Shown here one piece after another: positions 1-64,000 of a stretch of 64,000 nt of DNA (its first letter is position 1; the number at the start of each line of letters is the position of its first letter). The DNA lies in NCBI GenBank assembly GCA_003024785.1, contig PUQB01000112.1, positions 404,341 through 468,340 on the forward strand, read 5' to 3'. Both the position numbers and the translations under genes were made by a program. The DNA comes from Selaginella tamariscina (lineage: Eukaryota; Streptophyta; Lycopodiopsida; Selaginellales; Selaginellaceae). The notes below the pieces were generated by a model. It ran no database searches and was not told where the DNA came from. It saw nothing but the letters and a program-made list of their open reading frames with translations.

Positions 1-415
1 AAATATTAAGCTTAAGAGTTTTATTTATACATTGTGTTTGATATTTGAAATTAAACTAATCTTGTATATAGTTATCTAAAATTATATCGTGTTATATAAT
101 AGATATAAGTAATAATGTTTAAAGACAAGTACATAAAAACTGTTGTATAAACATATATGTACGTTACGTTACGCACACACATGTATAATATGTATAATAT
201 ATATATATATTGTTATACACACACCATATATTTGTTCATTCCTATGTATTTATATAAATACCTTGCACCGTGCACACATTTGGACACAAGTGGAAGGTAA
301 GTTCACCAATTTTGAAGATCTACCACCTATTTTCCACAAAGACCTTACAACCTTATTTTCCACAAAGACCTTACCCTTTCACTACTACGTTGAAGGATAT
401 ATGATATAAGTATAG
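1..415. other. AT-rich intergenic DNA with TA and CA microsatellite
   Basis: No gene seen. The stretch is AT-rich with a short TA run near 195-210 and CA-rich patches near 170-230. The open frame over 143-409 is made of low-complexity I/Y/H/C codons and has no family resemblance. A short direct repeat containing CCACAAAGACCTTAC occurs twice near 335-375. Confidence 0.6.
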
Positions 416-1515
416 TGTCAGAGTTTTAATCAAAGGGCCAACATGTGGTAACACGTAAGTGGTCATTTAGCATCATCACCTGTGTGAGCAACGCTAAGTC
501 TTTCAAGATAACCCCAAGAGTTTGACTCAGGGGCCCAATTAGGCAAAAGATTTAGAATCCTACCCTAAGTCCCTAGAATGACCATTCTTGAACCCTAGAG
601 TATAACCCGAGTAGACTTTAGGATCCTGTCCCAATAGACCTAGACAGGCTCATGTCCTAACCCCACAAAGGAGATGTGTTTCACACATACCCCCGTGACA
701 GAGCTAAGGCATTGTCACTTACCCCTTAAGGAATCATCCTCATCCGGGAGTACAACCCCTTTAGGGCGACAAGGAGTACCCTGAAGCATGACTAATCCTT
801 AAGTTTTGGGTGGTCAAGTCATACCTAGACCTAGGGCTAGTACTTAGTGAGGACACGAGTGTGCACTAGTGTTTTCTAAACAAACTCCCTAAGGCTAGGT
901 TTGGATAACCCTAAGTACATGACCTTGCGAGTGCTTCATGAAAAGGCTCCTGCTAACAAGCTTAGGTTGTTCAACCCCTAGATTCTGAGGACACTCCCCT
1001 AACCAAGTGTGCCTATGCACACCTAGTTATGAGACCTAACCTCCCTTGAACAAATGCCCAATGCTTAGCACCCTAGCGCGAACACAAGCATGCCCCCCTC
1101 CTGAATGTGTATGTGGGCTGGCACAAATTTAGCTAGCCCCTTATTAAGTTAATGATGAAGTGTTTAACTTAGCCTAACTCTAACCCTAAAACCCTACCCA
1201 AAGGGGTGGGGGTTTTTAGGGTGTGAGTTAGGGCAACCCTAGGGGTGTTCCTAACCCTACTAAACACGCCGAACTCATCTACATTAATCAATCAACCTAA
1301 TTGGGACGTCAAAATTGGGGGTGGAGGTAAGTTCTAGCTTCGCTTAGAGTTTCTTACAAATACCTAATGACACTCGGCCGTACCATCACCAAATATGCAA
1401 GTGCATTAAGCGGGCCTGTTTCCTACTACATCTAGGGTTCATCAACATAGTACCGTAGGTAACAACAGTCAACGTCCAAAATAAAGGGTCGAGTCATAAT
1501 AAAAAACTATGATAA
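416..1515 (+). repeat. LTR-like dispersed repeat R1, copy a
   Basis: A gene-less sequence of about 1.1 kb with GC content above its surroundings that recurs twice more in the window (inverted at about 8268-9962 and direct at about 9985-11445). It opens with TGTCAGAG, and the best-preserved other copy closes with ATTATGACA, so the family has TGTCA...TGACA ends like an LTR. A solo LTR or large non-coding LTR derivative is the likeliest reading. No protein domain is visible. Internal CCCTAA-like strings belong to the repeat and are not telomeric. Confidence 0.55.
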
Positions 1516-4500
1516 TATGTGTGTGTGTTTGTGTGTGTATAGTACATACTTTGGTCTAAAAGGATTCATAAGCAAGGGATTCTCCATGTGATTGTTGAGT
1601 TTTGCTAGACATTCCTGGACATGTGTATCGAATAAATAAGAAGAGTTGTCTTATACTTAATAAATTTAGTATTATTTTTATTAATACTTGAGAAATGATG
1701 AGAATGGATACTTATTAGAGAATGAAGCATTATATCCACTCACATTCTGAGGATCTATTTCTCTCTATGCAACATCTGCACTAACAAGATTAGATAGAAA
1801 GAGCATAAACACATGCATATTATAGTAGTTTCCTTCTCGTGAAATGCTCTGCCCTTACACATGTCTCTCTATCCAGTAGAATGTTGTAGTCTCAAAGGCT
1901 GGCCACAAACATTGTAAAAAAGTATTACAATACGTAGAGAGAGTCTTACAAAGTATCAACATGCATGAATCACCAACTCTATGTCAGATATGTTTGAGTA
2001 ACCCATAGAGAATGTCGCATTTATGATAGAAAATCCGAAACATTGCTTCATCCTTCTTATTATATGAAACAAGTTCACATTTATCATTTCTCTCTTGTTT
2101 ACAAGTCTCTTGATGTTCAGTCATGAAACAACCGTGGACTTGTCTTCATTGAATTCAATCCCAACCGGATGACAACATTTTGCAATGCTACCACTTGCTT
2201 ATTCGTTCGTCATGTTGTTTCTAAACAGACAAGTAATTCATCACTACAAAAGAGATGTTATTCTTGATTCTTAGTTCTATTGACTTCAATAGGGCCAACA
2301 AAAACCCATTCATGTCCATCCAACACAAGGATCTTGTTGAGATCTATTTCATCATAAATTTGAACAAATGTGCATCCTTTCCTCCCTTCAATTAGTTGAT
2401 TGAACAGATTAAATGAAACATCCCTCTCCAATGCACCAGATGATTGAAACATCCCTCTAGCCCTTGCCATACGTACAAAATTACAAATCCTTAATATCCC
2501 TTGGGTATCCATACCAAAAATACATTTACAATTCATACACACACATAGTAAATATTGCTTTTGAATAATAAACCCTCAATCAAAAATAAAAATTGAACGA
2601 TTTTACTTTTAATATGCATATCAAAATAAATATGCAATGAAGTTTATATTGCATAGGATATCTCTGTCTTTTGTGCAATTACTTATTTCTTTTTAAACTA
2701 AGACATTATCATTAACACCCTTATCACCGAAGACCAACGATAATAGTAGAAATAGTCTTTCACATCTATGACCATTAACTTAAATGTGTTCATCACCAAT
2801 TCAAGTAAACATTATGGGTAAACCCAACATGCCTAACATTGAACATGATTAAGCTGTCGTACATTATTTTGATTGATTTTGCTACGATATATTAATATTT
2901 ACTTTCACTAGTAAGAACATGTAAAGAAAATAAATGATTATGCAAGCATTACTCATGAAGTTAATTATGGGTCTACCCTAAGTATGTATGAATAAATTTA
3001 ATTAATTCAAGCTATAAGACTAATCATAACATATCAAGTTTGATTAGTTTTGGCATATTATAAAATGTTTATTAAGTTAAATTATTAAATATGATATTGA
3101 AGTGCATGGTAAACTCATTAGATTATTATCGAAATGCATATAACTTTAAAAAAACATTTTCTAAATCCTCAACCTTACCAAATGTTCTTTTAAAATAATC
3201 ATTTAGATGCATATTATCCTATTAGATCTTTAATAATAACTCATTGAGAGTTATATATCCCCTTTTAACATGTAAAAAGTTTTTAAAGTGTACATTCATT
3301 AAATGAAGATAATAATTAATAATAATAAAATAGTATAAACAACATCTTCTGAATCACTTCAAAAAGTTTTAAATAACTCTTAACTTTTAAAGATAAAAAA
3401 GACAAAGCAGAATACAAAGATGTAATGTAATACAATTCAGCATCAATGAGTTGTGTGGACATTAGTAATTAGGGCATGAAATATCCATAAAGAAAACAAA
3501 AATGTACTCAATTTCTTCACTAATGAAAACAATATAAAAATAAGATTTAAATTAAAAATCAAAAGAAAAAAAAGAAAAAAAATGTATCAACTTCTCCACA
3601 GTGAAATATATAAAGTACAAGACTTAGAAAGGAGGAATAAAAATAAATGTACCTGACTTTTACACTAGTCAAAATATATTCAGAAAACCCTATCAGTCTC
3701 CCTGTCACATGGCTGACATGTGATCTGTCACATGGCTGACACTGACACGTAGAGGTTATATCACCACCCATGCGTCACTGGGTATATTGTATGTATTATA
3801 TACACACCACGTACATGTACCATATACTAATTTACATTGCCTCTTATATTTTTGTTAAATCCTTTATCATTATAGCTACCACAGTTCAATAAACAAAGTT
3901 TAATCCCCTGTCACTAGACCATTCATTCAATTAAAATTCACTGAGTAACTCTTATTAATCTTATTAATCTCTATTTTCTTTGTTTCGTTTGGGGGTTAGT
4001 TTTAAAACTGCCCTTCTCTATAAAAGTTTCTTTTAAAAGAATATCAAAAGAACATACTTTTTTTTAAGGGACAAAGTTGAACATTAACTTATAAGTCAGC
4101 AGCCGAAGTCAAACTTTGAGCACATCTGGTTTTATAAAATGTTATAAAGTATTACAATAATTAATACTAACAATGTTTACCAATTTTGGGCAATCTAAGT
4201 GGCATAACCTCATAAGGGATCCGAAAATCTGTAGGTTACATAAGTACTTTTAATTAATATATAATATAGTGCTACAGTGAATACATCCATTTTAAAAAAT
4301 GAAATATGAATTTTTCTTATTTATAATAAGTTTGGCAGACTAAACACACTTCCTTCTTTGATGTGTTGAACTACACCAAATATAAGTATAAAAAATATAC
4401 ACATGACAAGTATAGTTCTTAAGTTACTCTAAAACAATATTCAATAGTTAAAGTTTATTAATTTATTTACTTAAGCCACTAATAAAATTTATAGAATACA

Positions 4501-4560
4501 AACACTGATGCAATGGCTTATATCACCTAATGACAATATTTAAAAGTTAATTAAGTTAAA
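1516..4560. other. AT-rich intergenic DNA, no gene recognised
   Basis: About 3 kb with no recognised gene. A TG microsatellite lies at about 1518-1540. A 94-codon frame on the minus strand (2258-2542) has fairly normal amino-acid composition but no motif or homolog I recognise, so it is not called. Near 3700-3750 there is a short duplicated string containing TGTCACATGGCTGACA. A poly-A/T tract lies near 3560-3580. Confidence 0.5.
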
Positions 4561-4789
4561 TAGTGAGTCATGTATTGAGTTCTCATTGTGTTACAAATTT
4601 GACTTAAGACTAAGTCATTCTCATCTACATAATAGTGAGTTATGTATTGAGTTCTTATTGGTTTTGTTTTACATTCATCCACGTGTTATTACAAATTTGA
4701 CTTAAAGACTAGTTATATGTGAACTGCAGCAGTTCCCAAACTAGATAAATTCTTCATCGCGGGTTCTTTTCTATCTACACAGTAAAGCA
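4561..4789 (+). promoter_or_regulatory. DOX-A upstream region: duplicated W-box segment and G-box
   Basis: An imperfect tandem duplication (about 4561-4610 and 4633-4706) places two copies of AAATTTGACTTAA, each with a TTGACT W-box core (4599-4604 and 4697-4702), upstream of the DOX-A start. A CACGTG G-box lies at 4680-4685. W-boxes are WRKY sites and alpha-DOX genes are known to be pathogen- and wound-inducible, so the arrangement fits defence control. That role is inference from motifs only. Confidence 0.4.
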
Positions 4790-7455
4790 ATGGGCGCCTC
4801 TGTATCATCTGACGCACGAATCAATGAAATATATAGGAGTATGAGCTTCATACACAAGATCTACTTCAGGGTTAGTTTTTCTCTTATTGATGCGTTCACT
4901 TATACAACATAAGAGTTCGTTTTTTCCTGCAGATTGTTCATTTTATTGATAGACACACTCCTTGGCACAAATTACCAATTCCGATCGGCCTTTTCTATCT
5001 CGAAATACGACGAACTCTACACCAAAACTACAACTTGAAATACGTTGGCCCCAAGGAGGAACAGTCGAAACCATGTTCTCAGATTGCACCAGATTTCAGA
5101 ACTTCGGATGGTGCATTTACAGATCCTTCAAATGTCCAAGCCGGAGCCTATGGATCGTTTTTTGGACGAAATATAAATCCTCTCCCGCCACAGCCTGAAA
5201 AGGTGCGTGCATATGGCTTTGCTCTCTAATCATGCACGCTGACTTGATTCAGCTTAAGATATACTATCAATCTTTTGGCAGACGTATCTTTTTTAATTGT
5301 CCATCATCATAGTCTAATCTTAATTTAACTATGATACAGATTCTGGATCCTCATCCGAGTGTTATTGCAACAAAGCTTCTGGCACGTAAGTCATTCACAG
5401 ACACGGGAAAGCAGTTCAACATGCTGGCTGCTTCATGGATTCAGTTCATGATTCACGACTGGATTGACCATAAAGAAGATACAAAAAAGTTAGAAAATCA
5501 GTTCCCAATAAACTCGTGCTTAACGTTGTTAATTACTCTATTTTACAGGGGAAGATCGTAGCTCCAGAATCAGTTGCATCACTGTGTCCACTAAAAGAGT
5601 TCTGGTTTCTCCGTAGCAAAGAAGAAGAGACTGGGTCGGAAGATATCAAGTTTGGACATAGAAACATGAGAACTGCTTGGTGGTACGTTTATACATCTAA
5701 CTAAATACATGTCTTGTTACATAACATGTATAAATGCTTTTTATAACACGGTGGTACGTGTATACACCTTCGCATACATACATATTGCTACATAACATCT
5801 ATAAATGCTTTTTATAACAGGGATGGAAGTGTTTTATACGGAAGCAATGAAGAACAGTTGAAGAAAGTGAGAACTTTTGTGGATGGAAAATTAAAGATTC
5901 GTGGAGATGGGTTGTTACAACACGAATCTAATGGCGTCCCCCTCTCCGGTGACATAAGAAACAATTGGGCCGGGGTTTCCATTTTACAAGCACTGTTCGT
6001 TAAGGAACATAATGCCGTCTGTGACATGCTTAAGGTTGGGTTTAAACAAACTTATATAAGGATTCAATAGCAAGGAAACCTTAGCTTTTCATTTTATACA
6101 GGAAGCTCACCCTGAGTTTGGCGACCAAGACTTGTATTTACATGCAAGGTTGGTGGTCGCTGCAGTTCTGGCCAAAATCCATACCATAGATTGACTGTGG
6201 AGCTTCTGAAGACCAAGGCACTCAATATTGCAATGCATGCCAATTGGTAAATTTGTATCATATTAACACTCATGACACATACTAAATGTGTTTCCTCAGG
6301 TATGGATTGCTAGGAAGAAGGATAAAGAATGTCATAGGTCATACCGGGAATTCACTATTGAGTGGTTTCGTGGGAATGAAGAAGCCTGAGAATCATGGGG
6401 TCCTTACTCGCTTACGGAGGAGTTCACTAGCGTGTACCGCATGCATCCCTTGCTACCAGATGAGGTTGTTGTAAGAGATATCGAAGGAGCTTTTTCCCTA
6501 ACAAGACTCCACCATTAAGTGGCAAAAGGTTGTGGGTGTGTGTGAGAGAGAGAACTATGCATGCATACATATACACATCATGTTTATTTGTTTCAGAATT
6601 CCTATGATTGAATTGGTTGGAGTGACGGGTGAAAATACTCTTGAAAAGATTGGGAATGAGAAGATGATAGTTTCACTAGGTCATCAAGCATGTGGAGCAC
6701 TCACATTATTCAACTATCCTCAGTTCTTTCGAGACGTTCCACAGACTGATGCAAATGGTGTCCAAAGAGAGAATCACCTTGACTTGCCTGCCCTAGAGAG
6801 TAAGAAGTCTTGCTTAAACGTTTATTAACTAGTTAATGAATCAGTTAAGATCTTCTAACTGCATGATTTCAGTTTACCGGGACAGAGAAAGAAATGTAGC
6901 AAGGTACAATGACTTCAGGAGGAACATGCTTATGATACCTATTCAAGAATGGGAAGATCTAACGGAGGACAAGGAAGTTCAAGGTTTGCTGAGAGATATC
7001 TACGGTGAAGATGTTGAGAAACTGGACTTGCTGGTTGGAATGTTAGCTGAGAAAAAGATTGAGGGCTTTGCCATTAGTGAAACGGCTTTCTTTATTTTCC
7101 TTCTAATGGCATCAAGGTAATTTGCCTGTACTCTAGTGTAGGCGTGCATATGCATGTGTGTGTGTGTTATGCGTACATGTACATGTATATATAGAACAAA
7201 CTAGACACATCCTACATGCATACACTAATTCTTGTATAATCTCTCTTTAACATAAAATTTTCTGATTGCTTGAACAGGAGACTGGAAGCTGATAGATTTT
7301 TCACGTCAAACTTTAATGCAAAGCATTACACAAAGGAGGGATTGGCATGGGTGAACAATACAGAGAGTCTCAAGGATGTCCTAAAGAGACACCACAGTGA
7401 CCTTGTGGATAAATGGTTGAATGCCTCCAGTGCGTTTTCTGTATGGAGTGCATAA
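4790..7455 (+). pseudogene. DOX: Fatty-acid alpha-dioxygenase copy A (broken), ten exons
   Basis: Homologous to plant alpha-DOX/PIOX, a heme enzyme that adds O2 to the alpha carbon of fatty acids to give 2(R)-hydroperoxides. Exons: 4790-4870, 4933-5202, 5340-5488, 5549-5682, 5821-6034, 6102-6246, 6300-6528, 6597-6799, 6873-7116, 7278-7455; all introns are GT-AG. The start opens MGASVSSDARINEIY and the end is SSAFSVWSA. The distal-heme motif MIHDW lies in exon 3 and the catalytic Tyr/proximal His motif YRMH in exon 7. Compared with DOX-C, exon 3 is 1 nt short at its donor (5481-5488), exon 6 is 1 nt short (near 6192) and exon 7 is 2 nt short (near 6400 and 6492). YRMH is therefore out of frame with exon 1. 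All losses are single bases, several near homopolymers, so unpolished assembly error is an alternative to real decay. The exon 8-10 block is nearly identical to DOX-B. Confidence 0.9.
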
Positions 7456-8162
7456 AGAGCGTAATATAATTTAAATAAAATATATATATCATTTAGTATT
7501 ATTACATAAAGGACGTTATCTATCTGCTGCTCATGTGGTCATTTACACCACTTAATACCACAGAAGGTGCAACCTACTATTGCTTGTCGGATTTGTTAAT
7601 CCCACCGTTGAGCGCTGTTGGGTTTATATTTTAACCAAATCACCAACTTGATTATATATCTACAACTTAGAATAAAAAACATATTCACTTAAATGGGTTA
7701 TCACAAAAAGTACATCATAATCACAATAGGAGTCCAATTTCATAACATTTATTAAATATTAAATTTTAACATTAAATATAAATTGTTCTTTAATACAAAG
7801 GACTAGATCGATTATTAAAACTTACACAATGTAAAAGTAGTACCAAGTGTCACATCGAGTGTTGTGAATATTAGTCTTCCAAAGTGAATATTAGTCTTCC
7901 AAATAGTTCATGAAAGATTTTTAATTATCTTTCCTTTCCCAATCTTCTTTACTTCTTTATAAGCATTATTGGATATGTTACTTTCCTATTTAGTTTACAT
8001 AACTAATATTCTGTTGGACTTTTATAACAAAAGTAATTGTTAAAACAAAGGTCATGCTTATGCAAACTTTATTTTATCACAAGAAAGATTTAAACAAGCA
8101 TATTGGTTTTATTGGTAAGTTAATGTTATTGTAGAATTTTCAAGTTGTTATGACATACAACA
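7456..8162. other. AT-rich 3' flank of DOX-A, no gene
   Basis: AT-rich DNA with no coding signal. A short tandem duplication of GTGAATATTAGTCTTCCAAA lies at about 7865-7905. Confidence 0.5.
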
Positions 8163-9962
8163 TATTAGAGTTTTAACTCAAAAGATTAACATATAGCAAC
8201 ACGTGGTTGTTAAGTGATCATTTGGTATTAACACCCTATTTGAACAACACTAAATCTTTTAAGATAATTGTCATAGTTTTTATTATGACTCCTCTTTACT
8301 TTGAACGTTGACTATTGTTACCGACTGTACTATGTTAACAAGTCTTAGATGTAGTGAGAAATAGTCTCGCTTAGTGCACTTAGGTGTTTAGGGGTAGTCC
8401 AGCCGGCTATTTTTAGATATTACGAGAAATTCTAAGCGAAGGTAACACTTACCTTCTAAAAAACTTTTACCCTCGTTTTCCATGTCCCGATTGGGTTAAT
8501 GGTTCATTCCGGTGAGTTCAGCTTGTCGAATGTATTTAGAAATACCCCTAGGTTTGATAGGTTAGGGTTTAGGGGTCGATGGATAACTCACCAAGTATAT
8601 TCCATTTGGGACTGAGATTCTGTGCTAGCCCACTTGTGTAAACAGGAAAATAAGGGGGGGCTCTGTCACATAATTAAGGTAGAGTATGTAGGAGTGAGGA
8701 TTGCTAGGTTCATGACTGAGCTTGTTACTCTTCTCTCGGTGCAAGTTCTAATTTGTGTCATCAAAGCACAACCCTCTGTTATGCTGCCCTAACTTCCAGA
8801 TGAAGGGGTACATCCACCTTCAGGATAACTTACCCTTAACGTTGGTGAATCCATATCTGCGAGGTCTTGTCGGATTGCACATTCCAAAAGGCAGAGGTAG
8901 AAGCTTGTCTCCAGCCTCTCCTCCACATCAAGCTAGGTGTAACACTCGCGCCAAGCAAGGCACATCTGTGTCCTTGTCCAACTGTGGGCGTGGGATCTTG
9001 TTTTACATGTTCACGTTACCTAGTTCATGAGGGTTCACTAAGGGGTTCTAGAGTTGGCATTTAGGAGCCACGTTTGTGGCACTTGGTGCAACTCTTGAAT
9101 CTAAGGGCTATAGCATGATAACCCACATTGTGGAAGGCAGTGTCACATGGAGATGTGACACTAGGCTAGACATCACATTATACAATGCCCGAGGCACGCC
9201 CTTTGAGGTTGTGTCATGGCTTGTTGCCAAGGGGTTGGATACTTTAACAAACAAACATGCTTATGCTTGCACTAGGGTGCTAAGCCTTGGGGATTTGCTC
9301 GAAGGAGGTTAGGTCTCATAACTAGGTGTGCTTTGGCACACTTGGCTAGGGGAGTGTTCTCCTTGAAATCCAAGGGTTGAACAACCTAGGTTTGTTAGCA
9401 TGAGCCCTTTCGTGAGGCAGTCACAAGGTCATATACTTAGGGTTATCCAAACCTAGCCTTAAGGAGTTTTCTTAACAAAACACTTGTGTTCGCCTACAGC
9501 ACACACTCGTGTCCTCACTAAGTACTAGCCCTAGGTCTAGGGTATGATTTGGCCACTCAAACCCTTAGGGGTTAACCGTGGTTCAGGGTACCCCTTGTTG
9601 CCTTAAAGGGGTTGTACTCCTGGATGAGGGTGATTCCTCAAGGGGTAAGTGACGATGCCTTAGCTCTGTCACGGGGTATGTGTAAGGCACATCTCCTTGA
9701 TGAGGTTAGGGCATGAGCCTGTCTAAGTCCACTGGGATAAGATCCTAAAGTCTACTTGGGATATCCTCTAGGGTTCGGGGGATGGTCATTCTAGGGGGCT
9801 TAGGATATTACTCTAAGTCTTTTATTTAACTAGGTATATGAGTCAGACTCTTAGGGTTATCTTGGAAGACTTAGTATTGCTCACATAAGGAATTGACGCC
9901 GGAAGGCCACTTGGCGGCCATGTGTTGCCACATGTTAGCCCTTTAACCATAAGAGTTTAACT
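8163..9962 (-). repeat. LTR-like dispersed repeat R1, copy b (inverted), with a head fragment
   Basis: Read on the minus strand, about 8268-9962 follows copy a closely but carries extra internal sequence, making it about 1.7 kb. It is preceded at 8163-8267 by a short plus-strand fragment matching the first about 100 bp of copy a. Copies a and b face each other across DOX-A. Open frames at 8755-9312 are incidental and show no family. Interpreted as an old LTR or LTR-derived fragment. Confidence 0.55.
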
Positions 9963-9984
9963 TAAATGTCTAAATAGAAATGAG

Positions 9985-11445
9985 ATTTAAGGTCCTACCG
10001 TAAGTTCTTTAAAGTGACTATCCTTTGAACATTAAAAGATAACCCAAGTAGACTTTAGGATCCTACCCTAAAAGACTTATACATGCTCATGCCCCAACCT
10101 TATCAAGGAGATGTGTCCCACACATACCCCTAGAACAAAGTTAAGGCATCATCATTTATCCCTTGAGGACTCACCCTCATCTGGAGTATAACTCCTTTAG
10201 GGCGACAAGGGGTACACAGGACTAACCCCTAAGGCTTAAGTGGTTAAGTCATATCTTAGTCCTAAGGCTATTATTTAATAAAGACATGAATGTGTGTTGT
10301 AAGTGAACACGAGTGTTCTACCAAGCAAACTCCTAAAGGTTAAGTTTGGATGACCTAGGAAACAATGTCACATGAAGATGTGACACTAAGTAAGATGACA
10401 CATGATACAAGCCCTTTGGTTGTCTTATAGGCCCAATGCCGAGGGGTTGGATATCCTTAGCAAACATGCATGTTTTTGCTCACATTAGGGTGCTAAACCT
10501 TGCACATTCACTTAAAGAAGGTTAGGTCTGCTATTGTCAAACTCGGTTAGGGGAGTCTTCTCCTTAGGATTCAATGGCTGGACAACTTAAGTTCGTTAGC
10601 AAGAGCCCATTCATGAGGCATTTGTAAGGTTGTAAGAGCCCCTTAAATTCAAGAGTTGCACCAGGTGCCACAAATGTGGCTTTCAAATGCCAACTCTAAA
10701 ATCGCTTTGTGATCTTGATAAGGAAAACCTGGCAACCAAAATTCCATGCCCACAGTTGAACAAGGACATGAATGTGCTGGTGTTACTCTTAATTTGACAT
10801 GGAGAAGTAAGCTGAAGACAAGCCTCAACCTTTAACCCTTTCCAAGCATGGATTCGCCAATGTTAAGGGTAGGCTCCTTGAATGTGGGACATACCCTTAT
10901 TATTTGAAAGTTGAGCGGCACAACAAAGAGTTGTGCCTCGACGACACAAGTTAAAGCTTGCACTAGTAAAAGAATAATGAGCTCACTCATGAACCCAAGA
11001 ACATGTACTCTTAATATATATGACATAACCTTGTTTTACTGTTTTGTAAAATGGACTAGTATGGAATCTCATTTTCAATGGAAATATACTTAGTGAGTTT
11101 TAACTTAACAACTCATTGACCCCTAAACCCTAACCTGAGGGGTTTAGGACGTGGGGTTAGGTCAACCCTAAGGTTTGGTCAATCCTAAGGGTGTTTCTAC
11201 CCATATCTAACATGTTGAACTCATCAAAATTAATCATAACCCAACTGAGATGTGGACAACAAGGATAAGAATTTTTAAAAGGTAAGTGCTAAAGTTTCTT
11301 GAGATATTTAAGGATAACCGGCCGAACTACCCCTAAATACCTAAGTGTAATAAGTGGGGTTATTCCTTAATACATCTACATAGTTCAATAGATAACAATA
11401 ATCAACTCCAAAGTAAAAGTAAAGGTCATAATCAAAATTATGACA
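9985..11445 (+). repeat. LTR-like dispersed repeat R1, copy c
   Basis: Direct-orientation relative of copy a, abutting copy b tail-to-head. It lacks the first about 130 bp of the family and ends with ATTATGACA near 11445, the clearest terminal signature of the family. It contains an internal part (about 10630-11090) not matched in copy a. No protein domain is seen. The divergence suggests it is old. Confidence 0.5.
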
Positions 11446-11614
11446 CAAAATATATAATATGCATATTGCTAAGCTTGATGAGATCATTACATGTATAAGG
11501 GAATGATGAGGACCAGATAAATGTTTGCGAGATGTTACATATAACTTTTAACAACACAAGTTTGAATTTGAATAATATAAATGTAGACTAATTTTAAATT
11601 TATACAACGCTTTT

Positions 11615-12355
11615 GTTATGAAGTGAACCCCTATCTGAAATGAACTATATTATGACGAAGTGAAATCTAATTTCACAAAAAGAACTAGTTTTGACCATTA
11701 AACTCATGAAGTGTACGTTAATTACAAGCAAATGGAGGATCACAAGGAGTAAACATTATTTTGACAAAGTGTAATTTAAGCTTATGCAATAAATGCTGAA
11801 CTTATAAAATGAACACTAATATCACACAAGAGATGCTAATCTTACGTAGTGAATGTTAATCTTATGAAGTGAAAAATAATCTCACAAAGTGATCACTAAT
11901 TTCAAGTAGTGATGCTAATATCACAAAGTGAACAATAATCACACGAAGTGATCATTAATCATAAGTAGTGGACTTTAATCTCACTAAATGGACACTAATC
12001 TTATGCAATGGAATTAATTTCATGAACTGTATGTTAATTTTACGTAGTGGACACTAATCTTGTGAAGTGGATGTTAATCTCATGACATGAACACTAATTT
12101 TATAAAGTGTACGTTAATCTCATGTAATGCATGATAATCTCACTTAATTCATAAACTCTCGTGTCACGAATTGATCTTTATTCACATGAAGTGAACTTTA
12201 ATTGGACAGTAATATTACACAATAGATATTACATAGTGGACTTTAATTTCACAGAGTATACATTAATTTCAGGAAGTGAACCCTAATGGATGCTAATTTT
12301 ATGTAGGGAAACCTAATCTCACAAAGTGGTTGTTATCTCACAGAGTGAACATTAA
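11615..12355 (+). repeat. Degenerate 17-21 bp tandem array A (AAGTGNACNNTAATCTCAC type)
   Basis: About 740 bp made of loosely repeated units in which AAGTG or TAGTG, an AC/TT dinucleotide, TTAATCT and CAC recur every 17-21 bp, for example at 11835-12130. The units are badly decayed. The core AAGTGA is shared with arrays B (13612-14150) and C (21170-21850). Confidence 0.6.
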
Positions 12356-13611
12356 TCTAGCTATGCAAATAGGTGTATATTGATTACTTCATGGGGCACA
12401 AGGTTGATGACAATAGCATCCACAACAAGTGAACTAGGGGAAAATGTGAAACAAAGAAGATGCATAATGTCGATTTAGATAATTAACTCGTAACAATCAC
12501 TATCATGTTATATGAGTTGAAAACAATGTTAGAAGCTATTAGTTTAAAGGGCATTAGTATTTTATGGGATAAGATTTTATTGTTAAAGGAGTTAGAGCAA
12601 TTGAATGAAAATCATATAAGGGAGATGAACTCATTAGCAAGGATGTGAAGATTACTACAAAAGAACAAATGATGAACTAGATGTTTCAAGACCTACAAAT
12701 TTCTAGAGACATTATGCAATCAATAATACAAGAGTCAAGCACTTCATTTGTGAGTACATAAGTTTAAATGAGATGCAATTAGCTAGGGAGGAACACGATA
12801 ATGTATTCAAATGTAATGGATCAATTGCTTTCACAAAGCATTGTGCATCGTGTATGTTGGTTATGACTCCCCCATCATATATCACTTCAGCACTTCACAA
12901 TCAATTGAGAACGTATGATGGAGATTATTACCAACACAAGCTAGTTAATGAAGATTATTTGATATGTCTTAAAACATTCATAAAAGTGGGCAATTACTAA
13001 TTTGGTTGTGAACACTTGTATTGTATTACATGCTTGGTTTCTTTATTGTTAAGAAACAATAAATGAGTCCCATGCAGGTATGTAATACATAATCACACAT
13101 GGTTGCACCTTGGCCTTGTAATAACTAAAAGCTATGTTATTCTAAGACTAATAATGGAGTTTTAAGTTTGGCAGCCCAATAGAACCATGCTTGATTATGA
13201 AGGCAAGAGCTGAGAAGAGGTTCGCAAGTCGTAGTGCTTAGGATCAAGAATGGATACACCATTGTTGACTATGTGAGATAACTTATTACCCAAAACATGG
13301 TATAACCCAATATTTGGCTGATGTTGAAACTTAAGGACCTAACACCCAAACCAAAATTGATTACTTGATTTTCGTGAGTGATTTGTTGCTTGATGGCATA
13401 TATGTTAAAATATATTGTTTTAATGAATTTCAAAACAAAATACAAAAGAGTAACTTGCAATCTCTATGCACAACATTACCATAATTTGGATTATTCAGAC
13501 TAACAGAGATATTATAGATTTTGTACAAGCTAGTGTAATAATATAATTGTTTAATTTCAATGTCATTGCTTGAATGAGAGGATTACTCCACAACTTTAGA
13601 CTCATCCCTAA
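12356..13611. other. Decayed intergenic DNA, no gene recognised
   Basis: No reliable gene. The open frame at 12773-13000 has ordinary composition but no recognisable domain. Parts may be remnants of an old mobile element, but nothing diagnostic was found. Confidence 0.4.
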
Positions 13612-14150
13612 CGAAGTAACCACTTGAAGTGAAATTATAAGCCCATGAAATGAAAAACCTACCCTATGAAGTAAGACTTAAACGTTATGAAGTGAGGTTC
13701 CAAGGCCACAAAGTGAGGGTCATAACTCAAGAAGTGAGACTCAAGGCCCATATGCCATACCCATGAAGTGGAGTCATACCCTATGAAGTGAGACCTTAGC
13801 ATTACGAAATGAGACTTCAAGCTCATAAAGTGAGACTCATCGACTACGAAGTGATACTCTTGCCCTATGAAGTGAAGCTCATGCCCCATGTAATGAAATT
13901 CCAAGACTATAAAGTGAGTTTCAAGGCCCATGAAGTGTGACTCAAAGCCCACAATGTGAGACTTAAATCCCACAAAGTGAGCCTCTAGACCCCATGAAGT
14001 ATGAAGTGAAACTTTAAAATCATGAAGTTAGACTCTTCGTCACGAAGTAAGATTTTTTCCCTATAAAGTGAAACTCTTCCTACAAATTAAAACACCATGC
14101 CCACAAAGTGAGATCCATGGACTACAAAGTGAGACTCTAGTATTAATTAT
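13612..14150 (+). repeat. Degenerate 20-21 bp tandem array B (CATGAAGTGAGACTCAAGGCC type)
   Basis: About 25 units built on GAAGTGAGACTC with a variable spacer. Because many units are 21 bp, the minus strand stays open for 104 codons (13659-13973) and reads as a seven-residue repeat such as SHFMGLE. The reading frame is a by-product of the period and is not called as a gene. Array C is the same family in inverted orientation. Confidence 0.75.
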
Positions 14151-15308
14151 TGTGCCACTTGTTAAGGAATTTATTTCCTTACTATAATAACAAACACAAT
14201 TGTTAACAATATGTTCAAAAGTAACTGCTTGTAATTTGTCCAAACTATTGGATTCAATACATGTAAGTATGTTTGATGGTTAGTATGAAGAAAACTTCCT
14301 CGATGTGATGAAAAGAAGAAAACTAAATAAAGTATATGACATTGGAAAGAAAGCAATTGCAATGAATGCTAGTACATTTATCAAGTTTATAAATCTATAA
14401 GTGTTATAATGATTTGCAATATCTCCCTACATAGAAACAAAACAAGGATATTGTGGTCAACACTATAGACATGGGTTTAGTCATGGCAACTAGGGATAAT
14501 GCACCACCAAATAATGAGTTAGGAGGTGTTGCAATACCTATGGTAGTTGCTAGTGTCCTGCCACAACAAGGTATAATGACCATCGAGAAACACTAGTTGA
14601 ATGCAACGTGGATGTTTTATGGGGACTTATGGGTTGGAGTATAGGAAAAACATTGGCTAGAATGTTGTCATGATGGTTAGCAACTATGTTTCCATACAAG
14701 AAGAACATCATCATGACAGGGGGAGGCATGTTTGTGAAGGCCAATGGATACACCCCCAAACATAAAGTGCCAAGAAAGGGCTTTAAATTGGGGGAGGTGA
14801 CATATTACTCTATTACACTCCTTAGTCAAGCATGGCACAAATGTTTGCATTGTGAGGGAGGTTGAGAAAATCAATAGCAAGGAGCACTTACACCAATACA
14901 AGAGAAAGCTCACTGAGCAATATAGAAGTTTTTAGATTTGTAAACTCAATGACATGTCTTAAGAACTTTATAAAGATAAAGTATGTTGAATAGAAACAGC
15001 AGTACGTGTCTCTTTATATATGACACAAATGAACAAACAACCAACCCTCAGCAAAAGTTTATTTGAACATGATATGGGAGAAAGATGAAAAGTTGGAAGC
15101 CCAAGCAATAACTTAGTTGATTGGGGAAGACAAGGAAAATGCACGATAAGAAGATTATGAATGAAATGTGTACTTGTGTTAATTTCTTGGCAATATAACC
15201 AACAACTTGCGTTCTCCATTGTGCAAGCTCCATTATAGAATAACCATTCATATAGATATATGTACTTTATAATTCATATAAAGTGTATATACATTTAATC
15301 AAACCCAT
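14151..15308. other. Decayed intergenic DNA, no gene recognised
   Basis: No supported gene. Several short minus-strand frames at 14171-15251 lack family motifs. The plus strand around 14470-14830 has a less AT-biased, codon-like texture that might be an old mobile-element remnant, but no motif supports a call. Confidence 0.4.
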
Positions 15309-15460
15309 GATAAAACCAACACCATTGTTTATATTGCATATTCAATGATGAAATCAACCACATCGTTTATGTTGTTTATCCATTGATAAAACAAACCCAA
15401 TCACTTGTGTTGCATATCCATTAACAAAATCAACCCCATTGTTTATGTTGCATATCTCTA
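15309..15460 (+). repeat. Four 38-bp tandem repeats
   Basis: Four imperfect units of 38 bp with consensus start GATAAAACCAACCCCATTG followed by TTTATGTTGCATATCCATT. They lie about 75 bp left of LTR element 1. They may be part of its target or of an older repeat. Confidence 0.75.
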
Positions 15461-15536
15461 CCAAAGCTTTTAAGAAATCCTTCAAGTTTATCTCAAAATA
15501 GGATGAAACAATTTTCTATAGATTTTAAGAAAGATA

Positions 15537-15832
15537 TGAATACAAAATGAAACACAAGGCCGAAGACTGGTGTTGAATAATTCTGAAAAACCTGGAACTG
15601 GAACCCTGTTTATATATCTGAGGTCCTGAGAATTGTATGGTCCACAACTAGTTTGGAATGTGTGATCCACAACTGGTCTGGAATGTGTGGTCCACAACTG
15701 GTCTGGAACATGCGTATGAATATACGCCTTGCTGTTGATGGTGTAGTTCAGCATTTAGGATCATACGGACCAGTTGGTTAACTCATATGTGTGTTAGCCA
15801 AAAGGTCTCGGGTTCAAGTCCTGTGAAAGGCA
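15537..15832 (-). repeat. LTR of element 1, 3' copy in element orientation
   Basis: Direct repeat partner of 20657-20947. On the plus strand it starts TGAATACAAAATG and ends GAAAGGCA, giving TG...CA ends. Its right end holds a tRNA-like A box (15768-15783) and B box (15811-15821) on the plus strand. Similarity extends a few bases past the assigned left end, so the boundary is approximate. Confidence 0.8.
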
Positions 15833-15839
15833 AAAAATA

Positions 15840-16068
15840 ACCTTTGTCGTTGCAAATCCCGATGTTGATGATGTGTTGAAGATGATGCTGCACTTCTTCA
15901 TGGACCCCGTAGGACCAGCGAGTCTGAACGATCATCGGCAGCAGTGGTGAGGCCAGGAACCATGTTGAAGATGATGCAGCATGATGTGTTGAACGATCAT
16001 CGGCAGCAGTGGTGAGGCCAGGAACCATGTTGAAGATGATGCAGCATGATGTGTTGAAGATGATGCTG
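15840..16068. repeat. Short duplicated segments inside element 1
   Basis: Overlapping copies of a unit containing GTTGAAGATGATGC and CGATCATCGGCAGCAGTGG repeat several times just inside the left LTR, continuous with the 302-bp tandem duplication that follows. No coding role is evident. Confidence 0.6.
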
Positions 16069-16667
16069 CACTTCTTCATGGACCTATCGGAGATGCTCAA
16101 CACGATCATCGGCAGCAGTGGTGAGGCCAAGAACCATGGGCAAGCTGTAAGACCAGCGAGGATGAACACCAGAGAACACGAAAAATGGCGACACACCTAT
16201 GGATGAGTGTGCCGTGTTGTTGTACGCGAATTCGACAGTAGGAAGGAGATCGACCCAACCCAAGATGAGTGTGCCGTGTTGTTGTACGCGAATTCGACAG
16301 CAGGAAGGAGATCGACCTAATCATCTTGCAGATGAGAAATGAAACACCAGAGAGGAACCGGAGATATTGGCACTTCTTCATGGACCTGTCGGAGATGCTC
16401 AACACGATCATCAGCAGCAGTGGTGAGGCCAGGAACCACGGGCAAGCTGTAAGACCAGTGAGGATGAACACCAGAGAACACGAAAAATGGCGACACACCT
16501 ATGGATGAGTGTGCCGTGTTGTTGTACGCGAATTCGACAGTAGGAAGAAGATCGACCCAAGATGAGTGTGCCGTGTTGTTGTACGCGAATTCGACAGCAG
16601 GAAGGAGATCGACCTAATCATCTTGCAGATGAGAAATGAAACACCAGAGAGGAACCGGAGATATTGT
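16069..16667. repeat. Tandem duplication, period 302 bp, inside element 1
   Basis: Two adjacent copies, 16069-16370 and 16371-16667, nearly identical. Each itself contains two copies of a unit of about 55 bp that includes GAGTGTGCCGTGTTGTTGTA and an EcoRI-like GAATTC. The high similarity shows the duplication is recent relative to the LTR pair. Confidence 0.85.
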
Positions 16668-16865
16668 TCCAGAGTCTGAATTGTGCGCTCCGATTGTCCA
16701 TCTGTTTCAGGATGATGTGCAGTAGACAGCTTCCCGATGATACGTAGCCGTTCTAGGAATCTCCGCCAGAATGCTGAAGTGAACTAGGGACCTCGATCCA
16801 TGACAAGTTCATCAGGAAGACCATGAAGACGGAACACCTCCAATGTTTGATGCCCTTGTTCTCAT

Positions 16866-17377
16866 TTATGTATTTGTCTTCACCAGATCTGCAGCATCAA
16901 AACCCGAACATGTCTTGTTGCAGGGAACAAAGTGCGCCATCTTAAAGAACCGATCAACAATGACTAGGACAGCATCAAACCCTCTAGAAGGCAGTAAATC
17001 CGTGAGGAAATCCATGGTGATGGATGACCATGGCCGCTGAGCAATAGGAAGAGGCTGTAGTAGTCCAACCGGTCGATGACGAGGAAGCTTGTACGCTGGC
17101 ACGTGTCACAAGATTGCACAAATCTCTCAACATACACGCGAAGCCGAGGCCATCAGAACACCCGTTGTACCAGCTCGATCGTCTTCCGAATGCCAAAATG
17201 TCCTGCAACTGTGTTGTCATGGCAGTGTTGGACAGCTCGAACCTCATTCTCCGTCCGGAATATAGATTTGGATGTGGTGGTACAGCAACCCATTATGAAG
17301 ATGGAAAGCAGCATAATCTCGTAGTTGTGACCCTGAAGACAATGGCTGAACTCGTCGAACATGTGCAAGGACATCAC
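16866..17377 (-). pseudogene. Element 1 integrase region (fossil)
   Basis: Holds the Ty3/gypsy integrase core signature [13 protein letters not shown] followed by [19 protein letters not shown], and upstream in element sense the zinc-binding side (GHFGIRKTIELVQR). Fossil reading frame; a whole integrase is not present as one open frame. Confidence 0.8.
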
Positions 17378-17513
17378 AGCAAACTCGTCTTGAGGGAGAT
17401 TTTCTCGATTAGATCCAAAAACGAAGTGTCAACTGGAGCAGAAGAACGGAAAGCGCGTTTACCAACAACTGGTCGGAGCTCAGATGACTTGTTCTTGTTG
17501 ATCAAATCGGATT

Positions 17514-18843
17514 TCACCTGGTACTGGAGCTAGGTAACTGCGACGAGATAAGGCATCTGCTTTGCCATTTAGACGACCGGGATGATGAATAATCTCGTAT
17601 CAAACCGGGACAAAGACTGTGCCCATCGCGCCTGACGTCGATTGAGAACTCGTGCTGTTGCCCAGTACTGGAGGTTCTTGTGATCACAATACACCTTAAC
17701 CACATGCGGGGAACCTTCAAGGAATCTGCGCCACTCCTCAAAGGCATCGACGATCGCCAGCAGCTCCTTGTTGTAGACATCGTAGTTGATCTCAGGTGCA
17801 GTGAACTTGCGGAATGGAAAGCAATGGGATGGAGAAGATGATCTGGACCTTCCTGGGACAACACTCCACCAATGGCGAAGTCAGAGGCATCAGCTTCCAC
17901 GAAATATGGCTTCGCAGGGTCAGGATGGATAAGAACAGGTGCCGAGGTGAACGCCTTCTTTAGGAACTCGAACGCCTCCTCAGCCTCAGAGGACCAGACA
18001 AATGGAACATCCTTGCCAGTCAACTTCGTCAATGGCAATGCAATCTTGGAGAAATCCCGAACGAAACGTCGATAGAAGTTTGCAAACCCGAGGAAACATC
18101 GAACATCACGAACATTTGATGGTCTCTCCCACTCCAATACAGTCCGGACTTTTGCAGGATCCATGTGAACACCTTCAGCTGAAATGATGTACCCCAGAAC
18201 TCGACAGATGCTGACTGAAAGAGCACTTCTCCAACTTGGCAAACAAGTGGTGCTTCCGGAGCCTCTCCAAGACTAACCGTACATGCCGTTTGTTCTTCTC
18301 GAGTCTTGGAAAATATCAGGATGTCGTCTAGGTACATGATGACAAACAAATCCAAGAAGTCCCAAAAATATCGTTAGCCATGTGCTGGAACACAGCAGGT
18401 GCATTTGTCAGGCCGAACGGCATTACTACGTACTCGAAATGTCCGTAGCGTGTACGGAAAGCTGTTTTCCACTCGTCCCCTTCTCGAATTCGGATGAGAT
18501 TGTACGCTCCTCTTAAATCGATCTTTGTGAAGTACCGGGCACCAGAAAGACGTTCGAGCATGTCGGAGACGAGCGGGAGAGGATACTTGTTTGGAATGGT
18601 GACCTTATTCAGATCTCGGTAGTCCACCACGAGCCGGAGACTTCCATCCTTCTTGGAAACAAAGAATACTGGAGCACCAGCCGGTGATCGCGAATGACGG
18701 ATAAATCCGGTGACAAGATTCTCCTCAATGTATTTCCTCAATGTCTCCAACTCTGTTGGTGAGAGACCGTAAATGGGACCGGAGGACGGCTGCTTACCCT
18801 CAACGAGATCGATAGGACAGTCGTACTCACGGTGCGGTGGCAA
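17514..18843 (-). pseudogene. Element 1 reverse transcriptase and RNase H (fossil)
   Basis: Contains RT blocks [32 protein letters not shown] and YLDDILIF, then the connection domain (FLGFANFYRRFVRDFSK) and the RNase H start (YFVEADASDFAIGGVLSQ). Same subfamily as the RT of element 2. Confidence 0.85.
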
Positions 18844-18994
18844 GGCAGAAGCTTTCTTTTTGTCGAAGACGTCTGCGAAATCGGCATACTGCTTTGGTAA
18901 GGCAGAGGAACAGAAACATCCTTAGCAGAGCAGGGATAGACTTTGATCGCGAACACGGATGCTGGGTCATGTCGGCTATCTTTCTTGAACTGCT

Positions 18995-19390
18995 TCAAGG
19001 TGATATGCGAGACTCGAAGTGGAGGAGGAATGGAACAGGATCGGAATCAAAGAGTGTGGCTGGAGTTGAAACAGCTGGGAAACTGTTCATGAAACGTTCT
19101 CTCCAACCAGGATCCACCAACTCGATCCACGGCAAACCAAGGATAATCGTAGAGTCTGGAATAGAAACAACACTGAAGGAGATGTTGCACACAGCACCAC
19201 AAGCAACGACCTCAACGAACTCCGTGTCATTTGTTACCGCTCCAGATTTGATATCTCGTCCATCAACGACCCGTACAGAACCAGGAGTCTTCAAAGGATG
19301 TAGACAGATCCCGTGCCTGACAGCAAAATTCTTGTCGATGAAATTTGCGTTCGCTCCGCTATCCACCAAAGCTTTACCAGAGAACTCCAC
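18995..19390 (-). pseudogene. Element 1 retropepsin (fossil)
   Basis: Aspartic protease signature ALVDSGANANFID and the downstream flap/helix motif IILGLPWIE, the standard layout of Ty3/gypsy proteases. Confidence 0.8.
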
Positions 19391-19401
19391 CTCTGGTGTC
19401 T

Positions 19402-20249
19402 TCAGCTACCGGAACATGGAACGGCTTGCACACCTTCGTGGATGGAATGGATCCAAGATGAGGAAGGGAAGATGTTATGAGTGAAGAGCCTTGAGGAACA
19501 TGAGTTGTTCCACGGCAATCCAGCCGGACGGCTCCTATTCGGGCTGGATCTTCTCGTTTCCCGGCAGCACAGCAAGGGCCACTTCACGAGCTTGTTTTGG
19601 ACGTCGATGACAATTCTCCAACTTGTGGTACGGGTCCCCACATACAAACAAAGCTTGTACTGAATCCGCTTCTGACGTTCGGTTGGCAAAAGCTTGCCTC
19701 GGCGTGATCGCCCTAATTCCATCGGGGATGGTTCTACTGAGGAAGATGATGAATCAGCAGATGAGGGAACAGGGACTGCAGAAATGGAAGAAGACGGCAC
19801 CAAGAAGAAAGAAGGATGCCGACGTTCTTGTTTCCGCTCGATCAACCGGTTGTCACAACGAATTGCCAACTCGATCATGCTGGTGAGGGTTTCCGGAACC
19901 GCAAAATTCAGCAACATGTCTTTGACCTCGTCCTGCAACCCCGACCGGAAAACCTCCTTGAGAGCACGATCTCCCCATGTGACATCACAAGCAAGAAGTT
20001 GAAACTTTGCGTACTCTGCTACCGACATACCCCCTTGGTGAAGCTGACGGAGTTTGGTGATGGCAGCACTCTCACGATCCACGTCACTGAACATCGCCGT
20101 GAACCGTTCCACAAACTCGTCAAAATTCCCAAGGATCGATCATTGTTCTCCAGCAAGGCTGAGAACCATGAAAGAGCAGAACCAGAAAGCAGCGACCCGA
20201 TCAATCCAACCTTAATGGGTTCTGTGCTGTAGCGCCTCGGCTGCATCAC
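19402..20249 (-). pseudogene. Element 1 gag (fossil)
   Basis: Retrotransposon gag texture: ALSWFSALLENND, then RFTAMFSDVDRESAAITKLRQL and FRSGLQDEVKDML, as in chromovirus capsid regions. It lies directly upstream of the protease. Confidence 0.75.
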
Positions 20250-20656
20250 GATCCGCAGACGAACTTGATTGAGAAAACCTTAACTTCGATCGGGTACCAT
20301 CGAACTTTTCGGGCATGCTGATCTTCGGCTCTGGAGAATTCGCACGCTGTCGGAGCTGATCATTCTCCAGGTGTAGTTGAGCTGCTGCTGGAGGGCAGCA
20401 ACTTGCTCATGAAGAGCATGCTCACATGATGAGTCGAAGAAGAAAAATCAAAAAGAAAAAGAGAAGAAAATCAGAAAAGAAAAAGAAAAAGAAAATTGAA
20501 AAGAAAGAAAGAAAGAAAATGGGATCGATGACAAGCGGAAACAGAAGCTTGTCACTACCTCAGAATCATTCAAACTGTCACGACCTTGTGCAAAGGGCGA
20601 AACCTTTAGAACAAGGGTGGAACCTTGAAAGGAGGAGATTGTATTCAAGAAAGAAA

Positions 20657-20947
20657 TGAATACAAAATGAAACACAAGGCCGAAGACTGGTGTTGAATGA
20701 TTCTGAAAAACCTGGAACTGAACCCTGTTTATATATCTGAGGTCCTGAGGATTGTATGGTCCACAACTGGTCTGGAATGTGTGATCCACAACTGGTCTAT
20801 GTGTGGTCACACTGGTTTGGAACATGCGTATGAATATACGCCTTGCTATTGATGGTGTAGTTCAGCATCCAGGATCATACAGACCAGTTGGTTAACTCAT
20901 ATGTGTGTGTTAGCAAAAGGTCTCGGGTTCAAGTTCTGTGAAAGTCA
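20657..20947 (-). repeat. LTR of element 1, 5' copy in element orientation
   Basis: Partner of 15537-15832, with the same plus-strand ends (TGAATACAAAATG ... AAAGTCA) and the same tRNA-like tail (B box near 20926-20936). Confidence 0.8.
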
Positions 20948-20965
20948 AAAAATGACCCATGATTC

Positions 20966-21209
20966 TTATAGTCATTATAATGAGAAGTGTTGCTTAAGAA
21001 CTTCTTTTAATACATTTTAATACAGCTTGTTTTTCTTTAATTTTATTTCTTTACAATGTGAAACATGTGGAGTCTCGCTTCATAGGGCTAAACTTATTTT
21101 AGCCATTATAATGAGAAGTGTTGCTTAAGAACTTCTTTTAATACAGCTTGTTTTTCTTTACAATGTGAAACATGTGGAGTCTCGCTTCATAGGGCTAAAC
21201 TTATTTTAT
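20966..21209. repeat. Tandem duplication of about 110-130 bp
   Basis: A segment with CATTATAATGAGAAGTGTTG and CTCGCTTCATAGGGCTAAAC occurs twice in direct order (about 20971-21098 and 21099-21208), the first copy longer by about 20 bp. It lies between LTR element 1 and satellite array C. Confidence 0.75.
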
Positions 21210-21850
21210 GGGTTAAGTCTCACTTCAGGACTTGTAGTCTCACTTAGTAAAAGTTCACTTTGGAACTTAGAATTGCTCTTCATATGGTTTGATTCTCACT
21301 TTGTGGGCATGCAGTGACTTCTTGGTTGGAGTTTTACTTTATGAGGACATGATTCTTACTTCATGGCCTTAGAGTGACATGAGCCTCAATTTGTGGGTTT
21401 AGAGGGCATGGAGTCACTTTGTGGGTTTTCATGAAGCATGAGCCTCACTTCGTTTACTTGGAGTCTCACTTTATGGGCTTAGAGTTTCATGTTCTAAGAT
21501 TAAACCTCATTTTGTGTGACATGAACCTCACTTCATAGTTCATGGATCTGACTTGGAATTTCACTCCTTGGGGCATGAGTCTCAATTCATATCTTTGGAA
21601 CCTCACTACGTGGTCTTAGAGTTTCATTCATGGAGCATGGGCCTTACTTCGTGAGTTTGGAGTCTCATTTTGTACAGCATGAACCTTACTTCGTGAGTTT
21701 AGAGTCTCACTTCGTGAAGCATGATTTTCACTTTTGAGCTTTGATATTCACTTCATAAGAAATAGTATCACTTCATAAGAAAAGAGTTATATTTTATATA
21801 GCAAAAATCTCATTTTTTGAGTTTGAAGTATCACTTTGTGAGGTTTTTTA
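21170..21850 (-). repeat. Degenerate about 20-bp tandem array C, inverted relative to array B
   Basis: About 30 decayed units of GAGTCTCACTTCATGGGC type, the reverse complement of array B. Arrays B and C lie on either side of element 1 in opposite orientation. Confidence 0.7.
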
Positions 21851-23732
21851 TTAAATAGAAAAAAACATTTTTCTTAGGTGTTTCACTTTGCATGTAAAAA
21901 ATTGTTGATATTTTTAATTTAATAATTGACAATAAAAATACGTGAATTGTTTCCATATTTAATGTAAAGCTCTTCCGAAGGAATTGAAAATTAAGTTTTC
22001 AAATATTATATATATTGTTGAACAATGGATCACGAAGTAAAGTAAATGGACATATGAGATATTTCTAACTCGATCTTCACCTAATAATATGTTTACTACA
22101 TGAACAATTTGCAAAATGCTTTCAAATAAGGTTTAAAACATTTGAAATTAATTCATTAGGGAAACTGATTCTTACATATTTAATTACTAAATGAGTGATG
22201 CATTTTGAAGTGAACTTAACTTGTGTTGTTCAAACTAATTAAATTTAACTATTAATATGATAATTGAACAATTTTATTTAGTAAAATGTTAAATGTTTGT
22301 TTATTTATATCCAATGATTGAGGTTTTTCAAATACATTAAATAACACTTGATTATACGTCATGTTGAACTTTTAAAAACACATCAGACTCATGAGTTTAA
22401 CTTGTGAAGATATATACAGATTAAGAGGTGAACGGATTAGATGTGTCCATGATGAGTCAAATTTTGCATCATGATAATGAGAGTTCATTGAGTGAACTCA
22501 TATGTTCCGTGTGACCACACGGGTCGGACAGGTGAACATGTGATCACACGGTTTAACGTACACATTCGTGCACCGACCGTTTGAAACAACAGACGTGCAT
22601 ATCATGGTAGATGTAGATGTATATATTAAAAGAATAAGAATGCAATATAGAGATTACAATCATTATATACATGGAATAACTTAAATGGAGCGATGTTAAT
22701 TAACCTAATTTAGGTTATCTAAAGTTTGAAAATCTCTAAAAACTCTTGTATTTATTATTTGAATTTATATATTATTTTTGGGAGGGTTGTATATCCTTTT
22801 AAAAAAAAAATGAATCAAAATTTTAAAATTTAAACCAACCGAACTGTGGGAGTCTCCCAAAATTTGTTAAACCTTCATTGTGACTTATATATTAAATTTA
22901 AACAAAGTCCTCAGACTTTGTTAGACCCCATGTAACTTATCTTTTAACATAGTAAGTACAACAATAACCTATTTAATAATGTTTTATTCATGTGATTGAC
23001 TGAGTAGAACAAAACGTTAAATGGACACATATATACCATATTAATACATATTTATACTTATGGCCATGTGGCTTGACTACATATTTATATGTATGGCCAT
23101 GTGACTTGTCTTCATTGGAAGTTGTCCTTTTAAATGTATTTCACATGGGATTTAATTGTTAAACATTATTTAAATTATCTAAGTACTCAGTAGATAAATT
23201 ATATTAAGTTTGTATACAAATTTAACAGTATTAAGACCGGTCTGGTAAAACAAAAAACATGTCACTTTCAATCCCATGTGTTCATAAATATGTCTCACAT
23301 TTAATTTTATAAAAATTCATCACTTTCACCACGATTATCGTACAAATATCATTTGCTTATAAACATTGTTTAAGCGAGCCGGCGGATAGCCGAGCGCATA
23401 CCGGGTCGGACAGGTGACGCCGCGTGGTGATGGGCGGTGGGCCGCCGAGCACCCAAGACATCGGTCCTTCGTCGGTCACTACTCCCTTAATTAAAAAGGG
23501 AAAGATTCATTTATTCTTAATAAAATTAGATTATCCTGATTATGTTTCATTCATCACGTGCTCTATTCTTGTGAACTAAAAAATCTTTAAAAAAAGTAAA
23601 TGTTATATATGATAACGACAATGACAATGACAACTTTTTTCCGGTGGTAACATATTTTTTTTAATCGGTGACCGGAAATTCACAGAACTCAAGCTCGGTA
23701 ACGGTTTCTTTGCGATATACACAAGGAAAGAA
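21851..23732. other. AT-rich intergenic DNA with one GC-rich island
   Basis: Mostly AT-rich with no gene. Exceptions are a GC-rich patch at 23372-23475 and a 16-base string CGGGTCGGACAGGTGA present at both 22520-22535 and 23402-23417. The first copy lies inside a rough palindrome (GTGACCACAC ... GTGATCACAC). The final about 100 bp is the DOX-B 5' region; no convincing TATA box was picked. Confidence 0.5.
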
Positions 23733-26234
23733 ATGGGCGCCTCTGTATCAACTGATGCACGAATCAATGAAACATACAAGAGTATGAGTTTCATACACAA
23801 GATCTACTTCAGGGTTAGTGTTCTTCTTCCCTTGTATGTTTGCTCTTGTAAATGACTGTTCTTGCCTTGTAGATTGTTCACTATATTGACGGGCACACTC
23901 CTTGGCACAAGTTACCACTTCTGATCGGCCTTTTCTATCTCGACATACGAAGAACTCTACACCAGCACTACAACTTGAAATACGTCGGTCCCAAGGAGGA
24001 ACTGTTGAAACCATGTTCTCGGATTGCACCGGCTTTCAGAGATTCGGACGGTGCATTTACAGATCCATCGCATGTCCAACCGGCGACTATGGATCGTTTC
24101 TTGGACGAAATGCAAATCCTCTCCCCCACAGCGTGAACAGGTGCCTGCATATATATAGTTTTCTCATGCATGCTATAATTACTTAGAATTTGAAAACAGA
24201 TTCTGGATCCTCATCCAAGTGTTATTGCAACAAAGCTTCTTGCACGTAAGTCTTTCACGGACACGGGAAAGCAGTTCAACTTGCTGGCTGCTTCATGGAT
24301 TCAGTTCATGATTCACGACTGGGTTGACCATAAAGAAGATACAAAACAGGTTAGTAATGGTTAATTATGCTTGTTAATAAACTCGTGCTTAATGTTGTTT
24401 ACTGTATGTTACAGGAGGAGATCATAGCTCCAGAATCGGTTGCATCGCAGTGTCCACTAAAACAGTTTCGGTTTCTTCGTACCAAGCAAGAAAAAACTGG
24501 CTCGAATGATATCAAGCTTGGACATAGGAACATGAGAACTGCTTGGTGGTACATTTCATACACCCATGCATATACGTATATCTTAACTACATAATGTGTA
24601 CATTGGTAACAGGGATGGAAGTGTTTTATACGGAAGCCATGAAGAAGTATTGAAGAAAGTGAGAACTTTTGTGGATGGAAAACTAAAGATTCGCGAGGAT
24701 GGGCTCTTACAACACGACTCCAATGGCGTCCAATTCGCTGGTGATGTAAAAAACTCTTGGGCGGGGATCTCCATTTTACAAGCGCTGTTTATTAAGGAAC
24801 ATAATGCTGTTTGTGACATGCTTAAGGTTGGTTTAAACAATAGTTATATTAACAATAATAAGACTTTTCACTTTATACAGGAAGCTCACCCTGAGTTTGG
24901 CGACCAAGACTTGTATTTACATGCAAGGTTGGTGGTTGCTGCAATACTAGCCAAATTCATACCATAGATTGGACTGTGGAGCTTCTTAAGACTAAGGCAC
25001 TCAACATTGGAATGCATGCCAATTGGTAAACTTAAATTCGTGTATCATATACTCATGTACAAATTCTAAGTACTTTCTGTCAGGTATGGATTGCTAGGAA
25101 GAAGGATAAAGAATGTCATAGGTCACACTGGGAGTTCACTATTGAGTGGTTATGTGGGAATGGAGAAGCCTGAAGATCATGGGGTCCCTTACTCGCTTAC
25201 GGAGGAGTTTACCAGTGTGTACCGCATGCATCCCTTGCTACCAGATGAGGTTGCTATACGAGATATTGATGGAGCTGCTTTCCCTAATAAGACTCCACCC
25301 TTAAGTGGCAAAAGGTTGCGTGTGCGTGCGTGTGTGAGAAACTACATATACACACATCATGTTATTTGTTTCAGAATTCCTATGATTGAATTGGTTGGAG
25401 TGACGGGCGAAGAAACTCTTGAAAAGATTGGGAACGAAAAGATGATAGTTTCACTAGGTCATCAAGCATGTGGAGCACTCACATTATTCAACTATCCTCA
25501 GTTCTTTCGAGACGTTCCACAGACTGATGCAAATGGTGTCCAAAGAGAGAATCACCTTGACTTGCCTGCCCTAGAGAGTAAGAAGTCTTGCTTAAACGTT
25601 TATTAACTAGTTAATGAATCAGTTAAGATCTTCTAACTGCATGATTTCAGTTTACCGGGACAGAGAAAGAAATGTAGCAAGGTACAATGACTTCAGGAGG
25701 AACATGCTTATGATACCTATTCAAGAATGGGAAGATCTAACGGAGGACAAGGAAGTTCAAGGTTCGCTGAGAGATATCTACGGTGAAGATGTTGAGAAAC
25801 TGGACTTGCTGGTTGGAATGTTAGCTGAGAAAAAGATTGAGGGCTTTGCCATTAGTGAAACGGCTTTCTTTATTTTCCTTCTAATGGCATCAAGGTAATT
25901 TGCCTGTATACTAGTGTAGACGTGCATATGCATATGTGTGTGTGTTATGCGTACATGTACATGTATATATAGAACAAACTAGACACATCCTACATGTATA
26001 CACTAAGCCTGTATAATATCTCTCTTTAACATAAAATTTTCTGATTGCTTGAACAGGAGACTGGAGGCTGATAGATTTTTCACGTCAAACTTCAATGCAA
26101 AGCATTACACAAAGGAGGGATTGGCATGGGTGAACAATACAGAGAGTCTCAAGGATGTCCTAAAGAGACACCACAGTGACCTTGTGGATAAATGGTTGAA
26201 TGCCTCCAGTGCATTTTCTGTATGGAGTGCATAA
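23733..26234 (+). pseudogene. DOX: Fatty-acid alpha-dioxygenase copy B (broken), ten exons
   Basis: Second alpha-DOX copy, same orientation as DOX-A. Exons: 23733-23813, 23873-24140, 24200-24349, 24415-24548, 24613-24826, 24881-25025, 25084-25314, 25375-25577, 25651-25894, 26057-26234. It has MIHDW in exon 3 and SVYRMHPLLPDEV in exon 7. Exon 2 is 268 nt against 270 in copies A and C (two single-base losses, near 24078 and 24126). Exon 6 lacks one base near 24952, so that exon reads ...AILAKFIP and stops. Splice sites all look usable. As in DOX-A, the defects are single-base losses and could be assembly errors, but two copies with independent losses favour decay. If read errors explain them, the gene would encode about 616 residues. 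Confidence 0.9.
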
Positions 26235-27079
26235 AGAGTGTAATATAATTTAAATAACTGAATATTTCACAAAAAGTACATAAAATTTTATCTTTACTAG
26301 TGTATTGTGTATATTTGTAGTTTATTTATGAGACTTAATATTTTAAAGTTTTAAAAACAGATATTTAACCTGATAACTACCTTAAAATTAATTTAAAATT
26401 AACGGTAAAGATTAAATTATTTACACCTTAAATTTTGTTTAAGATTAAAACAATTGATAAATGAAGATCAAATTGTTTATAGCTGTTAATAGGCTCACTC
26501 ACACTCACTTAATAATCTTATAATTGTTTTGAAATATGATTATTTATAGTAAGTTAATTTTTATTTTATTTATTTTATAAGAATTACATATTCTTAATTT
26601 ATAATAACAAGCATAGTTGTTTACCATATTATTTATTCACTACAATTTACATATAAAATAGTTTAAACTTACATATTTTTGGGATTGCAAATATCATTAA
26701 AGAAAATATGTAAATACTATATTAGATAGGTTTGTATATTCCTATATAGACTATCCATACACACATAGTGTAAAACTCCAAACTCTCTAAGAGTTTGGCA
26801 CTTGTTGAGGGGGAAAATGTAATATATAGGAGATCACAAACATGGTGTTACATCTACCTTGAGGAGTTTAATCATGGTGTTCGAAAGAGCAACTTGTGAT
26901 AATAAAGTTATTTTTTGAATTAGGGTTCTCTACTATGCAAGTCACTAAATATTAAATTTTGGTTTTTTACTTACTAATGAAATAGTGGTTCATCTTTACT
27001 TACTTTTTACTTACTATTGAAATAGTGATTCATATTTATGTGCCTGTTAATCAGATTGGAAATCATGGCCAAACAATAT
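26235..27079. other. DOX-B 3' flank with the end of a Ty1/copia fossil
   Basis: AT-rich. The part 26692-26830 matches 63785-63906 in the same orientation. It contains a polypurine tract, GTTGAGGGGGAAAATGT (about 26805-26821), typical of the internal/3' LTR junction of copia elements. About 26960-27040 holds a direct repeat (TTTTTTACTTACTA..GAAATAGTG) and 26999-27079 is the reverse complement of 63918-64000. Two old copia ends therefore face each other here. Confidence 0.5.
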
Positions 27080-27088
27080 CTTAGTGGC
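27080..27088. repeat. Left 9-bp target site duplication of the MULE
   Basis: CTTAGTGGC, identical to 51305-51313. The flanks joined across the element match the unoccupied paralogous site at 63909-63917. Confidence 0.85.
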
Positions 27089-27235
27089 GGGTTTGACATT
27101 TCCTCGAGCGCAGTTTGCCGAGCGTACGGATTTCCATCATACCGGAATATTCCATTCCGTACAGAATATTCGTTTTCATATAAAGAATATTCTGGTGCGG
27201 CGGGCGGGCAATCATGGCGGCACGGTAATGGTGTC
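27089..27235 (+). repeat. Left terminal inverted repeat of the MULE
   Basis: Begins GGG and shares with the reverse complement of the right end TCGAG.GCAG....CGAGC within the first 36 bases. Further in, both share a block with CGTACGGATTTCC, GAATATTC, and AAGAATATTCTGGTGCGGCGG. The repeat is strongly diverged with indels, as often in old MULEs. Confidence 0.7.
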
Positions 27236-27397
27236 AAAGTTTCACAAATTTGGGGGTTAATCTGACATATATATTTATATATTTATATTTATATTTATGT
27301 TTTTATTTTTTTAATATTTATATTTATAACTATAATTATATTTTTATATAAATACCGCATCAAACTAAATAAAAATTACAATAAAAACATAACTCAA

Positions 27398-30300
27398 TCA
27401 TGAAGACTCGTTTCCACCAGCCAGTGCCTCGTCGTTAATGAATGCATTGTTACGGTGTCGTGAACTTTTCTCCAAAATCTGTCTGTCGTAAACTTCGAAC
27501 TCTTCAACCATTTTCTTTGCCATCTGATTAGCAGTCTGGTAGAACAATACTGAAAACATATTAAAGTTTAAAACCAAAGAAATGATAAAACAAATCTCAC
27601 TCATCATCTGATGACTCGTATGATCTCTCTTCTGCTGACTCATCTGATGACTCGTCGTTGTGCTCCACGGACTTCTCCGTAACAACATCCTTGTCGTTTC
27701 GAGAAGGCGGATCCTGGTCTCCATCGTTGTCGCTAGCCAAAGGCAAATCCTGTGCTTCTGTTTCCATGGCCCTCTTCCACTCATCAAAAGGAGTAATCAT
27801 GGAAACAACTTGATCATCCCCACCACCTTCAGCTGCTGTAACACTTGGAATGACCTTCCTGAAGACATCTCTGGCTGCTAAAACCAGATCCTTGTTGATG
27901 TCGATTCCATAACCATGTCTCCCTGTGTGAAAAGCTGCAAGAATACTAGCACCGGTTCCCACTGTTAGATCCACGACAGTTCCACCAGGCTTTGTGAGCT
28001 TCTCCACTAGCATCGCAAACAACTTGGGAGATTTCGGGCCAATTGAAATCCTGAAAGTTACAATATTAGAACATGAGAAATAACAAACAACATTATACCA
28101 TGGGAGCTGGAAATCTTCTGGCTCATCAAAAAGAAGAGTGTAGCGAGTGTCCAAGATCTCCTTGTTCTTGGCAACCTTAGAGTAGGGGGAACCAAAAATA
28201 CACATGGCAATGATGCTTTCCTGAAAAAACATACATTAAAAAATGACATTCTCAAAAAGAAGAATTACCTTTCTAGAGAAACGGTATCCCCATGACTTTG
28301 TCGTGTGCACATAACTCATCTGCAGAAACTTTAGCTTGCAAGTTTCTGCAGTGTTCTTCAAAGCTAGAACATCATCCGGTAGCACAAACACTACCACATG
28401 GCCAGCTCTTTAATATCCCGAAAGCAAGGTTCACCAAGTTCTTCAGCAAAGCATCCGAGAACTTCGTGTATTGATCCACCATCCCGCCTGCCTCAGCAAC
28501 GCATCCGGTAGGCGGGTCGATGACAACGAGATCAACTCCCTGGATGCATTTTGGTGGAGGCTTCGCACCAAACACATGAATAGTCCAACTTGACTTGTGA
28601 CTCACGATCCAATCCTCAAGCTCCTTCAATCCTGACGGAAAAGGCCTTCCGGCTTTGAAGTACTGGACTGCAAGGTTCTCTGAATCTGCATGAATGATTT
28701 CCCAGCTTCCATTTCCCTTCTCAGGCATCACCATCCTCAACATATCATCTTCTTCCAATCCAGCCGAGATGAAGGATGGGGCTGAAGAAGAAGCTTGTCC
28801 CTTGCTGACCTTGCTCGCCGATCTAGCATACCTGATATCCATCTTCACATGGAGCTTCCTTGCAGCACTGTCGTTCTTCCATAATAGCTCTCGCCGATCA
28901 TCCTTGTGTATCTTATAGCTGGCCATCTCCCATTCGGGACAGTCACCAGGAAATCCAGCCAGAAAGGACAGTGTTCCACTGTAATACTGATATACGTAAC
29001 AACCGGCTCCACATGCTAGAATCCTTGGTAACATCCATCCACTCTTTGAAATCTTCAGGGAGTGCATCGTTTTTCCATTTTAAAAACCTGTAAAAATAGA
29101 TAAAAATCTGTAAAGAAACAAAAAAAAAACTTGCCTGAATGCCATTCTTTTTGCAGATTTTTCCAGCTCAAATAGTCGAGAGGTGAATTGTCGCACCGAA
29201 CTCCTTGTTCTCGAGCATGTTCTGGTACATATCCAACTTAATTTCATTGTGCATCTTCGTATACCATGCATGAACTCCTCTACATGCTCGACCAAAAGCT
29301 CTTTAGCTGCCTCGCGACCTGGCACGATAAAACGAATAAAAATGAAAAATATAAATATTAAATTACCTGGAACCAGTAAGTAAAGATGTGCAAAAACTTG
29401 ATGAAGTCCTTGTCAGGCCAGCCGGTGACACCTTCCTTTTGTCTTTCTCCGTCATGTTCACCAGCTTCTCAAGAACGCCACGTTCTTGAATGTGCACAAG
29501 CTTTCCCAAGGATATCAACCTTGACGTTGGAAGGAAGCTGGGACTTCGCGAGCATTTGAAGCTTCTCCAGAGTTATTTGCTTCGTTGATGGTTTGATAGT
29601 GGATATCTGTGATCGCCTTGAACCAATCTTCGCCGACCGCCGGATCAGCAATGGTGAGGAATTTGTTCATCCGAACTGTGAATGTCTTGTAAACGCTGGA
29701 GAGGATCTGAGATTCTGTCTGGTTTGGTTTTCGTTCGCAAGTTTTGTAGCGATTTGTGCTTCAGTTGATTCTGCAAAAGAAACCGAAAATCAAAAAACAA
29801 TCAAAAGAAGAAGAAAAGATTACCTCCCAAAAAATCTTCACCAATGTCGTCTTTGGATACTCGTACCAAACGTCTTCTTTTCTGTTCGATCTCCACACTT
29901 CCACAGCTTTTCTATCTTCCTCCGGCATCCCGCGAAGAACATGATCGGTAGAAAGATCTGCAGACTTCGCGCAACAATTCCGCAAGAACTGCAAGGTGTG
30001 AATGATTGTTGTAGGAACCACACGAGCAGTTGCTTTGCAAAACAAAACAACATTTATTTAGTATTTAAATAATGAAACAAACAAGTCACTTACTCATTCA
30101 ACGATTGCAAGCAGCGATTAGTCTCTTCTCCTCTTGCGCTGTAAATGCTATGAGTGTTGCATGTACACACAAAGTCCATTTCAAACATGGCTCAGAAATC
30201 GATACCACGCAAAAAATGCTGGCTTATACAAATCCGCTTCAAACTCTCTATCGACCTGTGCTTCTGACTCATTCCAGCTTCGGCGTTCGTCTGCACTCAA

Positions 30301-30936
30301 CTGTGGTCCGAAAGATAAGGTGAACACTGACGTCTCCTGGTAAAATCCTTCAGCTCTAATCCATCCAACAAGGTCTTTCACGCCGTCCTTAGTGACATTC
30401 CTCAAACATTGGTGTGGGAGCAACCTGTGAACCGAGATACGCAGAGGCTCACCAAGCTCAACTGGAACGTAGTGGTGTTGTCCTTGTAGCAATGTATCAA
30501 TATCCGTGTCATACCGAATAACAAGATCCTGAAGAAGCTTGGATGGAGCCTCAAGTGTCAACCGCTCCAGAATTGCATATGATTCGGCAACATCCTCAGG
30601 AGCATCCAGTTTCCTCTTCTTATTGAACATTTTACTACCAAGATCAATGTCCGGTACTTCCTTTGCATTACTGTGTTCTGCAGAGCTTCCTGCGATCTCC
30701 CTATTTCTAGGCATCCATTCACTCACCACAACATGTTCATCAATGACTTGCGAACTATCCACAGGTTCATTGTTCGTCGGCATTATCTCTTTGCGCTGCA
30801 GTTGTTGCTTGGCGCCTCGGCCTCCTTTCTTGCCACGAGGTTTTGGAGCCATATCTGCAAGAGCTTCTTGGACGATATGTTCTTGAAGTGTCAAAGTCTT
30901 GTATTTATCTCGCAGTCTCTTACTCTGCCTTTGCAA
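27398..30936 (-). CDS. ParB-like domain plus N6/N4 DNA methyltransferase, eight exons, transposon-borne
   Basis: Exons on the minus strand: 30936-30094, 30032-29824, 29770-29367, 29318-29135, 29087-28269, 28220-28099, 28050-27601, 27535-27398. Intron 4 has a GC-AG donor (CAG/GCAAGT). The N terminus is basic (MAPKPRGKKGGRGAKQQ; NKKRKL), suggesting nuclear import. Residues about 158-208 (LRISVHRLLPHQCLRN ... VGWIRAEGFYQETSVFTL) resemble a ParB N-terminal domain. Exon 5 holds methylase motif IV, DLVVIDPPTG, then GHVVVFVLPDDVLALKN. Exon 7 holds motif X (GPKSPKLFAMLVEKL), motif I (GGTVVDLTVGTGA) and motif II (HGYGIDIN). Order IV-X-I is the beta class (N6_N4_Mtase family), which methylates adenine N6 or cytosine N4; DPPT leaves the base uncertain. 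The tail is acidic and serine-rich. Exon 1 ends in a frame (stop at 30181) that differs from the codon-like sequence after it, and exons 2-3 also change frame, so this copy probably has a few frameshifts. Confidence 0.7.
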
Positions 30937-31446
30937 TTACAACAACTGATAAGAGTGTGTGTGTGAGTTGTTTTAATTTATGGACACACATTTACTATAT
31001 ATGTATACCTATCAATATATATAGACACACACGCACACACACATATTTATAAATATGTAATGTTGTTTGTGTGTGTGCTCACTATATAATGTTCCTTGTG
31101 TATGTGTGTAATGTTGCTTATGTGTGTGTGTGTGCAATGTTGTGTTTGTTTTGTGATGTGTGAGAGAATATGGGTATATTCATATCTCTTCACATGTATA
31201 TACAGACGAAAAAGCATCATCTCATATATACAAGTCTTATATTCATATACTTATACATATATATATATTATATATATAAGTCTTTTTAAGTATGTATTTA
31301 AATATATATATTTATATTACACACACATGTATACAAGTCTAATGTTGTATAATCATAATGTGGTACATGTGTAAAATGTTATTTATGTGTGTGCGCAAAC
31401 AAAAAAACAAAAAAAAAAAAAAAAACAAACACACACACATACACGG
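30937..31446. other. Intergenic region with TG/CA and TA microsatellites
   Basis: Upstream of the methyltransferase gene and inside the MULE. It holds a TG-rich run (about 31060-31140), TA-rich strings (31255-31310) and a poly-A/CA tract (31398-31443). The open frames here are low-complexity artefacts. Confidence 0.6.
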
Positions 31447-31683
31447 ATTTCCTGCTGAATTGGCAGGAAAATCTTGCTGCCCCGATGGTGCGGCCGCCGC
31501 ACCATCCTGGCGGCAGAATTCCTGCCGAATTGGGCAAGAAATCCTACCACCCAGATGGTGTGGCTGCCGCACCATTCCGACGGCAGGATTTCTTGCCCAA
31601 TTCGGCAGGAAAATCTTGCCACCCAAATGGTGCGGCCACCGCACCATCCAAGCGGCAGAAATTTCCTGCCGAATTGGGCAGGG
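31447..31683. repeat. GC-rich palindromic tandem array between the divergent MULE genes
   Basis: Three units with period 70 and 72 bp. Each carries a near-perfect palindrome with arms ATGGTGCGG and CCGCACCAT around a 3-nt centre (starting about 31485, 31555 and 31627). These alternate with four copies of a second palindrome of type CCTGCCGAATTGGGCAGG (about 31450, 31520, 31592, 31664). The array is sharply GC-rich in an AT-rich spacer and lies about 500 bp from the methylase start and 830 bp from the transposase start. Candidate binding array for an element-encoded protein. Both strands stay open through it because of the repeat; those frames are not genes. Confidence 0.85.
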
Positions 31684-32518
31684 AATGTGTGTGAGTGTGT
31701 TTGCCAAAATCGGCAATAACTCATGCTGTCGGAGGTGTGTGTGTGTGTGCACGTGCGCATGCATTTGTGAATAGAGAGAAATCCTATTGAATTCGCACAT
31801 ACATGCACAGAAATTGCTATACACATATATAAGATTTTACCTATAGCCATGTCGCCGTGACGCTCACACTAGCCTCCTGTCGCCACAAATGGAGAACAAG
31901 AGCGACCTCAAAAAAAAAAACAAAAGTGCCCTCTCTCGACAATGAAGAATGGAGAAGAAGAATGGGCGGCCCTAAATCTTTACCCTAAAATCTAACACTT
32001 AACCCTTTGACCCTTAACTATAAAACTGTGTTTAATCAAACCATACAACAGTATATACAATACTTGCTATAAATAACGTACTATATAAAAGGATACAAAT
32101 ACAAACACATATTTAAGTAAAAATTTGTATGTTAAAAAAACATATTATTATATAATTAAATAATTATTCATGTAAAAATATGTATTTATAATGTCTACAT
32201 TAGATAAAATACTTGATCAAATAAAACTATATTAATTATAATAAATAAATTACAGAATATAAACAAGTCATAAATAAATATGTCAGATGAATATAGATTA
32301 GACACACATTTATTTAAAAGACAATAAAGATTGCTCTATCTTTACGTGAAGTGCTATACTATATTAACATCTAAGATCTATACATTTCCTTGAATTAAAT
32401 ATTCACCCACGTTGAGTCATGATTATGAATTTTTGAAATGGTAATATCCGATATTTACCAAAAGATGATTAAGTAATGTTGTTGTTTTTCTGTCACGTTT
32501 GTGGTAACTGCTTGCAAA
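31684..32518. other. AT-rich spacer upstream of the MULE transposase
   Basis: No gene. A TG microsatellite lies at about 31690-31750. The remainder is strongly AT-rich and presumably contains the transposase promoter; no single TATA box can be singled out. Confidence 0.5.
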
Positions 32519-35186
32519 ATGGCCAAGATTGTTTACGACAATTTGGATCACGATGTTCCTGTGATAGATGGTGTTGGAATCATTCTTACTAATCAGATCA
32601 GAACGTTCTTTGGCATTTTTGATTGGCAAAGTGTTCATCTTTTTTAAACTTCTTCATGAGCAATCTGCTTTAAAGATCGAAATAAACGAGAACCAAGATG
32701 CTGGAGGGAAGGATAATCCAGGATATGTTTTGTTACCGGATGAAGGACCATTGTTTAAGCTTGTCGTTGCTTCTGACTCTGAATACTCAACGTTGAAGGA
32801 CCTTTTCACTTCTAATACCTGCAAAAAGGAAGAATTCTTATCGAGGGTTCCACGATCATTCATACAAATGAATTGCCTATTGCATATGATGGGGATGTCA
32901 TTTTTGAGCTCCCTCCTTCCGAATACAAATACAAAGGAATGAATCGGAAAGAGGATGACATACCTGGACAGCAGGAACGACCAGCAACTGAAATTTTCAA
33001 GCGAGGGTGTCCAGGAGCAAATGTGTTGGGAGCCTTTGCTGTATCAACCCGGATTGCCCTGCTTCTAAGGCAGGATTTCCGAACTAAACAAATGGAAAGG
33101 ATGTATTGTTTCCCCACCTTCAATCGACAAACTGGCAAAAGGATTGACATGTTTTTTCTGTAAGAAAATCCATTGTGTCTTGAAGTTTGTCATGCTGTGG
33201 CGTTCTGCATTTTCCCAGACGACATAACCAAGACTAGATTGTTTATCCACCAGGGAAAAACATTCCATCCAGTGGGTGATGGTGTTTCTACATCGAATAA
33301 AGAAGAAATGCATATGGCAGTCCAGAATGCAACAGAAAGAAACTCCCAGAGCTAGTCCAAGAATCATCGAAATGGCAGCATGTAAAGATGCTATCTTTGG
33401 TTTCTTATTAGATAATTATGAGCCTGGAAGTTGTGATAAGCTCATGGATCATTTGCAGCCATTATCAAACAATCGAAGGTACAATTAGAGTTTTACTTTG
33501 TGCTGAGCATTCTTTGATAATACCTTTGATGCAGAGTTCGTCAATGGGTAACGTCCGCAAAGAGAACTGCTGCTGAAATGCCAGAGAATATTGATGGATT
33601 ATTGGAGCTGAAACGAAGGTTGTCTATCCCATTCATCCACGTGATTCACTATCCTGGGATGAATTTCCGTGGTTCAGACGACCAGGCATTAGTTTTTAAG
33701 ATGACGGTTTCAGGGCCAGGTTTTGGAATCGATTATGTAAGGATGTGCCAACCTCCTCTTGGCCCTTTGCAGAAGAGTTGGGTTCTACTTGATCACACAC
33801 ACCGTGTTGTTGATAAGTGGATCACTCTGGCATTGCATGTTTACGACCCAAAGTAAGATGTTATCTTTTTGTTGTTTGCTTAACTCTTTGACTATTTTAT
33901 AGTGTGCGTCGATTATCCACCATTGCTTATGGTGACATGAAGAGACAAACGGCTGGGGCAGTGGAGAAGTTTTTCGTGCTATGTTGGATGTCTGTTCCGA
34001 GAAGGGAATCTACAATGTGCAGTTTGCTGGGTTTATGTCCGATGAAGCAGGAGCGATCTGGCAAGCAATCAGGAATGTGTTCTTTAATGGCCAAGAAATT
34101 CCTGGACGTGAACGGAGCTGTATCTTTCACTATGAACAAGCCATACAACGTGTGACAAGGAAGTGGGTCCCTCTTGAACATCAACAAAACATCTTCAACT
34201 TTTGAGATCATGGTCAACAGCCACATCAACAACTGATCGTGAAAATAATCTTTTCTGCTTTTGGAATGAAAATGTGAAGGATGTTGGAGTTATGCAGACA
34301 TGGTTTTCATGGTGGGAAAGACAAAGAATCATATTTCAAATGTTGTTCTTGAAAGCATGCCGGAGAATGCTGCAAGGGTTGTGCCCATGACAAACCAGTC
34401 GGAGTCTGTTCACGGAAGATGGAGGAGGGCTAAAGATTCAAAATACATTTCATTGTACCAAGCTACAATCCACAACCTGACTGAATCAGTGCGACAATGT
34501 GCTCTTGTGAAGGCTTTTAGAGATGGAAGATATAGTGGTTCCGGGCCAACTTCAGAGGAGCTCTCAGCAAGGTTCGAGAGAAGAATGTCAAATGCTAACT
34601 CAACAACACCTACAGCAAAGGTTATCATTGACTTAGTTGAAGATGTTGCTCCATCAAGCATGTAGGATACTGCTTTTGTGGCTGCCACGAATGTTGAACA
34701 TCGCACTGTGCAAAAGAAATATGGGGTCAGAGGCTGAACGATCCCACCGACTGGACATCTTCTATAGTGAATAGGTTATTCCAACACAGTGTAGACGGAA
34801 GCAACAGTTGGATTTTCCTGTTGCAGAAGAACATGAAGAATATGTTCTGGTTGAAGAACAAGATGTTACACCTGGACAATGGGCAAATTAGAAGATGTGG
34901 TGAAAGAAGTTCTGTGAAATGTCTAGCAGGCTTTCCCTCTTCGGGAGGTCAGTGGAGTGCTTGTGACAAAAAGATCAGTCCTAGTGGTAATCGAGTGGCT
35001 ACTCCTTGCTTTTTTGGAAGGATCAAATACAATGACAAAAAAACTGGTGAAGAATGCTTTCGCTCACAAATGATGTATTTTTTGTCCAACAAACATGCTT
35101 TGCAGCAGACATCCAAGACCAACTATTGTTTCTCCGCCAGCTTCTACCTCGGTTTGGAAAGTTCAAGTGGGCACGAAGTTGATAGC
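32519..35186 (+). pseudogene. MULE-type transposase gene, 5' part
   Basis: Coding-like sequence begins at an ATG at 32519 (MAKIVYDNLDHDVPVIDG). Introns are visible at about 33479-33533 and 33853-33902. The catalytic region follows MULE layout: first Asp in WVLLDHTHRV (about 33791), second Asp in FAGFMSDEAGA (about 34041), the C-x2-H motif CIFH (34119-34130), and a downstream segment TNQSESVHGRWRRAKDS (about 34390) resembling the conserved tail before the zinc finger. Frames change several times (for example the first frame stops near 32645), so this copy is degenerate. The gene is cut at 35186 by LTR element 2; the frame ending VGTKLIA runs on in phase after the target duplication. It would bind the terminal repeats and catalyse cut-and-paste transposition in the nucleus. 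Confidence 0.7.
35182..35186. repeat. Left 5-bp target duplication of LTR element 2
   Basis: ATAGC directly before the left LTR; the same five bases directly follow the right LTR at 50405-50409. Confidence 0.9.
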
Positions 35187-35745
35187 TGTCACAACCCGAT
35201 ACAGGATACAGGATTCCGGATACAGGATTTCAAATACAGGATACGGGTTACAGGATATGCCTACAGGATATTCCTACAGGATATACCTATAGGATATTCC
35301 TATAGGATATGCTACAGGATATGCCTAGAGGATAAGGGACACTATTCTTAGCTCATGACTAGATTAGACTCATGACTAGATTAGCTTGGAATTGTGAGCA
35401 TAAAAGCTCCGACCTAATTGTTGTACAATCAGTTACTATCAACACCAGTCTTCTACGATCATTCTTGTTCTTGTCTTGTTCTTGTCTTGTTCTTGCTCCT
35501 TTGCCTCCTGCTCTTGTCTCGCTCTTGGATCCTGTCCTGTTCCTATCTCGCTCCTGGATCCTGTCCTGTTCCTATCTCGCTCCTAGATCCAGTCCTGTTC
35601 CTGTCCTACTCCTGGATCCTGTCCTGCGTCTTGTCTTGCTCCTGAGTTCCTAGTTTCCTGTCTTGTTTCCTATCCTGCTCCTGAGTCAAGCCTTCCTACT
35701 CTTGGAATCCTGCTCACTTCCTGTTTCCTGGATCGTGGCTTGACA
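35187..35745 (+). repeat. 5' LTR of element 2
   Basis: Starts TGTCACAACCCGATACAGG and ends CGTGGCTTGACA. The first 150 bp is a cluster of about 14 AGGAT pentamers in CAGGAT/TAGGAT context. The second half is a run of TCCTGTCCTG and CTCCTGGATCC strings. Confidence 0.9.
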
Positions 35746-35846
35746 GTTTGATAAAGTAACTGCTTTCATAGCTCTTCGTTTCCCAGCTACTTTTTTTTCC
35801 TTGATTCTTTTCCTTCGTTTTTCTCCTTTCTTTCTTTCATAAGATC

Positions 35847-36771
35847 ATGGCTGATTTTGAGCACTTTCAACGCGAGCACCAAATGTTGCTTCATGAGCTG
35901 GCCACTTTGCGCCAAGTGGTCACCGATCTACAAGGCTCCACCCATGCGGCACATGCAGCTGCTGATGCATCCTCCAAGGCTGCTGCGCAGGCTCTCTCTC
36001 AGGCATCGGTGGTTCCTTCTTCATCGAACTTTTCTCCGGAGCCGAAGATCAGCATGCCAGAGAAGTTCAGTGGCAACCGTGCCGATTTCCAAGGTTTCCT
36101 GAATCAGATCCGCTCTTGATCCGCATGCAACCACGCCGCTACTCGACGGATGCACAAAAGGTTGGCCTTTTGGCATCCTTACTAAGTGGATCTCCACGAG
36201 CTTGGGTTGCTCCCTTGCTGGAGCGTGACGACCCATTGATGGAAGACTTTGAAGGTTTCGTGGCTGCCTTTGAAGCCTGCTTTGGAGATCCTGATAAGTA
36301 CCGTTCTGCATGCACAAAGTTACGGAGCTCACACAAGGATCCAGACCAGCTTCCGTTTATGCATCCGAATTCCAGCAATTGTGCACGAACATTCCATGGG
36401 ACGAGACTGCATTGATCGAACATTTCCGTTTTGGGCTGAGGGATGACGTGAAGGACCTTCTCCTTACGTTACCGGATGCTCAAACGTTAGCGGAGATCAT
36501 GCAACAGGCCGTTCGCTGCGACAACCGTTTGTTCGAGCGCCGTCAGGAAAAATTCCGTCAGCAGTTCCTGCCAACCAATCCTGTAGCCGTAGCACATGTT
36601 CCTACGACACCTTCTGGAGCAGTTCCTATGGAGGTTAACAATCCAAGCGTGGCCCACTTTCAACTGCTGAGAAGCAACGTCGTCGGGGTGAGAACCTATG
36701 CTTGTATTGTGGTGCAGCAGGACACAAGGTGGCGGAATGTCCTAATAAAGCCAGAAGTTCAAGACGCGTGA
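35847..36771 (+). pseudogene. Element 2 gag (fossil)
   Basis: Starts MADFEHFQREHQMLLHEL. It includes KISMPEKFSGNRADFQGFLNQ and a capsid-like part (YSTDAQKVGLLASLLSGS), then a zinc knuckle of form CMYCGAAGHKVAECP (about 36700-36740). Equivalent to the gag of element 1. Confidence 0.8.
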
Positions 36772-36831
36772 AGCCGAAGCTGAAGTTCAGTCGGAAAACT
36801 TCAATGTCCACTTCGTCTAGGAGCCGCGAAG

Positions 36832-37413
36832 TTGGACGTAGGTGCAGGCTCCATTGGTGCTGCTCATACCATTCCATCACTCAAGTTTCCTGTACACATT
36901 CGCCTCAATAATCGAGAGCTCAAGGAGTTTGCCCTGTTAGACACTGGTGCAAATGCATGTTTCATGGATGACACTTTTGCAGCTCAGCATGGCATTCCGG
37001 TGGTGAAGTTGAAGCGTGCAGTTCCTGTAGAGGTGGCCGATGGTCGTTTGATTGCTTCTGGCGCAGTTACCCACGCTACCACACCTCTCTCTTGCAATCA
37101 TGGTGCATTCAACTGTTCGATTTCCTTCAACTTGATCAAGACTCGGTCGACTCCCATCATTTTTGGCATGCCATGGTTCGTTGTTGCAAATCCGCAGATC
37201 GACTGGAGGTCTAGGACGCTCACGTTTTCCTCTCCAGCAGCCAGGATCAATCCTGTACCTTCCTGCGTGCAGGATACATCCTTGGTGTCTGAGGCAGTAC
37301 AAGCTACAGGATTGACCGTGCCTGTTCCTGTACCAGTGTTGAAGACTCCTCTCGACAGGATTCACCTCATGTCAGTTCCTCAGCACATCCGCAGGCTTTC
37401 TCCACTCCTGTAA
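36832..37413 (+). pseudogene. Element 2 retropepsin (fossil)
   Basis: Signature FALLDTGANACFMDD (about 36930-36970) and later PIIFGMPWFV. The linker that follows is rich in Pro, Val and CCTGTA-type codons. Confidence 0.8.
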
Positions 37414-37977
37414 GTTTGCGGTGTCCTGTACAGGGTTCTTCCAATCCTGTATCAGTGTCGAAGGTTCCTCCTCAACAGGATCCACCTCCTGTTGGTTCGT
37501 CAGCACATCACAGGCTCTCCTCACTCCTGTGCAACCACGGACTTCTGTACAGGATTCTTCCAATCCTGTACACTTGTCAACATCCACACAGGTTTCTCCA
37601 ATCCTGCTCTTTTTTATTACTCTGTTTCTGTTCCACCCCCAAGATCCTTCCTCTTTTTCAGTCACAGCTCCCTCCTTCCTCTCCGAGTTCTTACCACTAC
37701 CATGCATGAACTTACCACTGATCCTGCTCCTTTCCACCTTTTTGCCTTTCAAGTAACTCCTACGTCCTCTTCTACCTTTCCTGTGTCTGACTCTCCTGTT
37801 TTTCAATCTCCTTCTCCTACTCCTTTCCTTCTCCTCCTTCTTCCTACCATCCAAGTACCACGACTTTAAGGACGTTTTTGACAAGCACAAGGCTGCAGTT
37901 CTTCCTGTTCACAGGTCCTACGACTGTCCTATTGATCTTGCGAAGGAAAGACTCCACCGTTCGGACCGATTTACGCA

Positions 37978-39200
37978 TTGTCACCCACAGAGTTGGAGGT
38001 TCTTCGCCAGTACATCGAGGACAACTTGGCATCCGGCTTCATTCGTCACTCAAAGTCCCCTGCAGGAGCGCCTATCTTCTTTGTCAAGAAGAAGGATGGG
38101 AGCTTACGTTTGGTTGTGGACTACAGGGGTTTGAATCAAGCTACCATTCGGAATCGGTACCCGTTGCCATTGATCCCGGAACTTCTCGATCGGCTGCGAG
38201 GAGCAAAGGTGTTCACGAAGATCGACTTACGAGGGGCCTACAACCTTGTACGGATTCGTCCCGGCGATGAGTGGAAGACTGCCTTTCGTACAAGGTATGG
38301 ACACTTCGAGTACACGGTGATGCCTTTCGGCCTTACCAATGCCCCAGCCGTGTTCCAACACATGGTGAACGACATCTTTCGTGACTTCTTGGACCAGTTT
38401 GTGGTGATCTACCTCGACGACATTTTGATTTTCTCCAAGGACCAGGCGGCACATGACAAGCATGTACGGTTGGTTCTACAGCGGCTTCGTGAGCATGGCT
38501 TATGCGAAGTTGGAGAAGTGTTTTTTCGATAGGGATTCTGTGGAGTTCTTGGGCTACATCGTCTCTCCTGCTGGCGTTTCCATGGACATGCACAAGGTGA
38601 AGACCATCGTGGAGTGGGAGAGGCCCAAGTCTGTACGAGATGTACAATGTTTCCTTGGCTTTGCAAACTTCTACAGGCGATTCATACAGGACTTCTCCAA
38701 GCGTGTACTTCCACTCACGGAACTCACCAAGCGCACAGAGGTTTTCTCTTGGTCCGACAAGGCGGAACATGCATTCACAACACTCAAGGACACCTTCACG
38801 ACAGCTCCGATTTTAGCACATCCTGATCCTTCTCGTCCTTTCTTCGTTGAAGCAGATGCCTCGGATTTTGCAGTAGGATCCGTCCTATCGCAAGTTGGAG
38901 AGGACAAGTTGCTTCATCCTGTAGCTTTTCACTCTCGTAAGTTCCTGTCGGGGAGATCAATTACGAGATTCATGACAAGGAACTCAAGGCCATTGTGGAT
39001 TCGTTTGAGGAGTGGCGGCATTTCCTGGAAGGTGCTGCACATCCTGTACAAGTTCTTACGGATCACAAGAACCTGGAGTACTTTCAAACGGCTCGAGTTC
39101 TCAGTCGGCGACAGGCTAGGTGGGCGGAGTTCCTATCACGTTTTGACTTCGTCATCGTCTACAGGCCCGGTTTTCGGAATGGCAAGGCGGACGCATTGTC
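37978..39200 (+). pseudogene. Element 2 reverse transcriptase and RNase H (fossil)
   Basis: RT blocks [48 protein letters not shown] and [13 protein letters not shown] (about 38070-38445). RNase H follows, with FFVEADASDFAVGSVLSQ (about 38840-38895). Same chromovirus type as element 1. Confidence 0.88.
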
Positions 39201-39299
39201 TAGGCGCTCTTACCTTGCACCAAGCCCGGGCGATCCTGCATTTGACTGTCAAAGGCAAGTGTTGTTGGGTCCTGATCGATTCCGGCTTGCGGCACTGCA

Positions 39300-39806
39300 G
39301 GTTCATCAGGCTCCAGCAAATTCAACACTCCTACAGGACGTCCGTTCGCAGTTGGCTACAGACGACTTGGCAAAGAATGTGTTCTCACACATTCATCCTG
39401 ACGTTGCAAGTTCCTCTTCCTCCAGTTCCCGTCCAGACTACAACCTGTTCACCATACAGGATGGACTCCTGTACCGGGAAGGTCTCCTGTACGTTCCTGT
39501 TGGTGTTTGCAGGACTCGTGTGGTACAGGATTGTCATGATACCCCGGCTACAGGACATTTTGGTGTGGCCAAGACAGTTGAGTTGGTGACTCGCAACTAT
39601 TGGTGGCCTGGGTTGCGAGGTTTTGTGGAAAGGTTTGTACGGAGTTGTGACACTGCAACAGGTCGAAGATGCCTCATCATGCACCTTCTGGTCTTCTTCG
39701 TCCTCTTCCTGTTCCTTCTGCTCCTTGGAGATCCATTTCTATGGATTTCCTCACAGATCTTCCTCCTTCTCGTGGATTCGATGCAGTTCTTGTGGTGGTT
39801 GACCGT
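39300..39806 (+). pseudogene. Element 2 integrase, part before the nested insertion (fossil)
   Basis: Contains the zinc-binding side GHFGVAKTVELVTRNYWWPG (about 39555-39615) and runs to the start of the catalytic core, where element 3 begins. Confidence 0.75.
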
Positions 39807-40345
39807 TGTTAACATACAAACTTTCCTGTGTGCAGAAAACACTATTCACAACGCAGGAAAAGCTTTGTAAGTTAAAGGGTAGGGATTTCGTCCAATAGAG
39901 AGCTCTAGATATATACTTATTTCGTCTCTAAGGTCAAGGATAGGATTTTGCTTTGGCCATTGCCATGTATAAGCATTAACAATACCCCATAAATATGCAC
40001 TTGCATTACTATATGAATACAAAGAGATAGCAAGTGTGGAGACTTACTTCTCTCCCAAAGATACCTCTCTCTCATGCATTGCTCTCCATAGCCTTCATAG
40101 CCTTCATAATCTCTCTCTCCTTGCCCTTCCTTGCCCTAACCAAATCCTGTCCTTCTCCAATTGTCATAACTGTCTGCTTCCTGCAACCGTAGGATCCTTC
40201 CTACCCTGTAGGATTTTTCCTACTGCTGTAGGATTTATCCTGTACACAGAATATTTCCTACTACTACTTTCCTACAAGCTACTTCTCCACCGTAGGAAAG
40301 TCCTATGTATGCAATTCCTACATGCTATATTTTTGGCCTCTAACA
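39807..40345 (-). repeat. 3' LTR of element 3
   Basis: Plus-strand start TGTTAACATACAAACTTTCC, end GGCCTCTAACA; partner of 48289-48806. Contains repeated TAGGATTTWTCCT and GTAGGAAAGTCCTA inverted motifs. Confidence 0.88.
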
Positions 40346-40374
40346 CTATTCCCCCCTTGAGATTTGCAGTGTCC

Positions 40375-42138
40375 TCACTGCACCTGTCCTGCACCCTCAT
40401 TCTCCTGCGGCTCCTCAGGATACTCTGTCTCATATTCCTCCTTGTACCTCACAAACTCTGCCTTTACCTTCTCCATTTCCTGTGCCATGGATGCCACCTG
40501 CAGTCGGAGACCCTGGTTCTCCATCTGCAGTCGTTGAAGTTCCTCTCCCAGCACCGTCAATAGTGCTCCTCCCTGTCGGAGTTCTTCCTGTGTCTTGACT
40601 ATCTTCTGCGCCATCGGCATAGGTTCTGAAACACTCACCGGCTTGCTCTCAAGAACCGTAGGACTAGGAGTCCTTGCCTTCACCGGTCGTGCTCCTATCC
40701 TACTAACCGTAGCCTGCATGGTGTTAATCTTCGGCATTACCACTGCCTCCACCGCTTCTGCAATCAACCTGCGAATTTCTGCTCTATCCTTCACTGTGTA
40801 GCCATATTCACAAACTGGTTGTACAATGCTTGAAGCCAACTGTGGTACATCCTGCGATGCTGAACTCACCTTTGCCGATTTGTCCAATATCTCCTGCTGC
40901 ATACGAGACAAACCTGCACCAGCTGTACCTCAACCTCCATAGGCCACTTCCTCTTGTCTGAAGGATTTCCGCCGCTTACCACCGTCCATGAAACGTCCCT
41001 GGTTCCATAAACTCCGTTGCCATTTCTTCAGCCGCCGCTTCGTAGCCATGAGTCATTCCCCCACCTACGTGATGCATAGGATACCCTCCTCGTGCAAACG
41101 TACCTCTTCCTCTTGGAGAATGCCCTGCCGCTCCACGGTTGAACCATGGCTGCCGTGTCATTGGAACACGTCCCATGCCTTCACTTGGTGATTGATCTTG
41201 CCCGTTGGTAACTGCAACAAAACTGCAGTTGCCTCCTCAACTGTTCCTGGAATATCCCCGGGAATCTCCTTTCCCTTATTCCCTAACTGCTCCGGTGACA
41301 ACTCCACCGATTTCCCTGTCTCCATTGTTGGTAGCTCCTCCTTCGTCACTCCGCAACTCAGGCGACTTCTCTTCCTTATTGTGTTCACCAGACGTTCTAT
41401 CCTGCGACTGTTCTTTCGACTTATCCTCTGCTACCTTCGTCTGAGTCGCTGGTACTTGTTCATGTGGCTTCTCTAGCTCCATTTGTACCACTTCCTCCAA
41501 CGTCTTCTTCTCCGGACGCTGTCCCACCTTCTGTGGCTCTCTGGTTTTCACGGCTTCACCCTCAAAACCTGTTCCGTGTGCTCTTCCTCCTCCTCTTCTC
41601 CTGTTCCTGTCGAATCCTCATCATCCAAATGGATGCTCTCCGTCGCGGGCTTCGTCTTTCCCTTCCGCACGGACTTCCGCATCGGCATCACTCGTGATAT
41701 CTTTTGCTTCTTCCCCGGTGGTGTCTTCATCACCTTACTGGTACTCTCCTGACGCTTCCCACTAGTCACTTCCTGTACCTTCTTTCCTATCAGCCTGTTC
41801 TGAGGTGTGAGCACCTTCTGCAACTTACTAGCATACTCCTGCTCCTCAACTTCCTCTCCACACTCCATCACATGATTCACAAGTATCTGTATCCACGCCA
41901 ATGCCATCATCGGAGACTCCTTCTGCTGTATCTCCTTCTCCTGAGCAGTAAAAACATACTCACCCAGTTTCCTGAGGAGATAACGTGCGACTCCTGCACA
42001 CTTCCCCGTCTTAAGTGCGTCATACAGCGACATAACTGTCTTTGAAGCTGTGGTGGAAGAAAGTCTGAACTCAAAAGAGTTCACCAGAAAATTACCACAA
42101 GCTCCACTTCTTCCTCCAAATCGCCACACGCAAGCCAA
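40375..42138 (-). pseudogene. Element 3 extra sense-strand coding region downstream of pol
   Basis: Two or three open segments lie between integrase and the 3' LTR, in the place where Athila and Tat elements often carry an additional gene. The segment at 42138-41548 is Lys/Glu-rich with a basic stretch (PPGKKQKISRVMPMRKSVRK). The segment at 40911-40375 looks coiled-coil (EELQRLQMENQGLRLQVASM). No envelope-like membrane segment is evident. Function not recognised. Confidence 0.6.
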
Positions 42139-42599
42139 GCTTGCTATTGTATTGCCTCCCCTCTTTCAGATAGATATCTAGATTCTTCTTATCTACCTCC
42201 AACTCTCCTTCTCCTAATGGCAGCCGAATATCTCCGCGATTGCCTTCTCATTAATCAACATCCTTCTCCCTTCGGCATATGCAACGAATTATCCCCAACC
42301 ATCTTTTCTGCCATCATGATGAAATGATAGCACTGTAGCGCATCAGGATTTACCTGCGCAGAAGGTGAGCATACTTCTCAAGACCCAATCCCTGAAGAGC
42401 GTTCTCCAGCTCGGATTGATCTCCCATCCCGTCAACATGACTGTAAAATGGCCACATGCCAGATCCTCAGCCGCCTTATGCAGAGATCGGCAATTTTTCA
42501 CCACAAGAGTATTCTTTCCTCCTGCCATATCCGCGAAGAAAGAAGCTACAAACCCTAGATCTAGGTTTGGCGCTGATTTCCAAGTGTATTGGAATATTC

Positions 42600-43732
42600 G
42601 TATAGAATATATCTCAACGTCTATAAATGATACTTCATACCTCCTCAACTTATTTATGTTTACCCTTTCCTGCATTCCGTCTCCTGTTAGGGTTTCAACA
42701 TTTACCACACCTTCCTCACTTATCTCCTTGACTTTGAATGGACCTAACCATTTCATTTTTAATTTATCCTGTGGTTTATCAACACTTCCTCTATACCACA
42801 AGACCAAATCTCCTTCTCTTATATCATGCTTCTTTCTTTTCCTATTATACCAGGCTCTCCTTCTTTTCTGAATTGCCTGTACAGTCCATAAAGCATGTAA
42901 TCTTATCTCATCCAGTTTTTCTAATCCTGTAACCTACGTTGTAAGGATTCTTGCTCACCTAAATTATGCTTTACAGCAATCCTTAAAGATGGCACAATAT
43001 ATTCAACAGGAGTTATTGCCTCAAGTCCATATGCTAACTTAAAAGGCGTCATTCCTGTTACAACCTATATAGGCTGTCCTGTAAGCCCACAAGACTTCAG
43101 GAAGTCTTTCATCCCAGTCTTTTCCATTTTCCTGAATCACTTTCCTTAAAACATTCTTAAGGACTTTATTTGTAGATTCAGCTTGACCATTCCCTTGAGG
43201 ATAATAAGGTGTAGATTTCTTATGTTTTATAACAAATTCTTCCATAAGTGTTTGAATTGTTTCATTAATAAAGTGTTTTCCTCTATCACTTATGATTTCC
43301 TTAGGAATTCCATACGCACTATAATCATATTATATATAGCACGGGCTGTATTATAAGCATCAGCTTTCCTCATAGGTTCTGCTTCTACCCACTTAGTCAT
43401 ATAATCCGTAAGTACCAGAATATATTGATTCCTTTTTGTACTCACAGGATTTATAGGTCCTATAAAATCCATTCCCCACCTTTGAAAAGGTTCTAGTGGT
43501 AGGATAGGATTTAAAGGATATACCTGTTTCTTAGGTGGTATATGTGCTCTTTGCACTTATCACATTTCCTACAGAAATCTCCTACATCCTTCCATAATGT
43601 AGGCCACCATAACCCAGCCTGTAATATTTTCCTTGCAGTTATTTCCTCTGCAAAATGCCCTCCTGCTAGACCCGCATGGGCCTCTTTCAGGATATCCATA
43701 ACCTCAAAAGGTTCCACCCAACGTCTTAACAC
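42600..43732 (-). pseudogene. Element 3 integrase (fossil)
   Basis: Zinc-binding side ([29 protein letters not shown]), core ([25 protein letters not shown]-like YYPQGNGQAESTNKVLKN), and the C-terminal GPF/Y module KMKWLGPFKVKEISEEGVVN. No chromodomain was seen. Confidence 0.8.
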
Positions 43733-43819
43733 TCCATCCTGACCGTCTTATATAACTTTCCTCCCACCAAAGAATAACGTCGTGTCCTCACGACAAATAA
43801 CTTTTTCTGATCATTAGTC

Positions 43820-45244
43820 TCATAGGATGGTGGAACTAGTCCAGTCGACAAATAAACTTTTATATCCTCCATCCATGTAGGAGGAATATGCACATGAAAC
43901 AATGTGCATCAGGAAAGTCATCCATGTACTGGATTGGAACTTCTCCTTTTTAATGCGGCTTAAATGGTCAGCCTGTTCATGCTGTCTACCAGGTTTATGT
44001 ATGATTTGAAAATCATACTCCTGTAACAGGAGAAACCATCTAGCTAAACGTCCTGTTAGGACTGGCTTATTTAAAAGATGTAACAAAGCCTTATGATCTA
44101 CAAAGATTTTGACTTTATTAGCAATAAATAGTGTCTAAATTTATGAATTGCATATACCATTCCTAAAGCTTTTTTCTGTGGTAGTATAGTTTACCTCTGC
44201 CGGTGTTAACCTGCGACTTGCATAGTAGATAGGACGGTCCTTTCCATCTTCCTGCGTCTGCGTAAGGATAGCTCCTATTGCGATGTCTGAGGCATCAACC
44301 TGCACATGAAATTCCCTGTCCCATTTAGGATTCACTAATATAGGTGCTGTTACTAAAGATTTCCTTAATGTATCAAAAGCTTCCTGACATGCAGGAGTCC
44401 AATCATAGGATTTTCCTGCCTTTAAAAGGTCAGTTAAAGGTTTGGCTTTCCTTAAAAACCTCCTTAATCTTTTAATCTGCGGTGATTGTAAGGTAAGTAT
44501 AACTTTAACCTTATCCTGATCCACCAGGATTCCTTCCTTACATACTACATGTCCTAAGAGAACTCCTGATTTTACAAAAAAATTACATTTCTCAGGATTT
44601 AAAGCAACTGATTTTGCTTACATTTCTGAAAACAATAAAGATGATTCTCTTTATCACTATATACACTAAAATCATCCATAAAAACTTTCATAAAATCCAA
44701 TAAATATTCCCTAAAGGTATCAGTTATGATCCTTTGGAAAGTAAAAGGTGCATTACATAAGCCAAATGGCATAACTTTATATGCATATGCACCCCATGGA
44801 CTTATAAAAGCTGTTTTATGTTGGTCCTCCGGAGCTACTAGAATCTGATTATATCCTGAGAATCCATCCATAAAGGAATACATCTCATGTCCGGCCACAC
44901 TATCCAACATTTCTTCTGTAAATGGGATAGGAAAAACATCCTTCTTTGTGGCATCATTTAACTTTTATAGTTTACACATACTCTCAACTTTCCATTTTTT
45001 TAGGAACAATCACAAGTGGTGATAACCATTGTGCACCCTGTATAGGATAAATAAAACCTACACTTAACAGCTTATCTATCTCCTCCTTCACAAGCTGTGC
45101 ATAATTAGGATTCATCCTATATGCTCTCTGTTTCACAGGCTCACTTCCTGGTAATAATTGTATAGTGTGTGTACACAATTCAGGAGGTATGCCTTTAAGA
45201 TCTTTATAGGACCAGGCAAAAACATCCTGATATTTTTGAAGCAA
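43820..45244 (-). pseudogene. Element 3 reverse transcriptase and RNase H (fossil)
   Basis: RT blocks KEEIDKLLSVGFIYPIQ, MYSFMDGFSGYNQI, MPFGLCNAPFTFQR and VFMDDFSVYS. RNase H follows (FHVQVDASDIAIGAILTQ, RPIYYASRRLTPAE, NKPVLTGRLARW). Confidence 0.85.
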
Positions 45245-45576
45245 TTCAATCCTTTTTCCGGAATTCTTTATCTAATTCCTGAGCAATGAATAGGTTTTTA
45301 GGTTCATTTTCTGTACCTATATTCACTTGCTGCAAAGGATCTGTAGTATACACATATGTATACTCTGCAGGTTGTTCCTGTAAATCAATCTCATATGGGA
45401 TTGCCTTATAGAACTTTTCCTGCAATCCGGGCCTATCTTCTTCCTTCTGCTAACAGTTTTCTTTCCTTTCAGCACTACGTTTAAGTCTATATCTGTCAGG
45501 ACTTTTAAGTCAGGATATGCTTTCAGGATTTCTACTTCTTCCTGATCGTCTAAGCCATTAAACCAGTCATATCCTT

Positions 45577-46125
45577 CTAAAATAAGGGTCTATTTTCCTT
45601 TTTAACATACCTTTTTGTATGATTGTATATCACCGGTTTTCCTTCTCCTTCTCCCAGCGTCATCTTTCCTGTTCCCCAATCCTGTATAACTTTAGCAGTT
45701 TTCAGCCAAGGCCTACCTAATAACATAGTATATACAGTATCTTTTCCTTCCATTTGGAGGACAATAAGGGACACTTTATATTTAAGACCCTTTATAGATA
45801 TAGTCACTCCTCTCACTATACCTGTAGGCTTGACACTTCTCTGGTCTGCCATTTTTAAATTAAAAGGAGCAGGCTCAATGGGTCCTAAACCCATTTTCTT
45901 ACAAGCATGTTCCTCAATAAAATTAACTCCTGAGCCTCCATCTATAAGGACTTCTTTTATCTTGTTTTTACCAATATATACAGTAATGCTGGGCACATAC
46001 CCATCATAATCACCTTCTTTTTCATAATGTTTTTCTACTCGGTGAATTTCATTTCCTGTATATGCAGGTAAGGATTTTGGAACAATGTTCAACATTTCCA
46101 AGATTTTTTTTAATATATGGGGCAA
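45577..46125 (-). pseudogene. Element 3 protease (fossil)
   Basis: Aspartic protease pattern VLIDGGSGVNFIEE and later MLLGRPWLK. The catalytic triplet reads DGG-S rather than DTG/DSG, a variant found in Athila/Tat proteases. Confidence 0.75.
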
Positions 46126-46528
46126 TATGTATTAATTGTCCCAACGTGATTGTAATTTCTTGGCTCAATGCACTTTGAGCCATTGATTCTGCCACGTCAT
46201 CCTGAATCCGTTTCACAGGAATGCTCTGTTTTCTAGGGTTACTCTGTTTTACAGGAATATTCTTTTTCTCTTGAATATTCTTCCCTAAAATAGAATCAGT
46301 TATTTTTAGATCTTTAGGTATATCCGTCGGTTGTGTATCATCATCCGAGATATACTCAGGGAGATCTCGTTCTTGGAGATGAGTTCATCTCTCCCATTGT
46401 TTGCGTACTATCCCGCAATGGATACACAATTTCCTTCTTCTGCTGGAAGGTATTCCTGTTTCTGACATATATTTCTTTTTGTACAGATTACTGCTCTCAC
46501 GGCAGGATGGTTTTCAGCTCATTCTCGT

Positions 46529-48160
46529 TCACATCAATGAACCGAGCTCCAAGCTCTCTCTTAGGAGCATTGTTTGAGGTGGAAGGCTGATTCTTAGGAC
46601 AATTTGGAGAAATATGTCCTTTCTCTCCACATGTATAACAAGTAAGATTAATAGAATTCCTTCCTTGTACTTGTCTTTGTCTATAGTTATTTTGATCTCC
46701 ATAACTTTCTTTTCTTGGATATCTTTCTGTCCTCTGTAGGACGTCTCCTTCCTTCCCATATTAGGCTTATATGGTGGAGCATATCTAGTTTGATTCCCTT
46801 CATACAGCCTATCATCTCCTCCTGTATAAAGGAACATTCCTTCGTTATCAAAAGGATTCCTATTTCTTCCTTCTTCCCAACTCCCAGGCTGTTCCTCATA
46901 ATAGAGCTTCCTATTCCGAGATGGGAATGTGGTAACAGGTGGTTGTCTCACAAAACGGCCTGTTATACCAGCCTTCCTTTCTTCCTTCTTTCTCCTTTCT
47001 TTTTCCACACGTGCCACATTTTGATTAATAAAATACTTACAGTCTTTTGCCGAATGTCCTTCTTTATCACATATTTGACATTTTGGCAACTGTAGTCTAC
47101 ACTCATCCTTAGTATGTCCAGGATTTTTACACTTGGCACACCATACTTTGGCATCTAATTCCTTATACACAGGATTACCTTTCAAGGACTTAACTAGCTG
47201 TAATAACATTCTCTCATCAGCCTTATAATCCCGAACTTTGATAGGTTCATCCTCATCATCTGAACTATCCTCCTTTCTCCTTGAGGATTTTATCTTTCCT
47301 TCTGCTATGTTTTCTATTTGTCTCCTCTTCTTCTCATAATCTTTAAGATGCTTTACAAGATCTTTCCTGTCTACTTCCTCAATTGTCATTGCATAATGCC
47401 TATATGGCTTCTGCAATCCTTGCTTATACCATTGAAGCAAAGCTTCTTCCTTAACATATAGTGAGCATTTCTTTTCATGCTTTTTAAAACGGTGTGTATA
47501 TTCCTCTAGAGTTTCAGTTTTTCCTTGTAGGATATTTCTGAGCTTCTCTAAGTGCTCTTCAGGCAACTCTTCCTTTTTAAAGTATTCTTTAAAAGCTTCT
47601 GTAACTTTCTCATAATCTTCTCTCACATCTTTCTCCAACTCATAATACCAATCAGATGCATTTCCTTTTAATGTGTGAGGAAATATAAGCAACTTATCTG
47701 CATTGCTTACTTTATACAACTTTACAACTTCCTCAAACTGCAATAAATGTCTTTTAGGATTTTCCTTCTTTCCTGCGGAAAATATTGGGAACATCAATGT
47801 GCCTCCCAACATTCCGGGGAAAAGTGTCATATTAGACATACTCGGTGGGTTTTCTCTACCACCTTCCTCCTCACCAAGAGGGGAATTTCCAGGAGATACT
47901 CCTCCTGGTCTAATAGGAAATCCTGTTCTCCGAGGAGTTCCTTCCAACTCCTCTTCTCCTGCAGTTTGATAGTCACCGTATTGTATATCCTCCACACCTT
48001 TAGCAGCACTTTCTCCTATCTGATCAATGAGTTTTATAAGAGCTTCTTGCCTATTAGCAAGCTCTATTTGCTCAGCTCGGGCAGCCTCTCTCTCGGCCTG
48101 CCTATTATCTCTCTCTCTTGCTAGAGACGAGTTAGGATTATGTTGCCTCCAAGGCTCCAT
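46529..48160 (-). pseudogene. Element 3 gag (fossil, long open frame)
   Basis: A 543-codon open frame beginning MEPWRQHNPNSSLARERD. It has a capsid-like domain (FPIFSAGKKENPKRHLLQFEE; EEYTHRFKKHEKKC) and two adjacent zinc knuckles (WCAKCKNPGHTKDECRLQ, CQICDKEGHSAKDCK; about 46990-47140). It lies just inside the 5' LTR. Confidence 0.85.
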
Positions 48161-48288
48161 CCATCATCATATATATACACACTTCTTTTTCACTTAAGCT
48201 CTACTTCTCTAGAGCTATATCACTTCTCACTTAGGAATTCAACAAATTCCTCCACAACAATGGCGAAATCCCTCCGTGGTCGCCATGT

Positions 48289-48806
48289 GTTAACATACAA
48301 AACTTTCCTGTGTGCAGAAAACACTGTTCACAGCGCAGGAAAAGCTTTGCAAGTTAAAGTGTAGGGATTTCGTCCAATAGAGAGCTCTAGATATATACTT
48401 ATTTCGTCTCTAAGGTCAAGGATAGGATTTTGCTTTGGCCATTGCCATGTATAAGCATTCACAATACCCATAAATATGCACTTGCATTACTATATGAATA
48501 CAAAGAGATAGCAAGTGTGGAGACTTACTTCTCTCCCAAGATACTCTCTCTCTCATGCATTGCTCTCCATAGCCTTCATAGCCTTCATAGTCTCTCTCTC
48601 CTTGCCCTTCCTTGCCCTAACCGAATCCTGTCCTCCTCCAACCGTCATAACTGTCTGCTTCCTGCAACCGTAGGATCCTTCCTACCCTGTAGGATTTATC
48701 CTGTACACAGGATATTTCCTACTACTACTTTCCTACAAGTTATTCCTCCACCGTAGGAAAGTCCTATGTATGCAGTTCCTACATGCTATATTTTGGGCCT
48801 CTAACA
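48289..48806 (-). repeat. 5' LTR of element 3
   Basis: Partner of 39807-40345 with the same ends. It differs mainly by a missing segment of about 20 bp and scattered substitutions. Confidence 0.88.
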
Positions 48807-49811
48807 ATCTTTCACCAAGCAGGCTCATTTCCTACCCTGTAACAAGACAAGTTACAGATCAGACAACTGCCGAGTTGGTGATCCATGAGGTGTCCGACAT
48901 CATGGTCTTCCTGAGAGCATTGTTCCGATCGAGGTCCACTCATGTCCAAGTTTTGGCGAGAGCTTCTTCGGAGTCTACAGGTTAAAGCGGATCTTTCTTC
49001 AGAATCACCCACAAACCGATGGGCAGTCCGAACGCACAATTCAGACCTTAGACAGTATCTTTATTGCTTCATCAGTTACAGCAGGACACTAGTTGGACCT
49101 TCTTCCTATGGCGGAGTTTGCCTACAACAACTCCGTTCACGCATCTACAGGACAGACACCTTTCTTTGCTCTTACAAGCCACCATCCACGTTTTGACTTC
49201 GCTCCTCCCGCTTCTCCTTCTTCCACTCCTGCAGTACAGGATCGTCTTCAGCATCTTCGGCAAGTACAGGATGATCTCCAGATTCACCTTCAACAGGCAC
49301 AGGAACGGTACAAGCATCATGCTGATGCTCACCGTCAGCCGGCACCTGCATACAAGATTTGGTGATCTCGTGTGGCTTCTTCGTCGACCTTCGCATCAAC
49401 AGGCCTTCTTCTAAGTTGGATTTTCAACGATTGGCCCTTACAGGATCGTGTGGAGGTAAATCCTGTAGTTTTCCGACTCGATTACCATCCACGGTGAAAC
49501 TTTATCCTATTTTCACACCTCCTTGTTGGAGCCGTATCATCCTTCTTCTCTTCCTGGTCGTGCTTCTTCTCCTCCCCCTCCTGTGATCATTGCTGGTAAC
49601 CTGAGTACGAAGTTGCAGCCATCCTTGATTCTCGTCTTCATCCGCCAACTTCAATACTTGGTGGATTGGAAAGGTTATTTGCCTACCGATCGCACTTGGG
49701 AACCTGCATCCAACTTACTCCTGCTTCTTCCAAAGTTGCTGCCTTTCATCAGCATTATCCTGCTAAACCAGGTCCTAAGACTCGTGGAACTCGTCCTTAG
49801 GGAGAAGGTGC
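48807..49811 (+). pseudogene. Element 2 integrase remainder and chromodomain-like tail (fossil)
   Basis: Resumes the integrase of element 2 directly after element 3. It includes DLLPMAEFAYNNSVHASTGQ (about 49095-49150), a basic tail, and the chromodomain-like VDWKGYLPTDRTWEPASNL (about 49660-49725). A chromodomain at the integrase end defines chromoviruses and guides insertion to modified chromatin. Confidence 0.75.
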
Positions 49812-50404
49812 TGTCACAACCCGATACAGGATACAGGATTCCGGATATAGGATACAGGATGCAGGATTTCGAATACAGGATACGGGTTACAGGATATGCC
49901 TACAGGATTCCTACAGGATATACCTATAGGATATTCCTATAGATATGCTTTAGGATATGCTACAGGATATGCCTAAAGGATAAGGGACACTATTCTTAGC
50001 TCATGACTAGATTAGACTCATGACTAGATTAGCTTTGGGAGTGAGCATAAAAGCTCCGACCTAATTGTTGTACAATCAGTTATTATCAACACCAGTCTTT
50101 CTACGATCATTCTTGTTCTTGTCTTGTTCTTGTCTTGTTCTTGTTTTGTCTTACTCCTTTGGCCTCCTGCTCTTGTCTCGCTCCTGGATCCTGTTTTTGT
50201 TCCTATCTCGTTCTTGGATCCTATCCTGTTCCTATCTCGCTCCTAGATCCAGTCCTGTTCCTGTCCTACTCCTGGATCCTGTCCTGCGTCTTGTCTTGCT
50301 CCTGAGTTCCTAGTTCCTATCTTGTTTCCTATCTTGCTCCTGAGTCAAGCCTTCCTACTCTTGGAATCCTGCTCACTTCCTGTTTCCTGGATCGTGGCTT
50401 GACA
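49812..50404 (+). repeat. 3' LTR of element 2
   Basis: Partner of 35187-35745 with the same ends and the same AGGAT-dense start; slightly longer through small insertions. Confidence 0.9.
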
Positions 50405-50937
50405 ATAGCAATGGAGATCAATGATCTGGCAAGATCAGGTTTTATGCTAGCTGGGCTTCCTTCAGCTCATGCAGGAGTGCCAGGTTTTTTCAACACCTCA
50501 TGTTCCTTCAGTTCCTGTTGGAGTCACTGGATTTTCAAACCCCTGCACAATTTCGTGGACCTCCTGTTCCTGCAAGTGGTCGTGCAACAAGAACACCTTT
50601 AGGGATGTCTAAGAAACAACAGGTAAGTTTTGAAGCATGTTTGACGTTGGGAGCATATGTCGCAAAGTTGACATGGTTGATCCTCCAACATGCATTCGCT
50701 TCAGAGTATGTGACAACGACCAACATCTGCTTGGGTTGTCATTTGCAGCGCACCATCTGTTCATGCTCGGAGTTCTGCAATGGTCGTCAGTGGGTGCCTT
50801 GCAAACATATGTATTTTGTTTACAAGCGTGTACTGGGAACTAATCCTCGAGTTGTCAAGCATTTGCAACGTCGTACACTTGCACCCCGTGAACTAAGTTC
50901 TTTATTGATGCTACCAAGGAACCTCATCCCTCTTTAG
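50405..50937 (+). pseudogene. MULE-type transposase gene, 3' part with SWIM zinc finger
   Basis: Resumes the transposase interrupted at 35186. The duplicated ATAGC (50405-50409) is followed by MEINDLARSGFMLAGLP. The frame at 50500-50937 holds a SWIM-type finger, CSCSEFCNGRQWVPCKH (about 50764-50814), with the C-x-C ... C-x-H spacing typical of the C-terminal zinc finger of MULE transposases. It ends at TAG 50935-50937. A frame change lies between the first segment and the finger segment. Confidence 0.75.
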
Positions 50938-51304
50938 TGTGTTTTGGTTTGTTTTAAAATAGCTTCGGTTTTATATTTGTTATTTCAAACTTATAATTTT
51001 TCAATATAAATGTTAATGGTAATTTTATGCTTAGCATATTTTTAAGTAATTTAACGTATATTTTCCTTTAATACAACAAAAAATATACTACCATATTTTG
51101 TATGCCACCGCCGCACTAGAATATCTAGAATATTCTTGAAAATTTTGGAAGGTCCAATTGTGTGTACACTTGGCAGTACGAAAAATTTCCGTACAGAATA
51201 TTCGAGGATATCTAGACGGAAATCGTACGGAACAACGAAATATTCAAGAATATTCGTAATCTAGGTCAAGCTCGTTGACCTGCACTCGAATTTCGCCGTG
51301 CCCC
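50938..51304 (-). repeat. MULE 3' spacer and right terminal inverted repeat
   Basis: About 150 bp of AT-rich spacer, then the right terminal region (about 51095-51304). Read on the minus strand it starts GGGGCACGG and shares TCGAG.GCAG....CGAGC and the internal TACGATTTCC / GAATATTCTGTACGGAA / AGAATATTCTAG..GTGCGGCGG blocks with the left end. The repeated GAATATTC strings are also locally palindromic. Confidence 0.7.
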
Positions 51305-51313
51305 CTTAGTGGC
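51305..51313. repeat. Right 9-bp target site duplication of the MULE
   Basis: CTTAGTGGC, identical to 27080-27088; followed by sequence matching the complement of 63785-63908. Confidence 0.85.
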
Positions 51314-53830
51314 TTGCACATTTCTCCCCTCCGGTGTAAGGTGCCAACTCTTAGAGGGTTTTGGAGTTTTGCATTGTATGTGTATGGACAATTTGTATAG
51401 GAATATGCTCAACAAATGTGATATTTGCAATCCTAAATAATATATAAGTTTATTTAAATTTAAAATTTAAACCTATTTGTAAGCTTATGTTTACTTTTTT
51501 AGAGAATATTTCTTCGTAATAGCAAGAATAAGATCATCTACGTATATGGCAATTATGCATATAGAAGATGTGTTTTTAAATATGTATATTCCAATATGCA
51601 TTTGTTGTAACAAATCCAATATTAGTGAGAAACGTATGTACTGTATTATAATATATACATGGTGATTGCTTAAGACCATATATAAATTTATTTAACTTCA
51701 AAATAAGATACTCTGAAACATGTACTTGTTGTATGTACACTTCTTGTGTAAGTTCATCTACTGAAGTTTTAAGTTTAACTTTAATGAAAATATAAGTATG
51801 ATTTGAATAAAAATTTTTCAACAAGAGAAAAAAATATATATAATCAAATCTTTTTTATAAGAAAAACCTTTTGTCACCAAACAAGCCTAACCTATGGATA
51901 CTTCCATTTTTACAATACTTGACTTTGTACACCCACTTGCATTTTGCCAATTTGGTAACATCGTATAAACCCAAGCCTAGTTTGTCATATATGCATGAAA
52001 CTCATCTCACATATCAACTTATCACTTATGAATATGCGATCTATTAAGTGCTCCATGTAAAGTTTGTAGATCATCTGTAACATTAATAAAATTAAAAATA
52101 AGAAACTAAAGGTGCTAAGATGTGAGTTTTATTGTCATTGAGATTAAGAGGTTACGGTATCCTTTCTTACCCTTCTTAAACTCATAGATATTCTTTAAAG
52201 ATTTCAAAAAAAGATTTATAAGTATATATATCAATATTTTTATTAACTTTGTATCTCACATGGGGCATAAAATATCTCTTTTGGAAATTGAACATCAACA
52301 TCTAATCTAGATAATAAAGTGGTGTGCATTGGTGTCTTTGAAGTTGAACCGTTATTCCTTATGTGTATGCTTGTGGTTACACGGAGGCATTGGATTAATA
52401 TAAAATTGATCAACTTATCTTTAGTAACAAAGTACAAATTGTGTATTGGTAAATATAAATCAACTTTCATCAAAGATAATTGTGCAATGTACACGAAACT
52501 GCCTTGTTCCTACCATCCACACACGATAAACTCCTTTACAATGTGCACTATAATTAACCATCATATATTGTCCTTCCACTTATCATAAACATTCTTATAA
52601 AGATATATAAGCATATCCTAACTTTCAGATACATGTCAGTGGTTAATAAAGGGATCTCCAATCCAAAACTTACAAGGGTCTTCCTTAACACAACCTTACT
52701 AAGAAGTTATTTAAATATACAGCAGTACTAATAGCTTCCACTCAAAAAATAAAAAGAATAATTTACTTTTTTAACATAGCTCTAATTTTACATTCAATCA
52801 CACCATTTGTCCATGGTCATATGGTATAGCATGTTAAGAACTGTACCATGATCACTTAATAATTATAAAAATTGAAAATTAATAAATTCACCACAACTAT
52901 TTACTTTACAAGTTTTAATTTTATTATTAATTTAAATATTCATAAGTTTTAACTACTCATTAAACTTAATATATACTTCACATTTATTTTTAAGAAAATA
53001 ATAAAGTTATACAACTATAATCAACTATAATTAAATAAAATAAAATATTTTGCATTAGACCATAATTTAATTTTAAAAACGTCCATAAATTTATATGTAT
53101 AAGGTCTAAAATATTAAATGTTTTAAATAAGGATTTTTTGAAAGAGGTTTCTTTTTTATTTTACTTAATAAGCATCCTTCACATGTGTCCATATAAGAAT
53201 TATTTATGTAATGTAGATTATGAAAACCGTAAACTAAAAATTGCGCTGTCTTAATATAAAATGCCCTAGCAATGATACCATAAGGTAATTAGATTTGTGT
53301 GATTTAATATAACTAAATGTGCATAGAATTTTTGAGTAAGTGCATATAAACTACATATAAACTTGACTCTTATTACAATATAGTGTATCAATATAAAATC
53401 AACACCTTCAACGTGACAATCTATATCAAATCCTACATCAACTAATTTTATATCCAAAAATAAACTAAAACAAATAAAATACCTTTTATGAGTTAATATT
53501 AAATAAATCATTGACTGATGGAAGAGGAATTTATGTACACTCTTAACACTTGTCAAGGAAATAAATGACATGACAATTAAATAAAAATATCTGTAACCTT
53601 ATCGATTGAATTTAGTAGTATATAAGGACATATTTATAAGTTATAGCATTTTAGTTATAACTTTGTTTAGATCTTAAAAAATTTACTACATAAGTTACCT
53701 CTAACCAAAATAGACATTAGTTAACCCAAATAAAATAAGGTTTCTTTGTTATGATATCCTTATGAATCCGTCTAGCCTTATCTAAGCAGGATGAGTTTTA
53801 AATTGCAACATGTAGTTATTTAAAGTATAT
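51314..53830 (-). mobile_element. Ty1/copia fossil downstream of DOX-C, heavily decayed
   Basis: Recognisable by RT remnants IYVDDLILA and YGLKQSPCIYYN on the minus strand (51491-51824) and an integrase remnant near 52790-52850 whose sister copy reads NGVIECKIRAMLKSK. The polypurine-tract side is next to the MULE border. The same sequence lies inverted at 61150-64000. Very old, with many breaks; no complete LTR pair was delimited. Confidence 0.75.
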
Positions 53831-53838
53831 TACACACT

Positions 53839-56272
53839 TTATGCACTCCATACAGAAAATGCACTGGAGGCATTCAACCATTTATCCACAAGGTCACTGT
53901 GGTGTCTCTTTAAGACATCCTTAAGGCTCTCAGTATTGTTCACCCATGCCAATCCCTCCTCTGTGTAATGCTTTGGATTAAAGTTTGACGTGAAAAATCT
54001 ATCAGCCTCCAGTCTCCTGTGCAGAAATTTTATGTTAAAGAGAGACATTATAAACAGATTTAATAGTTTTATTTTGGCATGTGTATATATACTCATACAC
54101 ACACATACACACACATATGCACACAAGCGTACGTGCAAATTTACCTTGATGCCATTAGAAGGAAAATAAAGAAGGCCGTTTCACTAATAGCAAAGCCCTC
54201 AATCTTTTTCTCAGCTAGCAAGCCAACCAGCAAGTCCAGTTTATCAACATCTTCACCGTAGATATCTCTCAGCAAGCCTTGAACTTCCTTGTCCTCCGTC
54301 AGATCTTCCCATTTGTGAATGGGTATCATAAGCATATTCCTCCTAAAGTCATTGTACCTTGCTACATTTCTTTCCCTGTCCCGGTAAACTGAAATCATGC
54401 AGTTAGATGTTAACTAATTCATTCTATTAAATAAATGCTTAAGCAAACTTCTTACTCTCTAGGGCAGGCAAGTCAAGGTGATTCTCTCTTTGAACACCAT
54501 TTGCATCAGTTTGTGGTACGTCTCGAAAGAACTGAGGATAGTTGAATAATGTGAGTGCTCCACATGCTTGATGACCTAGTGAAACTATCATCTTCTCATT
54601 CCCAATCTTATTAAGAGTTTCTTCACCCTTCACTCCAATCAATTCAATCATAGGAATCCTGAAACAAATTAAATGATGTGTGTATATGTATACATGCGTA
54701 GTTCTTTCACTCACACACACACCTTTTGCCACTTAATGGTGGAGTCTTGTTAGACAAAGCAGCTCTATCAATATCTCGTATAACAACCTCATCTGGTAGC
54801 AAGGGATGCATGCGGTACACGCTAGTGAACTCCTCTGTAAGCGAGTAAGGGACCCCATGATTATCAGGCTTCTTCATTCCCACTAAACCACTCAATAGTG
54901 AACTCCCAGTGTGACCTATGGCATTCTTTATCCTTCTTCCTAGCAATCCATACCTGAGGAAGTTGTATTCAGTATGTGTACATGAGTCTTAATATGATAT
55001 AATCTTACCAATTTGCGTGCATTCCAATATTGAGTACCTTGGTCTTCAGAAGCTCCACTGTCCAATCTATGGCTAGTATTGCAGCAACCACCAACCTTGC
55101 ATGTAAATACAATTCTTGGTCGCCAAACTCAGGGTGAGCTTCCTGTATAATGTGAAAAGTCTTATTGTTAATATAAGTATTACTTAATCCCAACCTTGAG
55201 CATGTCACAAACTGCATTATGTTCCTTAATAAACAGCGCTTGTAAAATGGAGATTCCCGCCCATGAGTTTTTTACGTCACCCGCGAATTGGACGCCATTG
55301 GAGTCGTGTTGTAAGAGCCCATCCTCGCGAATCTTCAGTTTTCCATCCACAAAAGTTCTCACTTTCTTCAACACTTCTTCATGGCTTCCGTATAAAACAC
55401 TTCCATCCCTGTTACCAACACACATTATGTAGATATACATATATGCATAGGTGTATGAAATGTACCACCAAGCAGTTCTCGTGTTCCTATGTCCAAACTT
55501 GATATCATTCGAGCCAGTCTCTTCTTCTTTGCTACGGAGAAACCAAAACTGTTTTAGTGGACATAGTGATGCAACTGATTCTGGAGCTACGATCTCCCCC
55601 TGTAAAATAGAGTAATTAACAACATTAAGCTAATTTAATTATATCTAAGTGATTTTCTAACCTTCTTCGTATCTTCTTTATGGTCAATCCAGTCGTGAAT
55701 CATGAACTGAATCCATGAAGCAGCCAGCATGTTGAACTGTTTTCCCGTGTCTGTGAATGACTTACGTGCAAGAAGCTTTGTTGCAATAACACTTGGATGA
55801 GGATCCAGAATCTGTTTTCAAATTCTAAGTAATTGTAGCATATGTGCATGTATATATGCAGGCACCTCTTCAGGCTGTGGCGGGAGAGGATCTGCATTTC
55901 GTCCAAAAAACGATCCATAGTCGCCGGCTTGGACATCTGAAGGATCTGTAAATGCACCGTCCGAAGTTCTGAAAGCCGGTGCAATCTGAGAACATGGTTT
56001 CAACAGTTCCTCCTTGGGACCTACGTATTTCAAGTTGTAGTTTTGGTGTAGAGTTCGTCGTATTACGATATAGAAAAGGCCGATCAGAACCGGTAACTTG
56101 TGCCAAGGAGTGTGCCCGTCAATATAATGAACAATCTGCAAGACAAAAGCATTCATTTCCAAGTGCAAACATATAAGAGAAGAACACTAACCCTGAAATA
56201 GATCTTGTGTTTGAAGCTCATACTCTTGTATATTTCATTGATTCGTGCATCAGTTGATACAGAGGCGCCCAT
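53839..56272 (-). CDS. DOX: Fatty-acid alpha-dioxygenase copy C, intact reading frame, ten exons
   Basis: Alpha-DOX/PIOX: a heme enzyme that converts fatty acids and O2 to 2(R)-hydroperoxy acids, an oxylipin defence branch. Exons (minus): 56272-56192, 56135-55866, 55811-55662, 55599-55466, 55408-55195, 55142-55009, 54953-54723, 54658-54456, 54388-54145, 54016-53839. Total is 1839 nt, 612 residues and a stop, slightly shorter than usual plant members (about 618-643). It starts MGASVSTDARINEIYKS. It has the distal His in QFMIHDWIDH (about residue 155), Tyr and proximal His in SVYRMHPLLPDEV, and the C-terminal RLEADRFFTSNFN with the conserved Arg that contacts the substrate carboxylate. Relative to copies A and B, exon 6 lacks 12 nt (residues KIHT before IDWTVELL), in frame. 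All introns are GT-AG. It is the only copy whose frame is open throughout; whether the four-residue loss is tolerated is unknown. Confidence 0.92.
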
Positions 56273-56343
56273 TGCTTTTCTTGTGTAAATTGTAAGGAAA
56301 CCGTAATGGAGAATTTCCGAGTTTGAGCTTGTAATGGAGCTTC

Positions 56344-56351
56344 TTTATATA
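56344..56351 (-). promoter_or_regulatory. TATA box of DOX-C
   Basis: TATATAAA on the minus strand, about 70-80 bases before the ATG. This would place transcription start roughly 40-50 bases upstream of translation start. No upstream element could be assigned with confidence. Confidence 0.55.
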
Positions 56352-56399
56352 CATAACCAGGCGTAAGAAACTAACTAACAAATAAAGAATTGCATGCAT

Positions 56400-59013
56400 C
56401 TGTTATGTTGGCTAAATTTGTATACCAGCTGAATATAACTTGTTAGAAATGGAAACTTAGACAGCTATAATACGGTGTTATGCGTATCGTGTGAATATTT
56501 TAAGTCATGTGTTGCGCGTGGTTTGGACTTTCAAATCAAATATAAATTTTAATGTTTATTTATTTATTTCTTCATATGTTTCCTAAGGTACATATAATTA
56601 ATAAAACAACACACGATTTGACATCATGTGCTGTGGCGTGTAGATCTAAAAAAACATAACTAACTATAGCTGGATTTACCATACACACCAGTGACACCAC
56701 ATAAGTTTGTATTCAATCATTATTACACAGCACCATACTAGTTAATTTTAATAGAAAATTTCCACACATTTTGATATTAAAAGTTTAAATGTGAATAATT
56801 GTAACATAAGTTTTTTAATAGAAATTTAAGTTAAAAATAGGATTAATTTTAATAACTCTTTATTTAATAATGAAATAGAGTTTGTATTTCCTTGAATGGT
56901 TTAATTTCAATGTAAAATTTGATTATAAGAATGTCTAATTTTTTAACACCATTTATACATTTACGTTATTGTATTGAAACCCTTGTTTCTATTTATTTTA
57001 ATATGAAGTTAGGATCGAGGTAACGTAAAATTCTGAGTTAATATCTAATATTTTATAACTAGAATATAAATATGAAATATATACGATTACAAATTTTAAA
57101 TATGATAGTGTTAAAATGGTTAGAATTTGCTAAATAAAATTCATTTTATTCATTTCAGTTCATTGATAAAATATAATTTACTATATTATAATTGTTTAAT
57201 CAAATATACATGATTAGTTAAAGCCTAAGAAGCCTAGTGTAATGTTAATAATGAAAAGCATTTATCATTATAATTTAATTAATTCATACTTATAAAAATT
57301 CTTTTGCTTAATATATATATTTAAGTAGTAGTATAATTAGAACATATTGAATCATGCCACCTGCTTCATCTGGAATTTCATATAACAATAACTCTAAATA
57401 AATTTTATATTTAATAAATATAATGTATATTAGGGGAAAAAAAGGAAGAAAATATATTTATTATCTATTATACACAGTTGCCTATTAAAATTATTAATAA
57501 ATAAATAAATTTATACACCACAATAAGATTGGTACTAAGGGAAATTCTACAGTAAATAAAACTCAGAATCTTAAATTATGTTATTATTTATATAAATAAA
57601 ATTATTGAATATTAATGTATTGTTATGTGCAAGAAACTTCTTTAATAAAAGTGTGAATTAAATGGAAAAAAAATTGAAGTCTACAAATTTAATAAAAAAA
57701 CAAGTTCAGATGTAGTAAGTGATTTTCACTTTTATTTCATAATTATATTACTTAAATGGTGTTATTAATTTTAAAATTAGAAAATAAATTTTTTAATGTA
57801 TTATAATCAAATTTAATTTTCATAATACAATTTATGATAGACTTTTTTATTTATAGAATAAGATATTTATTTTTGTATACCCAGCTACATTTATATCCTA
57901 TGTTGTTTGATCTCTTTTTTTCTAATGGAATAATCACAAATAGGGTACTTATACTATTTTATTAATATTATTTCAATTAGCAAAAAAAAATATTTTGGTT
58001 AATGAGAGTTACTAATCACAAAATTTTAGTTTTACTCTGTTACTCTATGTTAAGTTTAGATATTCTTACGTGTGTGTGTGTAGAGAGAAATATTATAATG
58101 TATAAACAATGAATATATATATAATATATATATATAATATATATATATATTTATTACATGTGAACTTGTTATAATTTTAAAGCAAGTTAAAATATTTAGA
58201 TATATATTTTTCTTTCCCGTACTACTAAGATATGAAGAGGTCATGTGTAATGTACACGCACATGGAATAATTGTATAGTACAAAATCGTATAATGATAAG
58301 TAACTATACATAACTTTAAATAGCACTTATGTGATACATCACACAAAGTATATGACATTATATATATATATATATATATGACATACATGGAGAATGAACA
58401 CTGTGGAATGATACATCAAAATCGGAATATAAAATAAATTTTAATTAATATTTATATATTAATTATTAATATTTTAAATATACATTTTAAAGAATATTTT
58501 TTTAAACATATATTATTTTAAAAATAATTTTTTTATATTAAAAATGTTAATTAAATAATTAAAATTATTAATTATTAAAAAATAAAACTATAGACATTTC
58601 CATTTTAGTTACAATATTTATATAAGCATATATATTAATTAGAATCGTACATACTGCTATATGAACATATATACTTATACATGTAAATGTTGTGTATTGA
58701 TACAAGATAGTTTTTTCTTTTAGTAGACATTCATGTGTATTTATAATGTGTAAAAGTGTAGCTACAAAGGATTGTATATTTGTAAATAATGGTGACATAT
58801 TTAATAGAACTATCACATAACACACACATGTTTACAGTTACTTAGTGTTAAATTAAAGAAATGCCCATTCTAATATTAAAACCACATTAGAACTGTTAGG
58901 ATTCACAAGATAGACTATAATTATGATCCTAATGCATTGATAATATCATAAAAAGTAATATTGAGGATATAATTGCAAAAAGAGAGAAAGTAATATTAAG
59001 AATATAATTGCAA
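56400..59013. other. AT-rich intergenic DNA, no gene
   Basis: About 2.6 kb of strongly AT-rich DNA upstream of DOX-C. TA-microsatellite runs lie at 58105-58150 and 58360-58380. The open frames at 58056-58388 and 58568-58825 are I/Y/T-rich artefacts. No gene, RNA or mobile element was recognised. Confidence 0.6.
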
Positions 59014-59143
59014 CCAGTGACATGAATACCTAGTAGCTCATGTATCTCTTCCTAAACAACCTAAACAGGTCTTTACATGGAAGGAAACACATATGTGTTT
59101 GTACACAAGATAAAAGACACATATGGCTCATCTTTACGACTCC

Positions 59144-59179
<36 letters not shown>

Positions 59180-59233
59180 GTGTGTGGTGTGTGTGTGTGT
59201 GTGTTACCTACCGGAGGGATGGACCTCGGCGGG
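59014..59233 (+). repeat. Outer inverted repeat, left arm (5' region of an NHL-like gene)
   Basis: Matches the reverse complement of about 60352-60550. It carries CACATATGTGTTTGTACAC, GACACATATGGCTCATC, a CT/TA/TG microsatellite, and CCTACCGGAGGGATGGACCTC with a possible ATG (59219). It looks like promoter, 5' UTR and start of an NHL-like gene. Confidence 0.75.
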
Positions 59234-59456
59234 TCAAAGCAGAAGATGAGCATCATGTCCACCATTCCCACAAGAAGAAGCGACTGTTGCTCTGCTGTGG
59301 TGTCGCATTCTGCATATTTGTCCTGGTTGTGATCATCCTGGTTATTCTGGTGTTCACCGTGTTCAAGCCTAAGAATCCAGAAATCTCTGTTGATAGTGTC
59401 CAGCTCCAGGCGTTTAATGTCTCACTCAGCTTGACGAATCCCAGGTTTGCTCTTGT
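59210..59456 (+). pseudogene. NDR1/HIN1-like (LEA_2) gene fragment
   Basis: A plus-strand frame (ending 59562) reads HHVHHSHKKKRLLLCCGV, then a hydrophobic segment (FCIFVLVVIILVILVFTVF), then FKPKNPEISVDSVQLQAFNV. This is the layout of plant NDR1/HIN1-like proteins: short basic cytosolic tail, one membrane span, start of the LEA_2 fold. Normal members are about 200 residues; here only about 75 remain. After 59456 the sequence turns into an inverted copy of its own 5' part, so the LEA_2 body is missing. The family acts in pathogen response at the plasma membrane. Confidence 0.7.
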
Positions 59457-59562
59457 CCTGGATGATCACAACCAGGCCAAATATGCTGAATGCTACACCA
59501 CAGCAGAGCAGCAGTCACTTTCTTCTGGGAATGGTGGACATGATGCTCATCTTCTGCTTTGA
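59234..59562. repeat. Inner inverted repeat (hairpin) within the NHL fragment
   Basis: Left arm 59234-59341 and right arm 59457-59562 are reverse complements at about 90% identity over about 106 bases, with a 2-nt gap. The loop is about 115 nt. A transcript crossing it would fold into a long stem. The arms cover the basic tail and membrane span of the NHL fragment. Confidence 0.88.
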
Positions 59563-60351
59563 GCTGACTGAGGTTTTTGCACGTTGTTGTTCGGCCCTGC
59601 AACTAAAAACTGAAGTTGCATTTTGCCGATGTTCAAGTTCACTATATCATGCAAGTAAAATTCTAATTTTTGGTAGCGACATGAAGCAGAAACATCAGAC
59701 ATGCATACTAGAGTTGCTACAGAAACAAGGAGCATCACCTTAAAGGACTTCATTGTATGTATGTATATGCTTGATTTTCTATGTATTTTTGTGCAAAGGG
59801 TGGTGTTTCTTTTTACTAAGATTTGGCCAATGATCTACTGGAGTAAACTGGCTGGAAGATGCTCAATGTGCTCCATTTTGTCAAAATAGTGGCATCATCA
59901 AACTTAGGTGCACCAAGAGATTTCTTAAATTATCAGATTATTCAGTCAAGTTGATAAACATGCTAAAGCACGATGGTGTGTATGTGTGTGTGTAGAGAGG
60001 GACTACGTAAAGATACACAGATATAATGAGACACGTCCCATAACGTATAATATCTCTAATATATAATATTTGACAAAGAAATTCAGTATTTATCAAGTTT
60101 AGGTGCATATATCTCCTGAAGGTTCCTGGAATTTAGATTTCTGAAGGTTTCTAGAATTCATCCCGTCACCATAGTATTTGGTGGACTGGTTCATTGTGTA
60201 GAATACAGAAACATTAAACACATAACTATGTATATACTACAAAGATATCTATATACATACAGATAAGCTTCCATGTAGTCATCCCACCGGCGCACCTACA
60301 ACAAGCAGCCGCAGCCGCAAGGAGGAACGGACAAAGAGGAGGGTTGGCCAA
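59563..60351. other. Region between the inverted-repeat arms, no intact gene
   Basis: No recognised gene. A TG run lies near 59975-59995. GC-richer DNA at 60285-60350 precedes the right outer arm. The minus-strand frame through 60226-60504 includes microsatellite codons and is not called. Confidence 0.5.
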
Positions 60352-60550
60352 ACCCGCGCGAGGTCCATCTCTCCGGTAGGTACACACACACACATATATA
60401 TATATATAGAGAGAGAGAGAGGGAGTCATAAAGATGAGCCATATGTGTCTTTTATCTTGTGTACAAACACATATGTGTTTACTTCCATGCAAAGACCGAT
60501 ACATGAGCTACTACTCCAATTTTGAAGAAGCAGGTATTCATGTCACTGAT
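60352..60550 (-). repeat. Outer inverted repeat, right arm
   Basis: Reverse-complement partner of 59014-59233, including the CCTACCGGAGAGATGGACCTC start region on the minus strand and the shared microsatellites. It ends with AGGTATTCATGTCACTG (60531-60547), where DOX-D homology (intron 8) begins. Confidence 0.75.
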
Positions 60551-60594
60551 TCATTTAATAAATCAGTTAAGATCGTCTAACTGCATGATTTCAG

Positions 60595-61143
60595 TTTACC
60601 GGGACAGGGAAAGAAATGTAGCAAGGTACAATGACTTTAGGAGGAATATGCTTATGATACCCATTCACAAATGGGAAGATCTGACGGAGGACAAGGAAGT
60701 TCAAGGCTTGCTGAGAGATATCTACGGTGAAGATGTTGATAAACTGGACTTGCTGGTTGGCTTGCTAGCTGAGAAAAAGATTGAGGGCTTTGCTATTAGT
60801 GAAACGGCCTTCTTTATTTTCCTTCTAATGGCATCAAGGTAAATTTGCACGTACGCTTGTGTGCATATGTGTGCGTATGTGTGTGTATGAGATATATACA
60901 CATGCCAAAATAAAACTATTAAATCTGTTTATAATGTCTCTCTTTAACATAAAATTTCTGCACAGGAGACTGGAGGCTGATAGATTTTTCACGTCGAACT
61001 TTAATGCAAAGCATTACACAAAGGAGGGATTGGCATGGGTGAACAATACCGAGAGCCTTAAGGATGTCTTAAAGAGACACCACAGTGACCTTGTGGATAA
61101 ATGGTTGAATGCCTCCAGTGCATTTTCTGTATGGAGTGCATAA
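60595..61143 (+). pseudogene. DOX: Alpha-dioxygenase copy D: last two exons only
   Basis: Exon 9 (60595-60838) and exon 10 (60966-61143) of alpha-DOX, with intron 9 and the 3' part of intron 8. The protein segments match DOX-C almost exactly, including the copy-C-specific residues HKWEDLTEDKEVQG and DKLDLLVGLLAEKK. Exon 10 keeps NAKHYTKEG where C has NPKHYTEEG. The heme-binding exons are absent, so no enzyme can be made. A frame open from 60522 through intron 8 into exon 9 could make a short novel peptide if transcribed from the adjacent inverted-repeat promoter region. Confidence 0.9.
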
Positions 61144-61149
61144 AGTGTG

Positions 61150-64000
61150 TAATATACTTTAAATAACTACATGTTGCAATTTAAAACTCATCCTGCTTAG
61201 ATAAGGGTAGACGGATTCATAAGGATATCGTAACAATAATCAGTTATAAACCTTATTTTATTTGGGTTAACTAATGTCTATTTTGGTTATGTAGTAAATT
61301 TTTTAAGTAAAAATAAGATCTAAACAAAGTTATAACTAAAAATACTTAACTTCTTCATATACTACTAAATTCAATCGATAAGGTTACAGATATTTTTGTT
61401 TGATTGTCGTGTTAAAACTGTTCTTTATTTCCTTGACCAAGTGTTAAATTCCTATTTCATCAGTCAATGATTTATTTAATATAAATCACAGCAATAATGT
61501 ATTTTGATTATTCTTTCTTATATTCATTTTTAGTATGTGTAAGAATGGATCCACTGCCCAATCTACATTGTCACAAACGAATGCATACATTTGGTTTTAA
61601 TTACATATATATGCAAATCTTATTTAAATAGGCGCCTTACATAAAACTTGCCAGTGGATTAATAATGAGGCAACACCCCTTAACAACAAAAAGGGAAGTG
61701 TTTAAAATTTTTAGTTTACATCAATTTTTTATTACGACGATGTGTCAAGAATTATAAATATGGGTATTATTTATTTTTCACAATTGAGTCAACTCATAAA
61801 AGGTATTTTATTTGTTTTTCAGTTTATTATCCATTACAAAAGTAATTGATGTAGGATCTGATATAGATTGTCATGTTGAAGGTGTTGATTTTACATTGAT
61901 ACACCATATTGTAATAAGAATGAGTTATATGTAGTTATATGCACTTACTCAAGTTTTTAAAAAATTCTATGCACAATTAATTATATTAAATTTTTAATTT
62001 ACGGTTTTTATAATTTACATCACATAAATAATTTTTACATGGACATATGTGAAGGATGCTTATTAAGTAAAATAAAAAGGAAACCTCTTCCAAAAAATCC
62101 TTATTTAAAACATTTAATATTTTAGACTTTATACATATAAATTTATGGGACGTTTTTAAAATTAAATTATGGTCTAATGCAAAATATTTTATTTTATTTT
62201 AATTATAGTTGTAGAACTTTTATTTATTTCTTAAAAATAAACGTGAAGTATATATTAAGTTTAATGAGTAGTTAAAACTTATGAATATTTAAATTAATAA
62301 TAAAATTAAAACCTGTAAAGTAAACAGTTGTGGTGAATTTATTAATTCTCCATTTTTATAATTATTAAGTGATCATGGTATAGTTCTTTAACATGCTACA
62401 CCATATGACCATAAATAAAATGGTGTGATTGAATGTAAAATTAGAGCTATGTTAAAAAGTAAATATATTTTTTTATTTTCTGAGTGGAAGCTATTAGTAC
62501 TGTTGTATATTTAAATAACTTTTTGGTAAGGTTGTGTTAGGGAAGACCTTTGTAAGTTTTGGATTGGACATCCATTTACTAACCACTTACGTATATCTAA
62601 AAGTCTAGGATATATTTATATATCTTTAAAAGAATGTTATGATAAGTGAGAGGACAATATATGATGGTTAATTATAGTGCACATTGTAAAGGAGTTTATC
62701 GTGTGTGGATGGTAGCAACAAGGCAGTTTCGTGTACATTGCACAATTACCTTTGATAAAAGTTGATCTGTGTTTACTAATACATAATTTGCACCTTGTTA
62801 TTAAAGATAATCAATTTTATATTAATTCAATGCCTTCATATAACCACATGCATACACATGAAGAATAAGGGTTCGACTTCAAAAACACTAATGCACACCA
62901 CTTTATTATTTAAATTAGATGTTGATGTTCAATTTCCAAAAGAGATATTTTATGCCCCATTAAAGAAAGGAATAATAAATCATTTTCAAAATGCATGTGA
63001 GGTATAAAGTTAATAAAATATTGATAATATATTTATAAATATTATTTTGAAATCTTTAAAGAATATCCATGAGTTTGAAAAGGGTAAGAAAGGATACCAT
63101 AACCTCTTGATCTCAAAGACAATAAAAACTCACATCTTAGCACCTTTAGTTTCTTATTTTGAATTTTATTAATGTTGTAGATGATTTATAAACTTTAAAT
63201 GAAGTACTTAATGGATCACATATTCATACGTGATAGGTTGATATGTGAGATGAATTTTATGCAATATGGCAAACTAGGCTACCAAATTGATAAAATGCAA
63301 GTGGGTGTACAAAGTCAAGTATTGTAAAAATGAAGTATTTATAGGTTAGGTTTGTTTGATGACAAAGGGTTTTTTTTATAAAAAAGAATTTGATTATATA
63401 TTTTTTTTTCTCTTGTTGCAAAATTAATTTTTATTTAAATCATACTTACATTTTCATTAAAGTTAAACTTACATAAGAAGTGTGTGTACATGCAACAATT
63501 ATATGTTTTAGAGTATCTTGTTTTGAAGTTAAATAAATTTATATATGGCCTTAACCAATCACCATGTATATATTATAATACAGTGCACACATTTCTCACT
63601 AGTATCGGATTTGTTACAACAAATGCATATTAGAATATACACATTTAAAACACATCTTCTATATGCATAATTGGCATATACATAGATGATCTTATTCTTG
63701 CTACCACAAAGAAATATTCTCTAAAAAAGTAAACATAAACTTATAAATAGGTTTAAAATTTTAATTTAAGTAAACTTATATATTATTTAGGATTGCAAAT
63801 ATCACATTTGTTAAGCATATTCCTATACAAATTGTCCATACACATGCAATGTAAAACTCTAAACCCTTTAAGAGTTTGGCACCTTACACCGGAGGGAGAA
63901 ATGTGTAACCCACTAAAATATTGTTTGGCCATGATTTTCAATCTGATTAACATGCACATAAATATGAATCACTATTTCAATAGTAAGTAAAAAGTAAGTA
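61150..64000 (+). mobile_element. Ty1/copia fossil downstream of DOX-D (inverted copy of 51314-53830), heavily decayed
   Basis: Mirror image of the DOX-C flank. It shows the integrase remnant NGVIECKIRAMLKSK (about 62425-62470), RT remnants near 63530-63730 and a polypurine-like GGAGGGAGAAATGT (about 63891-63904), continuing to the window edge. Many breaks; it was old before the duplication. Confidence 0.75.
63909..63917 (-). other. Unoccupied MULE target site
   Basis: Minus strand reads TTTAGTGGG, flanked by CCAAACAATA on one side and TTACACATTTCTCC on the other. This matches the left (27071-27088) and right (51305-51330) flanks of the MULE joined with a single copy of the 9-bp target, with two mismatches in the nine bases. 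Confidence 0.8.

Follow-up and report, generated by a model that had tools for sequence, protein, structure and literature searches.

Why does a Mutator-like transposon (MULE) of Selaginella tamariscina carry a gene for a putative ParB-like DNA methyltransferase, and does that gene serve the element or was it picked up by chance? The question arises from an earlier note on positions 27089–51304 of the window, the whole 64,000-nucleotide stretch of DNA that was analysed. Sequence comparison showed that this span is a single insertion with a 9-bp duplication on either side. As the note had claimed, both copies of the duplication are exact; CTTAGTGGC lies at 27080–27088 on the left and is matched perfectly at 51305–51313 on the right. 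These are the only two exact matches in the window, a count that is weak taken alone, as 7 of 100 shuffles gave at least two. A natural, paralogous empty site (L029), ∼12.6 kb away, contains the target once, as TTTAGTGGG, and its alignment runs unbroken over the joined flanks of the insertion. The apparent 80% identity of another locus, L017, was traced to a gap in the assembly. The left boundary at 27089 agrees with the other 39 scored left-end matches, all of which start within 8 bases of it.

The insertion described in the earlier note is therefore real, but the copy at 27089–51304 is an old and broken relic, split by nested LTR retrotransposons. One of these, at 35187–50404 (target site duplication ATAGC; LTRs at ∼35187–35745 and 49812–50404), is a nested insertion from outside the transposon family, and a second retroelement sits inside it. 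The methyltransferase and transposase genes both carry frameshifts, and a 70-bp deletion runs through the ParB-like core. That two retroelements split this copy might suggest that unrelated insertions have piled up here by chance or that the assembly is wrong, but the empty site, together with the shared order and ends of the 18 copies end-mapped elsewhere, led us to reject this hardly credible reading.

The observation belongs to a family and holds beyond one locus. The genome contains many relatives of ∼8.9 kb, many of them near-identical. Exact 9-bp duplications flank eight of the 18 end-mapped copies, while five have imperfect duplications or duplications of other length and five have none, the latter two counts being made by eye; the duplication is exact in L030 and has one mismatch in L035. 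The methyltransferase gene lies within 2.5 kb of all 40 scored left ends (the best 40 of 166 candidates) and within 30 kb of 38 of the 40 scored right ends (the best 40 of 132 candidates), so that it is present in other copies with the same ends. It is also no single-copy host gene: at least 127 distinct loci were recovered from 147 matches, with 140 of 1043 candidates scored. In an 8.9-kb copy, L026, the long reading frames are all those of the transposase and the methyltransferase, with no reverse transcriptase among them as an element gene. Both genes are intact in one of the 18 end-mapped copies.

Comparison of the two ends gave a local score of 82 for terminal inverted repeats, whereas plain shuffling of the right end, repeated 300 times, never gave more than 60; the diverged repeats noticed earlier thus appear real though degenerate. 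The ends share a 10-bp TCGAGCGCAG, identified by eye, and a 23-bp block, and are diverged elsewhere. Inspection of the sequence drew attention to a palindrome, GAATATTC, which was thus chosen post hoc. In the window it occurs at 27145, 27164 and 27185 in the left terminal region (27089–27268), itself a degenerate inverted repeat, and at 51128, 51196 and 51248 in the right terminal region (51045–51304). Each of four less-decayed copies contains it eight times, only near the ends, and older copies retain one to six. L026 has three in the left 180 bp, five in the right 260 bp and none internally, and neither count was reached in any of 500 shuffles. Between the two divergent genes lies a palindromic minisatellite (31462–31686), whose unit number differs among copies.

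The transposase, MULE-like and 1037 residues long, has an intact frame in three of the 18 end-mapped copies. On the forward strand of the window its exon 1 (32519–33478) is broken, exon 2 (33535–33852) encodes the first D in LLDHTHR, and exon 3 (33903–50937), broken up by the nested retrotransposons, encodes MSDEAGA, CIFH, TNQSESVHG and a SWIM-like CSC...CKH. The order D, D, C-x2-H, E and the CSC...CKH motif were read by eye, and the description of a MULE transposase with a SWIM finger depends in part on this reading; the Pfam matches to both domains fall below cut-off. PF10551 (MULE) gave E 0.028 (15.3 bits against a cut-off of 27.6, covering 2–96 of 99 positions), and PF04434 (SWIM) gave E 5.1 at the expected place after the catalytic domain. 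The whole transposase had no MULE match in Pfam at E up to 1.

Divergent from this gene, on the other strand, intact copies carry an eight-exon gene encoding a protein of 1092 residues. The gene model proposed earlier is right: the seven introns, six GT-AG and one GC-AG (intron 4), are consistent in phase. The frame is intact in eight of the 18 end-mapped copies, with an identical protein in seven. All eight exons lie on the reverse strand of the window. Exon 1 (30094–30931) encodes the ParB/DndB-like region; its start-codon bases are absent from the alignment, and 70 bp are lost at 30191/30192, removing VWDGNHRRVAL. Exon 2 (29824–30034) has the acceptor TTGCAA in place of TTGCAG, exon 3 (29367–29770) contains a frameshift, exon 4 (29135–29318) is followed by the GC-AG intron, and exon 5 (28269–29087), with motif IV in VDLVVIDPPTG, has small deletions. 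The exon model continues with exon 6 (28099–28220), exon 7 (27601–28050; motif I in VVDLTVGTG and an acidic tail) and exon 8 (27398–27549; the C-terminal end and stop).

The protein combines the ParB/DndB-like region with a permuted N6/N4 amino-methyltransferase domain. The suggested Pfam search confirmed PF01555 (3.8e-8, 34 bits, above the curated cut-off of 26.7), and the reading of beta-class methylase motifs stands, because motif IV, at residue 762, precedes motif I, at residue 917, in permuted order. A match to phrog_498 (761–962) spans both motifs, and phrog_67 (7.6e-11, residues 640–1023) and PADLOC Mad2 (2.5e-9) also matched. The other half, which has WDGNHRR at residue 257, matched DndB (ParB fold) at 0.0007 when this region was scanned alone, with 19.2 bits against a cut-off of 29.1; PADLOC DndB gave 0.0012 and NCBIfam DndB 0.017, far under cut-off. 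The phage and defence amino-methyltransferases (phrog_67, Mad2) and DndB are thus the best profile matches of the two protein halves.

When the read-through of the window, the intact methyltransferase and the transposase were each searched against 5.8 billion proteins, with at most the best 8000 candidates scored every time, no relative was returned. Phages, IMG/VR and plasmids yielded no homologue at the limit set, bacterial genomes yielded one locus that matches only 31 residues around motif I, and sequence searches of the PDB gave nothing below E 0.1. No prokaryotic protein with the ParB-like plus amino-methyltransferase architecture was found among proteins, phages, IMG/VR, plasmids or bacterial genomes. 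Among the titles and abstract openings returned by literature searches, none described a methyltransferase within a MULE.

MULEs often carry fragments of host genes, and the methyltransferase gene could accordingly be a passive captured fragment of the Pack-MULE type. We consider this very improbable. The eight-exon frame is complete, the intact protein is identical in seven of 18 copies and the gene stands at every one of the 40 best left ends. Moreover, among changes common to at least three old copies the fraction that replaces an amino acid is 0.42 (28/67), lower than the 0.73 (270/372) of private changes, which is the neutral value (Fisher p 1.7e-6), and nonsense changes make up 2/145 of shared as against 24/372 of private changes. 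The transposase behaves alike, with 17/37 shared and 261/348 private replacements (p 4e-4). Judged by these substitution counts, both genes show purifying selection; because its shared changes replace fewer amino acids than its private ones, as in the transposase, the methyltransferase is selected cargo, and the passenger-gene idea was rejected on this test.

What the protein does is less certain; marking or protecting the element, countering host silencing and guiding the transposase were the roles that the earlier note thought possible. Amino-methyltransferases usually have [DNS]PP and then an aromatic residue (Y, F or W) in motif IV (PMC8885841). In the intact protein this motif is DPPT, which lacks the aromatic residue, and catalysis, which we infer from the sequence, is therefore uncertain. 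Of nine old copies, seven have T as the last residue and L034 has I; in L023 it cannot be read. The enzyme might thus be inactive, its fold being kept as a DNA- or SAM-binding adaptor like VANC of Arabidopsis or MURB, an accessory protein of maize MULEs. The ParB-like region could bind DNA, palindrome arrays lie near the ends, and VANC recognizes short motifs located in non-coding stretches of the elements that encode it (PMC13317346). Against this, motif I is intact in the 1092-residue protein, and in the methyltransferase region 19/36 shared changes are replacements as compared with 76/108 private ones. We regard an adaptor as rather unlikely. The old relics say little about motif I, because those copies have decayed: four of eight readable copies keep it unchanged, L010 shows no change in the legible part, and it is altered in L030, L033 and L034.

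Another alternative, doubtful yet to be taken seriously, is that the GAATATTC sites serve the transposase only, while the methyltransferase acts elsewhere, for example on host chromatin genome-wide or on replicating element DNA. Subterminal transposase-binding repeats are common in DNA transposons, the palindrome data give position only, and GAATATTC may be a transposase site without any link to the methyltransferase.

We favour, with a probability of about 0.6, a recently active MULE family of ∼8.9 kb in which the transposase is accompanied by a divergent ParB/DndB-like permuted amino-methyltransferase that modifies or binds the element's own DNA. The DNA itself displays a single insertion with its 9-bp duplication, many copies that are nearly identical, the two genes linked in those copies that were examined, frames that remain open in several copies, purifying selection on both genes and GAATATTC clustered near the ends. 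The accessory gene would be of bacterial or phage origin. Its product would bind, and perhaps also modify, the DNA of the element itself, with the terminal palindromes as the likeliest sites. Expression or transposition would thereby be favoured, either through marks at the ends that serve the transposase or through escape from host silencing. The transposon may in this way rely on DNA marking to spread. The most specific version, a self-recognition system of prokaryotic design in a plant nucleus whose protein both binds and amino-methylates the GAATATTC arrays, is unlikely; if true, it would allow the element to tell its own ends from other DNA and to keep them active or license them for transposition.

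To our knowledge, DNA-modifying enzymes encoded by transposons have been met mainly in retroelements. PMC5890265 describes DNMTs in retrotransposons of Symbiodinium and Klebsormidium and Dam-like N6A enzymes in DIRS elements, and mentions that marine viruses have DNA transposons carrying a DNMT. These retroelements resemble the present element in being eukaryotic transposable elements that encode a DNA methyltransferase, but their enzymes are cytosine C5 or Dam-like, whereas here a DNA transposon encodes a permuted N6/N4 enzyme with a ParB-like region. N4CMT of bdelloid rotifers (PMC8885841) is likewise a bacterial-type permuted N6_N4_MTase (PF01555) in a eukaryote, with introns; it is, however, encoded by a gene of the host, has SPPY and a chromodomain, and acts against transposons, while the present methyltransferase sits in a transposon and has DPPT and a ParB-like region. 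With VANDAL MULEs, which carry VANC, and MULEs with Ulp1 (KIU), the element shares the 9-bp duplication, a conserved accessory gene and short motifs in non-coding parts; they also have a SWIM finger in the transposase, for which the element has a candidate below cut-off. By description, VANC (anti-silencing) and Ulp1 are set apart from the ParB-like/amino-methyltransferase found here. As read from its sequence, the element is a MULE with a putative ParB-like/amino-methyltransferase accessory gene, and what goes beyond the earlier note is the purifying selection on that gene and the palindrome array near the ends.

Whether 6mA or 4mC is purposeful in plant genomes is disputed. A plant DNA transposon that is young, present in many copies and equipped with a selected amino-methyltransferase of bacterial type would offer a direct test, and the element would also test for a second way, besides VANC, in which MULEs could manage host silencing.

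The earlier note had read a 9-bp duplication on both sides of the element. CTTAGTGGC stands at 27080–27088 and 51305–51313, with no third occurrence in the whole window; the repeat on its own is weak evidence, because two or more matches anywhere arose in 7 of 100 shuffles. When window positions 26900–27400 were searched against the window's own genome (300.7 Mb, 1391 contigs), 40 of 166 candidate matches were scored, and the 39 outside the window begin no more than 8 bases from 27089. A paralogous empty site (L029), where the flanking sequence recurs ~12.6 kb further right, aligns without a break once the two flanks are joined, with 1649 identical columns out of 1900, and carries the target once, as TTTAGTGGG. 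Because the left-end matches start no more than 8 bases from 27089 and the empty site is continuous with a single target, 27089–51304 is one insertion, and the claimed duplication is borne out by the CTTAGTGGC pair together with these two observations. A gene resembling a plant alpha-dioxygenase is present in the window in several copies ~84–92% similar (4737–7478, 23701–26259, 53814–56304 and 60555–61168), two of which stand inverted, one on each side of the transposon. The appearance of the host's genes points to a plant.

Nested in the transposase gene of the window copy is an LTR retrotransposon (35187–50404, target duplication ATAGC), itself containing a second retroelement whose repeats lie ~8.48 kb apart; without the nested retrotransposon the element measures ~9.0 kb. 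Twenty of the 39 non-window left-end matches were fetched, and 18 were kept as end-mapped copies after L010 (further insertions inside) and L021 (truncated by a contig end) had been left out. All 18 have both ends, are 8.0–9.05 kb long and share 98.9–100% pairwise identity, apart from L017, whose identity appears lower because of an assembly gap; the window copy is 97.2–97.8% identical to them. Its substitutions relative to this young majority are G>A or C>T in 103 of 203 cases, as expected of methylated, silenced DNA. The 9-bp duplication is exact in 8 of the 18 copies and, as read by eye, imperfect or of other length in 5 and missing in 5; therefore a subset may have undergone rearrangement or been wrongly assembled. 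Small insertions and deletions account for many of the differences among copies and may reflect errors in the assembly. In L012 the repeat common to both flanks is ~18 bp, not 9 bp, and L014 and L015, on separate contigs, have their right flank in common, which suggests a duplication, an allele or an assembly chimera. Between the two divergent genes lies a palindromic ~70-bp minisatellite (window 31462–31686), with no unit in L013 and L026, one in L009 and L023, two in L025 and three in the window copy. Six diverged loci were also fetched: four with long parts of both genes, one left half only and one internal-deletion copy (L035), in which element positions 1–1944 are joined to 7713–8944 with both ends kept and a 9-bp duplication with one mismatch.

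Four examined copies (L026, L013, L009 and L023) each contain eight occurrences of the palindrome GAATATTC; in L026, the left 180 bp has three and the right 260 bp has five, with none in the interior. The terminal counts of this motif, picked after the ends had been read, were reached in 0 of 500 shuffles. Six are retained in the window copy, where three more fall within the nested retrotransposon; the diverged loci, several of them incomplete, have between one and six, and one in L035 lies beyond the element.

The transposase gene has 3 exons encoding 1037 aa and is open in 3 of the 18 end-mapped copies; one copy has both genes open together. The 9-bp duplications, with the motif order D, D, C-x2-H, E and a CSC...CKH motif, both read by eye, argue for MULE membership. 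The MULE-type transposase with a SWIM finger proposed in the earlier note rests partly on this motif order. Neither PF10551 MULE nor SWIM was found when the whole protein was scanned at E up to 1; with the catalytic region scanned alone, PF10551 was matched at 0.028 over nearly the whole profile and SWIM at 5.1, at the correct place, both below cut-off.

The predicted methyltransferase gene of intact copies lies on the minus strand, with 8 exons encoding 1092 aa and introns that are GT–AG in six cases and GC–AG in one. Its frame is open in 8 of the 18 copies: seven encode one and the same protein, the eighth a protein of 1091 aa. The protein matches PF01555 above cut-off (34 bits versus 26.7), phrog_67 (7.6e-11, residues 640–1023) and PADLOC Mad2 (2.5e-9), and motif IV (residue 762, in the unusual form DPPT) precedes motif I (917), the permuted beta order. 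The exon 1 region with WDGNHRR matches DndB, a ParB-fold protein, below cut-off (0.0007, 0.0012 and 0.017 in separate profile scans). The sequence of intact copies bears out an eight-exon gene model with beta-class methylase motifs. The window copy is broken: start-codon bases are missing, frameshifts are present, one acceptor is changed and a 70-bp deletion runs through WDGNHRR.

A genome search with the exon 5 protein gave at least 147 matches (140 of 1043 candidates scored), with identities from 100% down to 53% among the matches listed; merged within 3 kb, they form at least 127 distinct loci, so that a single-copy host gene does not describe them. Other copies with the same ends proved to have the methylase nearby: an exon 5 match lies no more than 2.5 kb from all 40 scored left ends (of 166 candidates). 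Among right ends, 40 of 132 candidates were scored, and 38 of these have such a match no more than 30 kb away (35 no more than 8.5 kb). The counts record proximity only, and complete copies may be over-represented among the best-scored ends. One of the two remaining right ends sits near a contig start.

Selection was assessed in nine old copies (L010, L023, the window copy and L030–L035) against reference copy L013, with a transition weight of 4 assumed for the neutral expectation. In the methyltransferase, 270 of 372 private changes were replacing, equal to the neutral 0.73, and 24 were nonsense. Changes common to at least two, three and four copies were replacing in 75/145, 28/67 and 13/31 cases, and those common to two, with C>T and G>A removed, in 30/77. 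For the transposase the figures were 261/348 private and 67/116, 17/37 and 7/16 shared. Changes in at least three copies differed from private ones in both genes (Fisher p = 1.7e-6 for the methyltransferase, 4e-4 for the transposase); recurrent deamination at shared sites would be expected to bias the comparison against such a difference. When the methyltransferase protein was divided into five parts, the raw replacing fraction was lower in shared than in private changes in every one. The methyltransferase cargo has thus been under constraint, like the transposase.

A search of the literature, as far as its text was accessible, found no report of a ParB-like/amino-methyltransferase gene in a MULE. 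The extra MULE domains tabulated in PMC6446971 include SET, OTU, FAR1 and PMD, and its main text has no word starting 'methyl'. VANC and Ulp1 are covered in PMC13317346 and the bdelloid N4CMT in PMC8885841. PMC5890265 deals with methyltransferases in retrotransposons and DIRS, whereas the carrier here is a DNA transposon.

At the level of sequence, these data show a family of DNA transposons, amplified recently and marked by 9-bp duplications, whose linked ParB-like/amino-methyltransferase gene has been under selection. We infer that this gene came from bacteria or phage, and that its product would have a putative methyltransferase activity with a role at the element ends. Given the unusual motif IV, the protein may instead bind DNA without catalysis.
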